Source of the DNA: Symbiodinium sp. CCMP2592
Taxonomy: Eukaryota > Sar > Dinophyceae > Suessiales > Symbiodiniaceae
DNA: 64,000 nucleotides
Assembly: GCA_905221615.1 (NCBI GenBank)
Contig: CAJNDT010005925.1
Span: 1-64,000 of the forward strand
Direction: 5' to 3'
The position numbers and the translations under genes were made by a program. Below, one piece after another: positions 1 to 64,000 of the stretch. The notes beneath the pieces are model-generated. The model was not told the DNA's origin, did no database searches, and saw only the letters and a list, made by a program, of their open reading frames with translations. Numbering within the stretch: the stretch's first letter is position 1; every line of letters begins with the position of its first letter.

Positions 1-37
1 AGAGACGTGTATGCATATACACACACGTACATATCTA

Positions 38-72
<35 letters not shown>

Positions 73-236
73 ATCTATACAATATACGTATGGAAGTGTT
101 GAAGATACAATCGTGTGTGTTTAGATGTCTAGACGAGTATATAGGTACACATACATACACATCTTTTATGCAGTACATATACTTTTGATTATACATATAC
201 CTACAACATATATACTGAGTTCGTTCCTACATATGT

Positions 237-284
<48 letters not shown>

Positions 285-391
285 GTATGTATATATGTAT
301 GTACAGAGACAGACATGAATAGATTCAACATGAAGATACCCATACATTCTAGACATATAATGTATAAAGTACCACTATATATATATACATA

Positions 392-424
<33 letters not shown>

Positions 425-617
425 GTATAGGTGTATATGTACATAAGCTGCGCACACACACATACGTGCACATACATAGAAGCAACATAAATATCTATCG
501 AGGGCTTGTTGTTTGGTGTGAGCTGACATCTGCACAACCTAAATTTATGACATAGTGGTTCTTTGCATAGCACTGGTATACTGAGCTATGTGCATGTATA
601 TATATATGTACATAGCT

Positions 618-652
<35 letters not shown>

Positions 653-666
653 GGTTAGCTTTGCAG
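1..666. repeat. Microsatellite-rich leader (TA, CATA, CA)
   Basis: This stretch is almost entirely alternating purine/pyrimidine DNA. TA runs lie at about 46-69, 245-274 and 620-649, with interspersed ATGT/ACAT units. It ends in a pyrimidine-poor but usable acceptor, TTTGCAG|G, at 660-667, so its right end is probably the last part of an intron of the gene that follows. No coding potential is visible; open frames here are runs of Tyr-Ile. Confidence 0.7.
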
Positions 667-2361
667 GACCATCAGTCGTGAACCCTGACACGATGGAGAC
701 CCAGGTGATGGAGGACGTGGAGAACCAGATCATCGATGTGCCTGTGCTACATCGGGTAGGAACAGGCAACACATGTGATACCTTGCAAAATCTAGCATCA
801 TAAGGTTAAGCCCGTGTCGCCGGACAAGAATGACGATGGCACGAAGCCTGAAATGCCTCGTGCAGCGCCTGGGTTCCATATAAGATGTTCACTGGCACAC
901 TTTGGGGAAGTTAGGTGGGAAAATGAAGCAAGTCCAGCATTTGTGTGGGCTCAGGTTCTCCTGCGCACGCAACAGCTGCAGATGAAGAAGGAGAAAGCCG
1001 AGGCAAGGGCAAAGGCAGCTGCTGCCAAGGCAGCAGGGAAGGACAGCTTGGATGATGATGGAGCTGAGGGCTCTGACGGTGGCCATGGGAAAGGACGTGG
1101 CAAGGGTGCCCGTGGGCGTGGTGCCCGCGGTGGGCGTGGCGGCGGTGGCCGTCGTGGCCGAGGGGGCCGAGGTGCTGAGGATGCTTCGCTTCGCAGGCAG
1201 CTTTTCCCCGATGATGCGGAGGAGAATGCAGCTGAGAAGAAGGGGAGCAAAGCCAGCAAGCCGAAGCCGAAGGCAAGCCGCAAGCGAGCCCGGGCTGTTG
1301 AGGAGGACGAGGATCGCGATCTGGGCTGGGATGGTGATGAAGATGCTGGGGTGGCTGGGGCTTTGAAGCTCCCGCTCACACCTGAGGTGGTGCCCGGTGC
1401 TACTCCGAGAGTGCTTCGCAAAGGCCGGTCCCGCTGCCCAACCAAGCCTGTGGCTGCGATGCTTACTCCTCGAGCCCATGCGATGGCTGGGCGCACGCCC
1501 AACAAGAAGCCCAAGGTTGCGAAGCCAGTGGTGAAGAAGGTGGCTTTGTGGCAGACAGAGGATGGCGGGCTCAACGAGGATTGGGTGGATCAGGCTACCA
1601 AGAAGCGCATCGTGTTTCTCCTTTCGGACATTGAGAGTGCCACCTTTGAGGATGTCAAGGCCCACCTGCTGGCCCATCGCTCTGTCTTGAAGCTCCTGTG
1701 TGACCCCTGCCGACCCCAGATGTGCACGGTGAGCTTCAAGAAGGACTTTCCCAACAAGTGGAACCACACTATGGTTGCAGCGTATGCGGTTGTTCTCAAG
1801 CTTGTTTCTCAGCTCAATTAACCTAAGTATGGGAGAATATAAGAGTTCGTGCCATTCTGAATTTCCCGATGGAGCTCAGTGTCCAGGAACGTCGTTCAGT
1901 GTTCTGATGTCTTGTTGTGACGTGTGAATCAGGTGGTTATTGCCTTGGAAGTGACATTATCTCTACCCATGACCCTATATAAGTCATATATAACCTTATG
2001 GTTATTGTAGGGAGAGTTTGTGTTAACGACTATATGGGGTGATACATCTACTATCACATGTGAATAAAAATGGCATCGACATGAGCATGCAGCATGCACA
2101 AACGTGTGGTACCACACAGGTATGTAATGCTCATGCTTTTGGTCTCGGTATATATGTGTGAACATGTATACCTACATGTGTATGTGATTATATGCACTTG
2201 GCTACATGCAGCCAGCCTGCTTGCTTCCATTCAGGCGTACCTTGATGTATAATATACATATGCATGATATAACCTACATATATATATATGTGTGTATGTA
2301 TATGTATGTATGTATGTATGTTTACATACATACATACATATATATATATATATGTGTATAT

Positions 2362-2409
<48 letters not shown>

Positions 2410-2845
2410 TATGTATATATACATGCATGCACATGCACACACATACACACATACCTACTTAAATTACATCTACCTGCACACGTAGGTACGTACATATACC
2501 TATCTGGATACATGATTAAACATAACCTATCGGTTGAACATCTGCCGGTACAATAACCGGTTGATTGATTGAGAAGCTTACTCATGCTTACTCTCGTAGA
2601 CATGTGTGTGCTGTTCGAAAGAGAAACACTGAGCATCCACATGTGTACCTTTTACAAGAGGGACCAACATATGAACGGCTTCAACATCCGAGGCTGAGCT
2701 GTTGGAGGAGAATGACAAGGACCATGCGATCTTCGACCTGAACCGTGTGGACGATCCACGGGGCCATTTCCAGACCAATCTCGCTGTGGCTTATGCTAGT
2801 GGCCTCGCCGCCCTGAAGCAGGTTTTGATGGAAGACGACAGCTGA
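667..2845 (+). CDS. Arg/Gly-rich basic protein, probably nuclear; 5' end outside window
   Basis: I do not recognise a named function. The visible part starts in an internal exon (667-755, MET at 693), joins over a 55-base GT-AG intron to 811, and is then open to 1821. It contains an Ala/Lys/Glu-rich helix, an RG/GGRG low-complexity block (about 1095-1180), a basic bipartite nuclear-localisation-like stretch ([13 protein letters not shown], about 1258-1300) followed by acidic residues, a TP-rich linker, and a globular-looking C-terminal part with [19 protein letters not shown] boxes generally bind RNA or G-rich nucleic acid, so a nuclear nucleic-acid role is inferred. The gene can end in two ways. 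It can read through to the stop at 1819-1821 (LVSQLN). Or a GT donor at 1789 can join in phase to an acceptor at 2691-2692, adding exon 2693-2845 ([18 protein letters not shown]... stop 2843). I prefer the second because 2693-2845 has clear exon character and no other partner. Confidence 0.6.
2270..2445. repeat. TA / GTAT microsatellite inside the last intron of gene 1
   Basis: TA and TGTA/CATA units alternate, with the longest TA run at about 2374-2406, followed by CA-rich sequence (2420-2455). It lies between the two alternative 3' ends of the first gene and is not coding. Confidence 0.75.
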
Positions 2846-3359
2846 GTCGTGTGACTGGGTGTCTGAGGCTAAGAAGCTCTGGCAGTCTTATCGTTCATGT
2901 ATACTGACAGCATTGAACTACAGGGTACTCGCCCGTTTTGGCATGCTTCAATGTAGCATGGGAGCCCTATGTATAAATACCCAATAGTGCAGAGCCTTGG
3001 CCTGGACCCCAGAGCTCGCGATGCAATCTTTCTCGCCACGGGCCGGTGCGCATTAGAGCACGCTCCTTAGATCAGCTAGCTGTGTGTGTGCGTGAGTCTT
3101 CCCACGTGCGCTGGAGTGTGATGTGTGCCGTTGGCGATTCAATCATGTAGGATGCTGTGTGGCTACGTAGGCTAGCGAAGCCTGGTCATGCAGACACGCT
3201 GGTCGAACATGGGACCTCTGAAGAAAAAAACATTGTGCCTGTGTGTGACTGCTCCCTGCACACTCAGCAATGATCTTATGCAGCTCTGTGACCAATCATG
3301 CTTGCGTACACCGTCCCTGCACAGAGTAGATTATTCCTTATCTGCTGCCCAGGTCAGAC
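2846..3359. other. Intergenic spacer, nothing recognised
   Basis: This is non-repetitive sequence between the stop of gene 1 and the proposed start of gene 2. I see no promoter motif and no spliced-leader gene. Dinoflagellate transcripts are commonly trans-spliced, so an AG acceptor just before the ATG at 3360 would suffice. Confidence 0.4.
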
Positions 3360-6300
3360 ATGCCGTCCTTACGGGGCAACCGGAAGTTCGCGAAGCTGGG
3401 TGTTCTGAAGGAGACCGAATGTCTGGCTGGCCATGTTTTACATCTCGTTCGTAGTGTCAGGCCCTCGAGAATTCAGTGTCCGTTACACAGAAAGATAGCC
3501 AGAGTCGCTAGGAGAGGTTTGGTGACGAGGGTCTATATAGCATCACTAGATGTAGTCGAAAGCCAAGGTAGGATAGTTTGACAAGGGTTATACAATGGGA
3601 TCATGCACTACTCCCCTCCCCAACGGATCCTGAGAAGCTCGATATAGTGCTGAGTGTCAGCAGCTGCCATCAGGTTTCGAGTCAGGCCAGGTGCACAGTG
3701 TCAGTCTCCCAAATCCAGTTGAGAGACCATCCCTCCTGAGCTGCACGATTCGATGTGTGAGTGATGTGTTTGCATCCCTGTGGATAGCAGCAGCAGCGGG
3801 ATTCAGGATACCAGGTTAGGTGTCACCCATGGGTGTGCATGTCAAGGGCTCCATGACACTTCTGGTTATCAGACCATATATAACTAGATGGGTTACGACA
3901 TAATCGTGCACCGGGGGTTTGGTGAATTCTCTTCAGCACTGTGCTACTCCGGAAATGCCCGGCATGGATCTGGCACCGCTGTTTTATCGCCTACGTGTTT
4001 TGGGGGCACCGAAGGTGACATGGCTCTATACTACGTGTTGTGTGACTTCAGGTGGCTGGGTCCTTTGCTGAGTATGTTAAGACGTTGAGCATATTATTCT
4101 ACCAGATACTGCAATGTGTTTTGTCAGAGAGCCTCTGTGAGCCTGCGTGTTAAGGTATGCTATTTGGACAGACAGCTTGTAACCTACACAGGCCTGATAC
4201 ATCTCCGAGTCGAACTTGGGTGGGAACTCTACGCGCTAGTGAAGGCTATAGCTAGGCAGATGAGCTCATATAGGGTATAGTAGGCAAAGACAAAGCAAGG
4301 ACCGTAATTTAGTGTAGCAAATGCATAACTTGCAGGCCTCTCGGTCTCCCTTTGTAGATGTTTGTCGTTTATGACCCACGGACAGGTCTAGACTAGTACA
4401 CGTACATGTGCATACATGTATATGCATACTTACCTCTATTCCCCTAATTATATACACATGCATGAATGTTCATATTAGACATATAAGCATCGAGTATGCC
4501 TGTATGCATGCATGTGTGTATATGTGTTGGACCCAAGCATGTGGATGTAACGTATGTTTGTGTGCAGGTGGGCATATACATATGTAGATATGTGTGCATC
4601 TCGAAACATGTGTATGCACACAATAATACTATTTATACATATGTGTATACCTATATATATATATATGTATATGTGTGTGTAGATGCTTCTACACCTGCAT
4701 ATGTTCTGTGTAGGCACATAAAATATGTAGGCAGCAAGACAGACACAAGTCTGTCTGTATATGTATATATGCATAAATAGATCTATGCAGTTAGCTGCAA
4801 CTATGGCGCTGTAAACATAGATAACAACACATATGTACACATAGGTAAGACATAGGTAGACCTATGCAGCCATAACACAAATTATCCTAGCCTAGACATG
4901 TCTATATTATGTAGATGAACTTATATACACACTATAAGTCTATACACACAAACTTACAGATTGTCCAATATATTATGTATATTGACATGGGTAGAAGACG
5001 CGAGTAGCAACCGCCAAGGTGCTTCTCCTCGCCATCCTGTTGCTTTCGTGGGCCGAGTGGCCCGACGCAGCTGTGCAGGCAAGTGCCCAGCAACCGTGGT
5101 TTGCAGGTTTGGTTCTCGTATTGCTTTTTGGCATCAGTTTATTCTGTTGGGGAGCAGAGGGTTCTCCACATTCCGATAAGTTGAGCTCGAGAAGTGTTGG
5201 TGGAATGTTCGTCGGTGTCCAATCTTCAGATGTGAGGGCTATGTAAGAACTCGCATGATGGAGGCCTAGTGTATCCTTGAAGCCCGAGAGGCTGAGAGTC
5301 TGAGATTATTTGGTTCTGATCGATGGTGCACATAGGTATATACAGCTTATATACATGTATGCTGGAACTGCCTGGTATGTTCTCGCTTTGGAATGTGTGC
5401 TAATGAAGATTCGTGTTGAGAATTTGCATGCACGCACAACCTGTGTTGTTCTCTATGCTGCTACACAACCAGCAGTCTATACTGCCCAATCATGCATAGT
5501 TGTACCGGGAATAGCCAGGGACAGTCTGACTGCCAAACATGGTAGCTCGGGACATGTGTGTGTGCAACTCATGCTTATATAGGCGTGTATAGAGTGTGCA
5601 CTGCAGCTTAAATGCATGGTGTCTAGATACACAGAGGTGTGCACACGCATACTCGACTAGTCTGCAGCCGGCGGCGTGTAGCTGGAAGCAGCCGTCAGTT
5701 TCGCCAGGGTGCAGCTGCTCAGCTGATCGACGGTCTTTAAGCCTGGGGTATTGAGTGCTTTCAGTGGGGTCTGTGCTGGTTTGTCGCCGGGTTGCTGGCA
5801 ACTCCTAGGTAGATGTTTGGGGTCCCAGGCTTCAGCTTCTGTGTTTACATGCATGTACCTTGCTATAAACAAGGTTGCATGGGGCCATCCTTGTATGAGA
5901 ACCCCGGACTAGGAGAAGCAGCACTCACTTTCACCTTCCAGCCCCATCCAGTACTCCTTGCACTATCTATCTCTCTCTCTATATATATGTATATTAATAT
6001 ATTTATATAGATACGCATACATATTGTATATATATAGTGATTCCCAGTGGCCTGGTCTCCTTATGCCCATGTATAGCTGTACGTGAAAAGACTCGAGACT
6101 GACTTTATGCATCCTGTTGTATATAGGCTGCCTGTACTCCATCCAGAGCCAAGAAACCAGGGGTCATGTAAAAGATACCAAACGAAATGTCTCACGTGCC
6201 AGAACACCGGCCACTACAGCTTCATCGAGATGTTTGCGGGCCAGGCTGAAGCAACACGGATGATGAGGTATGCAGGGCATTCTGCGGCCAAGCTAGACTA

Positions 6301-9300
6301 CAAGTATCATGTGGCAGCTTCTGGAAAGCAAAACTACATGGATATCTTGACGCCATCAGGGTTCCTGCACCTCGGTGCTGTTATATCCATCATATGAAAC
6401 CAGTACCCGTTCGTCCGAAGCTGCTAAATGTACGAAACCGCACATTCTGTCAAATGGCGCATCCCAGGTTGGCCGTGTCCACGGTGCTCCATGGAGATCC
6501 TCGTGGATTTTGGTGTCATTTTGGCATCAAATGTGGGAGCTGGAGTCAGGTCAGTCAAGGGACCTCCGGGAGATCGGTTTGTACGGCTTTGGGGAACCTG
6601 GATCATGCTTTCGTTCGTGAAGGTAACTGCATGGCTTCACGGACGCTTTGAAGCATTGTAGATACCAATTACTGTCGATCTACGAGCCATAGACTAAATG
6701 ATGCAATGCTGATGACAGAGGCAACTTGTCCTGTGGTGCTCAGTGTTGCGTGTGTGTTTGCTGGTCCCAATGCCACCACACACACATATGTACCTTGCCA
6801 CTTGCTTCTCCAGCAACAGTCGTGACTAGTCAACCAAGGATGAGTCTCTTGCTGCTGCTAGTGACGGCCCTGTCCGGAGTGTGGTCGGTTGAGCAGCCAA
6901 GTGGCAGCTTCCTGGAATATTTCCCGCGCTTCCGCGCTGTGATGCAGATGCTGGGTGAAGGTGCTGTGCCTCGGCTTGGCTAGACTTGCATGGTTGCCGA
7001 CTTATGATGGTTCACGTAAATTTTCCAAAGCTCGGGCTTCTTGGTTGATGGCTTAGGGCTATTTGTTTCAGGGTCTTCCTGCTTAAAATGATGTTAGTTG
7101 GATGTAGCCACATTGTCATGTTTGTGGGTGGGGGTTGCTGGGTCTTTACGGGGCCGATATCCATATACCCGGTACATATATATAGCCTAGGCCGTCAAAC
7201 TATTGAGCTCTACGATCAATAACTTATTTACTTGCACGTGTGTGTGTGTGCCTACAGTACTCGCTAAGTCTGTGGAACCTCCGGGACCCTCCGTTTGAGA
7301 TGACAGCTTGTGTACGACCCGTGGTACCCGGTGCACCTCTAAATCTGTGCGACCCTCCACGCATAAAATCATTCCCATTCCCCGGCTAGGCATACATACA
7401 CACATCTACATACATATATGTGTATATATACATATATATGTACTCATATTCCCTTAATTCATGCATGTGCTATACCGAAAACATATATAGCTATGTAAAC
7501 GTATACACCCACTGCTAAAGTGTAAACATGCATGTATGGAAATATGAATATATATATATATATACATATGTAGGGGTGCTGGTGTTCTAGAGTCCCCTTC
7601 ACCTCCGAAGCAAGGCAGAAGCTGCTCCATGTACACCATATAGTATACATATATACTTATATACATGTTCTAGCTGTATAGGCTTCTGTTCTGAATGTAT
7701 GAGACCCCAGCTAGGATCGATAGCATGCTGTGGTATGTACCTTTGTGCCTTTGTTACTGATGACCCGAACATACCCGTCAATGAACTACTGTAGGGGTGC
7801 TCGACATCCTTTGCACTCGAGTCACTACAAGCCCCGTGCAGGAGTGTGGACGTTCGTGTGTACACTAAAATGCCCACCCTTCTTTACATTTCCCTTGGAA
7901 CCCTAAAGAACACCGTGCCTTAGAGCTATACAGTGCCAGGGTTTGGGGTTTAGGGCTTGCAAGGCTTTCAGGATTTGTAAGGGTTTTGAGGGTTTAGATT
8001 CCTATGAAATTGTGTAGGCTTTCAGGATGTGTTTAGGTTTTCAGGGTTAAGATTCCTATGAAATTGCATTACCAGAAAAATCTGAGTATAGGAGCTACAA
8101 GAGGTTTCGAAATATTATAGGATTCTTTAGGGGAGCTATATGGGGCCTATCGTAAGGCTGCTTTATGTAAAGAGGCTTTAGCAGTTGGAGCCTAAATCGA
8201 TGATTTTCTACAAGCTGTGAACCTTATAAAACTAAAGCCCCCAACCCGGAACCACCCAGAGCCCTGATAGACTTACATACCATCGTATGAACCCAAAAAA
8301 CATGAAAGAGCTGTATAAACCCTATAATCCGTATATAGTTCCTATATAACCTTAATTATTCCTGAACCTTATATAACCCCTGATCCTCAAAACCAGAATC
8401 CTAATCCCCCCCATGCCATCCCTGAACAAAAACCCTAAAACCCTGAAGCTAATAATGATCCCAAGTTCCCAAAGTGCCATTAGCCTTCTTCATGCGAGTC
8501 TAACCAAAGCACCGACTATAGTATATAACCCTTGTAGAAAACTATCGAACCCCATGGCAAAGTTGTTCCTCCTGAGCCCTGACACTTCGAGTTATCGCCG
8601 ATGTAATGAGTTGAATGCACATATCCTGTGAAGCCTGGAACCAGATCTGCAGCCTCCAGCAACCTCGTGAGACTAGGTCTAGAGGTGAAATTTCAATTGG
8701 TCTGAATGTAGCTTGATGCAGACGGAGACTTGGTAGCTGAAAGTGCTATGTATAGGATACGTGTTCGTCCAAAGCTACCGAAGGATGTCAGGCAATTTAG
8801 ATGGTCCAATGCTGAGACTGTATGTAGTTGTTCAATTCAACCTCATACATCGTGCATGTTAAGTGAGATCGAGTAAGTACTTCTTGGCCACCCCACTTAT
8901 GGGTCGCTGAATCTGCAACCATTTATGGGATATGTTTATAGCTTTAGGGAAGGCAGAGCTTGAACTTGAGACAGCATCCACATTGCAGGTGGCGCCCTGC
9001 AAGTACTGTTTTCGTTTGTTCCGAGCCCGATAAATGGTAGTGCGCTGGTAGGATTTCGATGAAGTCAGGAACTCTCTGTTATCGACGGCCTTGGCCAAAT
9101 CTAGTGCTGCAACTATTCCTCCGCGGACTGGCTCTCGACTCAAACTGCATAGTTCGCGAATCTGCCCAGAAGCAATTGAAGGGAGTGCCATCGTGCCACG
9201 CAGAGTTGCTGATGTAAGGGCTGTGCATCCATCCTGTTACAGTGGTCTGGGATGAACCTAAATCTGTTCTTAAATGGGCTTCTGGGTTAACTTCAATGGC

Positions 9301-10591
9301 AGGGTCGGCATGGGATTCGGTTGTGTCGGTTCAATTATTTCTAAGTCTATATAGTTCTGTGTACAGCATGTTTCTTTCTACACCGAAGTGTCGCGAACCC
9401 CATGAACGGAACACTGCTTGTTGGCATGGACAGCTACCCCTGTGATCTGTGACCATACCATGCGAACACATGGTAGGGATAAGGTAAAAGTATGTATGAG
9501 CAATCTATAGCTGGTACTGGCTGCTATACAACGTATGCATGAAGAGCTATCGATCAGACAGTAGAATCCTTGCCGTGCAGATGTCATACGTCTGGGATGT
9601 GCTCCTGTGTGTGTACAACATATGAGTTCTTAAGTTTCTCTCGGCCGACACCATGTATCTTTTCTGTCCCCACACCGACCAGCCAAGGTTACCAAAGTGA
9701 CTTGGCACATGCGCCACTATGGGGCTGCTACACCAAAGCCGCACTGGGCGTTTGCAAATGCGAGTGCCATAAAGCTGCTCTACAAGGGGCCACTTCAGAA
9801 TTGGCAGGGCTATTGCAGCGCTCACCCAGACAGAGTTCGTACAAGCCACCGGTATGTGGACAAACGGGGAGTCAAGCGGTACCACGGAAACAAGAACCTG
9901 AAGTCGACTGAGTAGGGTACTCAGAAACCAGTTGATGCGAGTGTCATCTCCACATTATCTGTTCTTCATAATAACAGTTTGACGAGAATCGGAGTGATCG
10001 AGTGCTTAGCTAACAACGATAGGTGCACATATGTGTATAGGCTTAAACTGGGATGCTGAGGTATACATAGTAAATATTAAATGACTACGTATACATACAT
10101 ATTCATGGGCCTGTATCTAGGGATCAGGGGCTCTTGTAGGCCTTCTTATAGGTCCAAGTTGTCATTTAGCAACCCCACTCAGCTCAACAGCCCATGCTGT
10201 ACTTTGGGTGGACCACTTATTCTATCATGCCCCCACACCTAGGCCTCGAAGTTTAATGCCCTCGTAAGCATGAAGACAGAGAACCTACCTCCCAGATGTT
10301 TGAGTTGTCCTTGTAACCATGTACAAACAGCTTGTGACCAATGCCCTCAGGAACTATCCGGCACAATTCGGCTTGCGCCTCGTGGAGCTCCATGACCAGG
10401 TGCTAGCGACACAGCGAGGCACACCACAGCTGCCAGAGGACGTGCCCACGGCTTTTGATACCTTTCGCATGATGAGTTACGATGACAAGTGGGAAGATGC
10501 GAATATGGTTGAGTGCATCCGTTACATTCGTGGGTGCACTGCTTTACGAATCCCGGACAATTTTCGTCCTTTGCTGCCTGGAACCCTTTGA
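3360..10591 (+). CDS. Divergent C5-methyltransferase-like protein of a dinoflagellate multigene family (7 exons)
   Basis: Exons: 3360-3401, 5019-5078, 6203-6366, 6468-6641, 6839-6960, 9683-9911 and 10351-10591, giving 343 aa. Every phase matches; donors are GT, GC, GC, GA, GT, GT. The first two exons give a basic start (MPSLRGNRKF) and a hydrophobic segment (VLLLAILLLSWAEWP), so a signal peptide or membrane anchor is possible. Residues 40-53 read SFIEMFAGQAEATR, like S-adenosylmethionine motif I of C5-methyltransferases. Residues 108-125 (FGIKCGSWSQ...GTSGR) sit where the PC catalytic loop would be, with C111. WSVEQPSGS (162-170) sits where the ENV motif would be. The C-terminal half (HYGAATPKPHWAFANAS, YVDKRGVKRYHGNKNLK, NYPAQFG) I recall as the conserved core of a large Symbiodiniaceae family of unknown function. 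The methyltransferase link is inference. The two first exons are less certain than 6203-10591. Confidence 0.72.
4384..4780. repeat. CATA/TGTA-rich stretch in intron 1 of gene 2
   Basis: This is loosely repeated CATA, TGTA and TATA units on both strands within the 1.6-kb first intron, with a short TA run at about 4651-4665. The rest of this intron (3402-5018) shows nothing else I can name. Confidence 0.5.
7890..8460. repeat. Degenerate telomere-like patch in intron of gene 2
   Basis: TTTAGGG-like units (GGGTTTGGGGTTTAGGG, about 7939-7955; GGGTTTTGAGGGTTTAG) run to about 8050, then CCCTAAA-like units from about 8280 to 8460. A 54-base tandem duplication is embedded: copies 7963-8016 and 8017-8066 share GGCTTTCAGGAT and GATTCCTATGAAATTG. 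This resembles the material that fills the window beyond 25.6 kb, but here it sits inside a 2.7-kb intron. Confidence 0.7.
8859..9191 (-). CDS. Possible minus-strand gene fragment nested in an intron
   Basis: This is a 110-residue frame on the opposite strand, inside the 6961-9682 intron of gene 2. The first 70 residues look protein-like (ALPSIASGQIRELCSL, AALDLAKAVDNREF, TTIYRARNKRKQYLQ); after about 8990 the composition becomes less convincing, so an exon may end there. I do not recognise the family. It could be a chance frame, or a relic of a gene copy inserted antisense. Confidence 0.25.
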   Translation of the reverse strand: MALPSIASGQIRELCSLSREPVRGGIVAALDLAKAVDNREFLTSSKSYQRTTIYRARNKRKQYLQGATCNVDAVSSSSSAFPKAINISHKWLQIQRPISGVAKKYLLDLT

Positions 10592-11691
10592 GCTATTCTT
10601 CAGCTCAGTGCATGCAGACAGTGCATGTGCTTGGTACAGTGTACATTAGACTGCAATAATCAAGGCAGGGGAGCTGGGCTGTTGGTCTGCACTACTGGGA
10701 TCCGATTAGTATACAGGGTTAAGCTAGAGATGATTCAATTTCCTTGTGCCGCGACTATGTAGCAGCTGCCAGCTTTCATGTTTGGACAGCAAGCAGCCCG
10801 GTCTGCTCCAGGCCGTGTGTTTCGTACTATACAATTAGAAGAGGATTCCTGGAGCCGTGCTTTTCCAGCTGCTGTTTTTGCTGTCTAGGTTACACTACAA
10901 TATCATTATCATAGGTTATAAGATACTTGGGGAGAAAATAACCCGGTAACACCCGTAACCTACCCGTAAACACCCGTACATTGCCCGTAAACACCCGTGA
11001 CCGCTTAGAGCGAAACCCGGTAAATCTGTAACCCGTATTTTCCTAACCCGTATTCTAAGCGTAACCTGCCCGTAAAAAGCCATAACCAACCCGTAAAATT
11101 TTATGGGTTATTTAAGTACTAAATCATGCAAACTAAGATAGACTTTTGCTAGGTCTGAACTACTCCTGCTGGGGCTGGTTGCCACAGGTCATATAGCATA
11201 GCCTGAGTTGGTATTTTGGTCTTGGATTAAATCCTAACATACATAGGTAGGTTTCTTAGAAATGTAAATCGAGTATCGACCAGGTAGATCTAGTTCCGGT
11301 AAGATAGCATCAACTAACACCACGCTAGATCATCTTCCCTACATATCTCAAGCGATTGTCACTAAGTATATACAGCTCCTGATTACTTCCTGAACAGTCT
11401 AGCATTACAACGATGCAGTTGGAAAGCATGCTATGCATGTTCCACCAGGCACGATTAAGGCTCGTCGGTGTTAAAAGTGACCAGGCCCCACTGTGGGATT
11501 GTTAACCCAGAACGGCATTTAGCATGCAACTGTTTGAGTCCGGCAGCACCTGCATGCCATCACGCTGATGATTGGATGAGTCGTTGTCGCTTCTCCTGCA
11601 TGTGCTGTCATGTGCGGCCACACATAGCTTTTGAGCTCGTGCACTACTAGTTGCATCCCCTACTGCCCTCGGGTTCCCAAGCTCTGTCGAG
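10592..11691. other. Intergenic spacer between genes 2 and 3
   Basis: No coding exon is recognised. The notable content is the CCCGTAA repeat patch at 10941-11098. The rest is unique sequence. Confidence 0.5.
10941..11098. repeat. Degenerate CCCGTAA(A) repeat patch
   Basis: About a dozen imperfect units of ACCCGTAA or CCCGTAAAC are packed into 158 bases, with spacers of 0-15 bases. On the other strand this is TTTACGGG, a one-base insertion variant of the telomere-type TTTAGGG that dominates the right half of the window. Confidence 0.75.
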
Positions 11692-12710
11692 ATGGGCCAA
11701 GACGGAGCCGATAGCAGGCTTGCTTCCAGGATGTGGAGCTGCTCTGAGCTCCGTGACGGTTTGCATCATGTGATGGATGAAGGGAACGATCCTGATGCCC
11801 TTCGTGAGCTGGAGGTGGGGCTCTAGACATGTCTAGGTCTATGGTTTCACACACAACTTCGGGTTCGATTGCTTATTGACCCCACTCGGCCCGCCCTTGG
11901 GTCCTTGCAGGCTATGGAAGCTGAGCTCAAGAGCCTTGAGGAGCAGGCCATATGTGAAGACAAGTCACACTCGGTTGTGTGTGTATCATGTACAACAATC
12001 ATGTGCTGAATAATCCATGTTCTCTGACCAGGAAATGAAACTGGTGCAAGTTGTTGACACCCAGCCGGCCCTTTGTCTTGACAAGCACATTGAGTGAATG
12101 CAACATGTCTAGATGTACTCTTGAAGATCTGTGTCGTCATGCACAGTTCATGAATGCATAGAATGCATATACATTGCAAGTGGAGAGGCCTCTGACCTCG
12201 AGCTGAAGGAAGCCGAAAGGTATCACGAAGCAGTCACCGCAACCCCGCCCCGCTCGAACTCACCGTCGTCCCTGGCTACGAGTGCCCAGAGCCAGGACCC
12301 TTATGCATGGCTAGCTGCACGAATCCTGTGAGTTTCATATCTACAGCTAGCTAGGGCCCTACCTAGCCTGAATCTTAAATGATGTTTGCAAGGAGCTGGC
12401 AGAGCTCGAGGCACCTGTGCGCAAGATGGTGGTCGATGGCACCATGAGCCTGGACACCGCAAGCTCGGTCTTGGGCTACCGGATCACGGGCTGCAGTCCG
12501 GACAAGAAGAAGGCCCGCACTGCTGAGCACGCTGAGACCATGATGAATGGCGAAGGGAGCAAGGCGGAGATCGACGGCATGAGTGACCGAGGGCCCCCGA
12601 ATGATTGTCCTGAGCAGGCCAGGTATAATAGTATGTTCTATACATATATAGCCTGCATGCATGCCTCACACTGGCCTGCTTTATGTCCGATGAGTGCCAA
12701 ACAAAACAGC

Positions 12711-12741
<31 letters not shown>

Positions 12742-13573
12742 ACATGGAAGCACGAACACACTGTGAGGAGACCGAAGCCGAGGAGAAGGAAGAGCAGGAG
12801 GAGCGGAAGGAGGACTTTGGGCTGACCTCCGACGGTGTGCCAAGGAAGACTCGGGCGGCGAGGAACGCCAAGCTTCGCCGACTTTGTCAGCGACGTAAGA
12901 ATGGGTCGCTGGCTGTGCCTACTTGGTTGCATGAATTGTGGAAAACCGGGAACCACTCCGCCCTTTCCTTGCAGTACGAGGAGGCTGGCTACAACAAGGA
13001 CCTAATATTGAATAGTGTCTAGTGGCTTTGAGTGACACTAGCTGTCTGGGATCTTAATTTAGGGTAAGTTGCGAATACAAGTTCAGACCAATTACACGAA
13101 GTAGCATGGATGTGCATTCTATGCAGTGCCCACGCATGGTACATGTAGCCTGTGTGTAGGTCTTAGTTTAAGTCTTCGATCATTGTACGTATACAGATTA
13201 TCATCAGGCTTCGTTAGTGGTGCTACGCAGCAGTGCATGTTAACCAGGCTGTCTGACGATCCAAATGGTGGCACCAACCGGCTTTAACTGACCCCTATAT
13301 TTACATAGCCTGTATACCATACCCAGGCCTCTGTCACGAACATCCTCGCAGGACAAGTTCGTGACCTCGGTGCAGAACAGCATCAACCGGCGTGACAAGA
13401 AGACGAACTCCGTCGAGGAGGGATGGTACTCAAAGGAGGACATGTCCCGAGTGTTGCATTGGAACCCGAGCCCTCGTCTGCAACATGATCGGAATAGCGG
13501 TGTCGGGTTGCTCTAACCTTACATTCTTAACCAACATCCCTCCGACTCTATCTCTCCCTCTCTCTTACTATCG

Positions 13574-13628
<55 letters not shown>

Positions 13629-13630
13629 TT

Positions 13631-13670
<40 letters not shown>

Positions 13671-14002
13671 CTCTCGCACTCTCATGCTCTCTTACGTCCT
13701 TCGTTGACATGGCCAGACCGTAGGATGTGTACGTGCTGAACCCACTGGAGCCCCTACCGTAAATGCTGTATGGATAACTGTAAATTATATAAAGCTCTGG
13801 TAGTTTTACCCGCTGTCTGTGTATTAGTACATGGCTATTCCATCTGTAGATAAAATTGTGTTCACAAACATATGTGTGATTACATCATACATATATATAT
13901 ATATATGTGTGTACACATAATTTCATTGCACATATATACCTATATAGTACATAATCCAGACCCTTGCTGTTACCCTGATATTTGCCCAATACCCTCGTCT
14001 CC

Positions 14003-14086
<84 letters not shown>

Positions 14087-15616
14087 GTACAAATCCTCTG
14101 CACGGCTTGTCTGCTATTCCAAAAGTGTACCCTCGCTGGGATGTGTGTATCTCTTTGGGTATATCTCGTTCGTTTCGGTTTTATCGGGTCGAGCTGTACC
14201 TAAGCTCCTCAACTTACTCGGTCCTGTCATCATGAAGTCTCGATCGCAGTTAGACATGTAGAAGTGTTGTTGCGAGTTCTGGTTCGATAGCATACTAGGT
14301 ACTTAAGCAACTTAGTTTCATGGGAACTCCTTATATGCATAGGTATTGTGTCTTTAGAAATTCATTCAAGCCTAAGCAGCATCAGGAAGAAGATCAGTGG
14401 TGCCATTCGGGCATGCGAGGCGAACGCCGCGCAGTTGATCAGGCCACAGCTGGGGGCATCCTGAGTGTCGGGTTCAATGTTGGGCTTGCACATGCTACAA
14501 GTTTTATGTTTGTGTATGTGCGTGCATATATACACAAGGGCATGCATGCACACACACATGCACATACCCTATAGACACATATGAACATGCAAAGCATGTG
14601 TGTGCACTCTCGTAGTTCATGTACAGGTATACGAAGAGTATCCAGTATGTCAACATGATGTTCCACTGGATGTTATCAGTATGTCTAACTAAAGGCGGCA
14701 CGTGCGTGTGTGTGTGTACATCTCTATGCATGATGTGTGCGCCCACCGGTACCTTCTTGGTGTGTGTGTGTGTGTGTCTAAGCTTGAAAAGCCTGTGCCC
14801 TGTGCTGTCTATGTATGCAATGCTAGCAAAATCCCTCTAGGCAGAGCTGGCTGGAATAACTGGCTGGAGTTGGAACATGAAGCTTACTTTCCCGTGTGTG
14901 TGTGTGTTGAGTTATATGTGCATGTCTGGCTACCCTATGCAGAGGCGATCGAAGTATGGCGGTGACGACGAGTACTGGGTTCAGGTCAGGGAAACCGGAA
15001 CCCGTGAACTTGCGGAAGAGCGCGAGGAGAGGATCACCCAGACCACCCAGGATCGACACTTCAAGTTCTTGTATACCAGCATGCAATGTACTGTTCTAGA
15101 TTCCTCGTTTGACTATGACTAACTTTATGGTCCTGTGTTGAGGAGCATCGTGCGGCGCTGGAACCTGGAGACTTCCGTGGTTTGGACGAGCTCAGAAACC
15201 GTCAGCAAGGCCAGAGTGCGGTTGCGGTCGAAGTCGCCAGTGAGGCAGGGCATGAGGTACACAATGATGTTCCTCAGTTCTGCTTGCTTTCTAAGAGTTG
15301 TTACCTCATCATCATCAGGCCACCAAAGCCAAAGAGGTTTTCCGGAAGTACATTGACAGTGTGTTGGCGAAAAGTGCCAAGCTTCGTGCCCTGATCCGTG
15401 ACCTCGTCAAAACCTACGACGACCCCCTGGCTGTCGCGAAACCTGCTTCAATATATAGTAATGCAAATTCCAACTTCCCACATACAGAATCATGCCTTCC
15501 CATCGCCGAGGAGCGTGGCTTCGTTGGAGGGCGACGCCAAAATCTTGGATCAGGCTTACACCGAGCTTACGGACATGCAGGCCAAGGGGGCGATGAAGGA
15601 TCATGATTCTGCGTAG
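11692..15616 (+). CDS. Charged, helix-rich dinoflagellate family protein (11 exons), function unknown
   Basis: Exons: 11692-11814, 11911-11973, 12188-12295, 12393-12617, 12768-12998, 13352-13467, 14386-14442, 14945-15050, 15143-15256, 15319-15437 and 15511-15616, giving 455 aa with consistent phases. Donors in order are GT, GT, GA, GC, GA, GA, GC, GA, GT, GA. The N-terminus is acidic ([20 protein letters not shown]). The middle holds an acidic helix ([12 protein letters not shown]), then [20 protein letters not shown] and a compact block at about 272-340 ([53 protein letters not shown]) that reads like a small helix-turn-helix followed by a beta-wing. The C-terminus is coiled-coil-like ([40 protein letters not shown]). 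I recall this arrangement from a repeated Symbiodiniaceae family without known role; DNA binding is only inferred. The second exon may instead end at 11946 (GC donor). The stop at 15616 could be skipped by a GC donor at 15611 to an acceptor at 15670. Confidence 0.7.
13546..13668. repeat. CT microsatellite in gene 3 intron
   Basis: A (CT)n tract with occasional CCCTC/GTCTC interruptions, on the transcribed strand of intron 6. It creates spurious Ser-Leu and Arg-Glu open frames. Confidence 0.9.
14005..14084. repeat. Pure CT microsatellite in gene 3 intron
   Basis: An uninterrupted (CT)n of about 40 units, in the same intron as the tract at 13546-13668. It is much purer than that tract, which suggests recent expansion. 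Confidence 0.9.
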
Positions 15617-16885
15617 CTCGGCTGAAATCGTAAGACAATGTGAACCCAACCCCCTGTCTGCTGTTTTGCAGCAACGCCCGCTTGCCACATCCGATCGACG
15701 ACTGAGTGCAATGTGAGCCTTGTATATTGCACACTGCATCACAGCAGTACGTAAAGGACAACATACTGTAGTACATAATGCCCCATAATAATAACCCTGC
15801 ATAAGCCCCGACAAAACCCAATATAAGTTTTCTATGTACTTCCCTGATCAAGCTGAAGCCCAGGAGTCCAAAGCCTAGCAGCACTCAACTCGTGTGGTTG
15901 TAGCAAACGTAGCATATAGAACACATGTGCACTCGCTCTAGCTGCACACACACATCGGCACCTGACGACTCGATCATGCTAGCTGATGCTGTCTGGGTCT
16001 TTGAAATCTCCAGGATGGTAGACCAAGGTGTACATTTGAGTGATGTCAATGACATCGATTGACCAACATCTAATGAATAATTATAGTGTTGCATATATGT
16101 ATAGGGCTTACATAGGGTATATACAAACAAATATGTATGTATATATATATATATACATATATATTTATTTATACTTATGTCTGGAAACATAGAGGGAGAG
16201 GGTTTGGGTTTTGTTCTAGGGTTTGGTCCAGCCCGCATAAAGTGTATATGTTATATTGTGGGTAAGGCTGGGGTACGCGAAAGCAGCAGGGCTTCATTCC
16301 TTCGGAACCGATAACTGACCATGCTGTCCTGAATATGGCCAAGTCCCCCATATGCCCAGCTCCTTGTTGCCAGTGTCGCCACATGCAACTAGGCAGCTGT
16401 TGGGAGAGGTGGGTCTAGGGGGTTTTGTGGAAATGGTGTTGATTTGATTTGAAAGTATACCCTATAAAGGTGTGTCGGCTTTTCTAGACTCTGGGTTTGC
16501 GCCTATGTTATGGATCGAGCGGTCTATGGTAGCTGTCTATGGTAGCTGACCATGCTCATATACGACTTTAGTGGGCCTTAGACCATGGAAAGGGACATTT
16601 GTTCCTTGGGGATATGATTGATATTACAGGGTTTGGACTACTAACAAATGTGTGTGGCCCTTACAATGCCATGCTACTTCTCTACTTACAGCGATCGGCT
16701 CTTGTCAAATCTGAAGCACTGCTCTCGTTTAGTGAATGCATGCATGTACTTCTACTCTACATGGTTCGACGACTCATGGACAGGGCTATGCTACAACATG
16801 TGTGTATCAGTGTATGTAGCAATATGTATGTATCTGTATGTTCACTTACATTGTTTATCCTATACAATCAGTTTATAGGCTGAGC

Positions 16886-17712
16886 TAAGAAGCATCACCC
16901 CAGGTGGCGCATGGAGAGCGAGGCTATGATGAAGGACATGACTTACAAGAAACTGGGCTGAATGATCGACCGAAGCTGCTGCACTGCTGCTATCTCTTCG
17001 CTGCAACCAGCTGCAGAAGCCCAGGTGTGCCAAGGTGGTGTCCAACGAGAACAAAGTGAAGACAATGCCTTAGCTTTGCCAATGTGTCATTGCCTAGAAC
17101 CAGAGACTAGATTCCCAACATGTCATCGCCTGGACCTATAGAAGCCCTGGAGTGCTTAAATCACCCAAGCGTATCCAAGCAAACAGCAGACGATCAGCCT
17201 AAGGAGTGCAAAGCGCCACTTCAAGAAGAAGCCGGAAGCTGCCGAGTCATGAATGGCTGGTGTGTGAGCAGCTACATGATGACACCTGTGTGACTTCCAC
17301 ACAGAAATTTAATTTCTGCAAAAGCTGACTGTTGCTGTCCTGCTAACCTGCTATATATAGAACAGCCACCCCACTGAAGAGGCCCAAGCCTCCGCATCTT
17401 TCCAGAATGCATATGAGCATCATGCAGAAGCAGCTGCAGCAGCTGCCTGAGCGAGTAAAGCTGGCCAACCAGTTTGTTTTGTGAATCGCTCCGTGCATCA
17501 TGTTACTAGCTACATGGATGGCCCTTGCAAGTCGGTTCCTTTGGATTGGCAAGGATGACAGCTCGGAGTATGTCATGGAAAAGAAACTGACCACCACAGA
17601 TGCAGTCCATATATAATCCTGGGCCCGTCAAACACTCACTGGTCCTGAACATGCCAGGTCATGGCCCAGTTGCTCGTCAGATGGCGAAGAACGTGGGCAA
17701 CGGCGCCGGCTC
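16886..17712 (+). CDS. Candidate exons of an unassembled + strand gene
   Basis: Four short frames have protein-like composition. They are 16886-16960 (KKHHPRWRMESEAMMKDM), about 17209-17254 (SAKRHFKKKPEAAES), 17378-17485 (KRPKPPHLSRMHMSIMQKQL then QQLPERVKLANQFVL), and 17654-17711 (MAQLLVRWRRTWATAPAP). Each ends in a stop soon after, as expected of exons running into introns, but I could not join them with matching phases. They may be the 3' part of gene 3 or a separate small gene. The span is a guess. Confidence 0.25.
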
Positions 17713-18247
17713 CTTAGATAACCCTGAAGTCAGTGGGCCCCTACCCATTAACCCCATGCATAACCTGTCTGTATAAGAAGTTAATTGAAGCTATGTGCTC
17801 ATAGCCGTCTAGACCAAACTCCCATATTAAACGCCTGGGATTGGACCTTTAATTTAACTTATATATATATATATATATGATCGATCCTCTATTTACAGCA
17901 TGTCGTCCATGAGGATACGCATTGTACTCTTCCTGTATGCACTATAAATTGTTAGCAGCATGGGTAGAGGGCTCGGGTGGCTTACGTGGGTAGGCCGATG
18001 CTAAAACAGGCCTATGTATATACTTATATACTCCAGGCATGCAAACCTGCAAAGAACGGTGTGCCTCAACTAGCGCTTGTATATGAATCAGAGAAAAAAA
18101 CTCCTGAACAAGATAGGTGAAAAGGCTCCATGTGCATACATATTGCCCCTGTGTGCAAGCCAGCCTCAGAGTGACAGTGAGATGTACGAACAGCCCACTG
18201 GTAGATGTACGCATCTTGTGCTTCTGGTAGATTAAGTCTATTAAAGT

Positions 18248-18309
18248 ATGCATATAGACAATATATGTATATATATATGTATATATATATGTATATATAC
18301 ATATATACA

Positions 18310-18345
<36 letters not shown>

Positions 18346-18373
18346 ACGTACATGTATAGACACATATATGAAG

Positions 18374-18410
<37 letters not shown>

Positions 18411-18500
18411 CATGTATGACTGTAGAAACGTATAGTTGCATAGATGTGTATGTATATACATATATATATATATATATGTATATGTGACTGTGAGATGTGT
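18248..18500. repeat. TA/GTATA microsatellite cluster
   Basis: TA runs (about 18315-18342, 18379-18404 and 18458-18477) are separated by ATGTATG and CATACA units. Long Tyr-Ile frames on both strands here are artefacts of the repeat. Confidence 0.85.
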
Positions 18501-18560
18501 ATGTACATGTCCATATATATATGTAAAAACCGAATGCACGCCGTAAACAATCCATAATGA

Positions 18561-18620
18561 GATACAGAGAGAAAGAGATACAGAGAGAGAAAGGGAGAGA
18601 GAGAGAGAGAGAGAGAGAGG
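18561..18620. repeat. GA microsatellite
   Basis: GAGATACAGAGAGAAA units pass into pure (GA)n at 18594-18619, a short distance upstream of gene 4. Confidence 0.85.
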
Positions 18621-18838
18621 GATAGAATAACAGAGAGCAAGCCCATAGAGACAGGCATAAAGAGATCAAGAGTATAAGGAACCGTGAAAAAGAGGGGAAT
18701 GAGTACCATGCTCTATCCATGTGCATATATACAAGCAACTCCAAGTATCCTCCAAAGAACCACTAGCAAGGATATGTGGTACTGATTTAGGACATTCGTG
18801 GCAGGACCACACTGTGCTAGCACACAAACACGTACTGC

Positions 18839-19069
18839 ATGGATCCTGAAAAGGCTCAGTCCGGCCCCGACCCATTGTTCAAGCCCCTGGCACGCTCCAT
18901 GTTTGCTCTCAGTTGAGATCTTTCTATAGTGCCTGCTGATGTGCTGTGTCATTGCCTAGTGACATCTTGTGCATGTTCCTAGAATCATGTGTGCCTACTT
19001 GTGTCCAAACTTGCATGTCTGTACATGGCATCGTGTGCACAGTGCGTGCAAGGAGGACCTATATACAAG

Positions 19070-19105
<36 letters not shown>

Positions 19106-21311
19106 TGAGTATATATATATGCACACGTATATACAGATACAGAACGGCACACATGCGCATGGTCTTTGCACATACATGTATAGGCATGTATACAAGCTGG
19201 GAATATATGTGTGTATATATATATACTCCGAGTAGATATACATGGTTGTACATATACATGTTCCTGTGTGTCTACATGCCTTCATGGTCGTGCAGCTGGC
19301 CCTGCAACATCTAGCTGCTGGATGTCGACTCCTAGTGATGAGACGACTGACGATGAGCTGCTGGATTTGCTTTCCTGCCACCGCTCTGAGCCCTGCCACG
19401 CAGATTAGAGTTTCCGGTCTTTCAACAAATACATGGAGGCTGCTGAAAGTGTGTAGCTTTAATTACTTGTGGGCTTTGTAGACTCATCTATGTCTATACT
19501 ATGCAGGGGCTTACTTAATGGGGCTCTTATGTGTGTGAGGTTGTCGCTTCACGTACTGTGCGCGAAATGCCTAGGTACATGTACATGTCGTACGAGGTGG
19601 ACAGAATCCCAAGTTGGGTTTAGATAATGTGATCCTCCTGAAAGAATAGGAAGCTCTTGACCTTCCCGTTCCCGCACTGCATAGGCTGTTTTATGTGACC
19701 GTGACTTTAGGAGGGATTCTCCATGTAGCTCGAGTATCTACTGGGTCGAGATATAGATATACCTATGTTTTGTGTAGAGTACTTAGGTTTCGAAACTAGC
19801 CTAAACAATATAAGTATTATCTGAACCATCCTAAAGTTTGACTCTCGCATAACTGAAGTCGGACCAAAGTACTATAGGTAGCATACTCAAATTGAGGTGG
19901 CCTCAACCCATCCATTCTTAATAGCTGAGTCGCGACGCCCTTTCAAAGCTATATTGGCCCCTCCTAAATATGTAAACTTGCAGAACCGAACCCGAACGTG
20001 TGTGAAATGTGATGACAGTCCGACTATGTAGAGGCCCCTGTGTACATTTCTCATGCAAGATGGTGCACTGTTTATACATCCATGTTGGTATCTCGTAGTT
20101 GCTCCAGCTACAGTCATGCATTCGTAGCGGTCGGCTTGTCATTCGGACTGTTTTGCATCATTCCCATCTAAAGTTTATATATCGCTTCTGTAACATCTCA
20201 GGAATCCCTCGGACCATATGCATGGGATGCAAGCCGCAAACGACATGAGGATGTGACTTCGGATGTGGCGCCGCTTGGAAACAAGTCAGCTGACAACAAC
20301 CTCGCTGGCTTGGATCTAGCAATTGCCACCTTGCCTCGTGCCGCTCCTGTTTTTGAGGCGATAGCTCTGGCTGGGAAAATACACTTGCGGTTACCTAAAA
20401 AGGTTGGGACACCAGGTCACGTACTTCGACACGCGATCGAGGTCTTCGAGGATCTGCACAGTCGCAGGAAACCCATGTCTTTCAAGTTCGGCTTCACGCA
20501 TGACCCAGTGTTTCGATGGTCTAACCCCATCTATGGATACGCGAACTGTGTGCAGAAATATGAAAGGATGGACATCCTGTTTGCTTCGACTGAAGCTATA
20601 GGGCCAGGGTTCCTGGAAGCCGCGTTGGTCAATCTCTACAAAGGTGGCTGGGATGCAACGATAAGCTACACATGCATGGCACGCCGACATAACTGTTTGC
20701 TAGCTGATCTGGTAATATAAAAGCATGATACCTATATGTGCGCAAGTGGTGCATGATCTCTGTACATGCTACATGTATACACACATACAGAGAATATGCA
20801 TAGTTATATACATGTAAGTACATATATATATATATATATATACACACCACTGCTGCGTGTTATTATCATGTTCGTGTATATAACTGAGTACTTATAAGTG
20901 TGTGTATATATGTATTTATGGGTGTCACATTTGTGCTTACTTATACTCCTGTATACGAAGAAGTGTTCACATATGTGTGTCTTATACGAACCCATCCATC
21001 CAAATCCTTAAACTCGTTGATTATTACATTCAGGTATGTACACACTATATATGCTTTTCCAATTAGATAAGGACAGCCATGTCTATGTGTCGGCATGTCG
21101 TGTGGCATTCACCTCGACTGCATGCTTTGCTAAGTTCTGTAAACATGGCCCTTTCTCAGGACGAAGTGGCTGCCACAACGAAAGGTTGGGAGGAGACACG
21201 TTGCCGAGCGATGACTCTTTGGCTGGGCCGTACTTCACGTACGTTGTTTCCAGGTCTTTCAAGTATCCGCCATCGACGAATAAGGGATTGCCCCAGTTAT
21301 TGCCGAACTGA
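18839..21311 (+). CDS. GIY-YIG/T5orf172-like domain protein (4 exons, 257 aa)
   Basis: Exons: 18839-18911, 19296-19402, 20202-20643 and 21160-21311; phases agree (donors GT, GA, GT). The start is MDPEKAQSGPDPLFKPLARS, followed by a short acidic linker (DETTDDELLDLL), then a globular part. Residues 155-166 read KFGFTHDPVFRW, which matches the KIGxTxxPxxR pattern of T5orf172-type GIY-YIG nuclease domains, with the expected Arg at 165. FLEAALVNLYKG (197-208) places a Glu at 199 where that fold carries its metal-binding Glu. GCHNERLGGD and GPYFTYVVSRSFKYPP close the domain. I recall this as another repeated Symbiodiniaceae family. The nuclease relation is inferred from pattern only, and the first GIY strand is not obvious, so activity is uncertain. 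The exon-intron structure makes recent arrival by retrotransposition unlikely. Confidence 0.68.
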
Positions 21312-21403
21312 CGTTTTGTTTCGAAAACGTCAATGCTGTTTTGTTTGGAGGCAAAGCCGTGCCAATTCGTGGTGGCCTGATTGCTGCCAAAGAATTACCC
21401 TTT
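21297..21403 (+). other. Exon-like frame between genes 4 and 5
   Basis: In a frame different from gene 4, this overlap region reads IAELTFCFENVNAVLFGGKA then VPIRGGLIAAK, followed by a GA dinucleotide that could act as a donor. Its phase at 21403 fits the acceptor of gene 5 at 21640. It could be a 5' exon of gene 5 or a remnant; there is no in-frame Met. Confidence 0.25.
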
Positions 21404-21639
21404 AATTCGCAGTGTGTATATATATATGCCATGCTGCACACAAGATCGCCAACTGTGCTGCTCGTGAAAGAATCTGGGTACTGCATGTGCTATGTGTACA
21501 TTCCATGTAAAGGCAGAGTGACAGCTGCTGTTCATGTGGATTGTTGTAAATGCGATGCAATGCTTCATGTGTTTCTTAACTTTCGTGAAGCATGAGATGT
21601 TGATGACAGTCGCCCGCCGAGGCCAGCTGCGTTTCGCAG

Positions 21640-23340
21640 ATCGAGTTTGCACGGGCGATGACGAAGGAGTTCGGGGAGGAGGCTGCTGCTGCAGCCGGAG
21701 TCCGTGAATGGGCTCAATCAGGCCTCAGCAACTCTGAGCGTGATGTGCACAGAATTATCAAGCGGCAGGGCTTGCGACTGGAGTTGGAATTCAGCGAAAT
21801 GCAGCTAGAGGAAGGGCGCTCCATAGATTGGATCCGTCCGTCGACCTGGTTGAAGTATATAGTCGAACACAACCTGTGGTTCCATTTGGCTGGTTTGACC
21901 TCCCCAAACCTGAAGCTGTGCCAGGAGACGTGGTCAGGATATTGGGAAAGGTTTTTTCAGCTGAACCCCGACTTCCAGAAGCCTACAGATTTTGATTTTC
22001 AGAACACAGCTGCACTATACATACATGGGGATGAGGGTCGGACCCTGAAGAAAGCCGCCTTGATGATCATGGGATTTCAATCATGCTTAGGGTATGGTTG
22101 CTCTGTAAATGGACGGACACGGAAAAGGAAGGCCGATGGTGACCTCGGTTTTCACGTCAACTATGCTGGCCATTCTTTCACGACAAGGTTTGTCACGAAC
22201 GTTATGTCCAAGAGTGTTACAGAGTCCTCTTTCGACACTGCTGCTGAGGAGCTGGCTAAAGACTTGTCTCAGTGCATGTTGGTTGGATACACATTCGGAG
22301 GAGTGACCTATCGGCTTTGTGTCATTGCATGCAAAGGCGATTGGCCATTCCTGCTACGCGCTGGCCATTTGAACAGGCACTTTTCGCGATCGATCAAGAA
22401 GCGTGGCAATGAAGATCGAGGCAAAGGGATCTGTCATTTGTGTATGGCAGGAACGGAACATTACCCAGCAGAAGAAAGTGGCTACACCGACCCAAAGTGG
22501 CTTGAAACGATGCCAGCGCCTCCGCCATGGCCCAGGACACCTCCACTGCTCCGACATCTGCCGTGCTCACGCACGGACCCTGCTACGTTTTATCAGCCCG
22601 ACTTGTGGCACACGGTGCACCTGGGTGTTGGTAAATCTTTTGCAGCATCTTGCATAAACATGGTGATTAGCACGTTGCCTGCCTACTCTGCTTTGACGAT
22701 GGAGAAGAAATGGGAAGCTGTCACCACTGATTATTTGTCCTGGTGCAAGGACAACAAACGACAGGCTTTTCTGACCAAGATCGGGCCGAGCTTGGTGAAC
22801 TACGGAGACAACAGTGGTGCCGTTGGTGGGTGGCACAAAGGAGTGCTCACAACAAACATGCTGCTTTGGCTGGAATCCCTCTTGAGTCAAAACACACGCT
22901 TGGGTGAGAGGAAGGTCATCATAGCTGCACGTGCTGTGCAATGCATCAACAGCATGTTTCGTTTCTTGTACAATGCTGGTGCCTTCCTGTCGCTGAGTGA
23001 AGGGGCTCATGTGAGTAAGCAAGGGCTCCTCTTTTCGAGATGCTACTGTGAGCTAGCTCTGATTTTCTTTAACGAAAGCAAGCCTGGGCTGTTTCCATTA
23101 CTCCCAAAATTGCATTCGATGGATCACATCATGCTTCGTGTGCATTTAGACTGTCGCAGATGTGGCTTTTCATGCAATCCACTGGCAACAGGATGCCAGC
23201 AGGATGAGGACGTGGTGGGGAGAATCTCACGAGTTTCACGCCGGGTTAACATCCGGACAGTAATTCGTAGAACACTAGAACGTTATTTGGCAGGCAGCTT
23301 TGCTGTTTGGCTTCAATCTGGCCTGCTGATAGCCCCGTGA
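21640..23340 (+). CDS. CACTA/Tnp2-like transposase-related protein of a dinoflagellate multigene family
   Basis: This is one uninterrupted 1.7-kb frame, the longest coding block in the window. Met at 21658 gives 560 aa; an AG at 21638-21639 suggests that an exon begins at 21640 and that the true start lies upstream. Counting from that Met, CHLC lies at about 259-262. PDLWHTVHLGVGKSF at 314-328 matches the DxxHxxxLGxxK signature common in Tnp2/Plavaka-type CACTA transposases. LHSMDH (485-490) resembles their distal LHxxxH motif. QQDEDVVGRISRVSRRV then RTLERYL form a C-terminal block that I recall as conserved in many Symbiodiniaceae copies. The frame is intact, so this copy is not visibly dead. 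No terminal inverted repeats or target duplications were identified around it, so it may be a domesticated or internally transcribed copy. The transposase assignment is inference from motifs. Confidence 0.7.
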   Translation: MEFARAMTKEFGEEAAAAAGVREWAQSGLSNSERDVHRIIKRQGLRLELEFSEMQLEEGRSIDWIRPSTWLKYIVEHNLWFHLAGLTSPNLKLCQETWSGYWERFFQLNPDFQKPTDFDFQNTAALYIHGDEGRTLKKAALMIMGFQSCLGYGCSVNGRTRKRKADGDLGFHVNYAGHSFTTRFVTNVMSKSVTESSFDTAAEELAKDLSQCMLVGYTFGGVTYRLCVIACKGDWPFLLRAGHLNRHFSRSIKKRGNEDRGKGICHLCMAGTEHYPAEESGYTDPKWLETMPAPPPWPRTPPLLRHLPCSRTDPATFYQPDLWHTVHLGVGKSFAASCINMVISTLPAYSALTMEKKWEAVTTDYLSWCKDNKRQAFLTKIGPSLVNYGDNSGAVGGWHKGVLTTNMLLWLESLLSQNTRLGERKVIIAARAVQCINSMFRFLYNAGAFLSLSEGAHVSKQGLLFSRCYCELALIFFNESKPGLFPLLPKLHSMDHIMLRVHLDCRRCGFSCNPLATGCQQDEDVVGRISRVSRRVNIRTVIRRTLERYLAGSFAVWLQSGLLIAP

Positions 23341-24329
23341 ATTTCGCTATAATGGTTAGCATGCCGGACTTCCCTCTGTAGAATTACTAAGGTCTATTTC
23401 ACTATGTATTTGTTATATATATATGTATGTATGTACACACACAGATAGATACAATATATCTGTATACATATAGAAAGACCTATACATGTACTGATTTTCT
23501 TATGCCCACAAGATAATATGCACGTAAAGTTTTACACATCTGTGCACATGCAAAGTGTTCAGGCAGTTTCACATACACGTACGTCTACGTGCTCGCATGC
23601 AAGTACAACTACGCCTACATATATTCATGCATAAACACGTATATGAACATAAACCCTTAACTGTCTTAATGTACGTGTACGTAGTTGCATTGCATATCTA
23701 CATTCTTCACATGCTAACAACATGAAGATGTGTGTGTGTGTGTGTTCATGTGCGCATGCGTTCTACACAGGCAGATGCATATCTGGCATAGATACATACA
23801 TGCACACGTGCATACCTATCTACCAACCTAGCTAGGTACCTCGTACCTGCCTGCCGCTGTTATTGCATACATAGCTACTCACATACACATCTGCAAACAT
23901 ATATACCTATACAGCTACATACATATGCACCTGCCGACATATACACATCACAATCGTATTAAACAACAACCAATGACATGTGTGTGCACATATGCTATGT
24001 GCATGGTTACATGCATGCATAGTCCCATGCCTATTTACTTTCCGACATATATGTATACACATTTTATGTATGTATACATACATGCACATGTGAAGGTATA
24101 TGTGTAAACCTACATATCTACCTACCTATGTAGAGGAATCTAACAACCTAGCTATACTACCTACACAGATAGAATCATTCATTCCTACACACACATGCAC
24201 ATACATACACTTGTATATGTGTTCGCACATATTGTCACAACTAACAGAGGTATGTATGCATATATATATATATATATACGTACATGCAGACTTAATATAC
24301 GTGTAAGTGTTTGCATGTGTATGTATGTA

Positions 24330-24371
<42 letters not shown>

Positions 24372-25650
24372 CAGAGATAGGAAGAGAGGGGGAGACATGC
24401 AGCCATGAAAACGTCCACATGTTCATATGTGTACAGAAGTGTATAGATTCATAAATATATGTATATATATATATATATGTATATATGTATATATATATAT
24501 ATATGTATACATGTATACATGTATACATGTATATATATATATATATATACGTCGGTATATACACATGCACACATGCAGCTTCAGATATGCAATAACATAC
24601 CCAAAGGATCATTGCATACATTGGTTCTGTGCTTGGTTAATATTCTCACGCAATGTATCATTCCTTTGGCTTCATTCCTTCTACGTGTTCATTCCTGTCC
24701 CATTCCACGATACTGTCGTATACACTCAGTCATCCAGGCTGTCTGTATAGCTCATTCCTTCACTCCAGTATTCGACCCTTCGTTCCAAAAAAAAGGATGA
24801 ACTCCTGTGACTTTCATATTTCTGCATGCTTCTTCTACTTTAGTCAGTCAATCCCTATATATGTTCAGTGTCCATGTGTCCACGCATTCACGCTGTTAAC
24901 GAACTGAGTATCATGTACAAAACACCCTGTTGACGGTTTCGTACATGTCCTCTATATAACTACATACAGACCATGCAATACCTATATGCAGATATGCACG
25001 AATCATCTGCAGTCCATTGTCGCCGTGACATATTTGATACGTATCGTTTAGACTTACAAAGTTCCTGAACAAATCATTGTGTGGATGGATCGTATGTACC
25101 CATATGTATCAATACATTCCGGTTCTAAAGTAAGTCGTTGAAAGGGCAAACCCATTCAATGCTGCAGACTCTTTAATCGCACATGCCATGCACACATATG
25201 TATTCGTGCTGCGACACACATGGCAAGCCTAACATGCTGTCCTTCACATGTACCCAGCACATCAACGGGCCAAGAGTCTGCATGCAATTGGCGTCGCCGT
25301 CGGATGCATGGCCCCCAGCGCGACAACATTGATGGAAGGCTTTGGGACGTCTTTTGGGGTAAGACTTTTGGACGTCTTTTGGGGTCTCTGGGGCTCGCGG
25401 GGTTGCTTAAGTCCAGTTTCGACGGGATTCATGCGGGATTCTTTCTGCAAACTGATGAACTCCTGAGTCTTTCAATCCCAACGCAGGAATGCATCTCATG
25501 CCCATTGAGCCCAACATGCCTCCAAGTAAGTAACCTCAAAAAGACACCTCTAAAAAACCTGGTTTTTTATGTAAACCCTGGTTATGCCGAAAACAACCTG
25601 GCAATCAGAAGCAACCCTGTAAAAGGCAGGCAAAGGTGTTAGCAGGCAAG
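23341..25650. other. Intergenic, microsatellite-rich then featureless
   Basis: From 23.4 to 24.56 kb this is CATA/TGTA/TA-rich sequence. From 24.6 to 25.6 kb it is ordinary sequence with no exon I can defend. A small direct repeat, GGACGTCTTTTGGGGT, occurs at about 25345 and 25369. Confidence 0.55.
24255..24560. repeat. TA and GTATACAT microsatellite cluster
   Basis: TA runs at 24258-24278, 24327-24373 and 24462-24550 are broken by ATGTATAC units. A short self-complementary series GTATACAT is repeated four times at about 24505-24532. Confidence 0.85.
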
Positions 25651-25910
25651 GCTTAGGGCTTATGGGTTTAATTAGGGGTTAATTAGGGTTGAAGGTTTAG
25701 AGTTTAGGGTTTAAGGTTTAGGGTTACAGGTTTGGAACCCTAAACTCTACACACTAACCCCACACTAATTGAGGGCTTAAGGTGTAGGGTAACACATCTC
25801 CGCCAACGCGACGGCAAACGCCACAATCCCAAACCCTTCAACTCTTTTGTGCATCTCAGTCTCCAGAAGCCGTGTTACCAATATCATGGGTCACTGTGCG
25901 TAGTAGTCAA

Positions 25911-25943
<33 letters not shown>

Positions 25944-27556
25944 TTGATTGTTGATTGATTGCTTGATTGATTGATACACTCGCAACCCAAATGCCCTTAG
26001 ACACAAAACCCCTAAAGCCATGAGGTCAAGCCAACCGCAAGATGCCGAACATCTAAACCCGAAGCCCCCCCAACAAAAGACAAAAACTGAACCCTTGAAC
26101 CCTTAACTCCCGGGAACCTCAAAGCCCTAGGCCCTAAATCCTAAGCCTCTATGAACCTTTAATTTAATCGAAGGCATCATGAAAGAAAATCCCTGATCTT
26201 TGAGAAGACTGGCTCGTGCGCACGGGCAGTTTCTGGTCGAAGCCCAACCACCACCATTCCCACGTCCGCGTGGACCCCTTGGGGGTCGGGCAATCAGTGC
26301 TTGGGGTCCCGGCTTGAGGGCTTCCGGGACCAGGGTTTAGGGCATCTGCCTTAACCTACCAAGCTAATTCGTTTTTAGGGTGTAGGGCTCAGGGCTTGTA
26401 AGGTTTAGGGCGTTCGCGGTTTAGGGTTTAGGGCGTTAAGGGTAGGGCTCCTGAAGGGTCTGAGGCGTTACGGGTTTATGGCTCTTCCGGGTTAGGATCT
26501 CAGTGTTTACACAGCATTTAGGGCCGGGTTAGGGCATTTAGGGATTGTAGGGCTTTGGGACTTTTGGGGAATTGGGTCTCGGGTGCCGGGTTTGCGATTT
26601 CAGATATTCCTTTGTCCTTCAAGAAGCGGGCCCGAGAACAAGTTGTTTTCTCCAATTAGCCTGAACCGGCTATCAAAAACATAGACAAACACTGAAATTA
26701 AGGGCTCAACTTTAAACGGTTGTTTCTTGCCGTCAAAGCCTCGCAGTAAACCCCAGAAGTCAGAATAATAACGCTGCAGGTAAGCCCCGCTATGCCCTAC
26801 CTATGCAATTGCCAAGTAGCGCTTCGAGTGTTAGAGCAAGCCTTCCCGATAACCTCAACCCCGTAAAGAAATCATCTGAAGAGGCAACCAGCCCGGAGAC
26901 TACTGAAAAGCTCTGGAACAAGGACGCGTGCTAAATCGCTTACCGGGCGTCGCAACCCAGATCCCTGAAAGGACTTACAGAATCACCCCCCCCAGCAAAA
27001 AGGCCAATCTTTCAGCCATATCATGGTAGGATAGGTTTGGAGCGTTCCACTTACATCAACCAAAAAGTTCTGGGAATATATATGGGACCCTTATATAATA
27101 TTGTGCAGGGATTATTTAATTTGCATCCCCGGGCACTGCTCTGGCATCTACCATGGCAGCAAGTGCAGGCACGCTTCGGGAGAATCACGGCTTAGGGTTG
27201 AATTAGTGGGTTTAGGGCTTTCAGGGTTTGGGAGGAGGAGCTTCGGCGCAGGTATACTTGGTGGCTTAGGCTTCAGAAGAAGGACTCTGTGTGCTTTTAG
27301 GGTTTGGCAGCCGGGGCGTCGGGCTTTGGAGATCAGGGGGATTGGGAGGCTGGGGGTTTAGAGTTTAGGGGTTTAGGGTTTAGGGGTTTAGAGTTTAGGG
27401 GTTTAGAGTTTAGGGTTTAGGGTTTAGAGTTGAGGGCTGTGGACTGATGTTCTCGATGTTCAACGGGTTCCGGAGCGGCGAAGGAGTGGTTTGGAATCAA
27501 CTGCCAGGCGCCCATGAGAGAGGCATCTGACTGGGAGCTGATCCAGAGTTGTTTGC

Positions 27557-27652
27557 TATCCCTAAGGGTCCAAGTAGTCCTTATTTATGGTTTTTGATAC
27601 CCATAAAGGCCCTAAAAGTACTAAAATAGGGAGTACTTGGAGCCTCTGGGTA
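27557..27652. mobile_element. Hairpin element, type B copy 1
   Basis: The left end TATCCCTAAGGGTCCAAGTA pairs imperfectly with the right end TACTTGGAGCCTCTGGGTA; inner arms (CCTTATTTATGG against CCATAAA) extend the hairpin. It begins and ends with TA. Relatives are at 42948, 51121 and, more loosely, 34453. Confidence 0.6.
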
Positions 27653-28930
27653 TGATAAGCAGGACGAACAACTTTGGGCTTTGCTGCATTTGGGGGGAGC
27701 TCGGTAGGAAGCTTGCTGGGTAGGAACCCGAACAGCTTAACGTGAAAATCTCATGGCCCAAGCATGCTGAGCCAAGCTGAGCGCCCAGAGTTGGCGTCTT
27801 TAGGTCAGCTCATAGGATTAGAACTCAGGGTGTCTGGAACCCGAACCCTCCAGTAATCTTCAGATTTGTCAGGGGTTGTAGCTTACCGTGTTAAGACTTG
27901 AAGTCGAGCTAGACATCACAGGACACGGAGTTTAGGACTGGGGTTCATAATCAAGTGCCATGGTAGGTTCCCCGACTAAGAAGGAGAAGTATCTGCTGCT
28001 GAATAACGACTGGGTATGTGAATCATGAAGGGTTGTGTTGAATTGAGGATTTCCAAACTGTTGGGGTACTACAAGTACGGCTCCTACCTGTTAGTAGTTG
28101 CTGGGGGCAACAGCAAAAAGGAACGCCAGTCGTTGATATCCACATGTGTGGTCCCGAAGACACCACGTACACAGTCCGTAGAATCAAAACTTCATCTCAA
28201 CTCCCACACAACACTATGAACGCAGAAGCAATGTCAGGCCATAGGATGGTACTGAAGATGATGATGAAGGTTCTGTCTTTTTGTGTTACTATCAATACCA
28301 AACTGCTATCACGGTTTTGGACAGATCCGTGTTAGATCTACAAAGTCCGTAATCCGAAAGTCTTAAACCCTCTTCAATGCCTCCTCGCTGCTCTTAACTG
28401 TGTTGCTCACTATCACCATAAGCACTACATATCCTTATATATGCTCCAAGCAGGCAATAGCAAGAATCCATGTCTGCTACTTTTGTGGTTCAAGTAAGAT
28501 TAGCGGAGACACCACACTTTCCGCCTGACCCTTGTCCCCCACTACAACCCGGCAGATCCCTTAAAAGGAACCCTAAGAACCCCGTTAAAACCTATAAACC
28601 TTAAACCCTAACCCGCCTTTAAAGGAACCCCGAAGAGACTCCCTTAAAAGAGCCCGCAAAACCGTAAAGGAGCCCTTCAAAAGGAACGTGCTCTCCACCT
28701 GGCCCTGCGCCAAAATGCGCTTCCGCTGGGCTTCAAGGCGATCTCGGATTAGATGCCTCGCTTAGGTGTTGGGGGTTAAGGGGTTTAGGGCTTAGGGTTG
28801 AGTGACATTTAGGGGTGTAGGGTTTAGGGGTTTAAAGACATTTAGTGGTTTAGGGGCTTAGGGTTTCGGGCCCATGGTTTAGGAGTTTAGGGCCGAGGGT
28901 TTAGGATTTAGGCGGGAGTTGGGTTCCTTT

Positions 28931-29070
28931 ACTTGAAGGGTCGGGGGACTTAGTTAGTTCGTACTTTTGTAGACTTACAGGCACCCTAGAATACTGTAGT
29001 GGTTTAAATGAAGGTTATGATACTTATAAGTCTGTAAGATAAGTAGTTACTGAGTCCCTCGACCGAAGTA
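28931..29070. mobile_element. Hairpin element, type A copy 1
   Basis: The left arm contains GGGTCGGGGGACTTAGTTA and the right arm the degenerate complement TACTGAGTCCCTCGACC. The inner sub-palindrome ACTTATAAGT is shared with other type A copies. It is more diverged than the copy at 30923. Confidence 0.65.
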
Positions 29071-29840
29071 AGGCCCCCATTTAGATGTTCATTCAGGATT
29101 GCTTTAAGGGTTCTTATAGGCGTTGAGGTTTAATGTGTATATAAGGCTTAGTTTAAGCGGTCCTTTAAAGGTTACTTTTAGGGTTCCTACGAAGGGGGGT
29201 TCGGTTAGGGTTTAGGGCTTCAAGCTTGAGCGGTTCATCACGGTTCCTGCAGCAATTCTTTCAAGGGTTCTACGAAGGGGTGGGAATTTGAGGTTGTTGT
29301 TTCAGGAATATGATCATGGTTCGGGTTTATAGGTACATATCATTTGGGTCCATCAGGTGAAGGTTGTAGAGTTGCTCGAATCAGGCTACCCCAAAGCTTC
29401 CGTGACCCATGTGCGAAGGCTCTTGGGCTAAGCGGCGTAAATGTTTTAGTTGTGTCAGACGTTGCAGTATAGGTGCCTGCGTGATATTATGCCCCCCCAA
29501 ATCCAAAACCCATCAGCCTAAACCCCATACTCTCCTCTTCAATTGCTAGATTCTGACAGCCGACGCACCCTAACTGCCCGAACTGTGGGAAGGTAGGCTT
29601 TGGGTTTTGAGGCTTAGAGTGAATTCGGGATCCCCCTGGCACCGGTAAGACGGACATATGTGGACCTTAGTCGTCTAGAATCATACAGAGACTCTTTTGA
29701 AGATACGGTATATAACTCAACTTCGGGTCTCTGTGGTATGTTGGACCCTCCCTGCATTCGGCTTAGGGCTTAAGGCTTAAGCCACATCTCGGGCTTCGAA
29801 AAACCCTACCAGGCCTGAGCCATGCTTGCAGCTCCTGTTG

Positions 29841-29960
29841 CACTCCATCCAAAGTGAAGATGTGGGAGCAGCCTCCTGTCGAGCCACGTTTTAGGGTTTA
29901 GGGTTTAGGGTTTAGGGTCACTCCATCCAAAGTGAAGATGTGGGAGCAGCCTCCTGTCGA
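29841..29960. repeat. 42-bp direct repeat flanking a perfect telomeric tract
   Basis: The same 42 bases (starting CACTCCATCCAAAGTGAAGA and ending CCTCCTGTCGA) occur at 29841-29882 and 29919-29960 with no mismatch. Between them are 36 bases, mostly four perfect TTTAGGG units, preceded by GCCACG. Confidence 0.9.
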
Positions 29961-30922
29961 CAATGCAAAGGCCTTCGTAATTAGCAGAGGGCGGGGGTTA
30001 TAGTAGTATAGTGGAGTACACTTATCACAAGAAGCCACAATATACTCGTTTTTATAATCAGATACCCTGAGGAAAACTGTTGCAAACTGCTCAGGCCCTC
30101 TATTCTCTGTGTTTTGAAGATGTTGGGATACACAGGGCTTCTGTGACTGCAGGGGTCAGGAGCTTGGGCTTGAGGATTCCAGATTGCGGATTTAGGTTGA
30201 GGGCGGGTGTCTGTGTGTGCGCATGCATTGATGACCGGAGTCTTAAACCAAGTTAACCCTTATGTGATTCTTATGCCTGGGAATTACTCCCCAAAAAGAC
30301 AACAACAGCCCAAAACCCCACACACCAACCTCTGCCAGCCCATACATTGTATACACTTTGGCCCAGGTATCTCTATAGGGGCTACTTTACGCCCAAAGTA
30401 CTTTAGAAGTATGCGGACCCTCCTCTGAGCCACTTCTGAACCAAAGGATCGAACACGTCGAGACAAGCAGTCAGCCGATACTTCTTCGCTTCCAAAGCCA
30501 TTCTGCTACTCACAGCCAAATACTACTCCTCATTAGGGCTTAGGTTTAGCAGATCAAGGCTTTGGGTCCTGAGGAATTATAGGGTTTGGAGCCTAAAATC
30601 TAGGGAATAATTATCAGCGGACATAGGTGTTATTCTGATGTCGGCGTCATCGACACCTCTATGTTGGGGAGGTAATCGCCCGAATTCCTGACGGACCTGT
30701 GCGAGCTAAGTATCATTAAAATGCTACAGTTTTGACAATTGCCTACAATGTAATATTTTGGTTCCCTGATCTGTTGTTACAGGACACTAGCCATAAAGCA
30801 AGCCACACAATAAAACACGTACTACTCTGTCAGTGTAGGGTCTAGGTAGACAGGAACCCTGAACCCGAAACTGAAACCTGGAACTCCGAAGTTTGCACCT
30901 GAGCCATTTCAACCCCCGCCCA

Positions 30923-31054
30923 CTTGGAGGGTCGGGGGACTTAGTAACTGGTTATTTTAGGGACTTATAAGTACCATAACCCCAATTAGGGTCTCTTTTA
31001 GGGTACTTATAAGTCTACTTACTACCTACTTACTAAGTCCCCCGACCCTCCAAG
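30923..31054. mobile_element. Hairpin element, type A copy 2 (best copy)
   Basis: The terminal 25 bases are perfect inverted repeats, beginning CTTGGAGGGTCGGGGGACTT and continuing AGTAA. Inside them a second inverted pair (ACTTATAAGTACC / GGTACTTATAAGT) flanks CCCCAATTAGGGT. The length is 132 bp, with no coding capacity. Confidence 0.8.
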
Positions 31055-31680
31055 CAACCATAATATAATATGCCCCACAACCCTAGTCGAACTTTTAAGC
31101 CCCCTGTATTGACCTTATAGACCCCTTTGAAAGGCACCCTAAACCCAACCGATGCCTGACTTATTTCGTGGGGGCGGTGGCTTCTCTGGAAGCCGAAGAA
31201 TTTCTTCGAGCACCTGCGTGGGGCTTCAGGGATACGAGTCTAGTTCTTTTGTTGAACTCATTGTTCCGTCCGGCTAAGCATCCGAAAGGCCGCGAATAGC
31301 CAGGAGGGTATGGCCTACGGTTTAGAGTTTATGGTATATACGGGCTTTGGGGTTTAGGGTTTGGGGTTTAGAGAGTCGGGGATGTTTTCTGAGTCAGGAT
31401 CCGGGTTAACGACAGGATGGCACACAACCCCGAACCCAAACTTCAAACCCTAATCCCAAACCCATTAAACCCCTAAATTGCGACCGGTTGAGGCTGAATG
31501 TGCTCACGGCTGTGTAGATGTTACAGAGATAAGACAGACAGCAGGCAATGGAGCCTGCTGGCTTCATGGTCAGGGTCTATGGCTAAAACGTAGGGCGTGG
31601 GGTTTAGGGCAAATGGACCGTTCGGGAATCCCACAATGCTCGGTTGCTCGCTGGAAAAGGTCAAACGGACAACAAACAAA

Positions 31681-31831
31681 CAGCGCAGCATAGCATAACA
31701 TAACATACCATATCATGACGAAGCAAACCGTATCATATCATAGCATAGCAGAACACAGCATATCAAAACTCAACACAGCATAGCATGGCATACCCTAGGA
31801 AATCCTTGCATAGCATAGCACAGCAAAACAG
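31681..31831. repeat. Degenerate CATAG/CATAA pentamer array
   Basis: Units such as CATAG, CATAA, CATAC, CATAT and CACAG recur every five bases, with loss of phase, through about 150 bases. Confidence 0.75.
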
Positions 31832-31959
31832 ACCGTGGCTCCACATAATCTCGTCGAAATCAATCCATGTATGTATGTGCGTGTGCGTGCGGATGGGTAT
31901 ATATATATACACTTACACATGTGTCGAGCTCTGGGTGTTTGAATGTATATAAATATACA

Positions 31960-31967
31960 TATATATG

Positions 31968-32000
<33 letters not shown>

Positions 32001-32006
32001 GCGCGT
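31960..32006. repeat. TA microsatellite
   Basis: ATATATGTATATATATA passes into GTATGTATGTGCGCGTGCG. It is simple sequence, not coding. Confidence 0.8.
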
Positions 32007-32161
32007 GCGTATCCGACACATCGACATGAGAAGACACATGTCACAGCACGTGATATAAACTGCACATGCACAGGCAGGCATACGCTACCCGCAACGAAAG
32101 CATGTGTCTTCATACATGTCCTATCTTTTACTGCCCTAACTATCTGTCTACCTATCTCCCT

Positions 32162-32300
32162 GTCGCTACCTCTCTCACTCTCTCTCTCTCTCTCTCCCTG
32201 TCTCTCGCTGTCCGCATCTCTTCCTCCCCCTCGCGCTCTCTCTCTCTCTCTCTCTCGCGTCTCTCTTTCCGTCTCTCTCTCTCGCTTGCTCTCTTGCCCG
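32162..32300. repeat. CT-rich microsatellite
   Basis: (CT)n with CCCTGTCT, CGCT and CGCGTCT interruptions; it produces artefactual Ser-Leu frames. Confidence 0.85.
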
Positions 32301-33177
32301 CTCTCTATCCAAAGATCGATGTACCTGTCATTATATATGTATCGATCTATCTACCTGTCGATCTCTCATCTCTCGTTATGCCTATCTGTTTATCTGAACA
32401 TCTACCTGTCTATTTTCACTATCTACTTGTCTAGCTATCTATCTGTCTATGGGTGTGTCTCTGTATCTCTATCCATCCCTCGATGTGGCGATCGATCACG
32501 TCATCTTTGAACATATCACAGTCTTTCGAAACCGTTGCGACGGCCGTGAAGACTTTATCGCTGCCTTTAGTTTTCGTTGCAGACCATGTGCAGCTCTGTG
32601 TCCTTGATGCCAAACAGAGAAGCAAACGTTCTTGAGAGCCCGGACACTCTTAATATTAACAATCAGACACCCCTGAAGCCTCAAACGTTCCAGTCCCAAA
32701 GCAGCAAACCTGAAACCCCAGATCTACTTTAACGACACCTACACCAAACAACCTCACAGCCATAAACCCCTTAACTCTGAGCCTGATGCCCCGAACTAAA
32801 CTCTAAACCCGGACTTCAAGGTACAACCCTAAGCTCTGAACCTTAAACTCATACCCTCCTTCAACCAAACCCTGAACCCTGAAGCGTAAACCTACTGTAG
32901 GAGTCTAGATAAATACAAAGACGATTCCTTATGGTTCTTAATATAGTTATACCATAAAGGAGCCCCAAACCCTATTCTAATTTGCAAGGCCCCTACATTC
33001 TAAACCCTCTTAGTGACCCTTAAAGTAATCCTTATAGACCTCTTTAAACAGAACCCTTTAATGGGAACCCTAAGGCCACAACCAGGCGTGGAAAGCCCTG
33101 GGTCTTTTTCAGATCTCATCGACACCACCCGCAGCACGCGAGCCAGCGAAGACCCCAAACGCCTGCCAGGCTAAGGC

Positions 33178-33287
33178 TAATGTAGGAACCCGATTAAGAA
33201 ACCTTGGGCCTTTATTTGGGTTCCTTATATGAATCCTACTATTTTGGGGTTGTAGGCCCAGGGTTTCTTAATCAGGTTCCTACATTA
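33178..33287. mobile_element. Hairpin element, type C
   Basis: A 110-bp near-palindrome. The ends TAATGTAGGAACCCGATTAA and, on the other strand, TAATGTAGGAACCTGATTAA start arms of about 35 bases with only a few mismatches (both continuing GAAACC..GGGCCT). Both ends carry TA. Confidence 0.8.
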
Positions 33288-33296
33288 CCTCTACCT

Positions 33297-33384
33297 TTCG
33301 TCTCGATTGTAATTCCTTTTTGGGACCACTTGAAGTATTGGTTAGCTTAAGACTAAATGAAAAGGAACTACAATGGAAACTACG
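33297..33384. mobile_element. Hairpin element, type D copy 1
   Basis: GTCTCGATTGTAATTCCTTT pairs with AAAAGGAACTACAATGGAAAC. It starts only about ten bases after the type C element. A relative lies at 62524. Confidence 0.5.
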
Positions 33385-34452
33385 GGCCATAGGTTCGGGC
33401 GTACCACAGAAGCCAAGATAATGCGGGTTCTACCAGGGCTTCAGAGAGTTTTCGAGAGTTTACACGGACCTGTATCTAAAGGAGTCACGATATGGGCCTC
33501 AGTCCGGGCGGCCTTTTGATTACATGGGGTGTCATCATTTCTGACTCGGTACCTCTGGAGGAGAGTCTTCCGGACGCAGGGGCTCTCCTTGTGCGCAGGC
33601 CTGCCCTCGTCTTGTGGCCCGCACGCGCGCCGGCAAGGATCGCGATGTTTTCAGGCGTCACCGCCTGCACCAAGGGACCTAAATCCTCGACCCAGCTGCG
33701 ACAGGCATTCTTAGGTTTACATCACCTGCTCCTGACTGTAAGGCGGTAGTTGTTGTGGTGCCAGCAGGTCTCTTTCCCCAGCCTTACGCAGCAGCCAGAT
33801 TTAGGGAAACACGCTACTTCACGTGGTGCACTGCTGTGGCACGTCTGAACAAACAGGAGTAGCTGATAGCCTTACCTCTCACAGTCTTGTCCAGGCTTGA
33901 AGATACATGTTTCGGAGCCTTATCGATGTAGTCGGTCAGCGTTGCATCACCCAGCTGCAACTCCTGCCCCAGGCTTCGGAAAGGTAACAGTCGAAGGGTG
34001 CAGCAATGTGCGTGTGTAGTCTCTGATCTGCTTGCCACTGGCTTTATTAGGATCTCAAGATTCGGGTTTGATTGCAATGTGCAATCACCCTCCATCCATG
34101 AAGGACGCCAGCTTTGAGGTTCCGGCACAGTAACTGATGTCTTTGTATGCAAAAGCTTCATGCGAGAAGACTGCCTGAACATGTAATAAAAAACTCTCGT
34201 CCAGGCGCTTGCCCTATTGCTAATACCCCGCAGCGTCAGGCTTTGGGGCAAGTACTGGTGAGCAGTGCCTCCCAACCGAACTCCCTTAAGAAGTTCTATT
34301 GATAACCTAGAGCCTCCATCTACCCTCTATTAGACCCTAAATCCCCCTTCTTTGGGACCATATACCCCTATTCGAGGGTACAAGGAGGGTCCTGGAAAAC
34401 CATTCCTCAAGCCCCGTTCGCGTGCGTTCATGCGGCCCCTTGGCCTGGCATA

Positions 34453-34627
34453 TACCCAGAGACTCCAATATCCCTTAGTTAAGGAATAGACCTTAAATTA
34501 TGATAAGATCCCTAATATGAGTTAAGGTATATTCCTTAATTAAGGAATATACCTTAAATTTTTAATAGGATCCCTCATATGATTTAAGGTATATTCCTTA
34601 ATTAAGGGATCTTGGAGTCTCTGGGTA
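34453..34627. mobile_element. Hairpin element with CTCTGGGTA ends (type B-like, long)
   Basis: A 175-bp palindromic element. The left end is TACCCAGAGACTCCAATATC and the right end GATCTTGGAGTCTCTGGGTA. Arms continue with CCCTTA.TTAAGGAATA and internally repeated AAGGTATATTCCTTAATTAA blocks, so the interior has tandem as well as inverted symmetry. Confidence 0.8.
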
Positions 34628-37600
34628 TTGAGTGCCCCTCCTCTGCAAGGTGAAGGCGTTTGGGGTTTGGGTGTTTCGAGTTCAGGGTTTCCTGGCTTGT
34701 AGCATCTGCAGTTTCCCGAGAGACGGGTTCAGGGAAATATCTTGCCGAAAGTCAAGGAGACACCATGCACTGACTCCCGGAATGTACGGCAATCGAAGGC
34801 TATGGAACCCTGTTCCGGCACCCGAAACTGATGACATGCAGTATTCTGCGTACGCCTTCAATTTTTGCATATGTAGAAGCCCGCATGAGTCCAGGACTCT
34901 AAGTCTCTTGGCGTATGAACCGCCCTTAACTGAAAACCCCCCCAGCCGCTAAACCCTAAACACCTAAACCCTAACTCCGATCCTGGCGTAGCCAGGCCAC
35001 GCGTCCCAGGTCTAGGATCCGCTTGGCCATCATGCCGACCTCGTCTAGGGTTTACAGGTTTCGCGGGGTTCAGGGTTTGCTTTCCTCTATTAGCTCTCCT
35101 TGTTTCGTGACTAAGACCACATGGGGCAAACCGAGACCGCGTGCAAAAGCATGAGGCACGCTGTAGTTCTACTCATTGGAAACTATCCATCAACAGCCTG
35201 CGGCCAGTGCTGCGCGAGTCACGAGACTAGTTCAAAGAAAGTCCTCTCAGTGCGCTGCCAGGGCAATCGCAATTGTATGGTTCATAGTAAGTAAGACTTA
35301 ACTACTACAGTGACTTATGTATAGATCTCATGTAGGCGTATAAGAAAATGATTACGCTTGAGAGTGACCCCAGGGTCCATGACAACACCGCTCGGCCACA
35401 GCTCAAGCACACGCGCAGGGTGCAGGGGCCACGAGGTTCCTGAGTTTGTTACAGGAATATTGTTGGCTTCCATCCCCTAAACCCTACGTCCGAAACCTGG
35501 TTCAGGTACTATGCCAACGACAGAGCCTTGCGGGACCACCGTCATGCTAGAGTCTGAAGCTTTCGGACTCTATAGCAGCGAAAATCGGATCCAGGATCGG
35601 ATAAAAGCTCTGAATCCAAACACTGGCATAGCCTGCGGAAGTCTACTCATGGGTCCCGAAAGACAGCATAAACACCATGGGGGCCCCCTCAATGGAGCCG
35701 TTCACCGTTACACCAGCAATAAGGATCCACATGCTGGCATGCTTTATCTCAGGCCCAAGGATATGCTGACACTAGACGTGTCAAAACGGTAGGCGGCCAG
35801 GTGAGATACACGAGGCGCCCGGACCTTGTTTAGAACTACTTGGGTTTCCACCTAGGAGGTAAGCACACCATTTGTGTGTTTTGGAGATGAAACCATAACA
35901 ATCATAACAACAAATGAACACAGACAACTAAAGAACACTCAAGAACCGTGTAGTCCAGGGTTAGTAAGAGGGGGATTTCGATCACTCTGCGAATACAAAT
36001 CGTGTGAACAGTTTTGTGAGGTATCTCGGTATCTCTGTTCTATACCATCATAGTGGGGACTCTGGGCACTTAGGGGGATACTGCTACTAATTGTTCCCAC
36101 CCTAAATTGAGTTCCACGCGCGCCGCTTCTCCACATCTCTGGCCCCGTCGCCACCGACGGCCCAGCCGGCTGTGCTGACAAACTGCGAAAATTCCTGCAA
36201 CCATGGCACGGCGTGGTTCAGACACCCTCAGACGCTCAGCCCTATAACGGAACCGACAAATTACAAGCAAAAACAAACTGAATCTCAAATCAACCCTACA
36301 GCTCGGGCAAACCCCGAAGCCACAAACTCGCTCGGTCCTCAGGCGATTGACAAAGACCCAGGTCGGCCAAGAACGGCCTGGCACTTTCTTAGATGATCAT
36401 AGATGCAACTGTATAAACATGAACAAGACAAGAAACGACATATCTGTCCATACATACATGCATGCATGCATACATATGTACATATTTACAGACATACATA
36501 CATGATTAATTACAGACATGCACATAATATGTACATACAAACGCACACATGCACGTGATTTTCGGCGAGAGAATCCGTCCGGGACACACGTATGCAGGTT
36601 TAAGGTTCGCGGAGTGTTGTGACTAAGTAGGAAAAGGGGCTTTGCTGTTCTAGAACTTAGCATTCTTGAAGTTGCCATCATTGTTGTAACCGCTCTTGCC
36701 ACTACTACGGACTTCAACATACCGATTTCTCACTTTATTCTGCGTATATAACCCTTGTATAGCAACCCGCTATATACAATACAGCATAACGTACAAACCC
36801 CCAGGGCCCAAAACCCTTCACGCGAACTGCCTGGTAACTCCCAACAAACGCTGCGAGCCTCTAGTCCCTTGCTGCAACGCTGGAAAAGTCCGGGAATCCT
36901 GAAGAATAAGTGCAGGATACGCCCCGAAGTTTTTCCGTCTTGTCTTTGGGCGCTGCTGGAAGTCTTAGTAGGGTTTTGTATGCTTCTAGACTAGGTGTCG
37001 ACTTCAACTGTCCCCAAAACTATTCATAACCAGGGCTCCGTATATTTAACACTTGTCAAGATTATCCCAAATCGATACCCAGTAGATGGCTTTGGGAGTT
37101 CTGCGGTTTATGACTGAGTTGCTTGAAGGGTCAGGGGCCGTACTTTAGTGGCACTTCGGAGGATGTATGTTGTTCGCCACTCGGAAATGCGACTCACGAA
37201 GCCACTCGATCATTCAAGTATCGTAGTTTTGCTAGCCCTCTTCCTTTTCCACTCTCCCCAAGCCTGTTCACGTAGCTCTTTGGGTCACAGCGATGGTGGC
37301 AGCAGGTGGCGATGCAAACGCCGAAACACGGCCCTTGCAAAGAGGAGACGGTCTCGGGCTTAGGGTTCAAAGTTGCTGAGCGAGTTCTGCTTGCGCTTGA
37401 GGGTTAGGGGTTGAGGTAGAGCCAGCTGCAAAAAGACCGGGCTGGCAGTTGACGCTGAGAGAAGCAAGCCCTAAAGTCGTAATTGAACCAGTATACAATG
37501 AACAATAGCTGTTTTGTGAAATTAGGCAGGCGATCCGAAATAAACCCTAAACCCTAAAACCCTAAACCGTTTGCAAACTATCCAAACATCATTGAGATCG

Positions 37601-37996
37601 GTGGTTCTTTGCCAACAGCGACTGGATGTCGGGGGACGCGAACTTCAATAGAGCTACTTGCTTGTATATAAACTTAGTTCTAAGGGTGACGTACTAGGAG
37701 TCCCAGATCATCGAATAAGATCTCCTGGAAGCTCAGGAGGCCTGAACATCCAAGGCCGCAAATCGCTGGGAAACTCGGATCAGCCCATGAAAGCCGACGA
37801 ACACATTCTCAAACCAAACACCTTGCGGACCAAAGAAAAGAAACGCATAACATGCCCAGTGGCCTAGATCGCCCCTGTGAGCAATGCTATTCCCTGAGGT
37901 GCTGTATCAAACTTCAACTGTATCATACCCCACGGCCCTAATCTAATTGGTGCGGCTTGCAGAAGCGCATGTCCGGATCCAAATGAATGCAGGCCA

Positions 37997-38110
37997 TTCC
38001 CTAAGGGTCCATGTACCCAAATAGGATAGACTTTAGCCTTACTGTAGTCCCTATATAGGTACTTTGGGGCCAAGGTATCTACTGTTTGGATACATGGACC
38101 CTTAGGGATT
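37997..38110. mobile_element. Hairpin element, type F copy 1
   Basis: Left TTCCCTAAGGGTCCATGTAC and right TACATGGACCCTTAGGGA, with the conserved core GGTACTTTGGGGCCAAGGTA. Copies with the same core are at 39021 and 56821. Confidence 0.75.
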
Positions 38111-38571
38111 GGGGTGTAGGGAGTAAGGCTTGGAAAACCCTAGAGCCAGGAAACCTAAAAACCATACAAACCCATTCAAGCTCATGCCGTTAGGCCCGAC
38201 CTGTAGCCGAAAAAACTACAGCTTTAGGGATCCTGAGTAGTGTTTTCAATATATAGATCTTGAAAAAGGTAGGTCTTTTGGGCCACAGCTAATCTACACC
38301 CTCTACCATAGATCATGGCAGGATGCCATGTTTGAGAGGCTGCCTTTGGGCCTCCTGCGCGGCTTGCAGGCAGGGACTGAGATGCTGAGTTGTGCAGGAA
38401 TCCTTGGGCCCTGAACCCTGGTTTAGGGTTGTGGGTTTAGGGTTGGCTGGCGCTTCGAAGGTTCGGGGGTTTTTGGGGGGGGTGTCCTAGGAAGAATTGG
38501 AAGATATCAGGCATCAGGGCAAATCGCTGGTAGCCTGTTTAGGATATCCAGCTGGAGACTGGCCATCAGGT

Positions 38572-38697
38572 CTTGGAGGGTCGGTGGATTTAGTAAGTGA
38601 GCACTATAGACTTTCAAGTACCCTAACAAGGGTTCTAATATGGGTTACAAGTCTATACAATACTGCTTAATTAATGCTGCTTACTAAGTCCTCCGAG
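38572..38697. mobile_element. Hairpin element, type A copy 3
   Basis: Left CTTGGAGGGTCGGTGGATTT, right CTTACTAAGTCCTCCGAGG, diverged from the copy at 30923. The interior keeps CAAGTACCCTAACAAGGGTT. Confidence 0.65.
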
Positions 38698-39020
38698 GCT
38701 ATATTGAATAGATTCGGGGCTTGGGACAGAGACCCCACAGCACCCTTCACAGGCCCGGTCTGTCTTTCAGAAGGGTTGCTAAGGCTCTACGGGCAGTTGC
38801 AGGTATTCGGAGCTTCTGGAATAGATACATCATGGCATCTTCCGAACTCCTGGGCCTAAAAGGTCAACCTAAACCTCTAAGCCGGGGGTGCCGTGCTATT
38901 TTGCGGACCTAAAAGGGTACCAAACTTAGAGAACTACCCAAACCGTGCACGAGCTCCGAGATAGAGCCAGCTCTGATGTCCGAGCTAGGGATTGAAGGAG
39001 CCTTGTCGCTTGCCCTAAGG

Positions 39021-39129
39021 CCCTAAGGGTCCTTGTACACGAATAGTCTTTACGCTGGCCTTAAAGTAATCCCCATGTAGGTACTTTAGAGCCAAAGTAT
39101 ATACGGTTTGGGTACATGGATCCTGAGGG
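39021..39129. mobile_element. Hairpin element, type F copy 2
   Basis: Left CCCTAAGGGTCCTTGTACAC, right GGTACATGGATCCTGAGGG, core GGTACTTTAGAGCCAAAGTA. It lies about 1 kb from copy 1 in the same orientation of its asymmetric core. Confidence 0.7.
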
Positions 39130-39923
39130 TTGTGTACGGGGTCTTTGTATTCCGCTTAGCGTTTAGTTGCACATCAACGCAGAATCTCGGTCACATCAAC
39201 GCAGAGTTTCGGTTCGGGACTATAAGGGCATACTGTTGCTAGTTTTTTGCCGACCCAGATTACATGAAGCCGGCAACTCCTTAACTATCAACTGCATTTA
39301 TATGCTCTCCAACACCACAGCAACCGGAAACAAAATCAAAACAAGTGTCTTCCTAGCCATGCACTCCCATCCCCACGAGGTAAGAGCCTTTCAACTCAAA
39401 CTCAAGAACCCTAAACAAATCACCCTAAACCTAAACTCTTACAACAAAGCTCTTTTCGCCGAAGCTCCCTAAACCCTAAACTCTGAACCTGAACTCATAC
39501 GACAAAGCTCTCTTCACCAAAGCTCGGAACCAGCCCCAAAATCCTGAACCCTAACCCTAAACCCTAAACCCATCCCAGTGCGGCCACTGTGTGGTTTGTC
39601 CTTGAGTGATCGAAGAGCAATGTCTGTGGCGCCACCACCTCTGGTCTGCCACTGGAAAGGTTTACGGTTTGGAGGTTTAGGGTTTTAGGGTTGGGGGTTT
39701 AAGATTCGACATTGCCAACTCTTCGTGAAACAAATCTCGCTAAGTACCGACTGGGGTGCACCTTCAGCAGACTCCTCTGGTTTGCTTCTGTCTTCGTCCA
39801 ACTACCCCAGCAGTAAACTGCAAGCCTCGGGGACGCATATGTTCCTAGCACTCAAACCAAGGTCCAGCCCACCTGCATGTGATCTACGACTCTTGGTGGT
39901 TCTTGGCCACGCCGCCAAGAGTA

Positions 39924-40051
39924 CTTAAAGGGTCATCGGACTTAGTAACTAGGGTTTAACTAAGGTAACTAGACTTATACAATTACTTATAACCCCAATT
40001 AAGGTACTTATAACCTTACTTACTAATTAAGTCCCATGATCCTCCAAGTAA
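39924..40051. mobile_element. Hairpin element, type A copy 4
   Basis: Left TACTTAAAGGGTCATCGGAC, right GTCCCATGATCCTCCAAGTA. The interior has ACTTATAACCCCAATTAAGG. Both ends carry TA. Confidence 0.7.
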
Positions 40052-42890
40052 GGATCCAAAAGCTGTCACAATCGTTCTGTTTAGAGCGGGGAACAGCTCT
40101 CAAGTCGCCGAGGGGGCCAGTTTTTTCTGTACTTCCCTCTGTCTCTCTCTGGATGTGTGTATGTGTTTTTATATACATATATATATATATACATACAACT
40201 TTATGTGTGTGTATACCGATATCTCATAATATGTACATGGACGCTTAGGCGTGCGCAGGTGTGTGTGTGTGTATGTCAGGGTGGGGGGGGGGGCCTAGTG
40301 CGGATTTCCAAAACTATTCCCTGCCCACGACCATTGCCCGTATACCGGACAGGAAATCCCTGCAATAGATAGCATCATTCCCCGAACCCTGTTTAAAACC
40401 AAAAAATCCGAAGACCTGAAGCCGAACCCAACAAAAACTAAACCCCAAAACCTACACAGCGAAGGCTCATAACCTAAAACAACTTCCTTAAGACCCAGAA
40501 CCCTAAAAACCCTACACCCTGAATCATCTCAAGACCCAAACCTCTAAGACAGCTCCGAGAAGCAGAGGTGCTTAGCACAAGCGCCCAGACGGACGGGAGG
40601 CCAGGTACCGCTGGACTGGCGTTTGGATTTCGGGCTAAGGGTACAAGGGCTCTATACCCTACAGTAGAAGCCCGAAAGTTGGAAATCCAATGGCTACAAT
40701 GCTTAAGAGTAAAGGGAATCCCAGCACTATTTGGCCTTAATCCGGTTTCCAACTTCATGGGGCTTACTGTAAACCCTAAAGCCCTAAACCCTAAATTGGT
40801 GTTTGTTATAGTATCCTTAAGGGAGGGGGCTCCAAGGGGGGTATATAGCCTAGTGATCCCTAGCTCTCCCTAGTACTCCCTAAGGTTCCCTTACAGTCCC
40901 CTAAGGATTCCTTGTACCCTCCCCCCTTGAACCACCCCCCCTTAAGGATCCTATCAGTTTGGGTTGGGTTTAGGTCTTCGGGGTTTGGGGCTTCAGATTT
41001 GGGTTGGTTTGTGGTCTTATACCTGGTTTTGCTTTCAGGTGGGCGCAATGACCCCTTACGACCCTGTGGGGCTCGAACCCACCCCCATATAAGGACTAAG
41101 CGTTAAATCGTAACCCTAACAATCCCTGAACTCTAAACCCTGCATCCCGCGAATATATTCAGGTATTTCGCCATCAAGAGTACTATAGGGGCCTGAACAA
41201 TTAGCATAGGGTGTTGGGGTCCATCATACTGTAATTAGTGTTTAACGAACCCCAAAATAGCAGATCCAGTGTCTTTGATTGGAGATTGGATTGCGGGGGG
41301 TATATATCATAGAATAGTACTACAGAGACGATAACTGTGCGATACGGTATGATGTTTCTAACTAGTCCGACCTCTGCACAAGAGTCTTTAGAGGATTAAA
41401 GCGAGAAGTCTGGATTGGAGTTTGCTGTTTTTGGCATGCAGGGCTTGGCTAAGTTGGCTGAGGCGCTCAGGAGCTGCACGATGCGATGGAATAAACTGAT
41501 GAAACCTCCAACCTTAAACTCGGGAGCCCCCAAACCTTAAACCCTAAATCCCTGAGCCCAATATTCAGAACTCCGTTGTTGAGCTTTCGATTGCAGGCCG
41601 AGACAGCTGGGATGGTTTGAGACTTCAGTTTGAGGTTGCACGGTTGGTTTACAACTTACAGCGGCAGGCCTATTCCTTTAGGCTCACTCAAGACTGCTAG
41701 GATGTGGGGCTCTGGTCTGCTGTTACAAAGCTGCGCATCAGCCAGCGGCCTGGAACTCAGAGGCCATCCGCCACAGCTCCTTCAGAGGGCACTTGCAAGT
41801 ACTTGCAAGTCCACTGACGTGACGTGGGTAGTTTAGGCTCCGTTTTAGGGTCCGTTTTATAAGGGTGCTGCCTTCTTTTGGGTTCCTCAAATGGAACCCT
41901 GCCTACGTGAAAGCCGTGAACTGCACCCGAAACTCGCAACACCTCTAAGCCCCAATCTGTCATGCCGAAGCAGCTTGGTAGGAACTCCAGATTCACCCTG
42001 CACTCAACAACTAAGCGAAAGGCGGCAGAAGACAAAGACACGAACACAAGAGCGTGGGCATATCCACCAAGGAAGCTCGGCACGTTTTGCTCAAAGTTGG
42101 ATGGGGGCCCGAAGCGGAAGAAGAATCTTGAAGGTGAGCCCAACCAAGCCGCACAAGCTCAGCACTTGAGCCTTGATGAAGATCCGGAGACTACCAGAAA
42201 AGTTCAGAGTTTGGAGTGCAGGGTTTATAGAGTTTACTTAACTCCGACACTAGAAGCACTCAGCATGGAACGGCCGACCGCATCAGTTGAAGGAGAACAA
42301 CCGGTGATAATCTGTTTAGGATGTCCCCAGCTCAGATGTGATACTTTGACGGGGTGCAACAACACGCAAAACTTCCTACGGCATCCCCTCAAGCCTAAAA
42401 CCCGACTCCCTGACCCCTTAGATCAAGGCCCCAAGTCCTTAAAGTTTGAAAGCCCAGGCCTCTGACTCATACGGCCCTAAACCTACAAGCCATCCAAAAG
42501 TTGCTTTTAGGGTTTACGGTGAACAGCATCCCTAAACCCAACCCTCAACCCTAAATCCCTATAAACCCTAAGCCTCCCCAAATTTAGTTAGTTCAGCCCT
42601 GAGGCTGAGGTTTAGTATTTTTTTTTTCAATAGGGTTTAGGGTTCAGGGTTTGGCGGTCTAGGCTGTCGACGGGTTTACGGTTTAGGATTTTAGTTTCGG
42701 GTTTAGGGTTCAGGGTTTAAGCTCTACCTAAACCTTAAACCCCATAGATCTCTGATAGAATCCTTTAAGGAATCCCTTAAGGAACCCTTTAAGCTACTAA
42801 GTCCCATGTCAACCCGGCCTCCAGCCGCTCTGCAGGGCCCAGGCAGCCAGCTGCTCCGCTGAGCGACCTTCATCGTCTCAAGGCCGTATC

Positions 42891-43382
42891 TACTTGGAGG
42901 ATCGTGTGACTTAGAAACTTAAAGGGTCCCGGGTTTAGGGTTTAGGGACCCTCAGGCTCCAAAGTAGTTCCTTTTTGGGGGTTCATATTAAGAATTCTAT
43001 AAGGTATTCCCAAAAAGGAGCTACTGTGGAGCCTCTGGGTACGTGGAGGATCGCGGGACTTAGAAACTTAAAGGGTCCCGTAAAGCGGTTCCTCAAACAG
43101 GTTTAGGGTTGAGGGTCTACCTGGAGGATCATGGGACCTAGTAAGTAAGTAAGGTTATAAATACCTGAATTGGGGTTATAGGCTAGGTATTCATAAGTAT
43201 GGTAACTTAAAGGGTCCCGTAAAGGGGCTTTTTAAAGGGGTTTAGGGTTGAGGGTCTACTTGGAGGATCAGAGGACTTAGTAGGTAAGGTTATAAGTAGC
43301 TTAGTTGGGGTTGTAAGTATTTGTAAGCATAGTTACCTTAACTATAACCCTAGATACGAAGTCCCATGACCCTTTAAGTAGG
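42891..43382. mobile_element. Cluster of tandem and nested type A hairpins
   Basis: At least four type A left ends occur in a row, each starting near GGAGGATC (42896, 43045, about 43125 and 43263), followed by ACTTAG and AACTTAAAGGGTCCCG. A type B element (42948-43041) sits between the first two. A block of about 75 bases is duplicated with a 139-base period (43070-43143 and 43209-43282). The final right end is AAGTCCCATGACCCTTTAAG. Confidence 0.75.
42948..43041. mobile_element. Hairpin element, type B copy 2
   Basis: Arms of about 32 bases: ACCCTCAGGCTCCAAAGTAG against ACCCAGAGGCTCCACAGTAG on the other strand, continuing TTCCTTTTTGGG. It is inserted among type A ends. Confidence 0.75.
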
Positions 43383-44768
43383 TTCCCCAGTGTCCCTTAG
43401 GTTCCCCATTAAAGGTACTTTCAGGGTCCCTTTAACGGGTTCTATAAGGGTCCTAGAAGGGATCCCGAGTAGTACACTTTTCCTGGTATTCAGTTTCAAA
43501 AAGGCAGCCCGAATATAAAAAGTGCAACAGGGTATCACTGCGGAACTGCGGAACCTAGTTCAAGGACATCTAGGGGATCATCGTTTTGGGCCCTGGGTTC
43601 TAGGGTTTAGGGTTTGATACTTGCATTTCACAGAGGGCGTTCCCAAGGGTGTTTACGGAGAACCAGCGACTCCCGAACTCTCTGGGGAACATGAGAATTC
43701 TTAACATGCTTTATACATAGGGGCTCCATTAGAGGGAGAGGGCTTGCCTAAAAACCCAACTGTCACGGCCCCTTGTTGGCATCTTTCGCCACGCAAAGGC
43801 CTTAATGAAGGCCCTGAAGCGGGAACCATCTACCTGCACCCCCAGACTCGCAAGTCCCCAGTCTTATAAACCTAAAACCCTCAAACCCCACATCCTAACC
43901 CGTACCAGGAAACCTTCTCCACGGTGATTGCTCTTGCCTTGGTGCCTCTGAAGCTCTTGCCACCTGTCTATTGGACCCACGGGAGTTCCAATTCCCAAAA
44001 ACCCAGACCCGGAAAATTAGACTAGTGACTAGTGTTTTGGGGGCTTCTACACTATCAGCAGTATATCAGGGAACCCCGAGGAAACATGCTACTGATGATG
44101 CAAACCCTGAATTAATTACACCAAAAGACTAAAGTCTCCTAAAGTCTAAGAAAGCTTGTGGATATGTGGATATATGCGTTTCCCCCTATCTAGGTATCTG
44201 AAACCCTGATTTGGGCCTACACCCATCACACGAAACCCTAGTCCCTAAAACCAAAGCCCTGTAAACAAAACTTCCAAACCCCAAACCAGCAAATCTAAAC
44301 ACTAAACCCAATGATCTGGGGCCCTGGACAGCGCGTCGCTTCGAAAATCGGAGGCACGGGGGAGCCCGGCTGCCTCCTCAGTCGAGCTTCGAAGAGTGGT
44401 GGGTTTCCTGCATAAGCTGTAACAGTCAACCCTGAACCCCAAAAGCCCTTGAAAAGCCTAAATGCCCGAAACATCCTCGAGCTATGCCCTACCCAGACTC
44501 CAAAGAACCTACCTCTATGGCCGGCATTTTAAGAACAGCTTTTGTTACGGTCCGCCCTTAAGTCTCAAGAAACCTCCCTTCCAAGTCCCAGGCCAGTGCT
44601 GGACCAAGAAATCCACCGAGATCGAAATCGGCGATGTCCACGCGGAGGCGCAGCACCTCATGATTTCTTGTAATGTAGGGGCCGTGATAATCAAACGAGG
44701 GCTCGGGGGTATAGTATACAAAATTGATGATAAGGAGCCTCCCTAACCCCATTCCTCACGATTTCTTG

Positions 44769-44887
44769 TACTTAGGGTCGGGGGACTTAACTAGACTTAT
44801 GAGTACCTTAAAAAGGGACCGTAATTGGGGTTGCGATACTTATAAGTACACAAGATAACTACTTACCAAGTCCCCCGACCCTGCAAT
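44769..44887. mobile_element. Hairpin element, type A copy 5
   Basis: Left TACTTAGGGTCGGGGGACTT, right CCAAGTCCCCCGACCCTGCA. The interior keeps GTAATTGGGGTTGCGATACT and ACTTATAAGTAC. Confidence 0.75.
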
Positions 44888-45800
44888 TGGGCGCCATGAC
44901 AGTTGGAATTGAGGCTTGGGGTCCATTCTAGTATGACTGGCATGGGAGCCAGAACGGGGTGCTGTCAATATTTCCTGCGACCTCAGCATTATAGCGCTGA
45001 TCGGGCACATCTTAAGCTGTTGAAGCGGTTCAAGCTTCTGGGCTCTCAAATGCCATAAAAACTTTTATCATAAAAACTAAGGGAATTGCGGTATGGCATT
45101 TTGATCCTCAGGAGTTTATTTGTTCAGTTCGGGAGTTCAGCTTTTGGGAGTGTAGGGCTGGGGATATGGGAGGGCGTTTGCCCTAAACCCTAAACCCCAC
45201 TAGCCCGAGTGCCGAGTGCTCTGCTAATCAAAGACATTCTCTGGAAGTGCAGTTCCTTCTTTCGGTTAACCTGCCTTTGGCATAGCATCCACTAAGACAA
45301 AAATCCTGAAAACAAGCCAAGCGAACAACTGAAGTAGATTGAAGACTGCACGTAGAAACCATGCTGGCAGTAATGTTTAACACACCAATAAAACCACTTA
45401 TAAGACGAAAGCTCAAGTTTAAAGCCCAGGCAACCCCTAAACATCCCTAAGCCATGAATAACAGCCCAAGTAGAGCCCCTCCAAAAGAGTGGCCCTCCAA
45501 AAGAACAGTGTTTAAAAGACACCCACGTCGGAGAATGGCCTGCTCCTCGCGCTTGTCGTGTTTGTTCTCAAACTTGTGCCTTCCATGTGGCTTAGGGTTT
45601 TGGGGGTTTTGGGAATTTGAGATCGTGCAGGCGGATAACAGAGCAAACTACTGAGCAAAACGCCACCCGTTGCCCCTACATTGGGCCTACATTCCCTGCA
45701 AACCAGCCGTGGCACACCCTTTTGCTGTGAGATGCATGCACGCTGCATGTTTCACTGGAGGACGCAACTCTGCTCAGAATCCTCCCGAGAGTTTCCGAGT

Positions 45801-45985
45801 CTAAGGATCGGGGCACTTAGCAAGCGGGATGGACAGCCCGTTCTGTGGATCCAAAAAGCTACCGTTTTTAGGGTTAGACCTTCTATAGATTATGGGGTCA
45901 TAACCTACTATTTTGTAGGGTTTGGGGTCACAGGGTTGATCAGGGTCAACCTTGAATCTACTTTTTACTAAGTCCTCGGATCATC
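45801..45985. mobile_element. Diverged hairpin, type A-like
   Basis: Left AAGGATCGGGGCACTTAGCA and right TTTACTAAGTCCTCGGATCA pair. The interior is longer than in other copies and includes TTTTTAGGGTTAGACC and a TAGGGTTTGGGGT telomere-like piece. Confidence 0.5.
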
Positions 45986-46756
45986 TATATAGATGGTTGT
46001 ATGATTGGCAATCCTCCTCCTGAGAGCCCAATGCCCCATACTTAGGATGGGATATACCATCACACAAAGGCGTCTACTAGTTAAGGTATACTCTATAAAC
46101 TCAACAGACACAGGGCTCTCTGGGTCCTGGATCACTGCTACCTGCTACGGGTGCGTCAGCATCGCTTCTCGCAAGGCTCAGTCCTGTCGGCAGTGGTGCA
46201 ATTGGGAGGCTTCCTCCAAGCTCGAGGCATACCAAAAGTCTATGCCATAATGGTAGAAGTTCTAGAAACCCGATACTGTAAGCACTAAAGTAACTGCTTC
46301 GGCGCAGCTACACAAGGCATTCCCAAAAACGATGTTGCTGCATGGATGTTCAACTCAGAGCTCCACATGTCGGGTTTAGGGTTCACGGTCTTAGACTTCA
46401 GGGTCTAGGGGTTTAGGGCCTCGGGGTTTTATGATTCAGGGACGTTTAGGGTCTGAAGGTGATTCGAGCAAGCTCCCTTCGACACCGGCACTCTAAGGGA
46501 AACCGTCGCCCACATGAGACGCAAACCCTCGAAGCAGGTGCGTGACATCCATGACTGTTGTCAGTATTGAGGGCGCTACATATAACGGAGTACCAGAACC
46601 CCTGAAATCTATAAGTTGATAAACCCTATCAACACCCTGAGCCCTTTCTGGTCTCCTGGTTGGCATTTGCCAAGGCTTCGAACTCATCGAAGCTGCCAGG
46701 GTTAATGTCGGGCTCCTCGAAACTGCGAATGTGCGAAACGAGATAGGCGCCTACAA

Positions 46757-46874
46757 CTTGGAGGGTCATGGGACTTAGTAAGGTCACTCGCAGCAAGATT
46801 GAGGCTACAATAAGTAGTCATATGAATAGCTACCGTATAACCCTAGTTTCTCTGAGTCTCGTGACCATTTACGT
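46757..46874. mobile_element. Hairpin element, type A copy 6
   Basis: The left end CTTGGAGGGTCATGGGACTT is intact; the right end is degenerate (GAGTCTCGTGACCATTTACG). Confidence 0.55.
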
Positions 46875-47010
46875 AGGGATTCCTCTACAGGATAAGGCTC
46901 CTATAAGGAGGGATTTAGGGTCTTCCCCTGACCCCAGAGTTCGCATCCGAGTCGTTGGTACGAATCTTGGGAATCCTAGCATGGCTAACATCGTATCGAA
47001 TATAATAGGA

Positions 47011-47012
47011 GA

Positions 47013-47044
<32 letters not shown>

Positions 47045-47136
47045 TTATGTTTATACACATGCTATAATATGTAATTATGTGTATATATATATATATATAT
47101 AAACAAATAAATAAATATATATATATATATATATAC

Positions 47137-47167
<31 letters not shown>

Positions 47168-47168
47168 A

Positions 47169-47240
<72 letters not shown>

Positions 47241-47296
47241 GCACATACACATACACATACACATACACATGCACATACACATAGACATACATATCC
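47011..47296. repeat. TA array followed by CACATA array
   Basis: TA runs with ATAAATA and ACATA breaks span 47011-47212. They pass directly into about a dozen CACATA units (47213-47296) with single-base variants (CACGCA, TGCACATA, AGACATA). Confidence 0.9.
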
Positions 47297-48283
47297 ATAT
47301 ACATATACACTTGACGGCTACATCATGGGGCAACTGTATTCAGCGCTCCATCTGTACACCAATTATCCTAAGATACCCGTATCAGCAGCATCCCAAAACG
47401 TTCGATGCTCCGGAAAGCCCATCACAAAAGGAAGAATACGAAACTCCAAACCCCGATCCTTGGGGCAAGCAGACAAGGAGAAGTAGCACAATTTCAATGC
47501 ACAAGTACTTCGTAGCACTTCGATGACGACGGTGATCAACACGGGTGACCATTAAGCAACGATCTTGACGCATGTATAGAATTCAACACCATCTCACGAT
47601 GCTTCTGACTCCCGCACAAGATGTGTCCGGGGTGTTGTGCTGCAGGACTTCCGAGCTGTGTGTCGAGATTTAGACTTGGCATTTGCTAGTAATGTAAAGA
47701 GTGCAGTATTGAATGCCATCTCGCACAGAAAGAAGATGTCGGGAAACCCGGGTGTGGGAGTCCAAAACTAAGCCTTTGCGTGCGTGCGTGTGTGTGTGTG
47801 TGCGCTTGTATTTGATTGTTGTACAGGTTGGGGTTTATCGGTTCTCGCATCTAGAGGCTTGATAACCCTTGATATCCAAAACGTTCAAATCTTGCGTTCT
47901 GCATCAGCAGATTTGCCGCAACGCGTCGCACTGCTGCACCATGCTGTTGTAAACTAAAACAGCACTCACCAAGTCTAGTTGCAAAAACCGTAAAACCTTG
48001 AAGCCCTAAACCCCCAGAACCCTGGACCTGATCCCGTAACCCGATAAACCCTCAAGCCCTTGAGACCCCAATCCCTAATCCATAGAGAACCCCCACAGTA
48101 TCAGTATAGCTAAACCCATGTATAAACCATTATCCGAAGTTCTACAACCCTCAGCCCCAAACCGTGGCTAAACTTAACGGTGCGCTAAACCCTCACCCCT
48201 TTGCTGTCCTCCTGTCCCTGCTTCACGACGACAGCCTGGGAGAATCCCGCATGCCGCATGCACGGAGCACTGCCCAAAGTGAT

Positions 48284-48426
48284 CTACGTGGGAGGGTCGG
48301 AGGACTTAATGAGTAGGTATTAAGTAGACTTATAAGTACCCCAAACAGGGAACCTACTTGAGGATATGATACTTACAAGTCTGTAAGAATAAGTACCGTT
48401 TATCCCCCCACCCTCCAAGTACGTAG
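48284..48426. mobile_element. Hairpin element, type A copy 7
   Basis: The outermost bases CTACGTGGGAGGGTCGGAGG and CCCCACCCTCCAAGTACGTA pair. The interior has ACTTATAAGTACC and ACTTACAAGTCTGTAAG. Confidence 0.65.
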
Positions 48427-49620
48427 GAACTTCGTTTTGAAGCGTGATATAGCGCATCACTGAACGTTTAGGTGCCCGGGCAAGATTTAGGGTAGCCCCT
48501 CCATTCTGGAGTAAACCTTAAATCGCATCTGTGATTTATGAGTTGAGATACCTTTAAAACCCAAAACCCCAAAAACTAAACCTCCGACCCCAGAACCCTA
48601 TCTACTAAACCCCTAGAACCTGAGTTAAGGTCTGCTGGAGTCTCTGAGTAGGGCGAGAAGAGTTTCGGCCGAAGTACTCGAATTTCGTTGCAGTGGTCTA
48701 CGTTTGTCGACATGCTATAACTGCCGCTGTGCCAGGACCCCCCCAGGGCCCTTTAATAGAGTCCTTATGGCTCTTAATAGTGTGTATTCGCGGTACATTA
48801 GAGGGTAGTCGGGGGGTCTAGGTGATGTCGGCAGGGGATATTCTGACCACGGCTGGGAAGATGGGGGTGCTTAGGAAAGAGTCGCTACTTGCAAGATTCT
48901 GCAAGATGTCGCAAATAAATTAATGACGGCTATGGTCTCTGCATGTTTCGACTAAAGTGTTCTTTTCGAACTATGCTAAACCAGCACTAGTGCAGCAACA
49001 TTCCCAACACCTTCCTACTTCTGATTGCGTGTGCATTGGGCCGACCCAGGAGCCTTCAACCAAGGAGACTGGCGGTCTGATGCTGCAACCGAGACGCGCT
49101 CATCTGAAAGAGCACCTCCTCATCCGTGTCCGTCTCATCGCAGGTTTGGCCAGAACATGGTGACTCGTCATCCTCGTCAGGGCCGTTCCTCCCACTAAAT
49201 ACATTCATTTTGGGGTGTTTAAAAGCTTCGCATTGTGAACACCATCCTGGCATACCGACTTGCCGTCAGCCTGGGTGAAATCATAGTTGTGGGTCAAAGT
49301 ATATACTCCTTGTTATGGGACTTGGACCCTTACATTAGTCCTCTTTTTTATGTACCCTCTGGCTTCTTTTCATCGGCAGTATCAAGCCCCATACACGAAA
49401 GGTTCTGATGCCACAGGGGTCTGCTCACGAACTCTGGAGTTGAAACACTGCACACCATGATCTCAGAGTCATAGTCAGACTAGAAAACACAAAATGACCT
49501 GCAGAAACAGAACGAAGCTCGAGAACAGGACGATCACAATAAGCTACAGCGCAGCAGACGTAGTGACACTGTCCATACGAACAGCAACAGTGCCCACAAG
49601 ATCAACAACGACGACGCTCG

Positions 49621-50088
49621 CTAAAAGTAGATGCAGCCTTGGTGAAGCAGTACAAGGTTGCAGAAGCGACAAGCAGGGGCGGCAGGAAGAGTGAAGTCAC
49701 TGGTAGACGTAGAACGACAACAAATGCTACGGAATGTTGGCAATATGACTATTCGTTGTCGCTGCTGCTGTCCAGCACTCCAGACACAGAGTGCTACTGC
49801 AAAGCCACACAGAAACGACACGAGCTTAAGCAAAGTAGCCCACTCCGCCATGGACAGAGAGGTCGTCGATAGCATCAGCAGCACCTTCTTCAGTGATTCT
49901 TTTTTGGTGTCCGCATGCAACGTCGGTCTCGCGGCACGGGAGTTAGAGGATTCTGTGCTTGGCAAGATTAGCTTGTTGCCCACTCGCCGTGTCATTGGGA
50001 AGATTGGATTCGGCGGTTCTGGCATCGGCTTGCCGTGGGCAATCGTGGCAGTATTGGTAGTAGTAGAAGTAGTCGTAGTCGCAGAAGT
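49621..50088. other. Spacer left of the triplet array
   Basis: This is unique sequence. Open frames on both strands run from here into the array, but those frames are created by the triplet repeat. Confidence 0.4.
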
Positions 50089-50595
<507 letters not shown>

Positions 50596-51120
50596 GGTAG
50601 TAGTAGTGCGAGCTGTAACAGTTGACAACAACACTTTTAGCTGTTTGATTGTTGCTCCCCATATTCCTTACAATGATTGCTGCGAAGCTTGCCCATGAAA
50701 TTCGTAGGACCCCGTGATCACTGCATCCTTCTTGACCACTCCAAGTCAACAGCTGAGGCTGCGGCCATCATAAGTCTGTTGAAGACTTGCGCCATGGTTG
50801 GTGACGGTTCAGTGGTATCAAGGATAGTATAGAACGTGGACCGGCAAGCTTGAGCCAAGGCCATTTAGGATCAGTGCGTCTGGGATCATTATAAACTCCA
50901 GTGTAGGCATTCGAATGATGAGGCCGCGGTGAGGCCCCTACTTGTATCTAGTACCTAGAAAGCAGCAAGCCTGAGGAGGCTAGGCTGTGACTCTGGAGCT
51001 CGTTGTCTCTACTCTCTAACCTTGGATGGTTCAACGCTAAGGATTTTACCGCTTGCCAGGGAATAGCAGCGAATAGCAGCCAAGACTCTAAAGACCAAAG
51101 ACCCCAAACACCACACCTAA

Positions 51121-51199
51121 TGGTCCAAGTAGTCCTTATTTATGGCTTTTGGTACCTCATGCCATAAAGTCCCTTAATATGGAGTACTGGGACCTCTGC
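51121..51199. mobile_element. Hairpin element, type B copy 3
   Basis: GGTCCAAGTAGTCCTTATTT at the left is identical to the copy at 27557 over about 22 bases; the right arm is GGAGTACTGGGACCTCTG. Confidence 0.65.
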
Positions 51200-54100
51200 A
51201 CCTCCCCAAACGTAACCTTAAACTCTAAACACCAACGCCTCATGAAAATCACTGAAACAACAACACGGACCTGCGGGGCTCTCGTTCCACCAGGACACAG
51301 CGCACCCCGGGGCAGCACCTGGTGCAGCTATGGCATTTAGGGTTTAGGGTGTGGGGTTTAGGGTGTTCAGCTTTCTTCTTTGTAGGAGGTGGGATTTGGA
51401 GCTGAACCCCAGAAACTAAACCTCCACTAGAACCAAACCGTATAAACGGTGTGAAGACTTACAGCCCCGACAAGGTTCTGGAGTATCCGGGCTGGTTGGG
51501 TGAAAGTAGCCTTAGGAGAAAGGGGTTTGGGGGTTTTGGGGCTTTGGGCCTAAACCCTAAACCCGACTGGAGGGTTTCTTGGTGCAGGGTAACTTCTAGC
51601 ATTAAGCACGTACCCTAACCACATAAACCGGACCTTTTCAGGGTTCTTGGGATTCAGGTACAGCGAACGAAATTATTGAGTAATGCTTTCGGAATGTGTC
51701 GGGAATCCAGGCATCAGGATACCAGGTGTGACAGTGACAGAAGTTTTGGTGCACGGAAAGATGTTGAATGATAAAGCTTGCTAAACTGATCTAGATGGCG
51801 CGACGACCACCTCGACTGCACGCAAATTAACTGCTCTTAAAAGGGTTACAGTCAGTATTGCTAAACGTTTTGATGACGCTTGATTTCAGTACTCTAATCA
51901 CTAATCCTTGCTAACGACAAGCTGCTCAAGCGCGGCAGCTGCCAAACCGCCTTTGCCCGAGCCGTACTCCACAAGGACCACCTTGCGATGTGCTGGGCAT
52001 AGTTCGCGCACCAGAGAAATCAAAACGACACTCCAAATCGGATATTGTAGACCCCTCTTTAGAGGCTTGGTGGGCTTGCCCCTGAACCCCGAACCCTCGC
52101 CCTAAACCCTAAAAACTCCAAACCCTAACCCCCTCGGCATGGGGCTTAGCATCACGGCGATTTCTTAAATTTCGGCGTACAATCACGCGGCCAAACGTGC
52201 CGTGGGGTCTGCGAGATCCGCCATCCTCAGGTCAAAGGAAAGGATTTGCTCTGACACATTTACGTGGCGCTGCCACTACTTTCAAGCATGTGTATTGAGG
52301 CTTGCATAAAACGTGGACGTAGCCTAGCGATGCTTTGCGCACATCTTGTACAGCGCATTTATGCCAAAGGGGAACCTTGCTTTAGCGTTCGATGGTCTCT
52401 TGAACATCAAGGCTTTGATCTTTTGTCTTGCGAACCTACTACTTGCATTTCATCGTGAGGTCGCTCGGTTTCCGAAACTCCTAAACCCTGCACACTGAAT
52501 GGGAAAGGAGGCGGGTCATGCCGGGATCTGGACAAAACCGGGCTCACTCGAAGTTCCACCCCGCACGTAACAAAGCATTTCCGGGACTGTGTCTGTGATG
52601 ACCGGCAAGTTAGACCAAAATCCTTACAAATCAAGAAAAAATCAAGAAAAATAAAACCAACAAGCCCACATAAGGCGCAATGCACTGTAATCGAAGGAAG
52701 CCCTATAAAACCACAACATCAAGGCCACAATTCCCTCGTCCGGCCTCCTCGCGTGCCGTGGCCTTGCTCAGAAGCCCTGCCTAGACCAAGAGACAAGACG
52801 GTGTAGTATCAGGGGTTTCATTTGCCATCACCATGAAGATACCATACTACTGTAGTGCTAGTTCTCAGTTCAATGGGCTTACAGTTTCAAAGTTTAGCAC
52901 TGAGAGCATTCGGGTAACTTGGATCTGGCGCTAGTCTTGGACTTTAGGCTGGAACCGCAAACCCTCAAATCTCTTAACCCCCAGGCCCTAAACCCTGAAA
53001 GCAACTCTAGCATTCAGAGCCCCACCTAAAACTCTATGGAACGCTTAAAGATCCCTTATAGGAGCCCTGCACAAAGGAACCGTAAACCGTCCTAAACCCC
53101 CAATGAAACCCAAATTCTAAACCCTGAACCCAAACCCCAAACCCTGAACCCTAAACCCAAACTCTAAACTCAAACCCCAGACCCTGAGCCCTAACCCTAA
53201 ACAGGTGCTAGGGATCGGCCTGCACCATGAGCTCCGCCAAGGCTTGGTTCTGGACCTCGTGCTTTTCCTGGGCTCTGAAGGTCTTTTTGATTTTTTGGGG
53301 GTTCAATATTGTAAGGGTTTAGGTTCAGGTTTTAGCTTTTAGGTTTTAGGGTTGGGAGCGGGGAGGGTTCCCTTAAAGGAACCCGTAGGGTTCCTTCAAT
53401 GGGTCCATTCATGGCCAGGAGTTCCTTCAAGGGTCTTTGGCCTTTGGAGTCGGGTTGCAAGTGCTTGGATGGGTAGCTGCCGGACCCCATACTTGGTGAT
53501 GAGTATGTAACAGTGCTCATCCATGAGACCATGAAGGACATCTACATACATCCGAAAGTGCCACGAAAATCACTATAACATTGCTCTGATGATCCTGCCG
53601 TCAATCAGAATAAGTAGCAATATTCCCTCGCGGCTCTTCTTGCTGTAACAGCAGAATAGACCCCAAACCTCATTTTCTATTTTCGAGCATGAAGGCACAG
53701 CTGCAGCCCCTTAATACAGGGGCCTCACAATTGGAATAGGGTTTTGGGGTAAATTATATTAGGATCATAAGATCATAATAAGGAACCACCAAAAATTATA
53801 AAGGCCACTATAATAGGGAATGTGCCAAGGACGGCAGGGTCCATTAATTTAACCACGGCGCTGCATGCGCTAAGCCGGCTCCGTCCGTGACGACAGATCG
53901 TGCCAAAAGCTCCTCTCGGTGCGGCATGAACTGCTTAACGAGTATATAGTATCTCTGCACACCCCACACCCTGTGGACTAAAATCCGCGCAGCTTTGCCC
54001 ATTCCGAATTCGCAAACCTTGCACAGCGAAACCCTGACTTCCAAAACCCCAAGTTCTAAAATCAAAACCCTTAGCCCCAAATTCTAAAACCAATCCGCAT

Positions 54101-55122
54101 GAGCAATGCTACCGTGCCACACCCAGAGAGGCTGAGCCCTAAAACATTTGCGCTAGAGTCGACGTTTGGGGCTTCAGGTGTGTCATTTCGACTGGGGCTC
54201 TCATGAAGAATTTTTCCGGCTTTTCGATCGGCCGACTCAGAAAGCTGCCCCACACGATAGCTGAGCCGTCTAGATCCGTCTAGTGTAGGGGCCTCGATAA
54301 CTAAAATAATTAGGGTTTTGAGGGCGGTATATTATAATTACGACATTTGGCAATAAGTAGAGTTGGTAGCTATTTGGGGCCCTATCGAGATTATGAGGGC
54401 TTAGGGTGTCCTCTGGCGAGAAGCTTGGGCCAAGAACTTCCCGCACTGCCTGCCACCGGCAAGGGTGGGATCAGACGTTACGGTGAAGCGATTATAGATG
54501 TCGGTTGGGTTTGTAGGGTTCAGGCTTGGAGAGTAGGCTTAAGAAATACCTATGCTAGAGTTGCGGTCAGCAAATTCTTACCTGTCTGTGTTGACTGACT
54601 GATGTCACAAGGCCTATCCTGCGGCTAGTAGCACTACTGATCATGCTTCAAACCCCGAATCCTTAAAGCCCCAAGCCAGGAAGCCTTGCATACGTGCTGG
54701 GCCCCAGCCTCTTCAAAACACACCGCATGCGTCATCGAATGCCGCACTCCCGAAACCCTATTAAAACCACAGTCCTATATCCCTGTGTATCCAAAGCCTT
54801 GCACCTTTTTAAAAAGACGTTAGTCGAAACCTACACCCGAAGCCTGTATCCCTAAAGCGCTATGCTTAAACGAACGACCCTCCCTCTCCCCAAATTCCCC
54901 AACCTTGTACTTCTAAGTAAACCCTAGTCAGAAAGCCCGTGCGCCTCAAACCCTCAACACCATGGCTTCCTTCAAAGATTAAACCCTAAACCTCAGCCCG
55001 CAACCCTCTTATGGTTTCCTTGAACCCTAAACCCTACAACCCCTAAATCCTAAACATCCCTGAATCCTAACCCTAAAGCCCAAAGCCCCATGGTTTTCAT
55101 ACAACGCCCCTCCCACCCTAAC

Positions 55123-55232
55123 CACTTGAAGGGTCATGGGACTTAGTAGCTGGGGTAAGTAATAACTAAGGTAACTGTAGTTAAATGTGGAACTTCTTGC
55201 CCTATACTTACCAAGTCCCATGCCCCACTACC
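55123..55232. mobile_element. Hairpin element, type A copy 8
   Basis: Left ACTTGAAGGGTCATGGGACT, right TTACCAAGTCCCATGCCCCA; the interior is short and diverged. Confidence 0.6.
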
Positions 55233-55567
55233 CAAGGCCTTCGGCCACGCAGCCTCAATCCGGGCCCTCCAGGCCAAAGCCACCCCTGGGCTTCGAAAGG
55301 TCCGGCGTTTAACTTATATAGTGCAATTGAAAGTTTCGGGGTTTAGGGTGTGGGTTTTTCGGGTGGTTTTGGGGGGATTGGGGGTTTTTATGTTGTGGGT
55401 TTTGGCGGGCTTTGGGGTTTGGGGCCTACGGGAGAACGACCAAAACAGAAAGCGCATGTTGCCCTTGTCCTTCTTCTTGTTCTAGGTTGAAGCCTTTTCG
55501 GGCTTCGCACCTTGGGGATTTACGGGTTCTAGGCTCCTTGTGTCATTTCGTGGAAAGACCTATATAC

Positions 55568-55649
55568 CCTTGGTTAGTAGGGAATGGAGGAATGGGGAAT
55601 AATTATAACTACTATTGCTACCATTCTTCCATTCCCTACTAACCAAAGG
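55568..55649. mobile_element. Hairpin element, type H
   Basis: 82 bp with 28-base arms differing at about two positions: CCTTGGTTAGTAGGGAATGG and, on the other strand, CCTTTGGTTAGTAGGGAATG, both continuing GAGGAATGG/GAAGAATGG. Confidence 0.8.
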
Positions 55650-55745
55650 TAAGAAGATCCAGGAGGAGGTTGAGGTTGGGCGGAGACCCCAAGGGCCCAA
55701 GTCCCTAATTGATCATATACTCTCCAAAATCCTAACCTGCATAGC

Positions 55746-55851
55746 TACGGCTGACGATATAAATCCTGCATTACCTTAAGGACCCTAAACCATGGGAATT
55801 ATGGCATACTTCTTCTTATGGGTAATGCAGGATTTATATCATCAACCGTAC
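55746..55851. mobile_element. Hairpin element, type G
   Basis: The inner 20 bases, GATATAAATCCTGCATTACC, are a perfect inverted repeat (55756-55775 with 55821-55840). The outer TACGGCTGAC / GTTGATGATA arms extend it to 30 bases. Confidence 0.8.
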
Positions 55852-56820
55852 TATCCTAAAACAGAGTACCTAATCATTGGGTCCTTTGGTTCCGTTGGGC
55901 CCTCGGGGAGAAGTCTATGAACTGTTGTTGGGCGGAACCCTAAACCCTAGTTACAATCCCTAACCCCTGTAGCCCCTAAACCCTAAACCCTGGGTGGTCA
56001 CTGCTACCTACTCTCCCACAGGGTCCGAGCACCGAAATAGTGAAGTTTTAGGTCCCTACTCCGAATGGTTTTTGGACCTTGAACCCCTACTATTTGGGAA
56101 TTTGGACCCCTGAGGGTCTGCTACTTAGTCTGGGATACAGGGTCTCGGACTTATCACTCGGAGCTGTTCTACAGAGTGGACCCCAGACCCTAAATCCGAA
56201 ACCCTACACCCTGGAGGTCCCCTAAAGTAGTTTGAAAACCCCACGCCACAACACATTCCCTTGCCATGTGTCCCTCGGGAGCTGTGCTGACCGGCTCCAT
56301 CGTGCTGGACGTGGAAGGCGTTGGCGGGGACTGCCTCAGCGTTTCGCAACCCCCTGTAAACACCGTGTAGGGTTTTAATATGTTTTAATTTTACACCATG
56401 GGTCCGGATCACTTTGATTTTCTGTCGGATGTTTTCGGCGGGCCTGAAGTGCTGTAAGAAAAAACCATTTACTAGTTGAGCACTTGAACCCTCCGGGCAT
56501 GCCAAAATTCCCAGAGTCCTCGTGTCGGAGTCTATGTTCAGGAATCACCTGTGATGAAAGCGTGTCATGCTGGCACCACGACTCCTGCATCTTTGGATGG
56601 AAAGCCCGTAGCCGCAGCCCTAAACCCTGAGCCCCTGGACGTTTCCCCAAACCCTAAACCCCGAAACCCCGAAACCCCCAAATCCCCAAACCCGCAAAAC
56701 CCCCAAACCCTAATCCGTGCATTCCGAGACGCTTTGCCTCCAGAGCCACCGGGGCCGGCATGTTGATCCCACGTCGAAAGAAAGGTTGGCTCTCCTTGGG
56801 CATAGGGTCTAGGGTTCTGG

Positions 56821-56940
56821 GGCATATCTCTACGGGTCCCATGTACTCACATAGCAAATCCATTGGCCTTCGAGTAATCCCCATAGAGGTACTTTAGGGC
56901 CAAAATATGTACTACTTCGGCACATGGACCCTTAGGGCAT
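56821..56940. mobile_element. Hairpin element, type F copy 3
   Basis: The right half (GGTACTTTAGGGCCAAAATA, then CACATGGACCCTTAGGGC) matches copies at 37997 and 39021; the left arm is degenerate (ACGGGTCCCATGTACTC). Confidence 0.6.
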
Positions 56941-57573
56941 ATGGTTGAGTGCGGGGATCTTGGGTGCAGGGTTAAAAGGGGACCCTAATTTGAGAACTAC
57001 CCATATTTCGGTTTTGAACTGGATTCTTGTTTCAAAATTTAGTTTAAGTTACTATAATGGGGATCTAAATTGAACAACAGGGCTGAATTATGATAACTTA
57101 AATTAGATCCAGTAACAACAATGCACTTAAGACTTGGCCTGCTGGTTGCGGCTGCCCAAAAAGGGACCCTAGTTTAGAAACCTGCCCATATGGTTGAGTG
57201 TGGGGGGTTTACGATTTCGGGACTATGGCAGGTTTACCTCGTTGTACACTTAGCTCATAGGTGCCTTTGTTGTAGGCTGTGGGGTTTGGGGTTGAGGATT
57301 CAGTCTAATGCTTCATTTGCGATGTGGGGTTTTGGAGTGTTCCTCGGCATGCAAAGATCTGGCATTGGACGTGCTGACATGTCTGTTGAAAGAGGTTGAA
57401 TTGTAGTCTAGAAATCCGGGTGAACAGCAACATGTCGTTTTTTCGCACGGCTTGCAATGATCTCGCGAGCGGATGCTGCAGGCATTTGCCCGTATCGACA
57501 ATCGCCCAAGAAAGAACCCGGGAAACAAAGGTTGGCTGAGGCTTCCAATGAAAACACTGAAGCCGAAGTTAGT

Positions 57574-57585
57574 GCTACTACTAGT

Positions 57586-57660
<75 letters not shown>

Positions 57661-57679
57661 GCTACTGCTACTGCTACTG

Positions 57680-57743
<64 letters not shown>
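57574..57743. repeat. (CTA)n trinucleotide array
   Basis: About 56 CTA units with a central GCTACT-type interruption (about 57660-57681). It is the same motif class as the (AGT)n array 7 kb upstream, in the opposite orientation. Poly-Leu, poly-Thr and poly-Val frames are artefacts. Confidence 0.9.
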
Positions 57744-58667
57744 ATCTACATCATACCCGGTACCAGACTGCAAGACCTTAAACGTTAAACCCGAGACCAA
57801 ACCATAAGCCCTAGGAGGACTTCAAAGCTGCCAAACACCCCACAGACTTCCAGGTTCCCCAGTAGCCCCTTAATTGCAAGGGTAGCCTTTTTCCTACCAC
57901 ATGGTTTTACGAAGGGAGCCCTCAAAGAAAAAAGGCAAACAAATACTACTCGGGAATCTAGACCCGTTAGGATCCTACATACACTTTCTAGTCTTTCTAG
58001 CCTTTCCCAAACTCCAAATCAGCTGACGGAAGCCCGGATTTCTTGTGGTAGGCCGGGCTGATCCAATAAGTACGTACTTGGGTTTAGGACACGGCCGCAG
58101 GAAAGTACTTTGGGGGACCCTCAAGACAGGCTACTGCTCCCATGTACTGACGGCACGGGAACTGAGCTTTTAGCTGGGCTAACAGGGAACAACTCAGGGA
58201 ACAATGGCCAGGGCTGCTTTCTGCGGCGTAGTGCTCACGATTTCTGACCTCTGAACCATGAACCGTTTTGACCGCTCCCTCTGTGCCAAGAGGCCACCAC
58301 ACTCTGATCGCGCACCTGCCATGGAAGGCTCTTGGGGCTTCTAGGTCTACGGCTAGGATGCAGGTGTAAAGTACCCCTTCCAGTTTCCAAACCGACCCAA
58401 CAAAACCCACGTACAAGGTTGCGTCGTTATCCTGCATCTTGTCGCTGGTTTCGGGTTCCGCGTGACACCCGTGTCGAACCTCTATGTAACCTCAGTTGCA
58501 CCAGAAAGTGGTTCCACAGGGACCCGTGCCTGATCGACCACGAACTTTCTATTCCAACCCTCAACAAGCCCTAAACTGCTAAACCCTAAACTCCCATAGT
58601 CTACAATCAAGACTCCAAGCTCAAAGCAAACCTAAAGCGCCGTCGTTCACAAGCACAACCCCCTCAA

Positions 58668-58785
58668 CCCTAAACCCCAAACCCTGAGCACTTAAACCCA
58701 AAACCCCGAAACCCTAAACCCTTAAACCCTAAACCCCAAACCCTGAGCACTTAAACCCTAAACCCCGAAACCCTAAACCCCTAAA
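58668..58785. repeat. 59-bp tandem duplication of telomere-like sequence
   Basis: Two adjacent 59-base copies (58668-58726 and 58727-58785) both begin CCCTAAACCCCAAACCCTGA and contain GCACTTAAACCC. They differ at two positions only. Confidence 0.9.
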
Positions 58786-59576
58786 TAACCCTAAACCCCT
58801 CAACCCTGAACCCTTAACCCCAAAACCGTGGACCGACACGAGCCAATCTCTGCCTTGGTGCAGATCTTCAGATGCTGCTTCAAACCTAGGATTTAGGTTG
58901 AGGGATTTAGGGCTTCAGGTTTGAGGTTAGGGATGGTTAGGGCTTTGGAGTTTATGGTCTTTCGGGCTGTGGGCTTAGACTTCGTTTAGGGCTTCACCGG
59001 CTTTTGGGGCGCAAGGGCCCTGAAAGCGAAGAGCCGATTCTAGACCCTGGTGCTTGAGCGGTCTGTATGTTTGGGATTATGGATTATGGACGCCACTGTT
59101 TAAGTTGCCTGAAGGAAGGAGTTGCGAGACTTCCAAGGTAGGTCTTGTGCTCTATGCAAAGTCTACCCGGGTACCTCTGCTGTGGCAGCCCTGACCCTAG
59201 ACACGAAACAAACACTAATGTCGCCAAACCCAATAGCCCGAACACGAACAACAAGCAACCCAGAATTGATTACTCAAGACCAATGAAGCGTGAAGTCGCG
59301 CTACTGGCACTAAATGTGGTCGCCCCTTTCCGAGATTATATCTATATACACATATATATATATATATATATATATATGTAGATGGTCATGCAATATACAT
59401 ATGGATACAAACCAAATTCAAGGCAATAATCTCTAATCAACATCTTTGAAAGGCATCCACAGCGCCCCAAAATTCTCCCTCAAATCCGGAAGTGTATAAG
59501 GAAAGGAGCGTTTTTCGAACACCGTGTGGTTCGGGTCCAGCGGACACGGGATTCGCGCGCCGTTCCTGCGAGAGGA

Positions 59577-59670
59577 TACCACTATGGGCTATTAGACCCT
59601 AAAGATCCCTATTAGGACCCTATTAAGGGTAGATTAAGGTACCCATAAGGTCTAATAGCCCATAGTGGTA
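59577..59670. mobile_element. Hairpin element, type I
   Basis: 94 bp with perfect 22-base ends, TACCACTATGGGCTATTAGA plus CC, and the exact complement at 59649-59670. TA is at both outer ends. Confidence 0.85.
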
Positions 59671-61231
59671 CCCGATCAGGGTTGCGAGAATCAGTCGCAG
59701 GGAAACTCCAGCCAGCTTTTTCGGCGGGTCGAGCAGTCGCATGGAATCTCAAGGAGTGACAAACCACAACCCTAAACCCTAAACAATTAACCCTAAACCA
59801 CAAACCCTAAACCACACGTCCAAGCCAGAACTCATTCAGCTGCAGTCCTGCCCTCGTCGGCATTCTCTTGGTGTGCTCCACACATTGCCTCTGCTGAGGG
59901 TATTTACAGGGGTTACGTTTAGGGTTTACAGGGGCTTAGGGCTTAGGGTTTAGAGTTACGGTTACGGTTAGGATTGGGGGCTCAGTGTAGGGCCCTGGAA
60001 ACTCCAACCTCTGAGCCCCTAAAGGACAAGGCGCACACCATGTAGATACATCGAGCCGGAAGAGAATGTAGATGGGGGTTTCCGCAAATTTGGGGTACTT
60101 TTTTGGGGGGGTCCTTATCATAAGGATCCTACTATTTCTGGTCTTATACTCGGGCCCTCTATTTTCGGAAACTCCCAACCAAATCTCAAGCACCTGTAGG
60201 AAAGAGCATGGGCCTGCCATTTCATTCATCAGGCAGGATGACCTGATCAAGGTGATCTCACCTGAAGGAACAAGACAAACAAAGCAATCCCCAACACTAA
60301 GCCCCCATCCAAATTCCAAAATCTTTGGTGCTATAGCAGAAAAATGCCAAGATGCGACTGAACCTTCATGGATTAGCTACAACTGCAACTGAACTACTTA
60401 TCTTCCGAATTATCGCCCTCAGAGCAAAACCTCTACATGTCCCTGGATGTTCCACTACTGCTGAAGAAGACGAGCGGCGCTTCCCGGAAGAACAGGAAAG
60501 CGGCAACGCCGGCCCTTGTTGGGCACGACATAAGCACCTCAGAGCAGAACAGTGTCCTCTCTTCTTGAATTCGTCTTGAAGGTTGAAAACCATGGCCCCT
60601 GCCCATGCACTAGAATGTGTCCTGAAAAACACCGATGGCCTACTCTGTCCTGGATGCGAAGATGACCCCCCTCCCCCCAAAAAAATAAACAAGGCCCCAA
60701 ACACTCAAGCTCCAACAAAAGTCTTGCCCTGAACTCCCAGGACCTAGACACCAAGATCCAAAGACTAAACCCGGAATGCCATTCCAAAATCATAAATGAT
60801 ACATCTGACATCTGAGCGACGCCCAAATTCAAATTTCTACATCCGAAACCTGGACCCTAAATCTACCTGTACACTGAATAACCTACCTTTTTAAGGCCAT
60901 GTAGAAGGATTAAATCCTTGTATACACGTCCACTAAAAGGCGGTAAATCTAAACCCTGTAGTCCAAGCCCGGGAGCAACGGGTAATCTCTGCGGGTGGTG
61001 GTGGCAGCACAGCAGCTGTTGCCATGCCCTGTCCAGCTCGGTAAGAACCCCTAAAAACCTTGACAGCAGAACTTAAACCTGACGGTTTAGGGGTTTAGGG
61101 CTTCATGAACCTGAAACCCTATAAACTCTATAACACCAAACACTCCTAAACCCTAAATTCTAGAGGGATTTTAGCTTGCCGGCGAAGAGTGTGGGGGGCC
61201 TTAAGGGTTCAAAGCCGAGCGCGGTGGTTCT

Positions 61232-61315
61232 TACCTAAACCCCCCAAAAGTAAGTAAAATAATGGCCCAATACCTATAAAAGGCTATTATTCTACATACT
61301 TTGGGGGTCCAGGTA
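61232..61315. mobile_element. Hairpin element, type J
   Basis: 84 bp: TACCTAAACCCCCCAAAAGT on the left and TACCTGGACCCCCAAAGTAT on the opposite strand at the right, continuing AATAATGGCC / AATAATAGCC. TA is at both ends. Confidence 0.75.
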
Positions 61316-62404
61316 CTTCTGAATCCGTATGTTGTCATCAATATAGGGTGACGCGACTTTCATTAAGCTTCTGGTTGAGACATTGCAAGATTAATAGTGA
61401 CAGGGCCCTGCAAGGGTTCTATTCTATGGCTTTTGAGAAAGGCACACTGTCATAATTAACTACACTTAACTTGGGACCTTAGCACTATTTTAAATTTAGC
61501 TGTTTCTCGAGGAATATCATAACCCAAAATTAAGCAGTATTTCTAAGTACTCCTAAGATAAGCAGCCCAGCAGCCGAAGAAGCATACATTCTCTCGCAGC
61601 AAGTTCAAGGCCCAACAAGTGTAACCATAAATATGAAGGACCAGCTGTCTAATACCCTGAACCCTGAATCCTAATACTGCGGCTCGCCATGCTCTCGGGC
61701 ATGCTGCCTCTGTTCAGTAGTTTACATAATTGTTTTGTACCCTTTTCCCAAGGACACTCCGCTCGAGCGTTTTAGACGCCACACACACACATACCCTATA
61801 CCAGCCCTGCAGTACAATGAAATCGGACTACAGAGCGTTTCTTGGATGTCCGCGCCACATGTCCCGCAAGCTGCCACTCTTGGGAAGCTCCGACACGGCG
61901 GCAGCAGTGGTTTCTCACTCAAGTCTGGGCTGTAACAGCTCGTGTAGAAGTCTCAAAAAATGGTTATCTTATGCCTTGCTGGTATTCCTTATTCTAAACA
62001 TACTTGACCTAAACCCCCAATCTTACTCAACATGCTCGAACTACTGGGGCCCCTATATTAGACGCCTCGTGGGTCAAGTGTTGCCTCGAGCAGCTTGCGA
62101 AGAGAGTTTGCGTTTAGGAGTTTGGGGTATGGCGTCAGGGTCTGTTTGCCAAAGCACTCTTTTAAAGACCTGAGCCTAGTATGTCGATTCACTCTCTAAG
62201 ACAAGATTCCATGGTCCTTTCATGGACGTTGCGACGGGCTTGGCTTCGGGGCTTTAGGGTTGATAGTGCTGATATTTCGTTTAACTTGTAAGCTACGCAC
62301 TGAAGCCTTCGATTCGAGGCTAATGTTCTGCAATTGAGGGTGCCACAGCTAGATGATCACGGGCTTGCTGCAAAAAGCATCTCGAGCATGGGCCACTACA
62401 AACC

Positions 62405-62511
62405 CCCGAAGGGTCCTAGGTGCTGTTATGGGGATACTTCCCCAAATCATGATAGTAATTCCTAATGTAGAAACCCTACATTCTACCATATAGCTACTTA
62501 GGACCCTTTGG
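62405..62511. mobile_element. Hairpin element, type E
   Basis: GAAGGGTCCTAGGTGCTGTT pairs imperfectly with TAGCTACTTAGGACCCTTTG. The interior repeats the pairing with TGTAGAAACCCTACA. Confidence 0.55.
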
Positions 62512-62523
62512 GACCATGCCTTT

Positions 62524-62603
62524 AGTCTCCATTGTAATTATTTTTACATAGGTGTTCCTCGAAGTAAAACTGGCTAGCCAGAAACAGAGCTACAATGGAG
62601 ACC
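62524..62603. mobile_element. Hairpin element, type D copy 2
   Basis: AGTCTCCATTGTAATTATTT pairs with AGAGCTACAATGGAGACC. It abuts type E, as copy 1 abuts type C. Confidence 0.6.
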
Positions 62604-64000
62604 ATTATAGGTAATTCCTACAACCAAAGTTTATCGAGCTCGACTTCCGATCAGAGCTAGCGGCTTCAAGCTCAGGCTGTAGGGTGACCCTGAGGGTACA
62701 AAGGACAGTTTAAGCCGATTTAGGCCACTAGCACGGTAGGGTCGTACTTTGGGGGACTAGGTACTCGCTCGGACCCTTAGAAGGATGACGGCTTGCAGTA
62801 GAAGGGCGTAATTAAAGGTCCTCGTCGGACAAAGCCCCCGCCGTGTCGGAGATCTCCCGGTGCATTTGGCAGGCTCAAAGCATGCGCCGAAAGGAAAACG
62901 AAAAGAGATGCACATGCTAAGGGTTGCTTTTGGGCGGTTTAGGGTCTTAGAGTTTACCTCATAACCTACCAAAACCTACGTATTTGTAGGTTCTTACTGA
63001 GTCTTACTGTTAACCCTAAGAGGGACCTTACCAGAAAGAAAGTTTATGGTGCGCTAAGGTAGGACTAAGGGTTCAAGGCTTACTGTGTGCCCTTCGGCTG
63101 ATGGCATCAAAGGTCCCGAAACCATAGGCAGGACGCGGCGGATCCCTGAAGCCGAATTGGGCTTACGTCACCCCAATGCAGAAGCGCTGCTGTAGATCGA
63201 CAGCATACAAGCACGATAATGGGGCCCGCAATCCAGTTCTACCCTAGGAAGATACTCTCCGAACTATCTACAAACCCGAGGTCCTAGGTGCTCAGACAAG
63301 AGCTTCTTACTTCTGATACCTCGGCCCTCTCTCGTTTCCATTTTCGGAACAATGGCGGCGTATGTACACCTCGGACCCTAAAGCATCGGGCTTCGAGTTT
63401 CTGACAGATTCTGAAACAGTGTAGGGTTTAGGGAGGATTGGGTTAAGGTTAAGGGCCCCATGTCGGCAATGCCAAACCCGAAGCCCAACGATCAACGATG
63501 CCAAACCCTGAACTTCATGCCTACACCTGAAGACTCGGCAATTATCGACCCGAAGGGGGATGCATGGGCAAACGCCTGGACGGGTGGGCACCGCATGGAA
63601 GTATAAGTACATATAGCTGGTCCCAGCAGCTACGGAGACATATCCCAGATGGTTTGCAAAACAAGGCGTATATGTATGGATGCCCGTACTTGTGACTCTG
63701 CGTGTACATGCTACAGTCTACGTGCGTTTGGGTGTTCTGGCATATCCACTTGTGCCCAGCACAATTTTGCATGCATGCATGCATGCATGAGGGAAGGACA
63801 CGGACGGATGCGTACAGGCATGTGTGCCAGCATGTCATGCACACATCTGCTGGCTTGCAACGCGAACTCACAGCATCAATTCCAATGATTACCGTTGCTA
63901 AAACTAAGAAGTGGCGGTGCAATGAAGCAATGAAGCCTTGTGCACGCGTCCACATGTTCAGAACCCTGACGGAACCTCCAAACCCAAACCCCACAGCCCT

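Follow-up and report, generated by a model that had tools for sequence, protein, structure and literature searches.

Several MITE families in telomere-repeat-rich DNA of Symbiodinium, one of them probably tied to Tc1-like tandem arrays

The window, a stretch of 64,000 nucleotides analysed at its full length, belongs to the 1.1-Gb genome of the dinoflagellate Symbiodinium sp. CCMP2592. A preliminary description of its sequence had reported hairpins of several types in the telomere-like half and none in the gene-rich first 25 kb. The inverted-repeat search was performed after masking of 8,792 low-complexity bases, and four dinucleotide shuffles served as controls. Between 26 and 64 kb, 22 inverted repeats scored at least 14, compared with 6, 7, 8 and 6 in the shuffles; at thresholds of 18 and 25 the numbers were 9 (against 0, 0, 0 and 1) and 6 (against 0 in all four). 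The first 26 kb contained 7 inverted repeats scoring at least 14, which corresponds to the chance level (7, 7, 4 and 3 in the shuffles); the counts of 22 and 7 both include some short palindromes of less than 60 bp. Eleven seed profiles, in whose scans loci L001-L008 were left out, recognised 25 copies without overlap in the window, the first of them at position 27560, and beyond these a family K hairpin (60074-60176) and a B-like copy read by eye (62405-62512) were found. The hairpins are therefore real, and their reported absence from the first 25 kb holds for profile copies and for inverted repeats above chance, (TA)n palindromes being present there. They are 80-185 bp long and non-coding, with arms above the shuffle level, as is typical of MITEs. 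The family letters A-K used here were assigned independently of the types A-J of the preliminary description. The window copies are listed below, with the strand in brackets (a dot throughout).

27560..27645 (.) B/C-related hairpin
28932..29064 (.) family A, diverged
30338..30421 (.) B-related, diverged
30923..31054 (.) family A, best preserved, CA flanking both sides
33182..33284 (.) family D
33300..33385 (.) family G, diverged
34455..34625 (.) family E, near-complete palindrome, TA flanks
37999..38107 (.) family B, 3-bp duplication ATT
38572..38700 (.) family A
39021..39129 (.) family B, without 3-bp duplication
39923..40048 (.) family A, TA flanks
40808..40953 (.) family F
42950..43039 (.) family G
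43122..43186 (.) family A, partial
43259..43379 (.) family A, TA flanks
44774..44886 (.) family A
46757..46871 (.) family A, diverged
48290..48420 (.) family A
51116..51195 (.) family C, second copy
55124..55226 (.) family A, diverged
55566..55650 (.) family H
55748..55848 (.) family I, TA each side, ends matching tandem arrays
56015..56112 (.) B-related, diverged
56835..56937 (.) family B, without exact 3-bp duplication
59574..59673 (.) family J
60074..60176 (.) family K
62405..62512 (.) B-like hairpin, 3-bp duplication ACC, read by eye

The families are present genome-wide, and their confinement to this contig was rejected. For family A, 39 other copies of 95-99% identity were recovered (40 of 961 candidates scored), and for family I also 39, of 90-95% identity (40 of 2,762 candidates scored); in both, the similarity stops near the element ends, and the many genome-wide copies lie in unrelated flanks, as those of MITEs do. 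Families B, D, E, G and H had dispersed copies in the sampled loci, in which a second copy of family J was not found. The outcome named beforehand as speaking against transposition, a single segmental duplication or copies without defined boundaries, is excluded as the origin of A and I by the genome-wide copies with boundaries.

The link to telomere-like repeats was followed in 20 chosen ten-kb loci, ten on this contig and ten on eight others. The five loci with fewer than five telomere heptamers gave no profile hits, compared with 81 in the remaining 15. With 25 hits across ~38 kb in the window and 81 across the 150 kb sampled, telomere-repeat-rich DNA contains a hit approximately every 1.5-2 kb. 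The same five heptamer-poor loci contained six unclassified hairpins and two K copies. The restriction to the telomere-like half thus stands as a strong tendency, and its strict form is rejected by these hairpins and K copies.

Target duplications were counted in copies with both ends recognisable, which removed 11 of 32 copies of A, 1 of 13 of B, 1 of 4 of D, 1 of 3 of E, 5 of 9 of G, 2 of 7 of H and 0 of 12 of I; loci L037 and L038, which belong to a duplicate contig, were also left out, as were family I copies from arrays. A duplication of fixed length, a hallmark of MITEs, was found above the permutation level in families A and B. Family A showed a 2-bp duplication in 18 of 21 copies (TA in 15, CA in 2, TG in 1), which was reached by 1 of 2,000 permutations, and family B a 3-bp duplication in 8 of 12 (0 of 2,000). 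The 2-bp duplication of family I (9 of 12 copies; TA in 8, AA in 1) was reached by 354 of 2,000 permutations and does not exceed them, because nearly all flanks are TA. In family H, TA is present on both sides in all five copies and lies inside CTTA on the left in four and inside TAAG on the right in four; therefore, it may belong to the repeat itself. Six near-identical A copies examined outside these counts had the flanks CA/CA in five cases and CA/TA in one, a sample that is biased because the ranking query included CA flanks. The 3-bp target duplication of PIF/Harbinger elements is typically TWA. This motif occurs in only two of the eight duplications of family B, which does not show the typical PIF/Harbinger target. 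Since B makes 3-bp duplications, not all hairpins are TA-targeting, and a single superfamily for every family is not supported. The earlier suggestion of TA-targeting Tc1/mariner elements fits most A copies and family I, but neither family B nor the A copies flanked by CA or TG.

The search for empty sites recommended in the preliminary description yielded one clean case: the flanks of a solo array end piece (contig C5200, see below), joined with a single TA, align without gaps at 69 of 74 positions to an uninterrupted K hairpin. The 82 joined-flank queries in 0.3 Mb gave only two partial empty sites worth aligning, both incomplete matches, and the remaining spanning matches were telomere-like repeats. 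Inverted and sharp ends, target duplications, the high number of dispersed near-identical copies and the empty site identify the hairpins as MITE-type DNA transposons and support the mobility and non-autonomous status proposed for them earlier.

A putative Tc1/mariner transposase with matching ends, for which a search had likewise been advised, was found for family I. Transposases of this Tc1-like kind are encoded in tandem arrays of two types, whose units each hold one further ORF. The ends of family I match those of the first array type at 23 of 24 and 21 of 24 positions (shuffle maximum, 17); the common sequence comprises ~27 bp of the ends, and the interiors differ. The array end motif recurs as an internal inverted copy within the array end piece. 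The second array type showed no match to the family I ends (15-16 of 24). The arms of the other families matched array ends at the shuffle level, except for one K match that represents a K copy lying within that locus. On this ground, the arrays compared were rejected as partners of every family except I (A-H, J and K), and no transposase partner with the same ends was found among them for any of these families. Families A and B are MITEs, and together with the other families except I they appear to depend on transposases different from that of the arrays. The correspondence between family I and the ends of the arrays, Tc1-like as judged from their predicted proteins, is a new finding of this analysis.

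PF01498 scored above the cut-off in both array types and DDE_3 in the second type only, and the catalytic D/D/D(E) positions are conserved in 119-122 of 121-122 sequences; the arrays are thus predicted to encode a DDE/D transposase with a Tc1-type HTH, as in Tc1/mariner. Four arrays (C557, C302, C3713 and C558) could be read at both edges. All begin with the left terminal repeat and end with the right one, and TA lies beside the repeat at four of four left and four of four right edges. They contain 6, 5, 3 and 2 end pieces against 5, 4, 2 and 1 transposase matches, respectively, a layout of n units plus one extra left-to-right end piece of ~240-250 bp (n = 1, 2, 4, 5). Two further arrays fall outside n+1 by transposase count (C2846, four pieces and two hits; C713, two pieces and two hits). 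The end piece also occurs alone: five solos, 100% identical to an array end, have TA on both sides in unrelated flanking DNA, and so does a sixth of 90% identity, read by eye. The terminal repeat of the coding array is therefore a full miniature element in its own right. The TA target duplication characteristic of Tc1/mariner is thereby seen at array edges, in six of six solos and, as one TA, in the empty site. Gene-less arrays of ~733-bp units with the same layout as the coding arrays occur on at least 11 contigs; the spacings were determined by hand in 12 arrays on 11 contigs among the matches listed, C62, C1496, C2242 and C4646 being left out. C302 and C3338, compared as possible alleles, are 100% identical over 3,067 bases, so they probably represent a duplicate contig.

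The second array type additionally encodes a putative J-domain/HUH/helicase Rep with the motifs H163 (at least 90%), H165 and G347-T354 in 40 sequences. Its predicted structure has a pLDDT of 89.8, and Rep structures were the best fold matches in both PDB and BFVD; the Pfam matches to Gemini_AL1 and DnaJ were below the cut-off. The HUH histidines, Walker A motif and modelled Rep fold are those expected of a CRESS-type Rep. For the second ORF of the first type, the predicted structure had a mean pLDDT of 37, and its helicase part matched no sequence in the PDB.

Stowaway-like elements are MITEs of the Tc1/mariner superfamily. The hairpins resemble them in general features: they are short, non-coding and numerous, with inverted ends and a TA duplication in I and mostly in A. 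They differ in the 3-bp duplications of B and in the tandem-array form of the related coding elements. The arrays share with Tc1/mariner the PF01498 domain, the acidic catalytic triad and TA at the edges, but consist of tandem units, have terminal repeats of ~240-250 bp in direct orientation, carry a further ORF (a predicted Rep in one type) and, in the first type, score below the cut-off for DDE_3. The array Rep is similar to CRESS-type (geminivirus/genomovirus-like) Reps in its HUH-type domain, helicase and best fold matches; it differs in its N-terminal J domain and its place beside a Tc1-like transposase in TA-bounded arrays. Replitrons and Helitrons, which are HUH transposons, are likewise eukaryotic mobile elements with an HUH Rep and a helicase, to which the arrays add inverted ends, TA-bounded edges and a DDE transposase. 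Searches of open-licence PMC texts yielded no paper recognised as dealing, in dinoflagellates, with elements that combine Rep and Tc1 or with MITEs carried in arrays.

It is very likely that the hairpins as a whole represent several MITE families in telomere-repeat-rich DNA, with family I tied to the Tc1-like arrays. The array transposase may mobilise family I and the solos in trans. The solos could stem from transposition of the minimal segment bounded by a left and a right end, or be left behind when the direct terminal repeats recombine with each other, and the arrays could be built by Rep-driven rolling-circle copying or unequal exchange. More tentatively, and with the balance leaning somewhat against it, the arrays may form a distinct class of dinoflagellate elements. 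In such a class, rolling-circle copying by the Rep would turn the unit into concatemers, and the Tc1-like transposase would insert whole concatemers at TA via the outermost inverted repeats. Each unit boundary would itself amount to an entire miniature element; the arrays would thus release MITEs such as family I and its relatives continuously, and the gene-less ~733-bp satellites would be amplified in trans.

Almost as probable as not is an origin of the arrays without any role of Rep, in which a composite transposon (end piece-genes-end piece) inserts once and unequal crossing-over at its directly repeated ends expands it into arrays or reduces it to a solo, the hairpins still being MITEs. 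The 99.7% identity among units of one array agrees with this, as does C558, whose one unit and two end pieces have exactly the composite form; the solos would be the expected remnant of collapse, like a solo LTR. The gene-less arrays on at least 11 contigs fit trans-aided amplification instead, although unequal exchange can also produce them. It is improbable that family I is an old array fragment, or an origin-like hairpin bound by the same Rep, rather than moved by the transposase: the end motif is internally inverted in the array end piece, as origin iterons might be, and I does not share the array interior, but TA lies on both sides in 8 of 12 I copies and the ends are precise over 39 copies.

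There is similarly little probability that introners, the intron-making MITEs reported from Symbiodinium microadriaticum, account for some of the families. MITE-like introners exist in the genus, those of S. microadriaticum with reported 4-bp direct repeats (PMC9860276), and for Amoebophrya 3-5-bp direct repeats are reported (PMC7789003). As described there, both are MITE-like dinoflagellate elements with inverted ends, as are the present hairpins, and the ends of family H resemble CTTACC..GGTAAG. However, the duplications of A and B are 2 and 3 bp long, the introners of these sources are intronic, and the profile hits concentrate in telomere-repeat-rich loci. An origin of the hairpins as mere structured by-products, from degenerate telomere repeats or other local repeat expansion and not from transposons, is scarcely credible despite their concentration in TTTAGGG-like-repeat-rich DNA, given the excess of inverted repeats over shuffles, end positions shared by copies on dozens of contigs, target duplications and arms that are not telomere-like, and for A, B and I this is already refuted.

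How MITEs originate from their parent elements, and come to outnumber them, is a long-standing question. A coding element whose terminal repeat is a miniature element, identical to solos elsewhere, makes the step of origin directly testable. A DDE transposase and a Rep in TA-bounded tandem arrays would, moreover, link cut-and-paste transposons with rolling-circle replicons, and such arrays could explain some satellites in dinoflagellate genomes. The window hairpins themselves are ordinary MITE families, useful toward a repeat library for this genome.

In the telomere-like part of the window, the hairpins clearly exceed the chance level. Between 26 and 64 kb, 22 inverted repeats with a score of at least 14 were found, compared with 6-8 in dinucleotide shuffles, and 6 with a score of at least 25, compared with none. 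In the first 26 kb, 7 were counted at the lower threshold and 3-7 in the shuffles, i.e. no excess. The eleven seed profiles recovered 25 non-overlapping copies in the window, every one at or beyond position 27560; family K and one B-like copy recognised by eye are additional. The MITE-like hairpins of the preliminary description are therefore real, and their supposed confinement to telomere-like DNA holds as a tendency. Profile matches follow the density of TTTAGGG-like heptamers in 4-kb bins of the window (Spearman 0.73, p 0.0013) and across 20 ten-kb loci (Spearman 0.69, p 0.0007), which were hand-picked at round positions (10 on C5063) and are no random sample. However, five heptamer-poor loci contain six unclassified hairpins and two K copies, and one locus (L022) has 12 heptamers yet no profile match. 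The association of the families with telomere-repeat-rich DNA may be due to preferred insertion there or to loss from gene-rich DNA.

The dispersed copies and their flanks argue for mobility. The genome search (1,098,105,373 bases, 5,383 contigs) revealed 39 further family A copies at 95-99% identity, ending near the element ends (40 of 961 candidates scored), and 39 further family I copies at 90-95% identity (40 of 2,762 scored). Among copies with both ends recognisable, to which the counts were limited, family A shows a 2-bp duplication in 18 of 21 (TA in 15, CA in 2, TG in 1), reached in 1 of 2,000 permutations, and family B a 3-bp duplication in 8 of 12 (TAA, ATT, CTC, TAG, CTT, TGG, AGA, TTA), reached in 0 of 2,000. 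The 2-bp duplication in 9 of 12 family I copies (TA in 8, AA in 1) was reached in 354 of 2,000 permutations, because almost every flank is TA. In family H the flank is duplicated in 5 of 5 copies, but inside a conserved CTTA/TAAG context; the small samples of G, E and D gave 2/4, 1/2 and 1/3, respectively. When 82 joined-flank queries were compared with the sampled loci, two partial empty sites aligned (B in L009 with L024 and L016; I in L019 with L025), both as incomplete matches that fit insertion; the remaining spanning matches were telomere-like repeats. Judged by the near-identical dispersed copies of A and I and by the A and B duplications above permutation, the window hairpins are mobile, as had been proposed. 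TA targeting applies to most A copies and to family I, whereas the B duplications are longer and of varied sequence. Several family H copies (55566-55650; L009, L023, L024, L036) have CTTACC..GGTAAG ends, which resemble 5' splice sites on both strands.

A transposase with matching ends was found for family I. The PF01498 genome search gave 23 matches, many of them tandem, and copies of the family I end motif adjoin these transposases. Thirteen hairpin arms from the window were compared with four array units, with shuffles as control. The two family I arms matched at 21/24 and 23/24 positions in the C557 unit and at 19-21 in the two other first-type units (transposase, second ORF and family I-like ends), against a shuffle maximum of 17; in the second-type unit, which has other ends and Rep as the second ORF, they reached 15-16/24, the shuffle level. 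The arms of the remaining families did not exceed their own shuffle maximum in the four units, K excepted, and the 21/24 match of the K arm in L033 is explained by a K copy located there. The four units thus offer a candidate transposase for family I and no partner for the other families. Unit homology in the first-type arrays ends at TA and a family I-like terminal repeat.

Edges of the tandem arrays
C557, first type: left L029:179, right L034; TA and terminal repeat
C302, first type: left L035:748, right L036; TA and terminal repeat
C3713, first type: left L039, right L040; TA and terminal repeat
C558, second type: left L042:759, right L031:3058; different ends, likewise stopping at TA and terminal repeat

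The array units measure 4,495 bp on C557, 4,966 bp on C3713 and 3,571 bp on C2846. End pieces (segments of about 240-250 bp from left to right terminal repeat) and transposase matches number 6 and 5 on C557, 5 and 4 on C302, 3 and 2 on C3713, and 2 and 1 on C558; C2846 (4 and 2) and C713 (2 and 2) deviate from this pattern by count. TA follows the outermost right ends of the arrays, not the internal ones. The anatomy suggests that the transposase would act on the outermost repeats, left and right, and insert either an array or a lone end piece at TA, and that family I would use the ends of the first array type. First-type lineages (L029, L030, L033, L040) have C(T/G)GTTGATG and AAATCCTGCAT in common in their terminal repeats, and the four varying bases in between are possibly a lineage-specific recognition code.

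End pieces also occur alone. Solos on C1079, C191, C5331, C5200 and C4899 match the array-end query end-to-end at 100% identity, with further copies at 66-90% elsewhere (40 of 150 candidates scored); these five and a C613 copy (90%, by eye) are each bordered by TA at both ends, in flanks unrelated to one another. The C5200 solo lies within a K hairpin, and its flanks, joined with a single TA, align ungapped at 69/74 positions to the intact K copy at L031:3214-3287, which makes this the one clean empty site. From their coordinates, pieces of the C3713 lineage at 86-90% on C1297, C5171 and C5107 (17 of 17 candidates scored) and second-type pieces at 98-99% on at least five contigs (C4940, C5185, C642, C5218, C2024; 40 of 452 scored) also appear to be solos. 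Moreover, tandem arrays that lack genes, built of units of about 733 bp and bounded by second-type terminal repeats, are present on C291, C2757, C4017, C1460, C260 and others; 85 of 103 tabulated spacings (12 arrays, 11 contigs) fall within 725-745 bp, and TA stands beside the ends on C4017, C1460, C1446 and C1296. The C4017 and C1460 arrays are probably a single locus, since their flanks are common to both. Such gene-less arrays lean towards help in trans. Array growth itself may be due to Rep-driven rolling circle or to unequal exchange.

PF01498 is above cut-off in the transposases of both types and DDE_3 in the second type only. The three acidic positions are retained in 120/122, 122/122 and 121/121 sequences (the third as D or E), and 299 relatives were found at E<=0.001 (120 listed). 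The second ORF in the second-type arrays stayed below cut-off for Pfam DnaJ and Gemini_AL1; across 40 sequences, the HPD of its J domain, its HUH histidines and its Walker A residues are (nearly) invariant. Its predicted model is confident (mean pLDDT 89.8) and its best structural matches are Rep, with low whole-chain TM-scores (0.18-0.32, query length) and 0.5-0.6 (target length) for the Rep domain alone. In the second ORF of the first type, HFHVAL and a Walker A-like stretch were recognised by eye only, and its predicted structure is of low confidence (mean pLDDT 37). A single predicted S. necroappetens protein (P0205) combines a J domain with PF01498. On C2846 (L032:3429-4853), a protein that combines a J domain, an HUH Rep domain and a helicase adjoins a Tc1-like transposase in tandem arrays; that protein has relatives in Karenia brevis and Polarella glacialis, among others.

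Neither MITEs nor Tc1/mariner elements are new as kinds, and the window hairpins are new members among MITEs. MITE-like introners are described in passages of PMC9860276 for Symbiodinium microadriaticum and of PMC7789003 for Amoebophrya, and introners across dinoflagellates generally in an extract of the review PMC11453091. No report of transposase/Rep arrays with MITE-like terminal repeats was recognised among the open-licence papers searched, and this array-borne system is new as a variant.

CCMP2592 is assigned to S. tridacnidorum in a passage of PMC8045281. The window makes up the first 64 kb of the 1.66-Mb contig C5063, and its telomere-like repeats are no marker of a chromosome end, because they are equally dense in many loci elsewhere. 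A 577-aa ORF at 21607-23340, with no Pfam family above cut-off, shares 85% identity with a Symbiodinium necroappetens protein and has 71 relatives at E<=0.001; those that are named come from Symbiodinium and Durusdinium. Long triplet arrays are found at 50087-50577 (GTG/AGT) and 57575-57743 (CTA). The 42-bp sequence at 29841-29882 recurs exactly at 29919-29960, with a 36-bp insert containing four TTTAGGG units between the copies, an arrangement suggestive of telomere-repeat capture at a staggered break. At 43065-43315, a local tandem duplication includes part of a family A copy.
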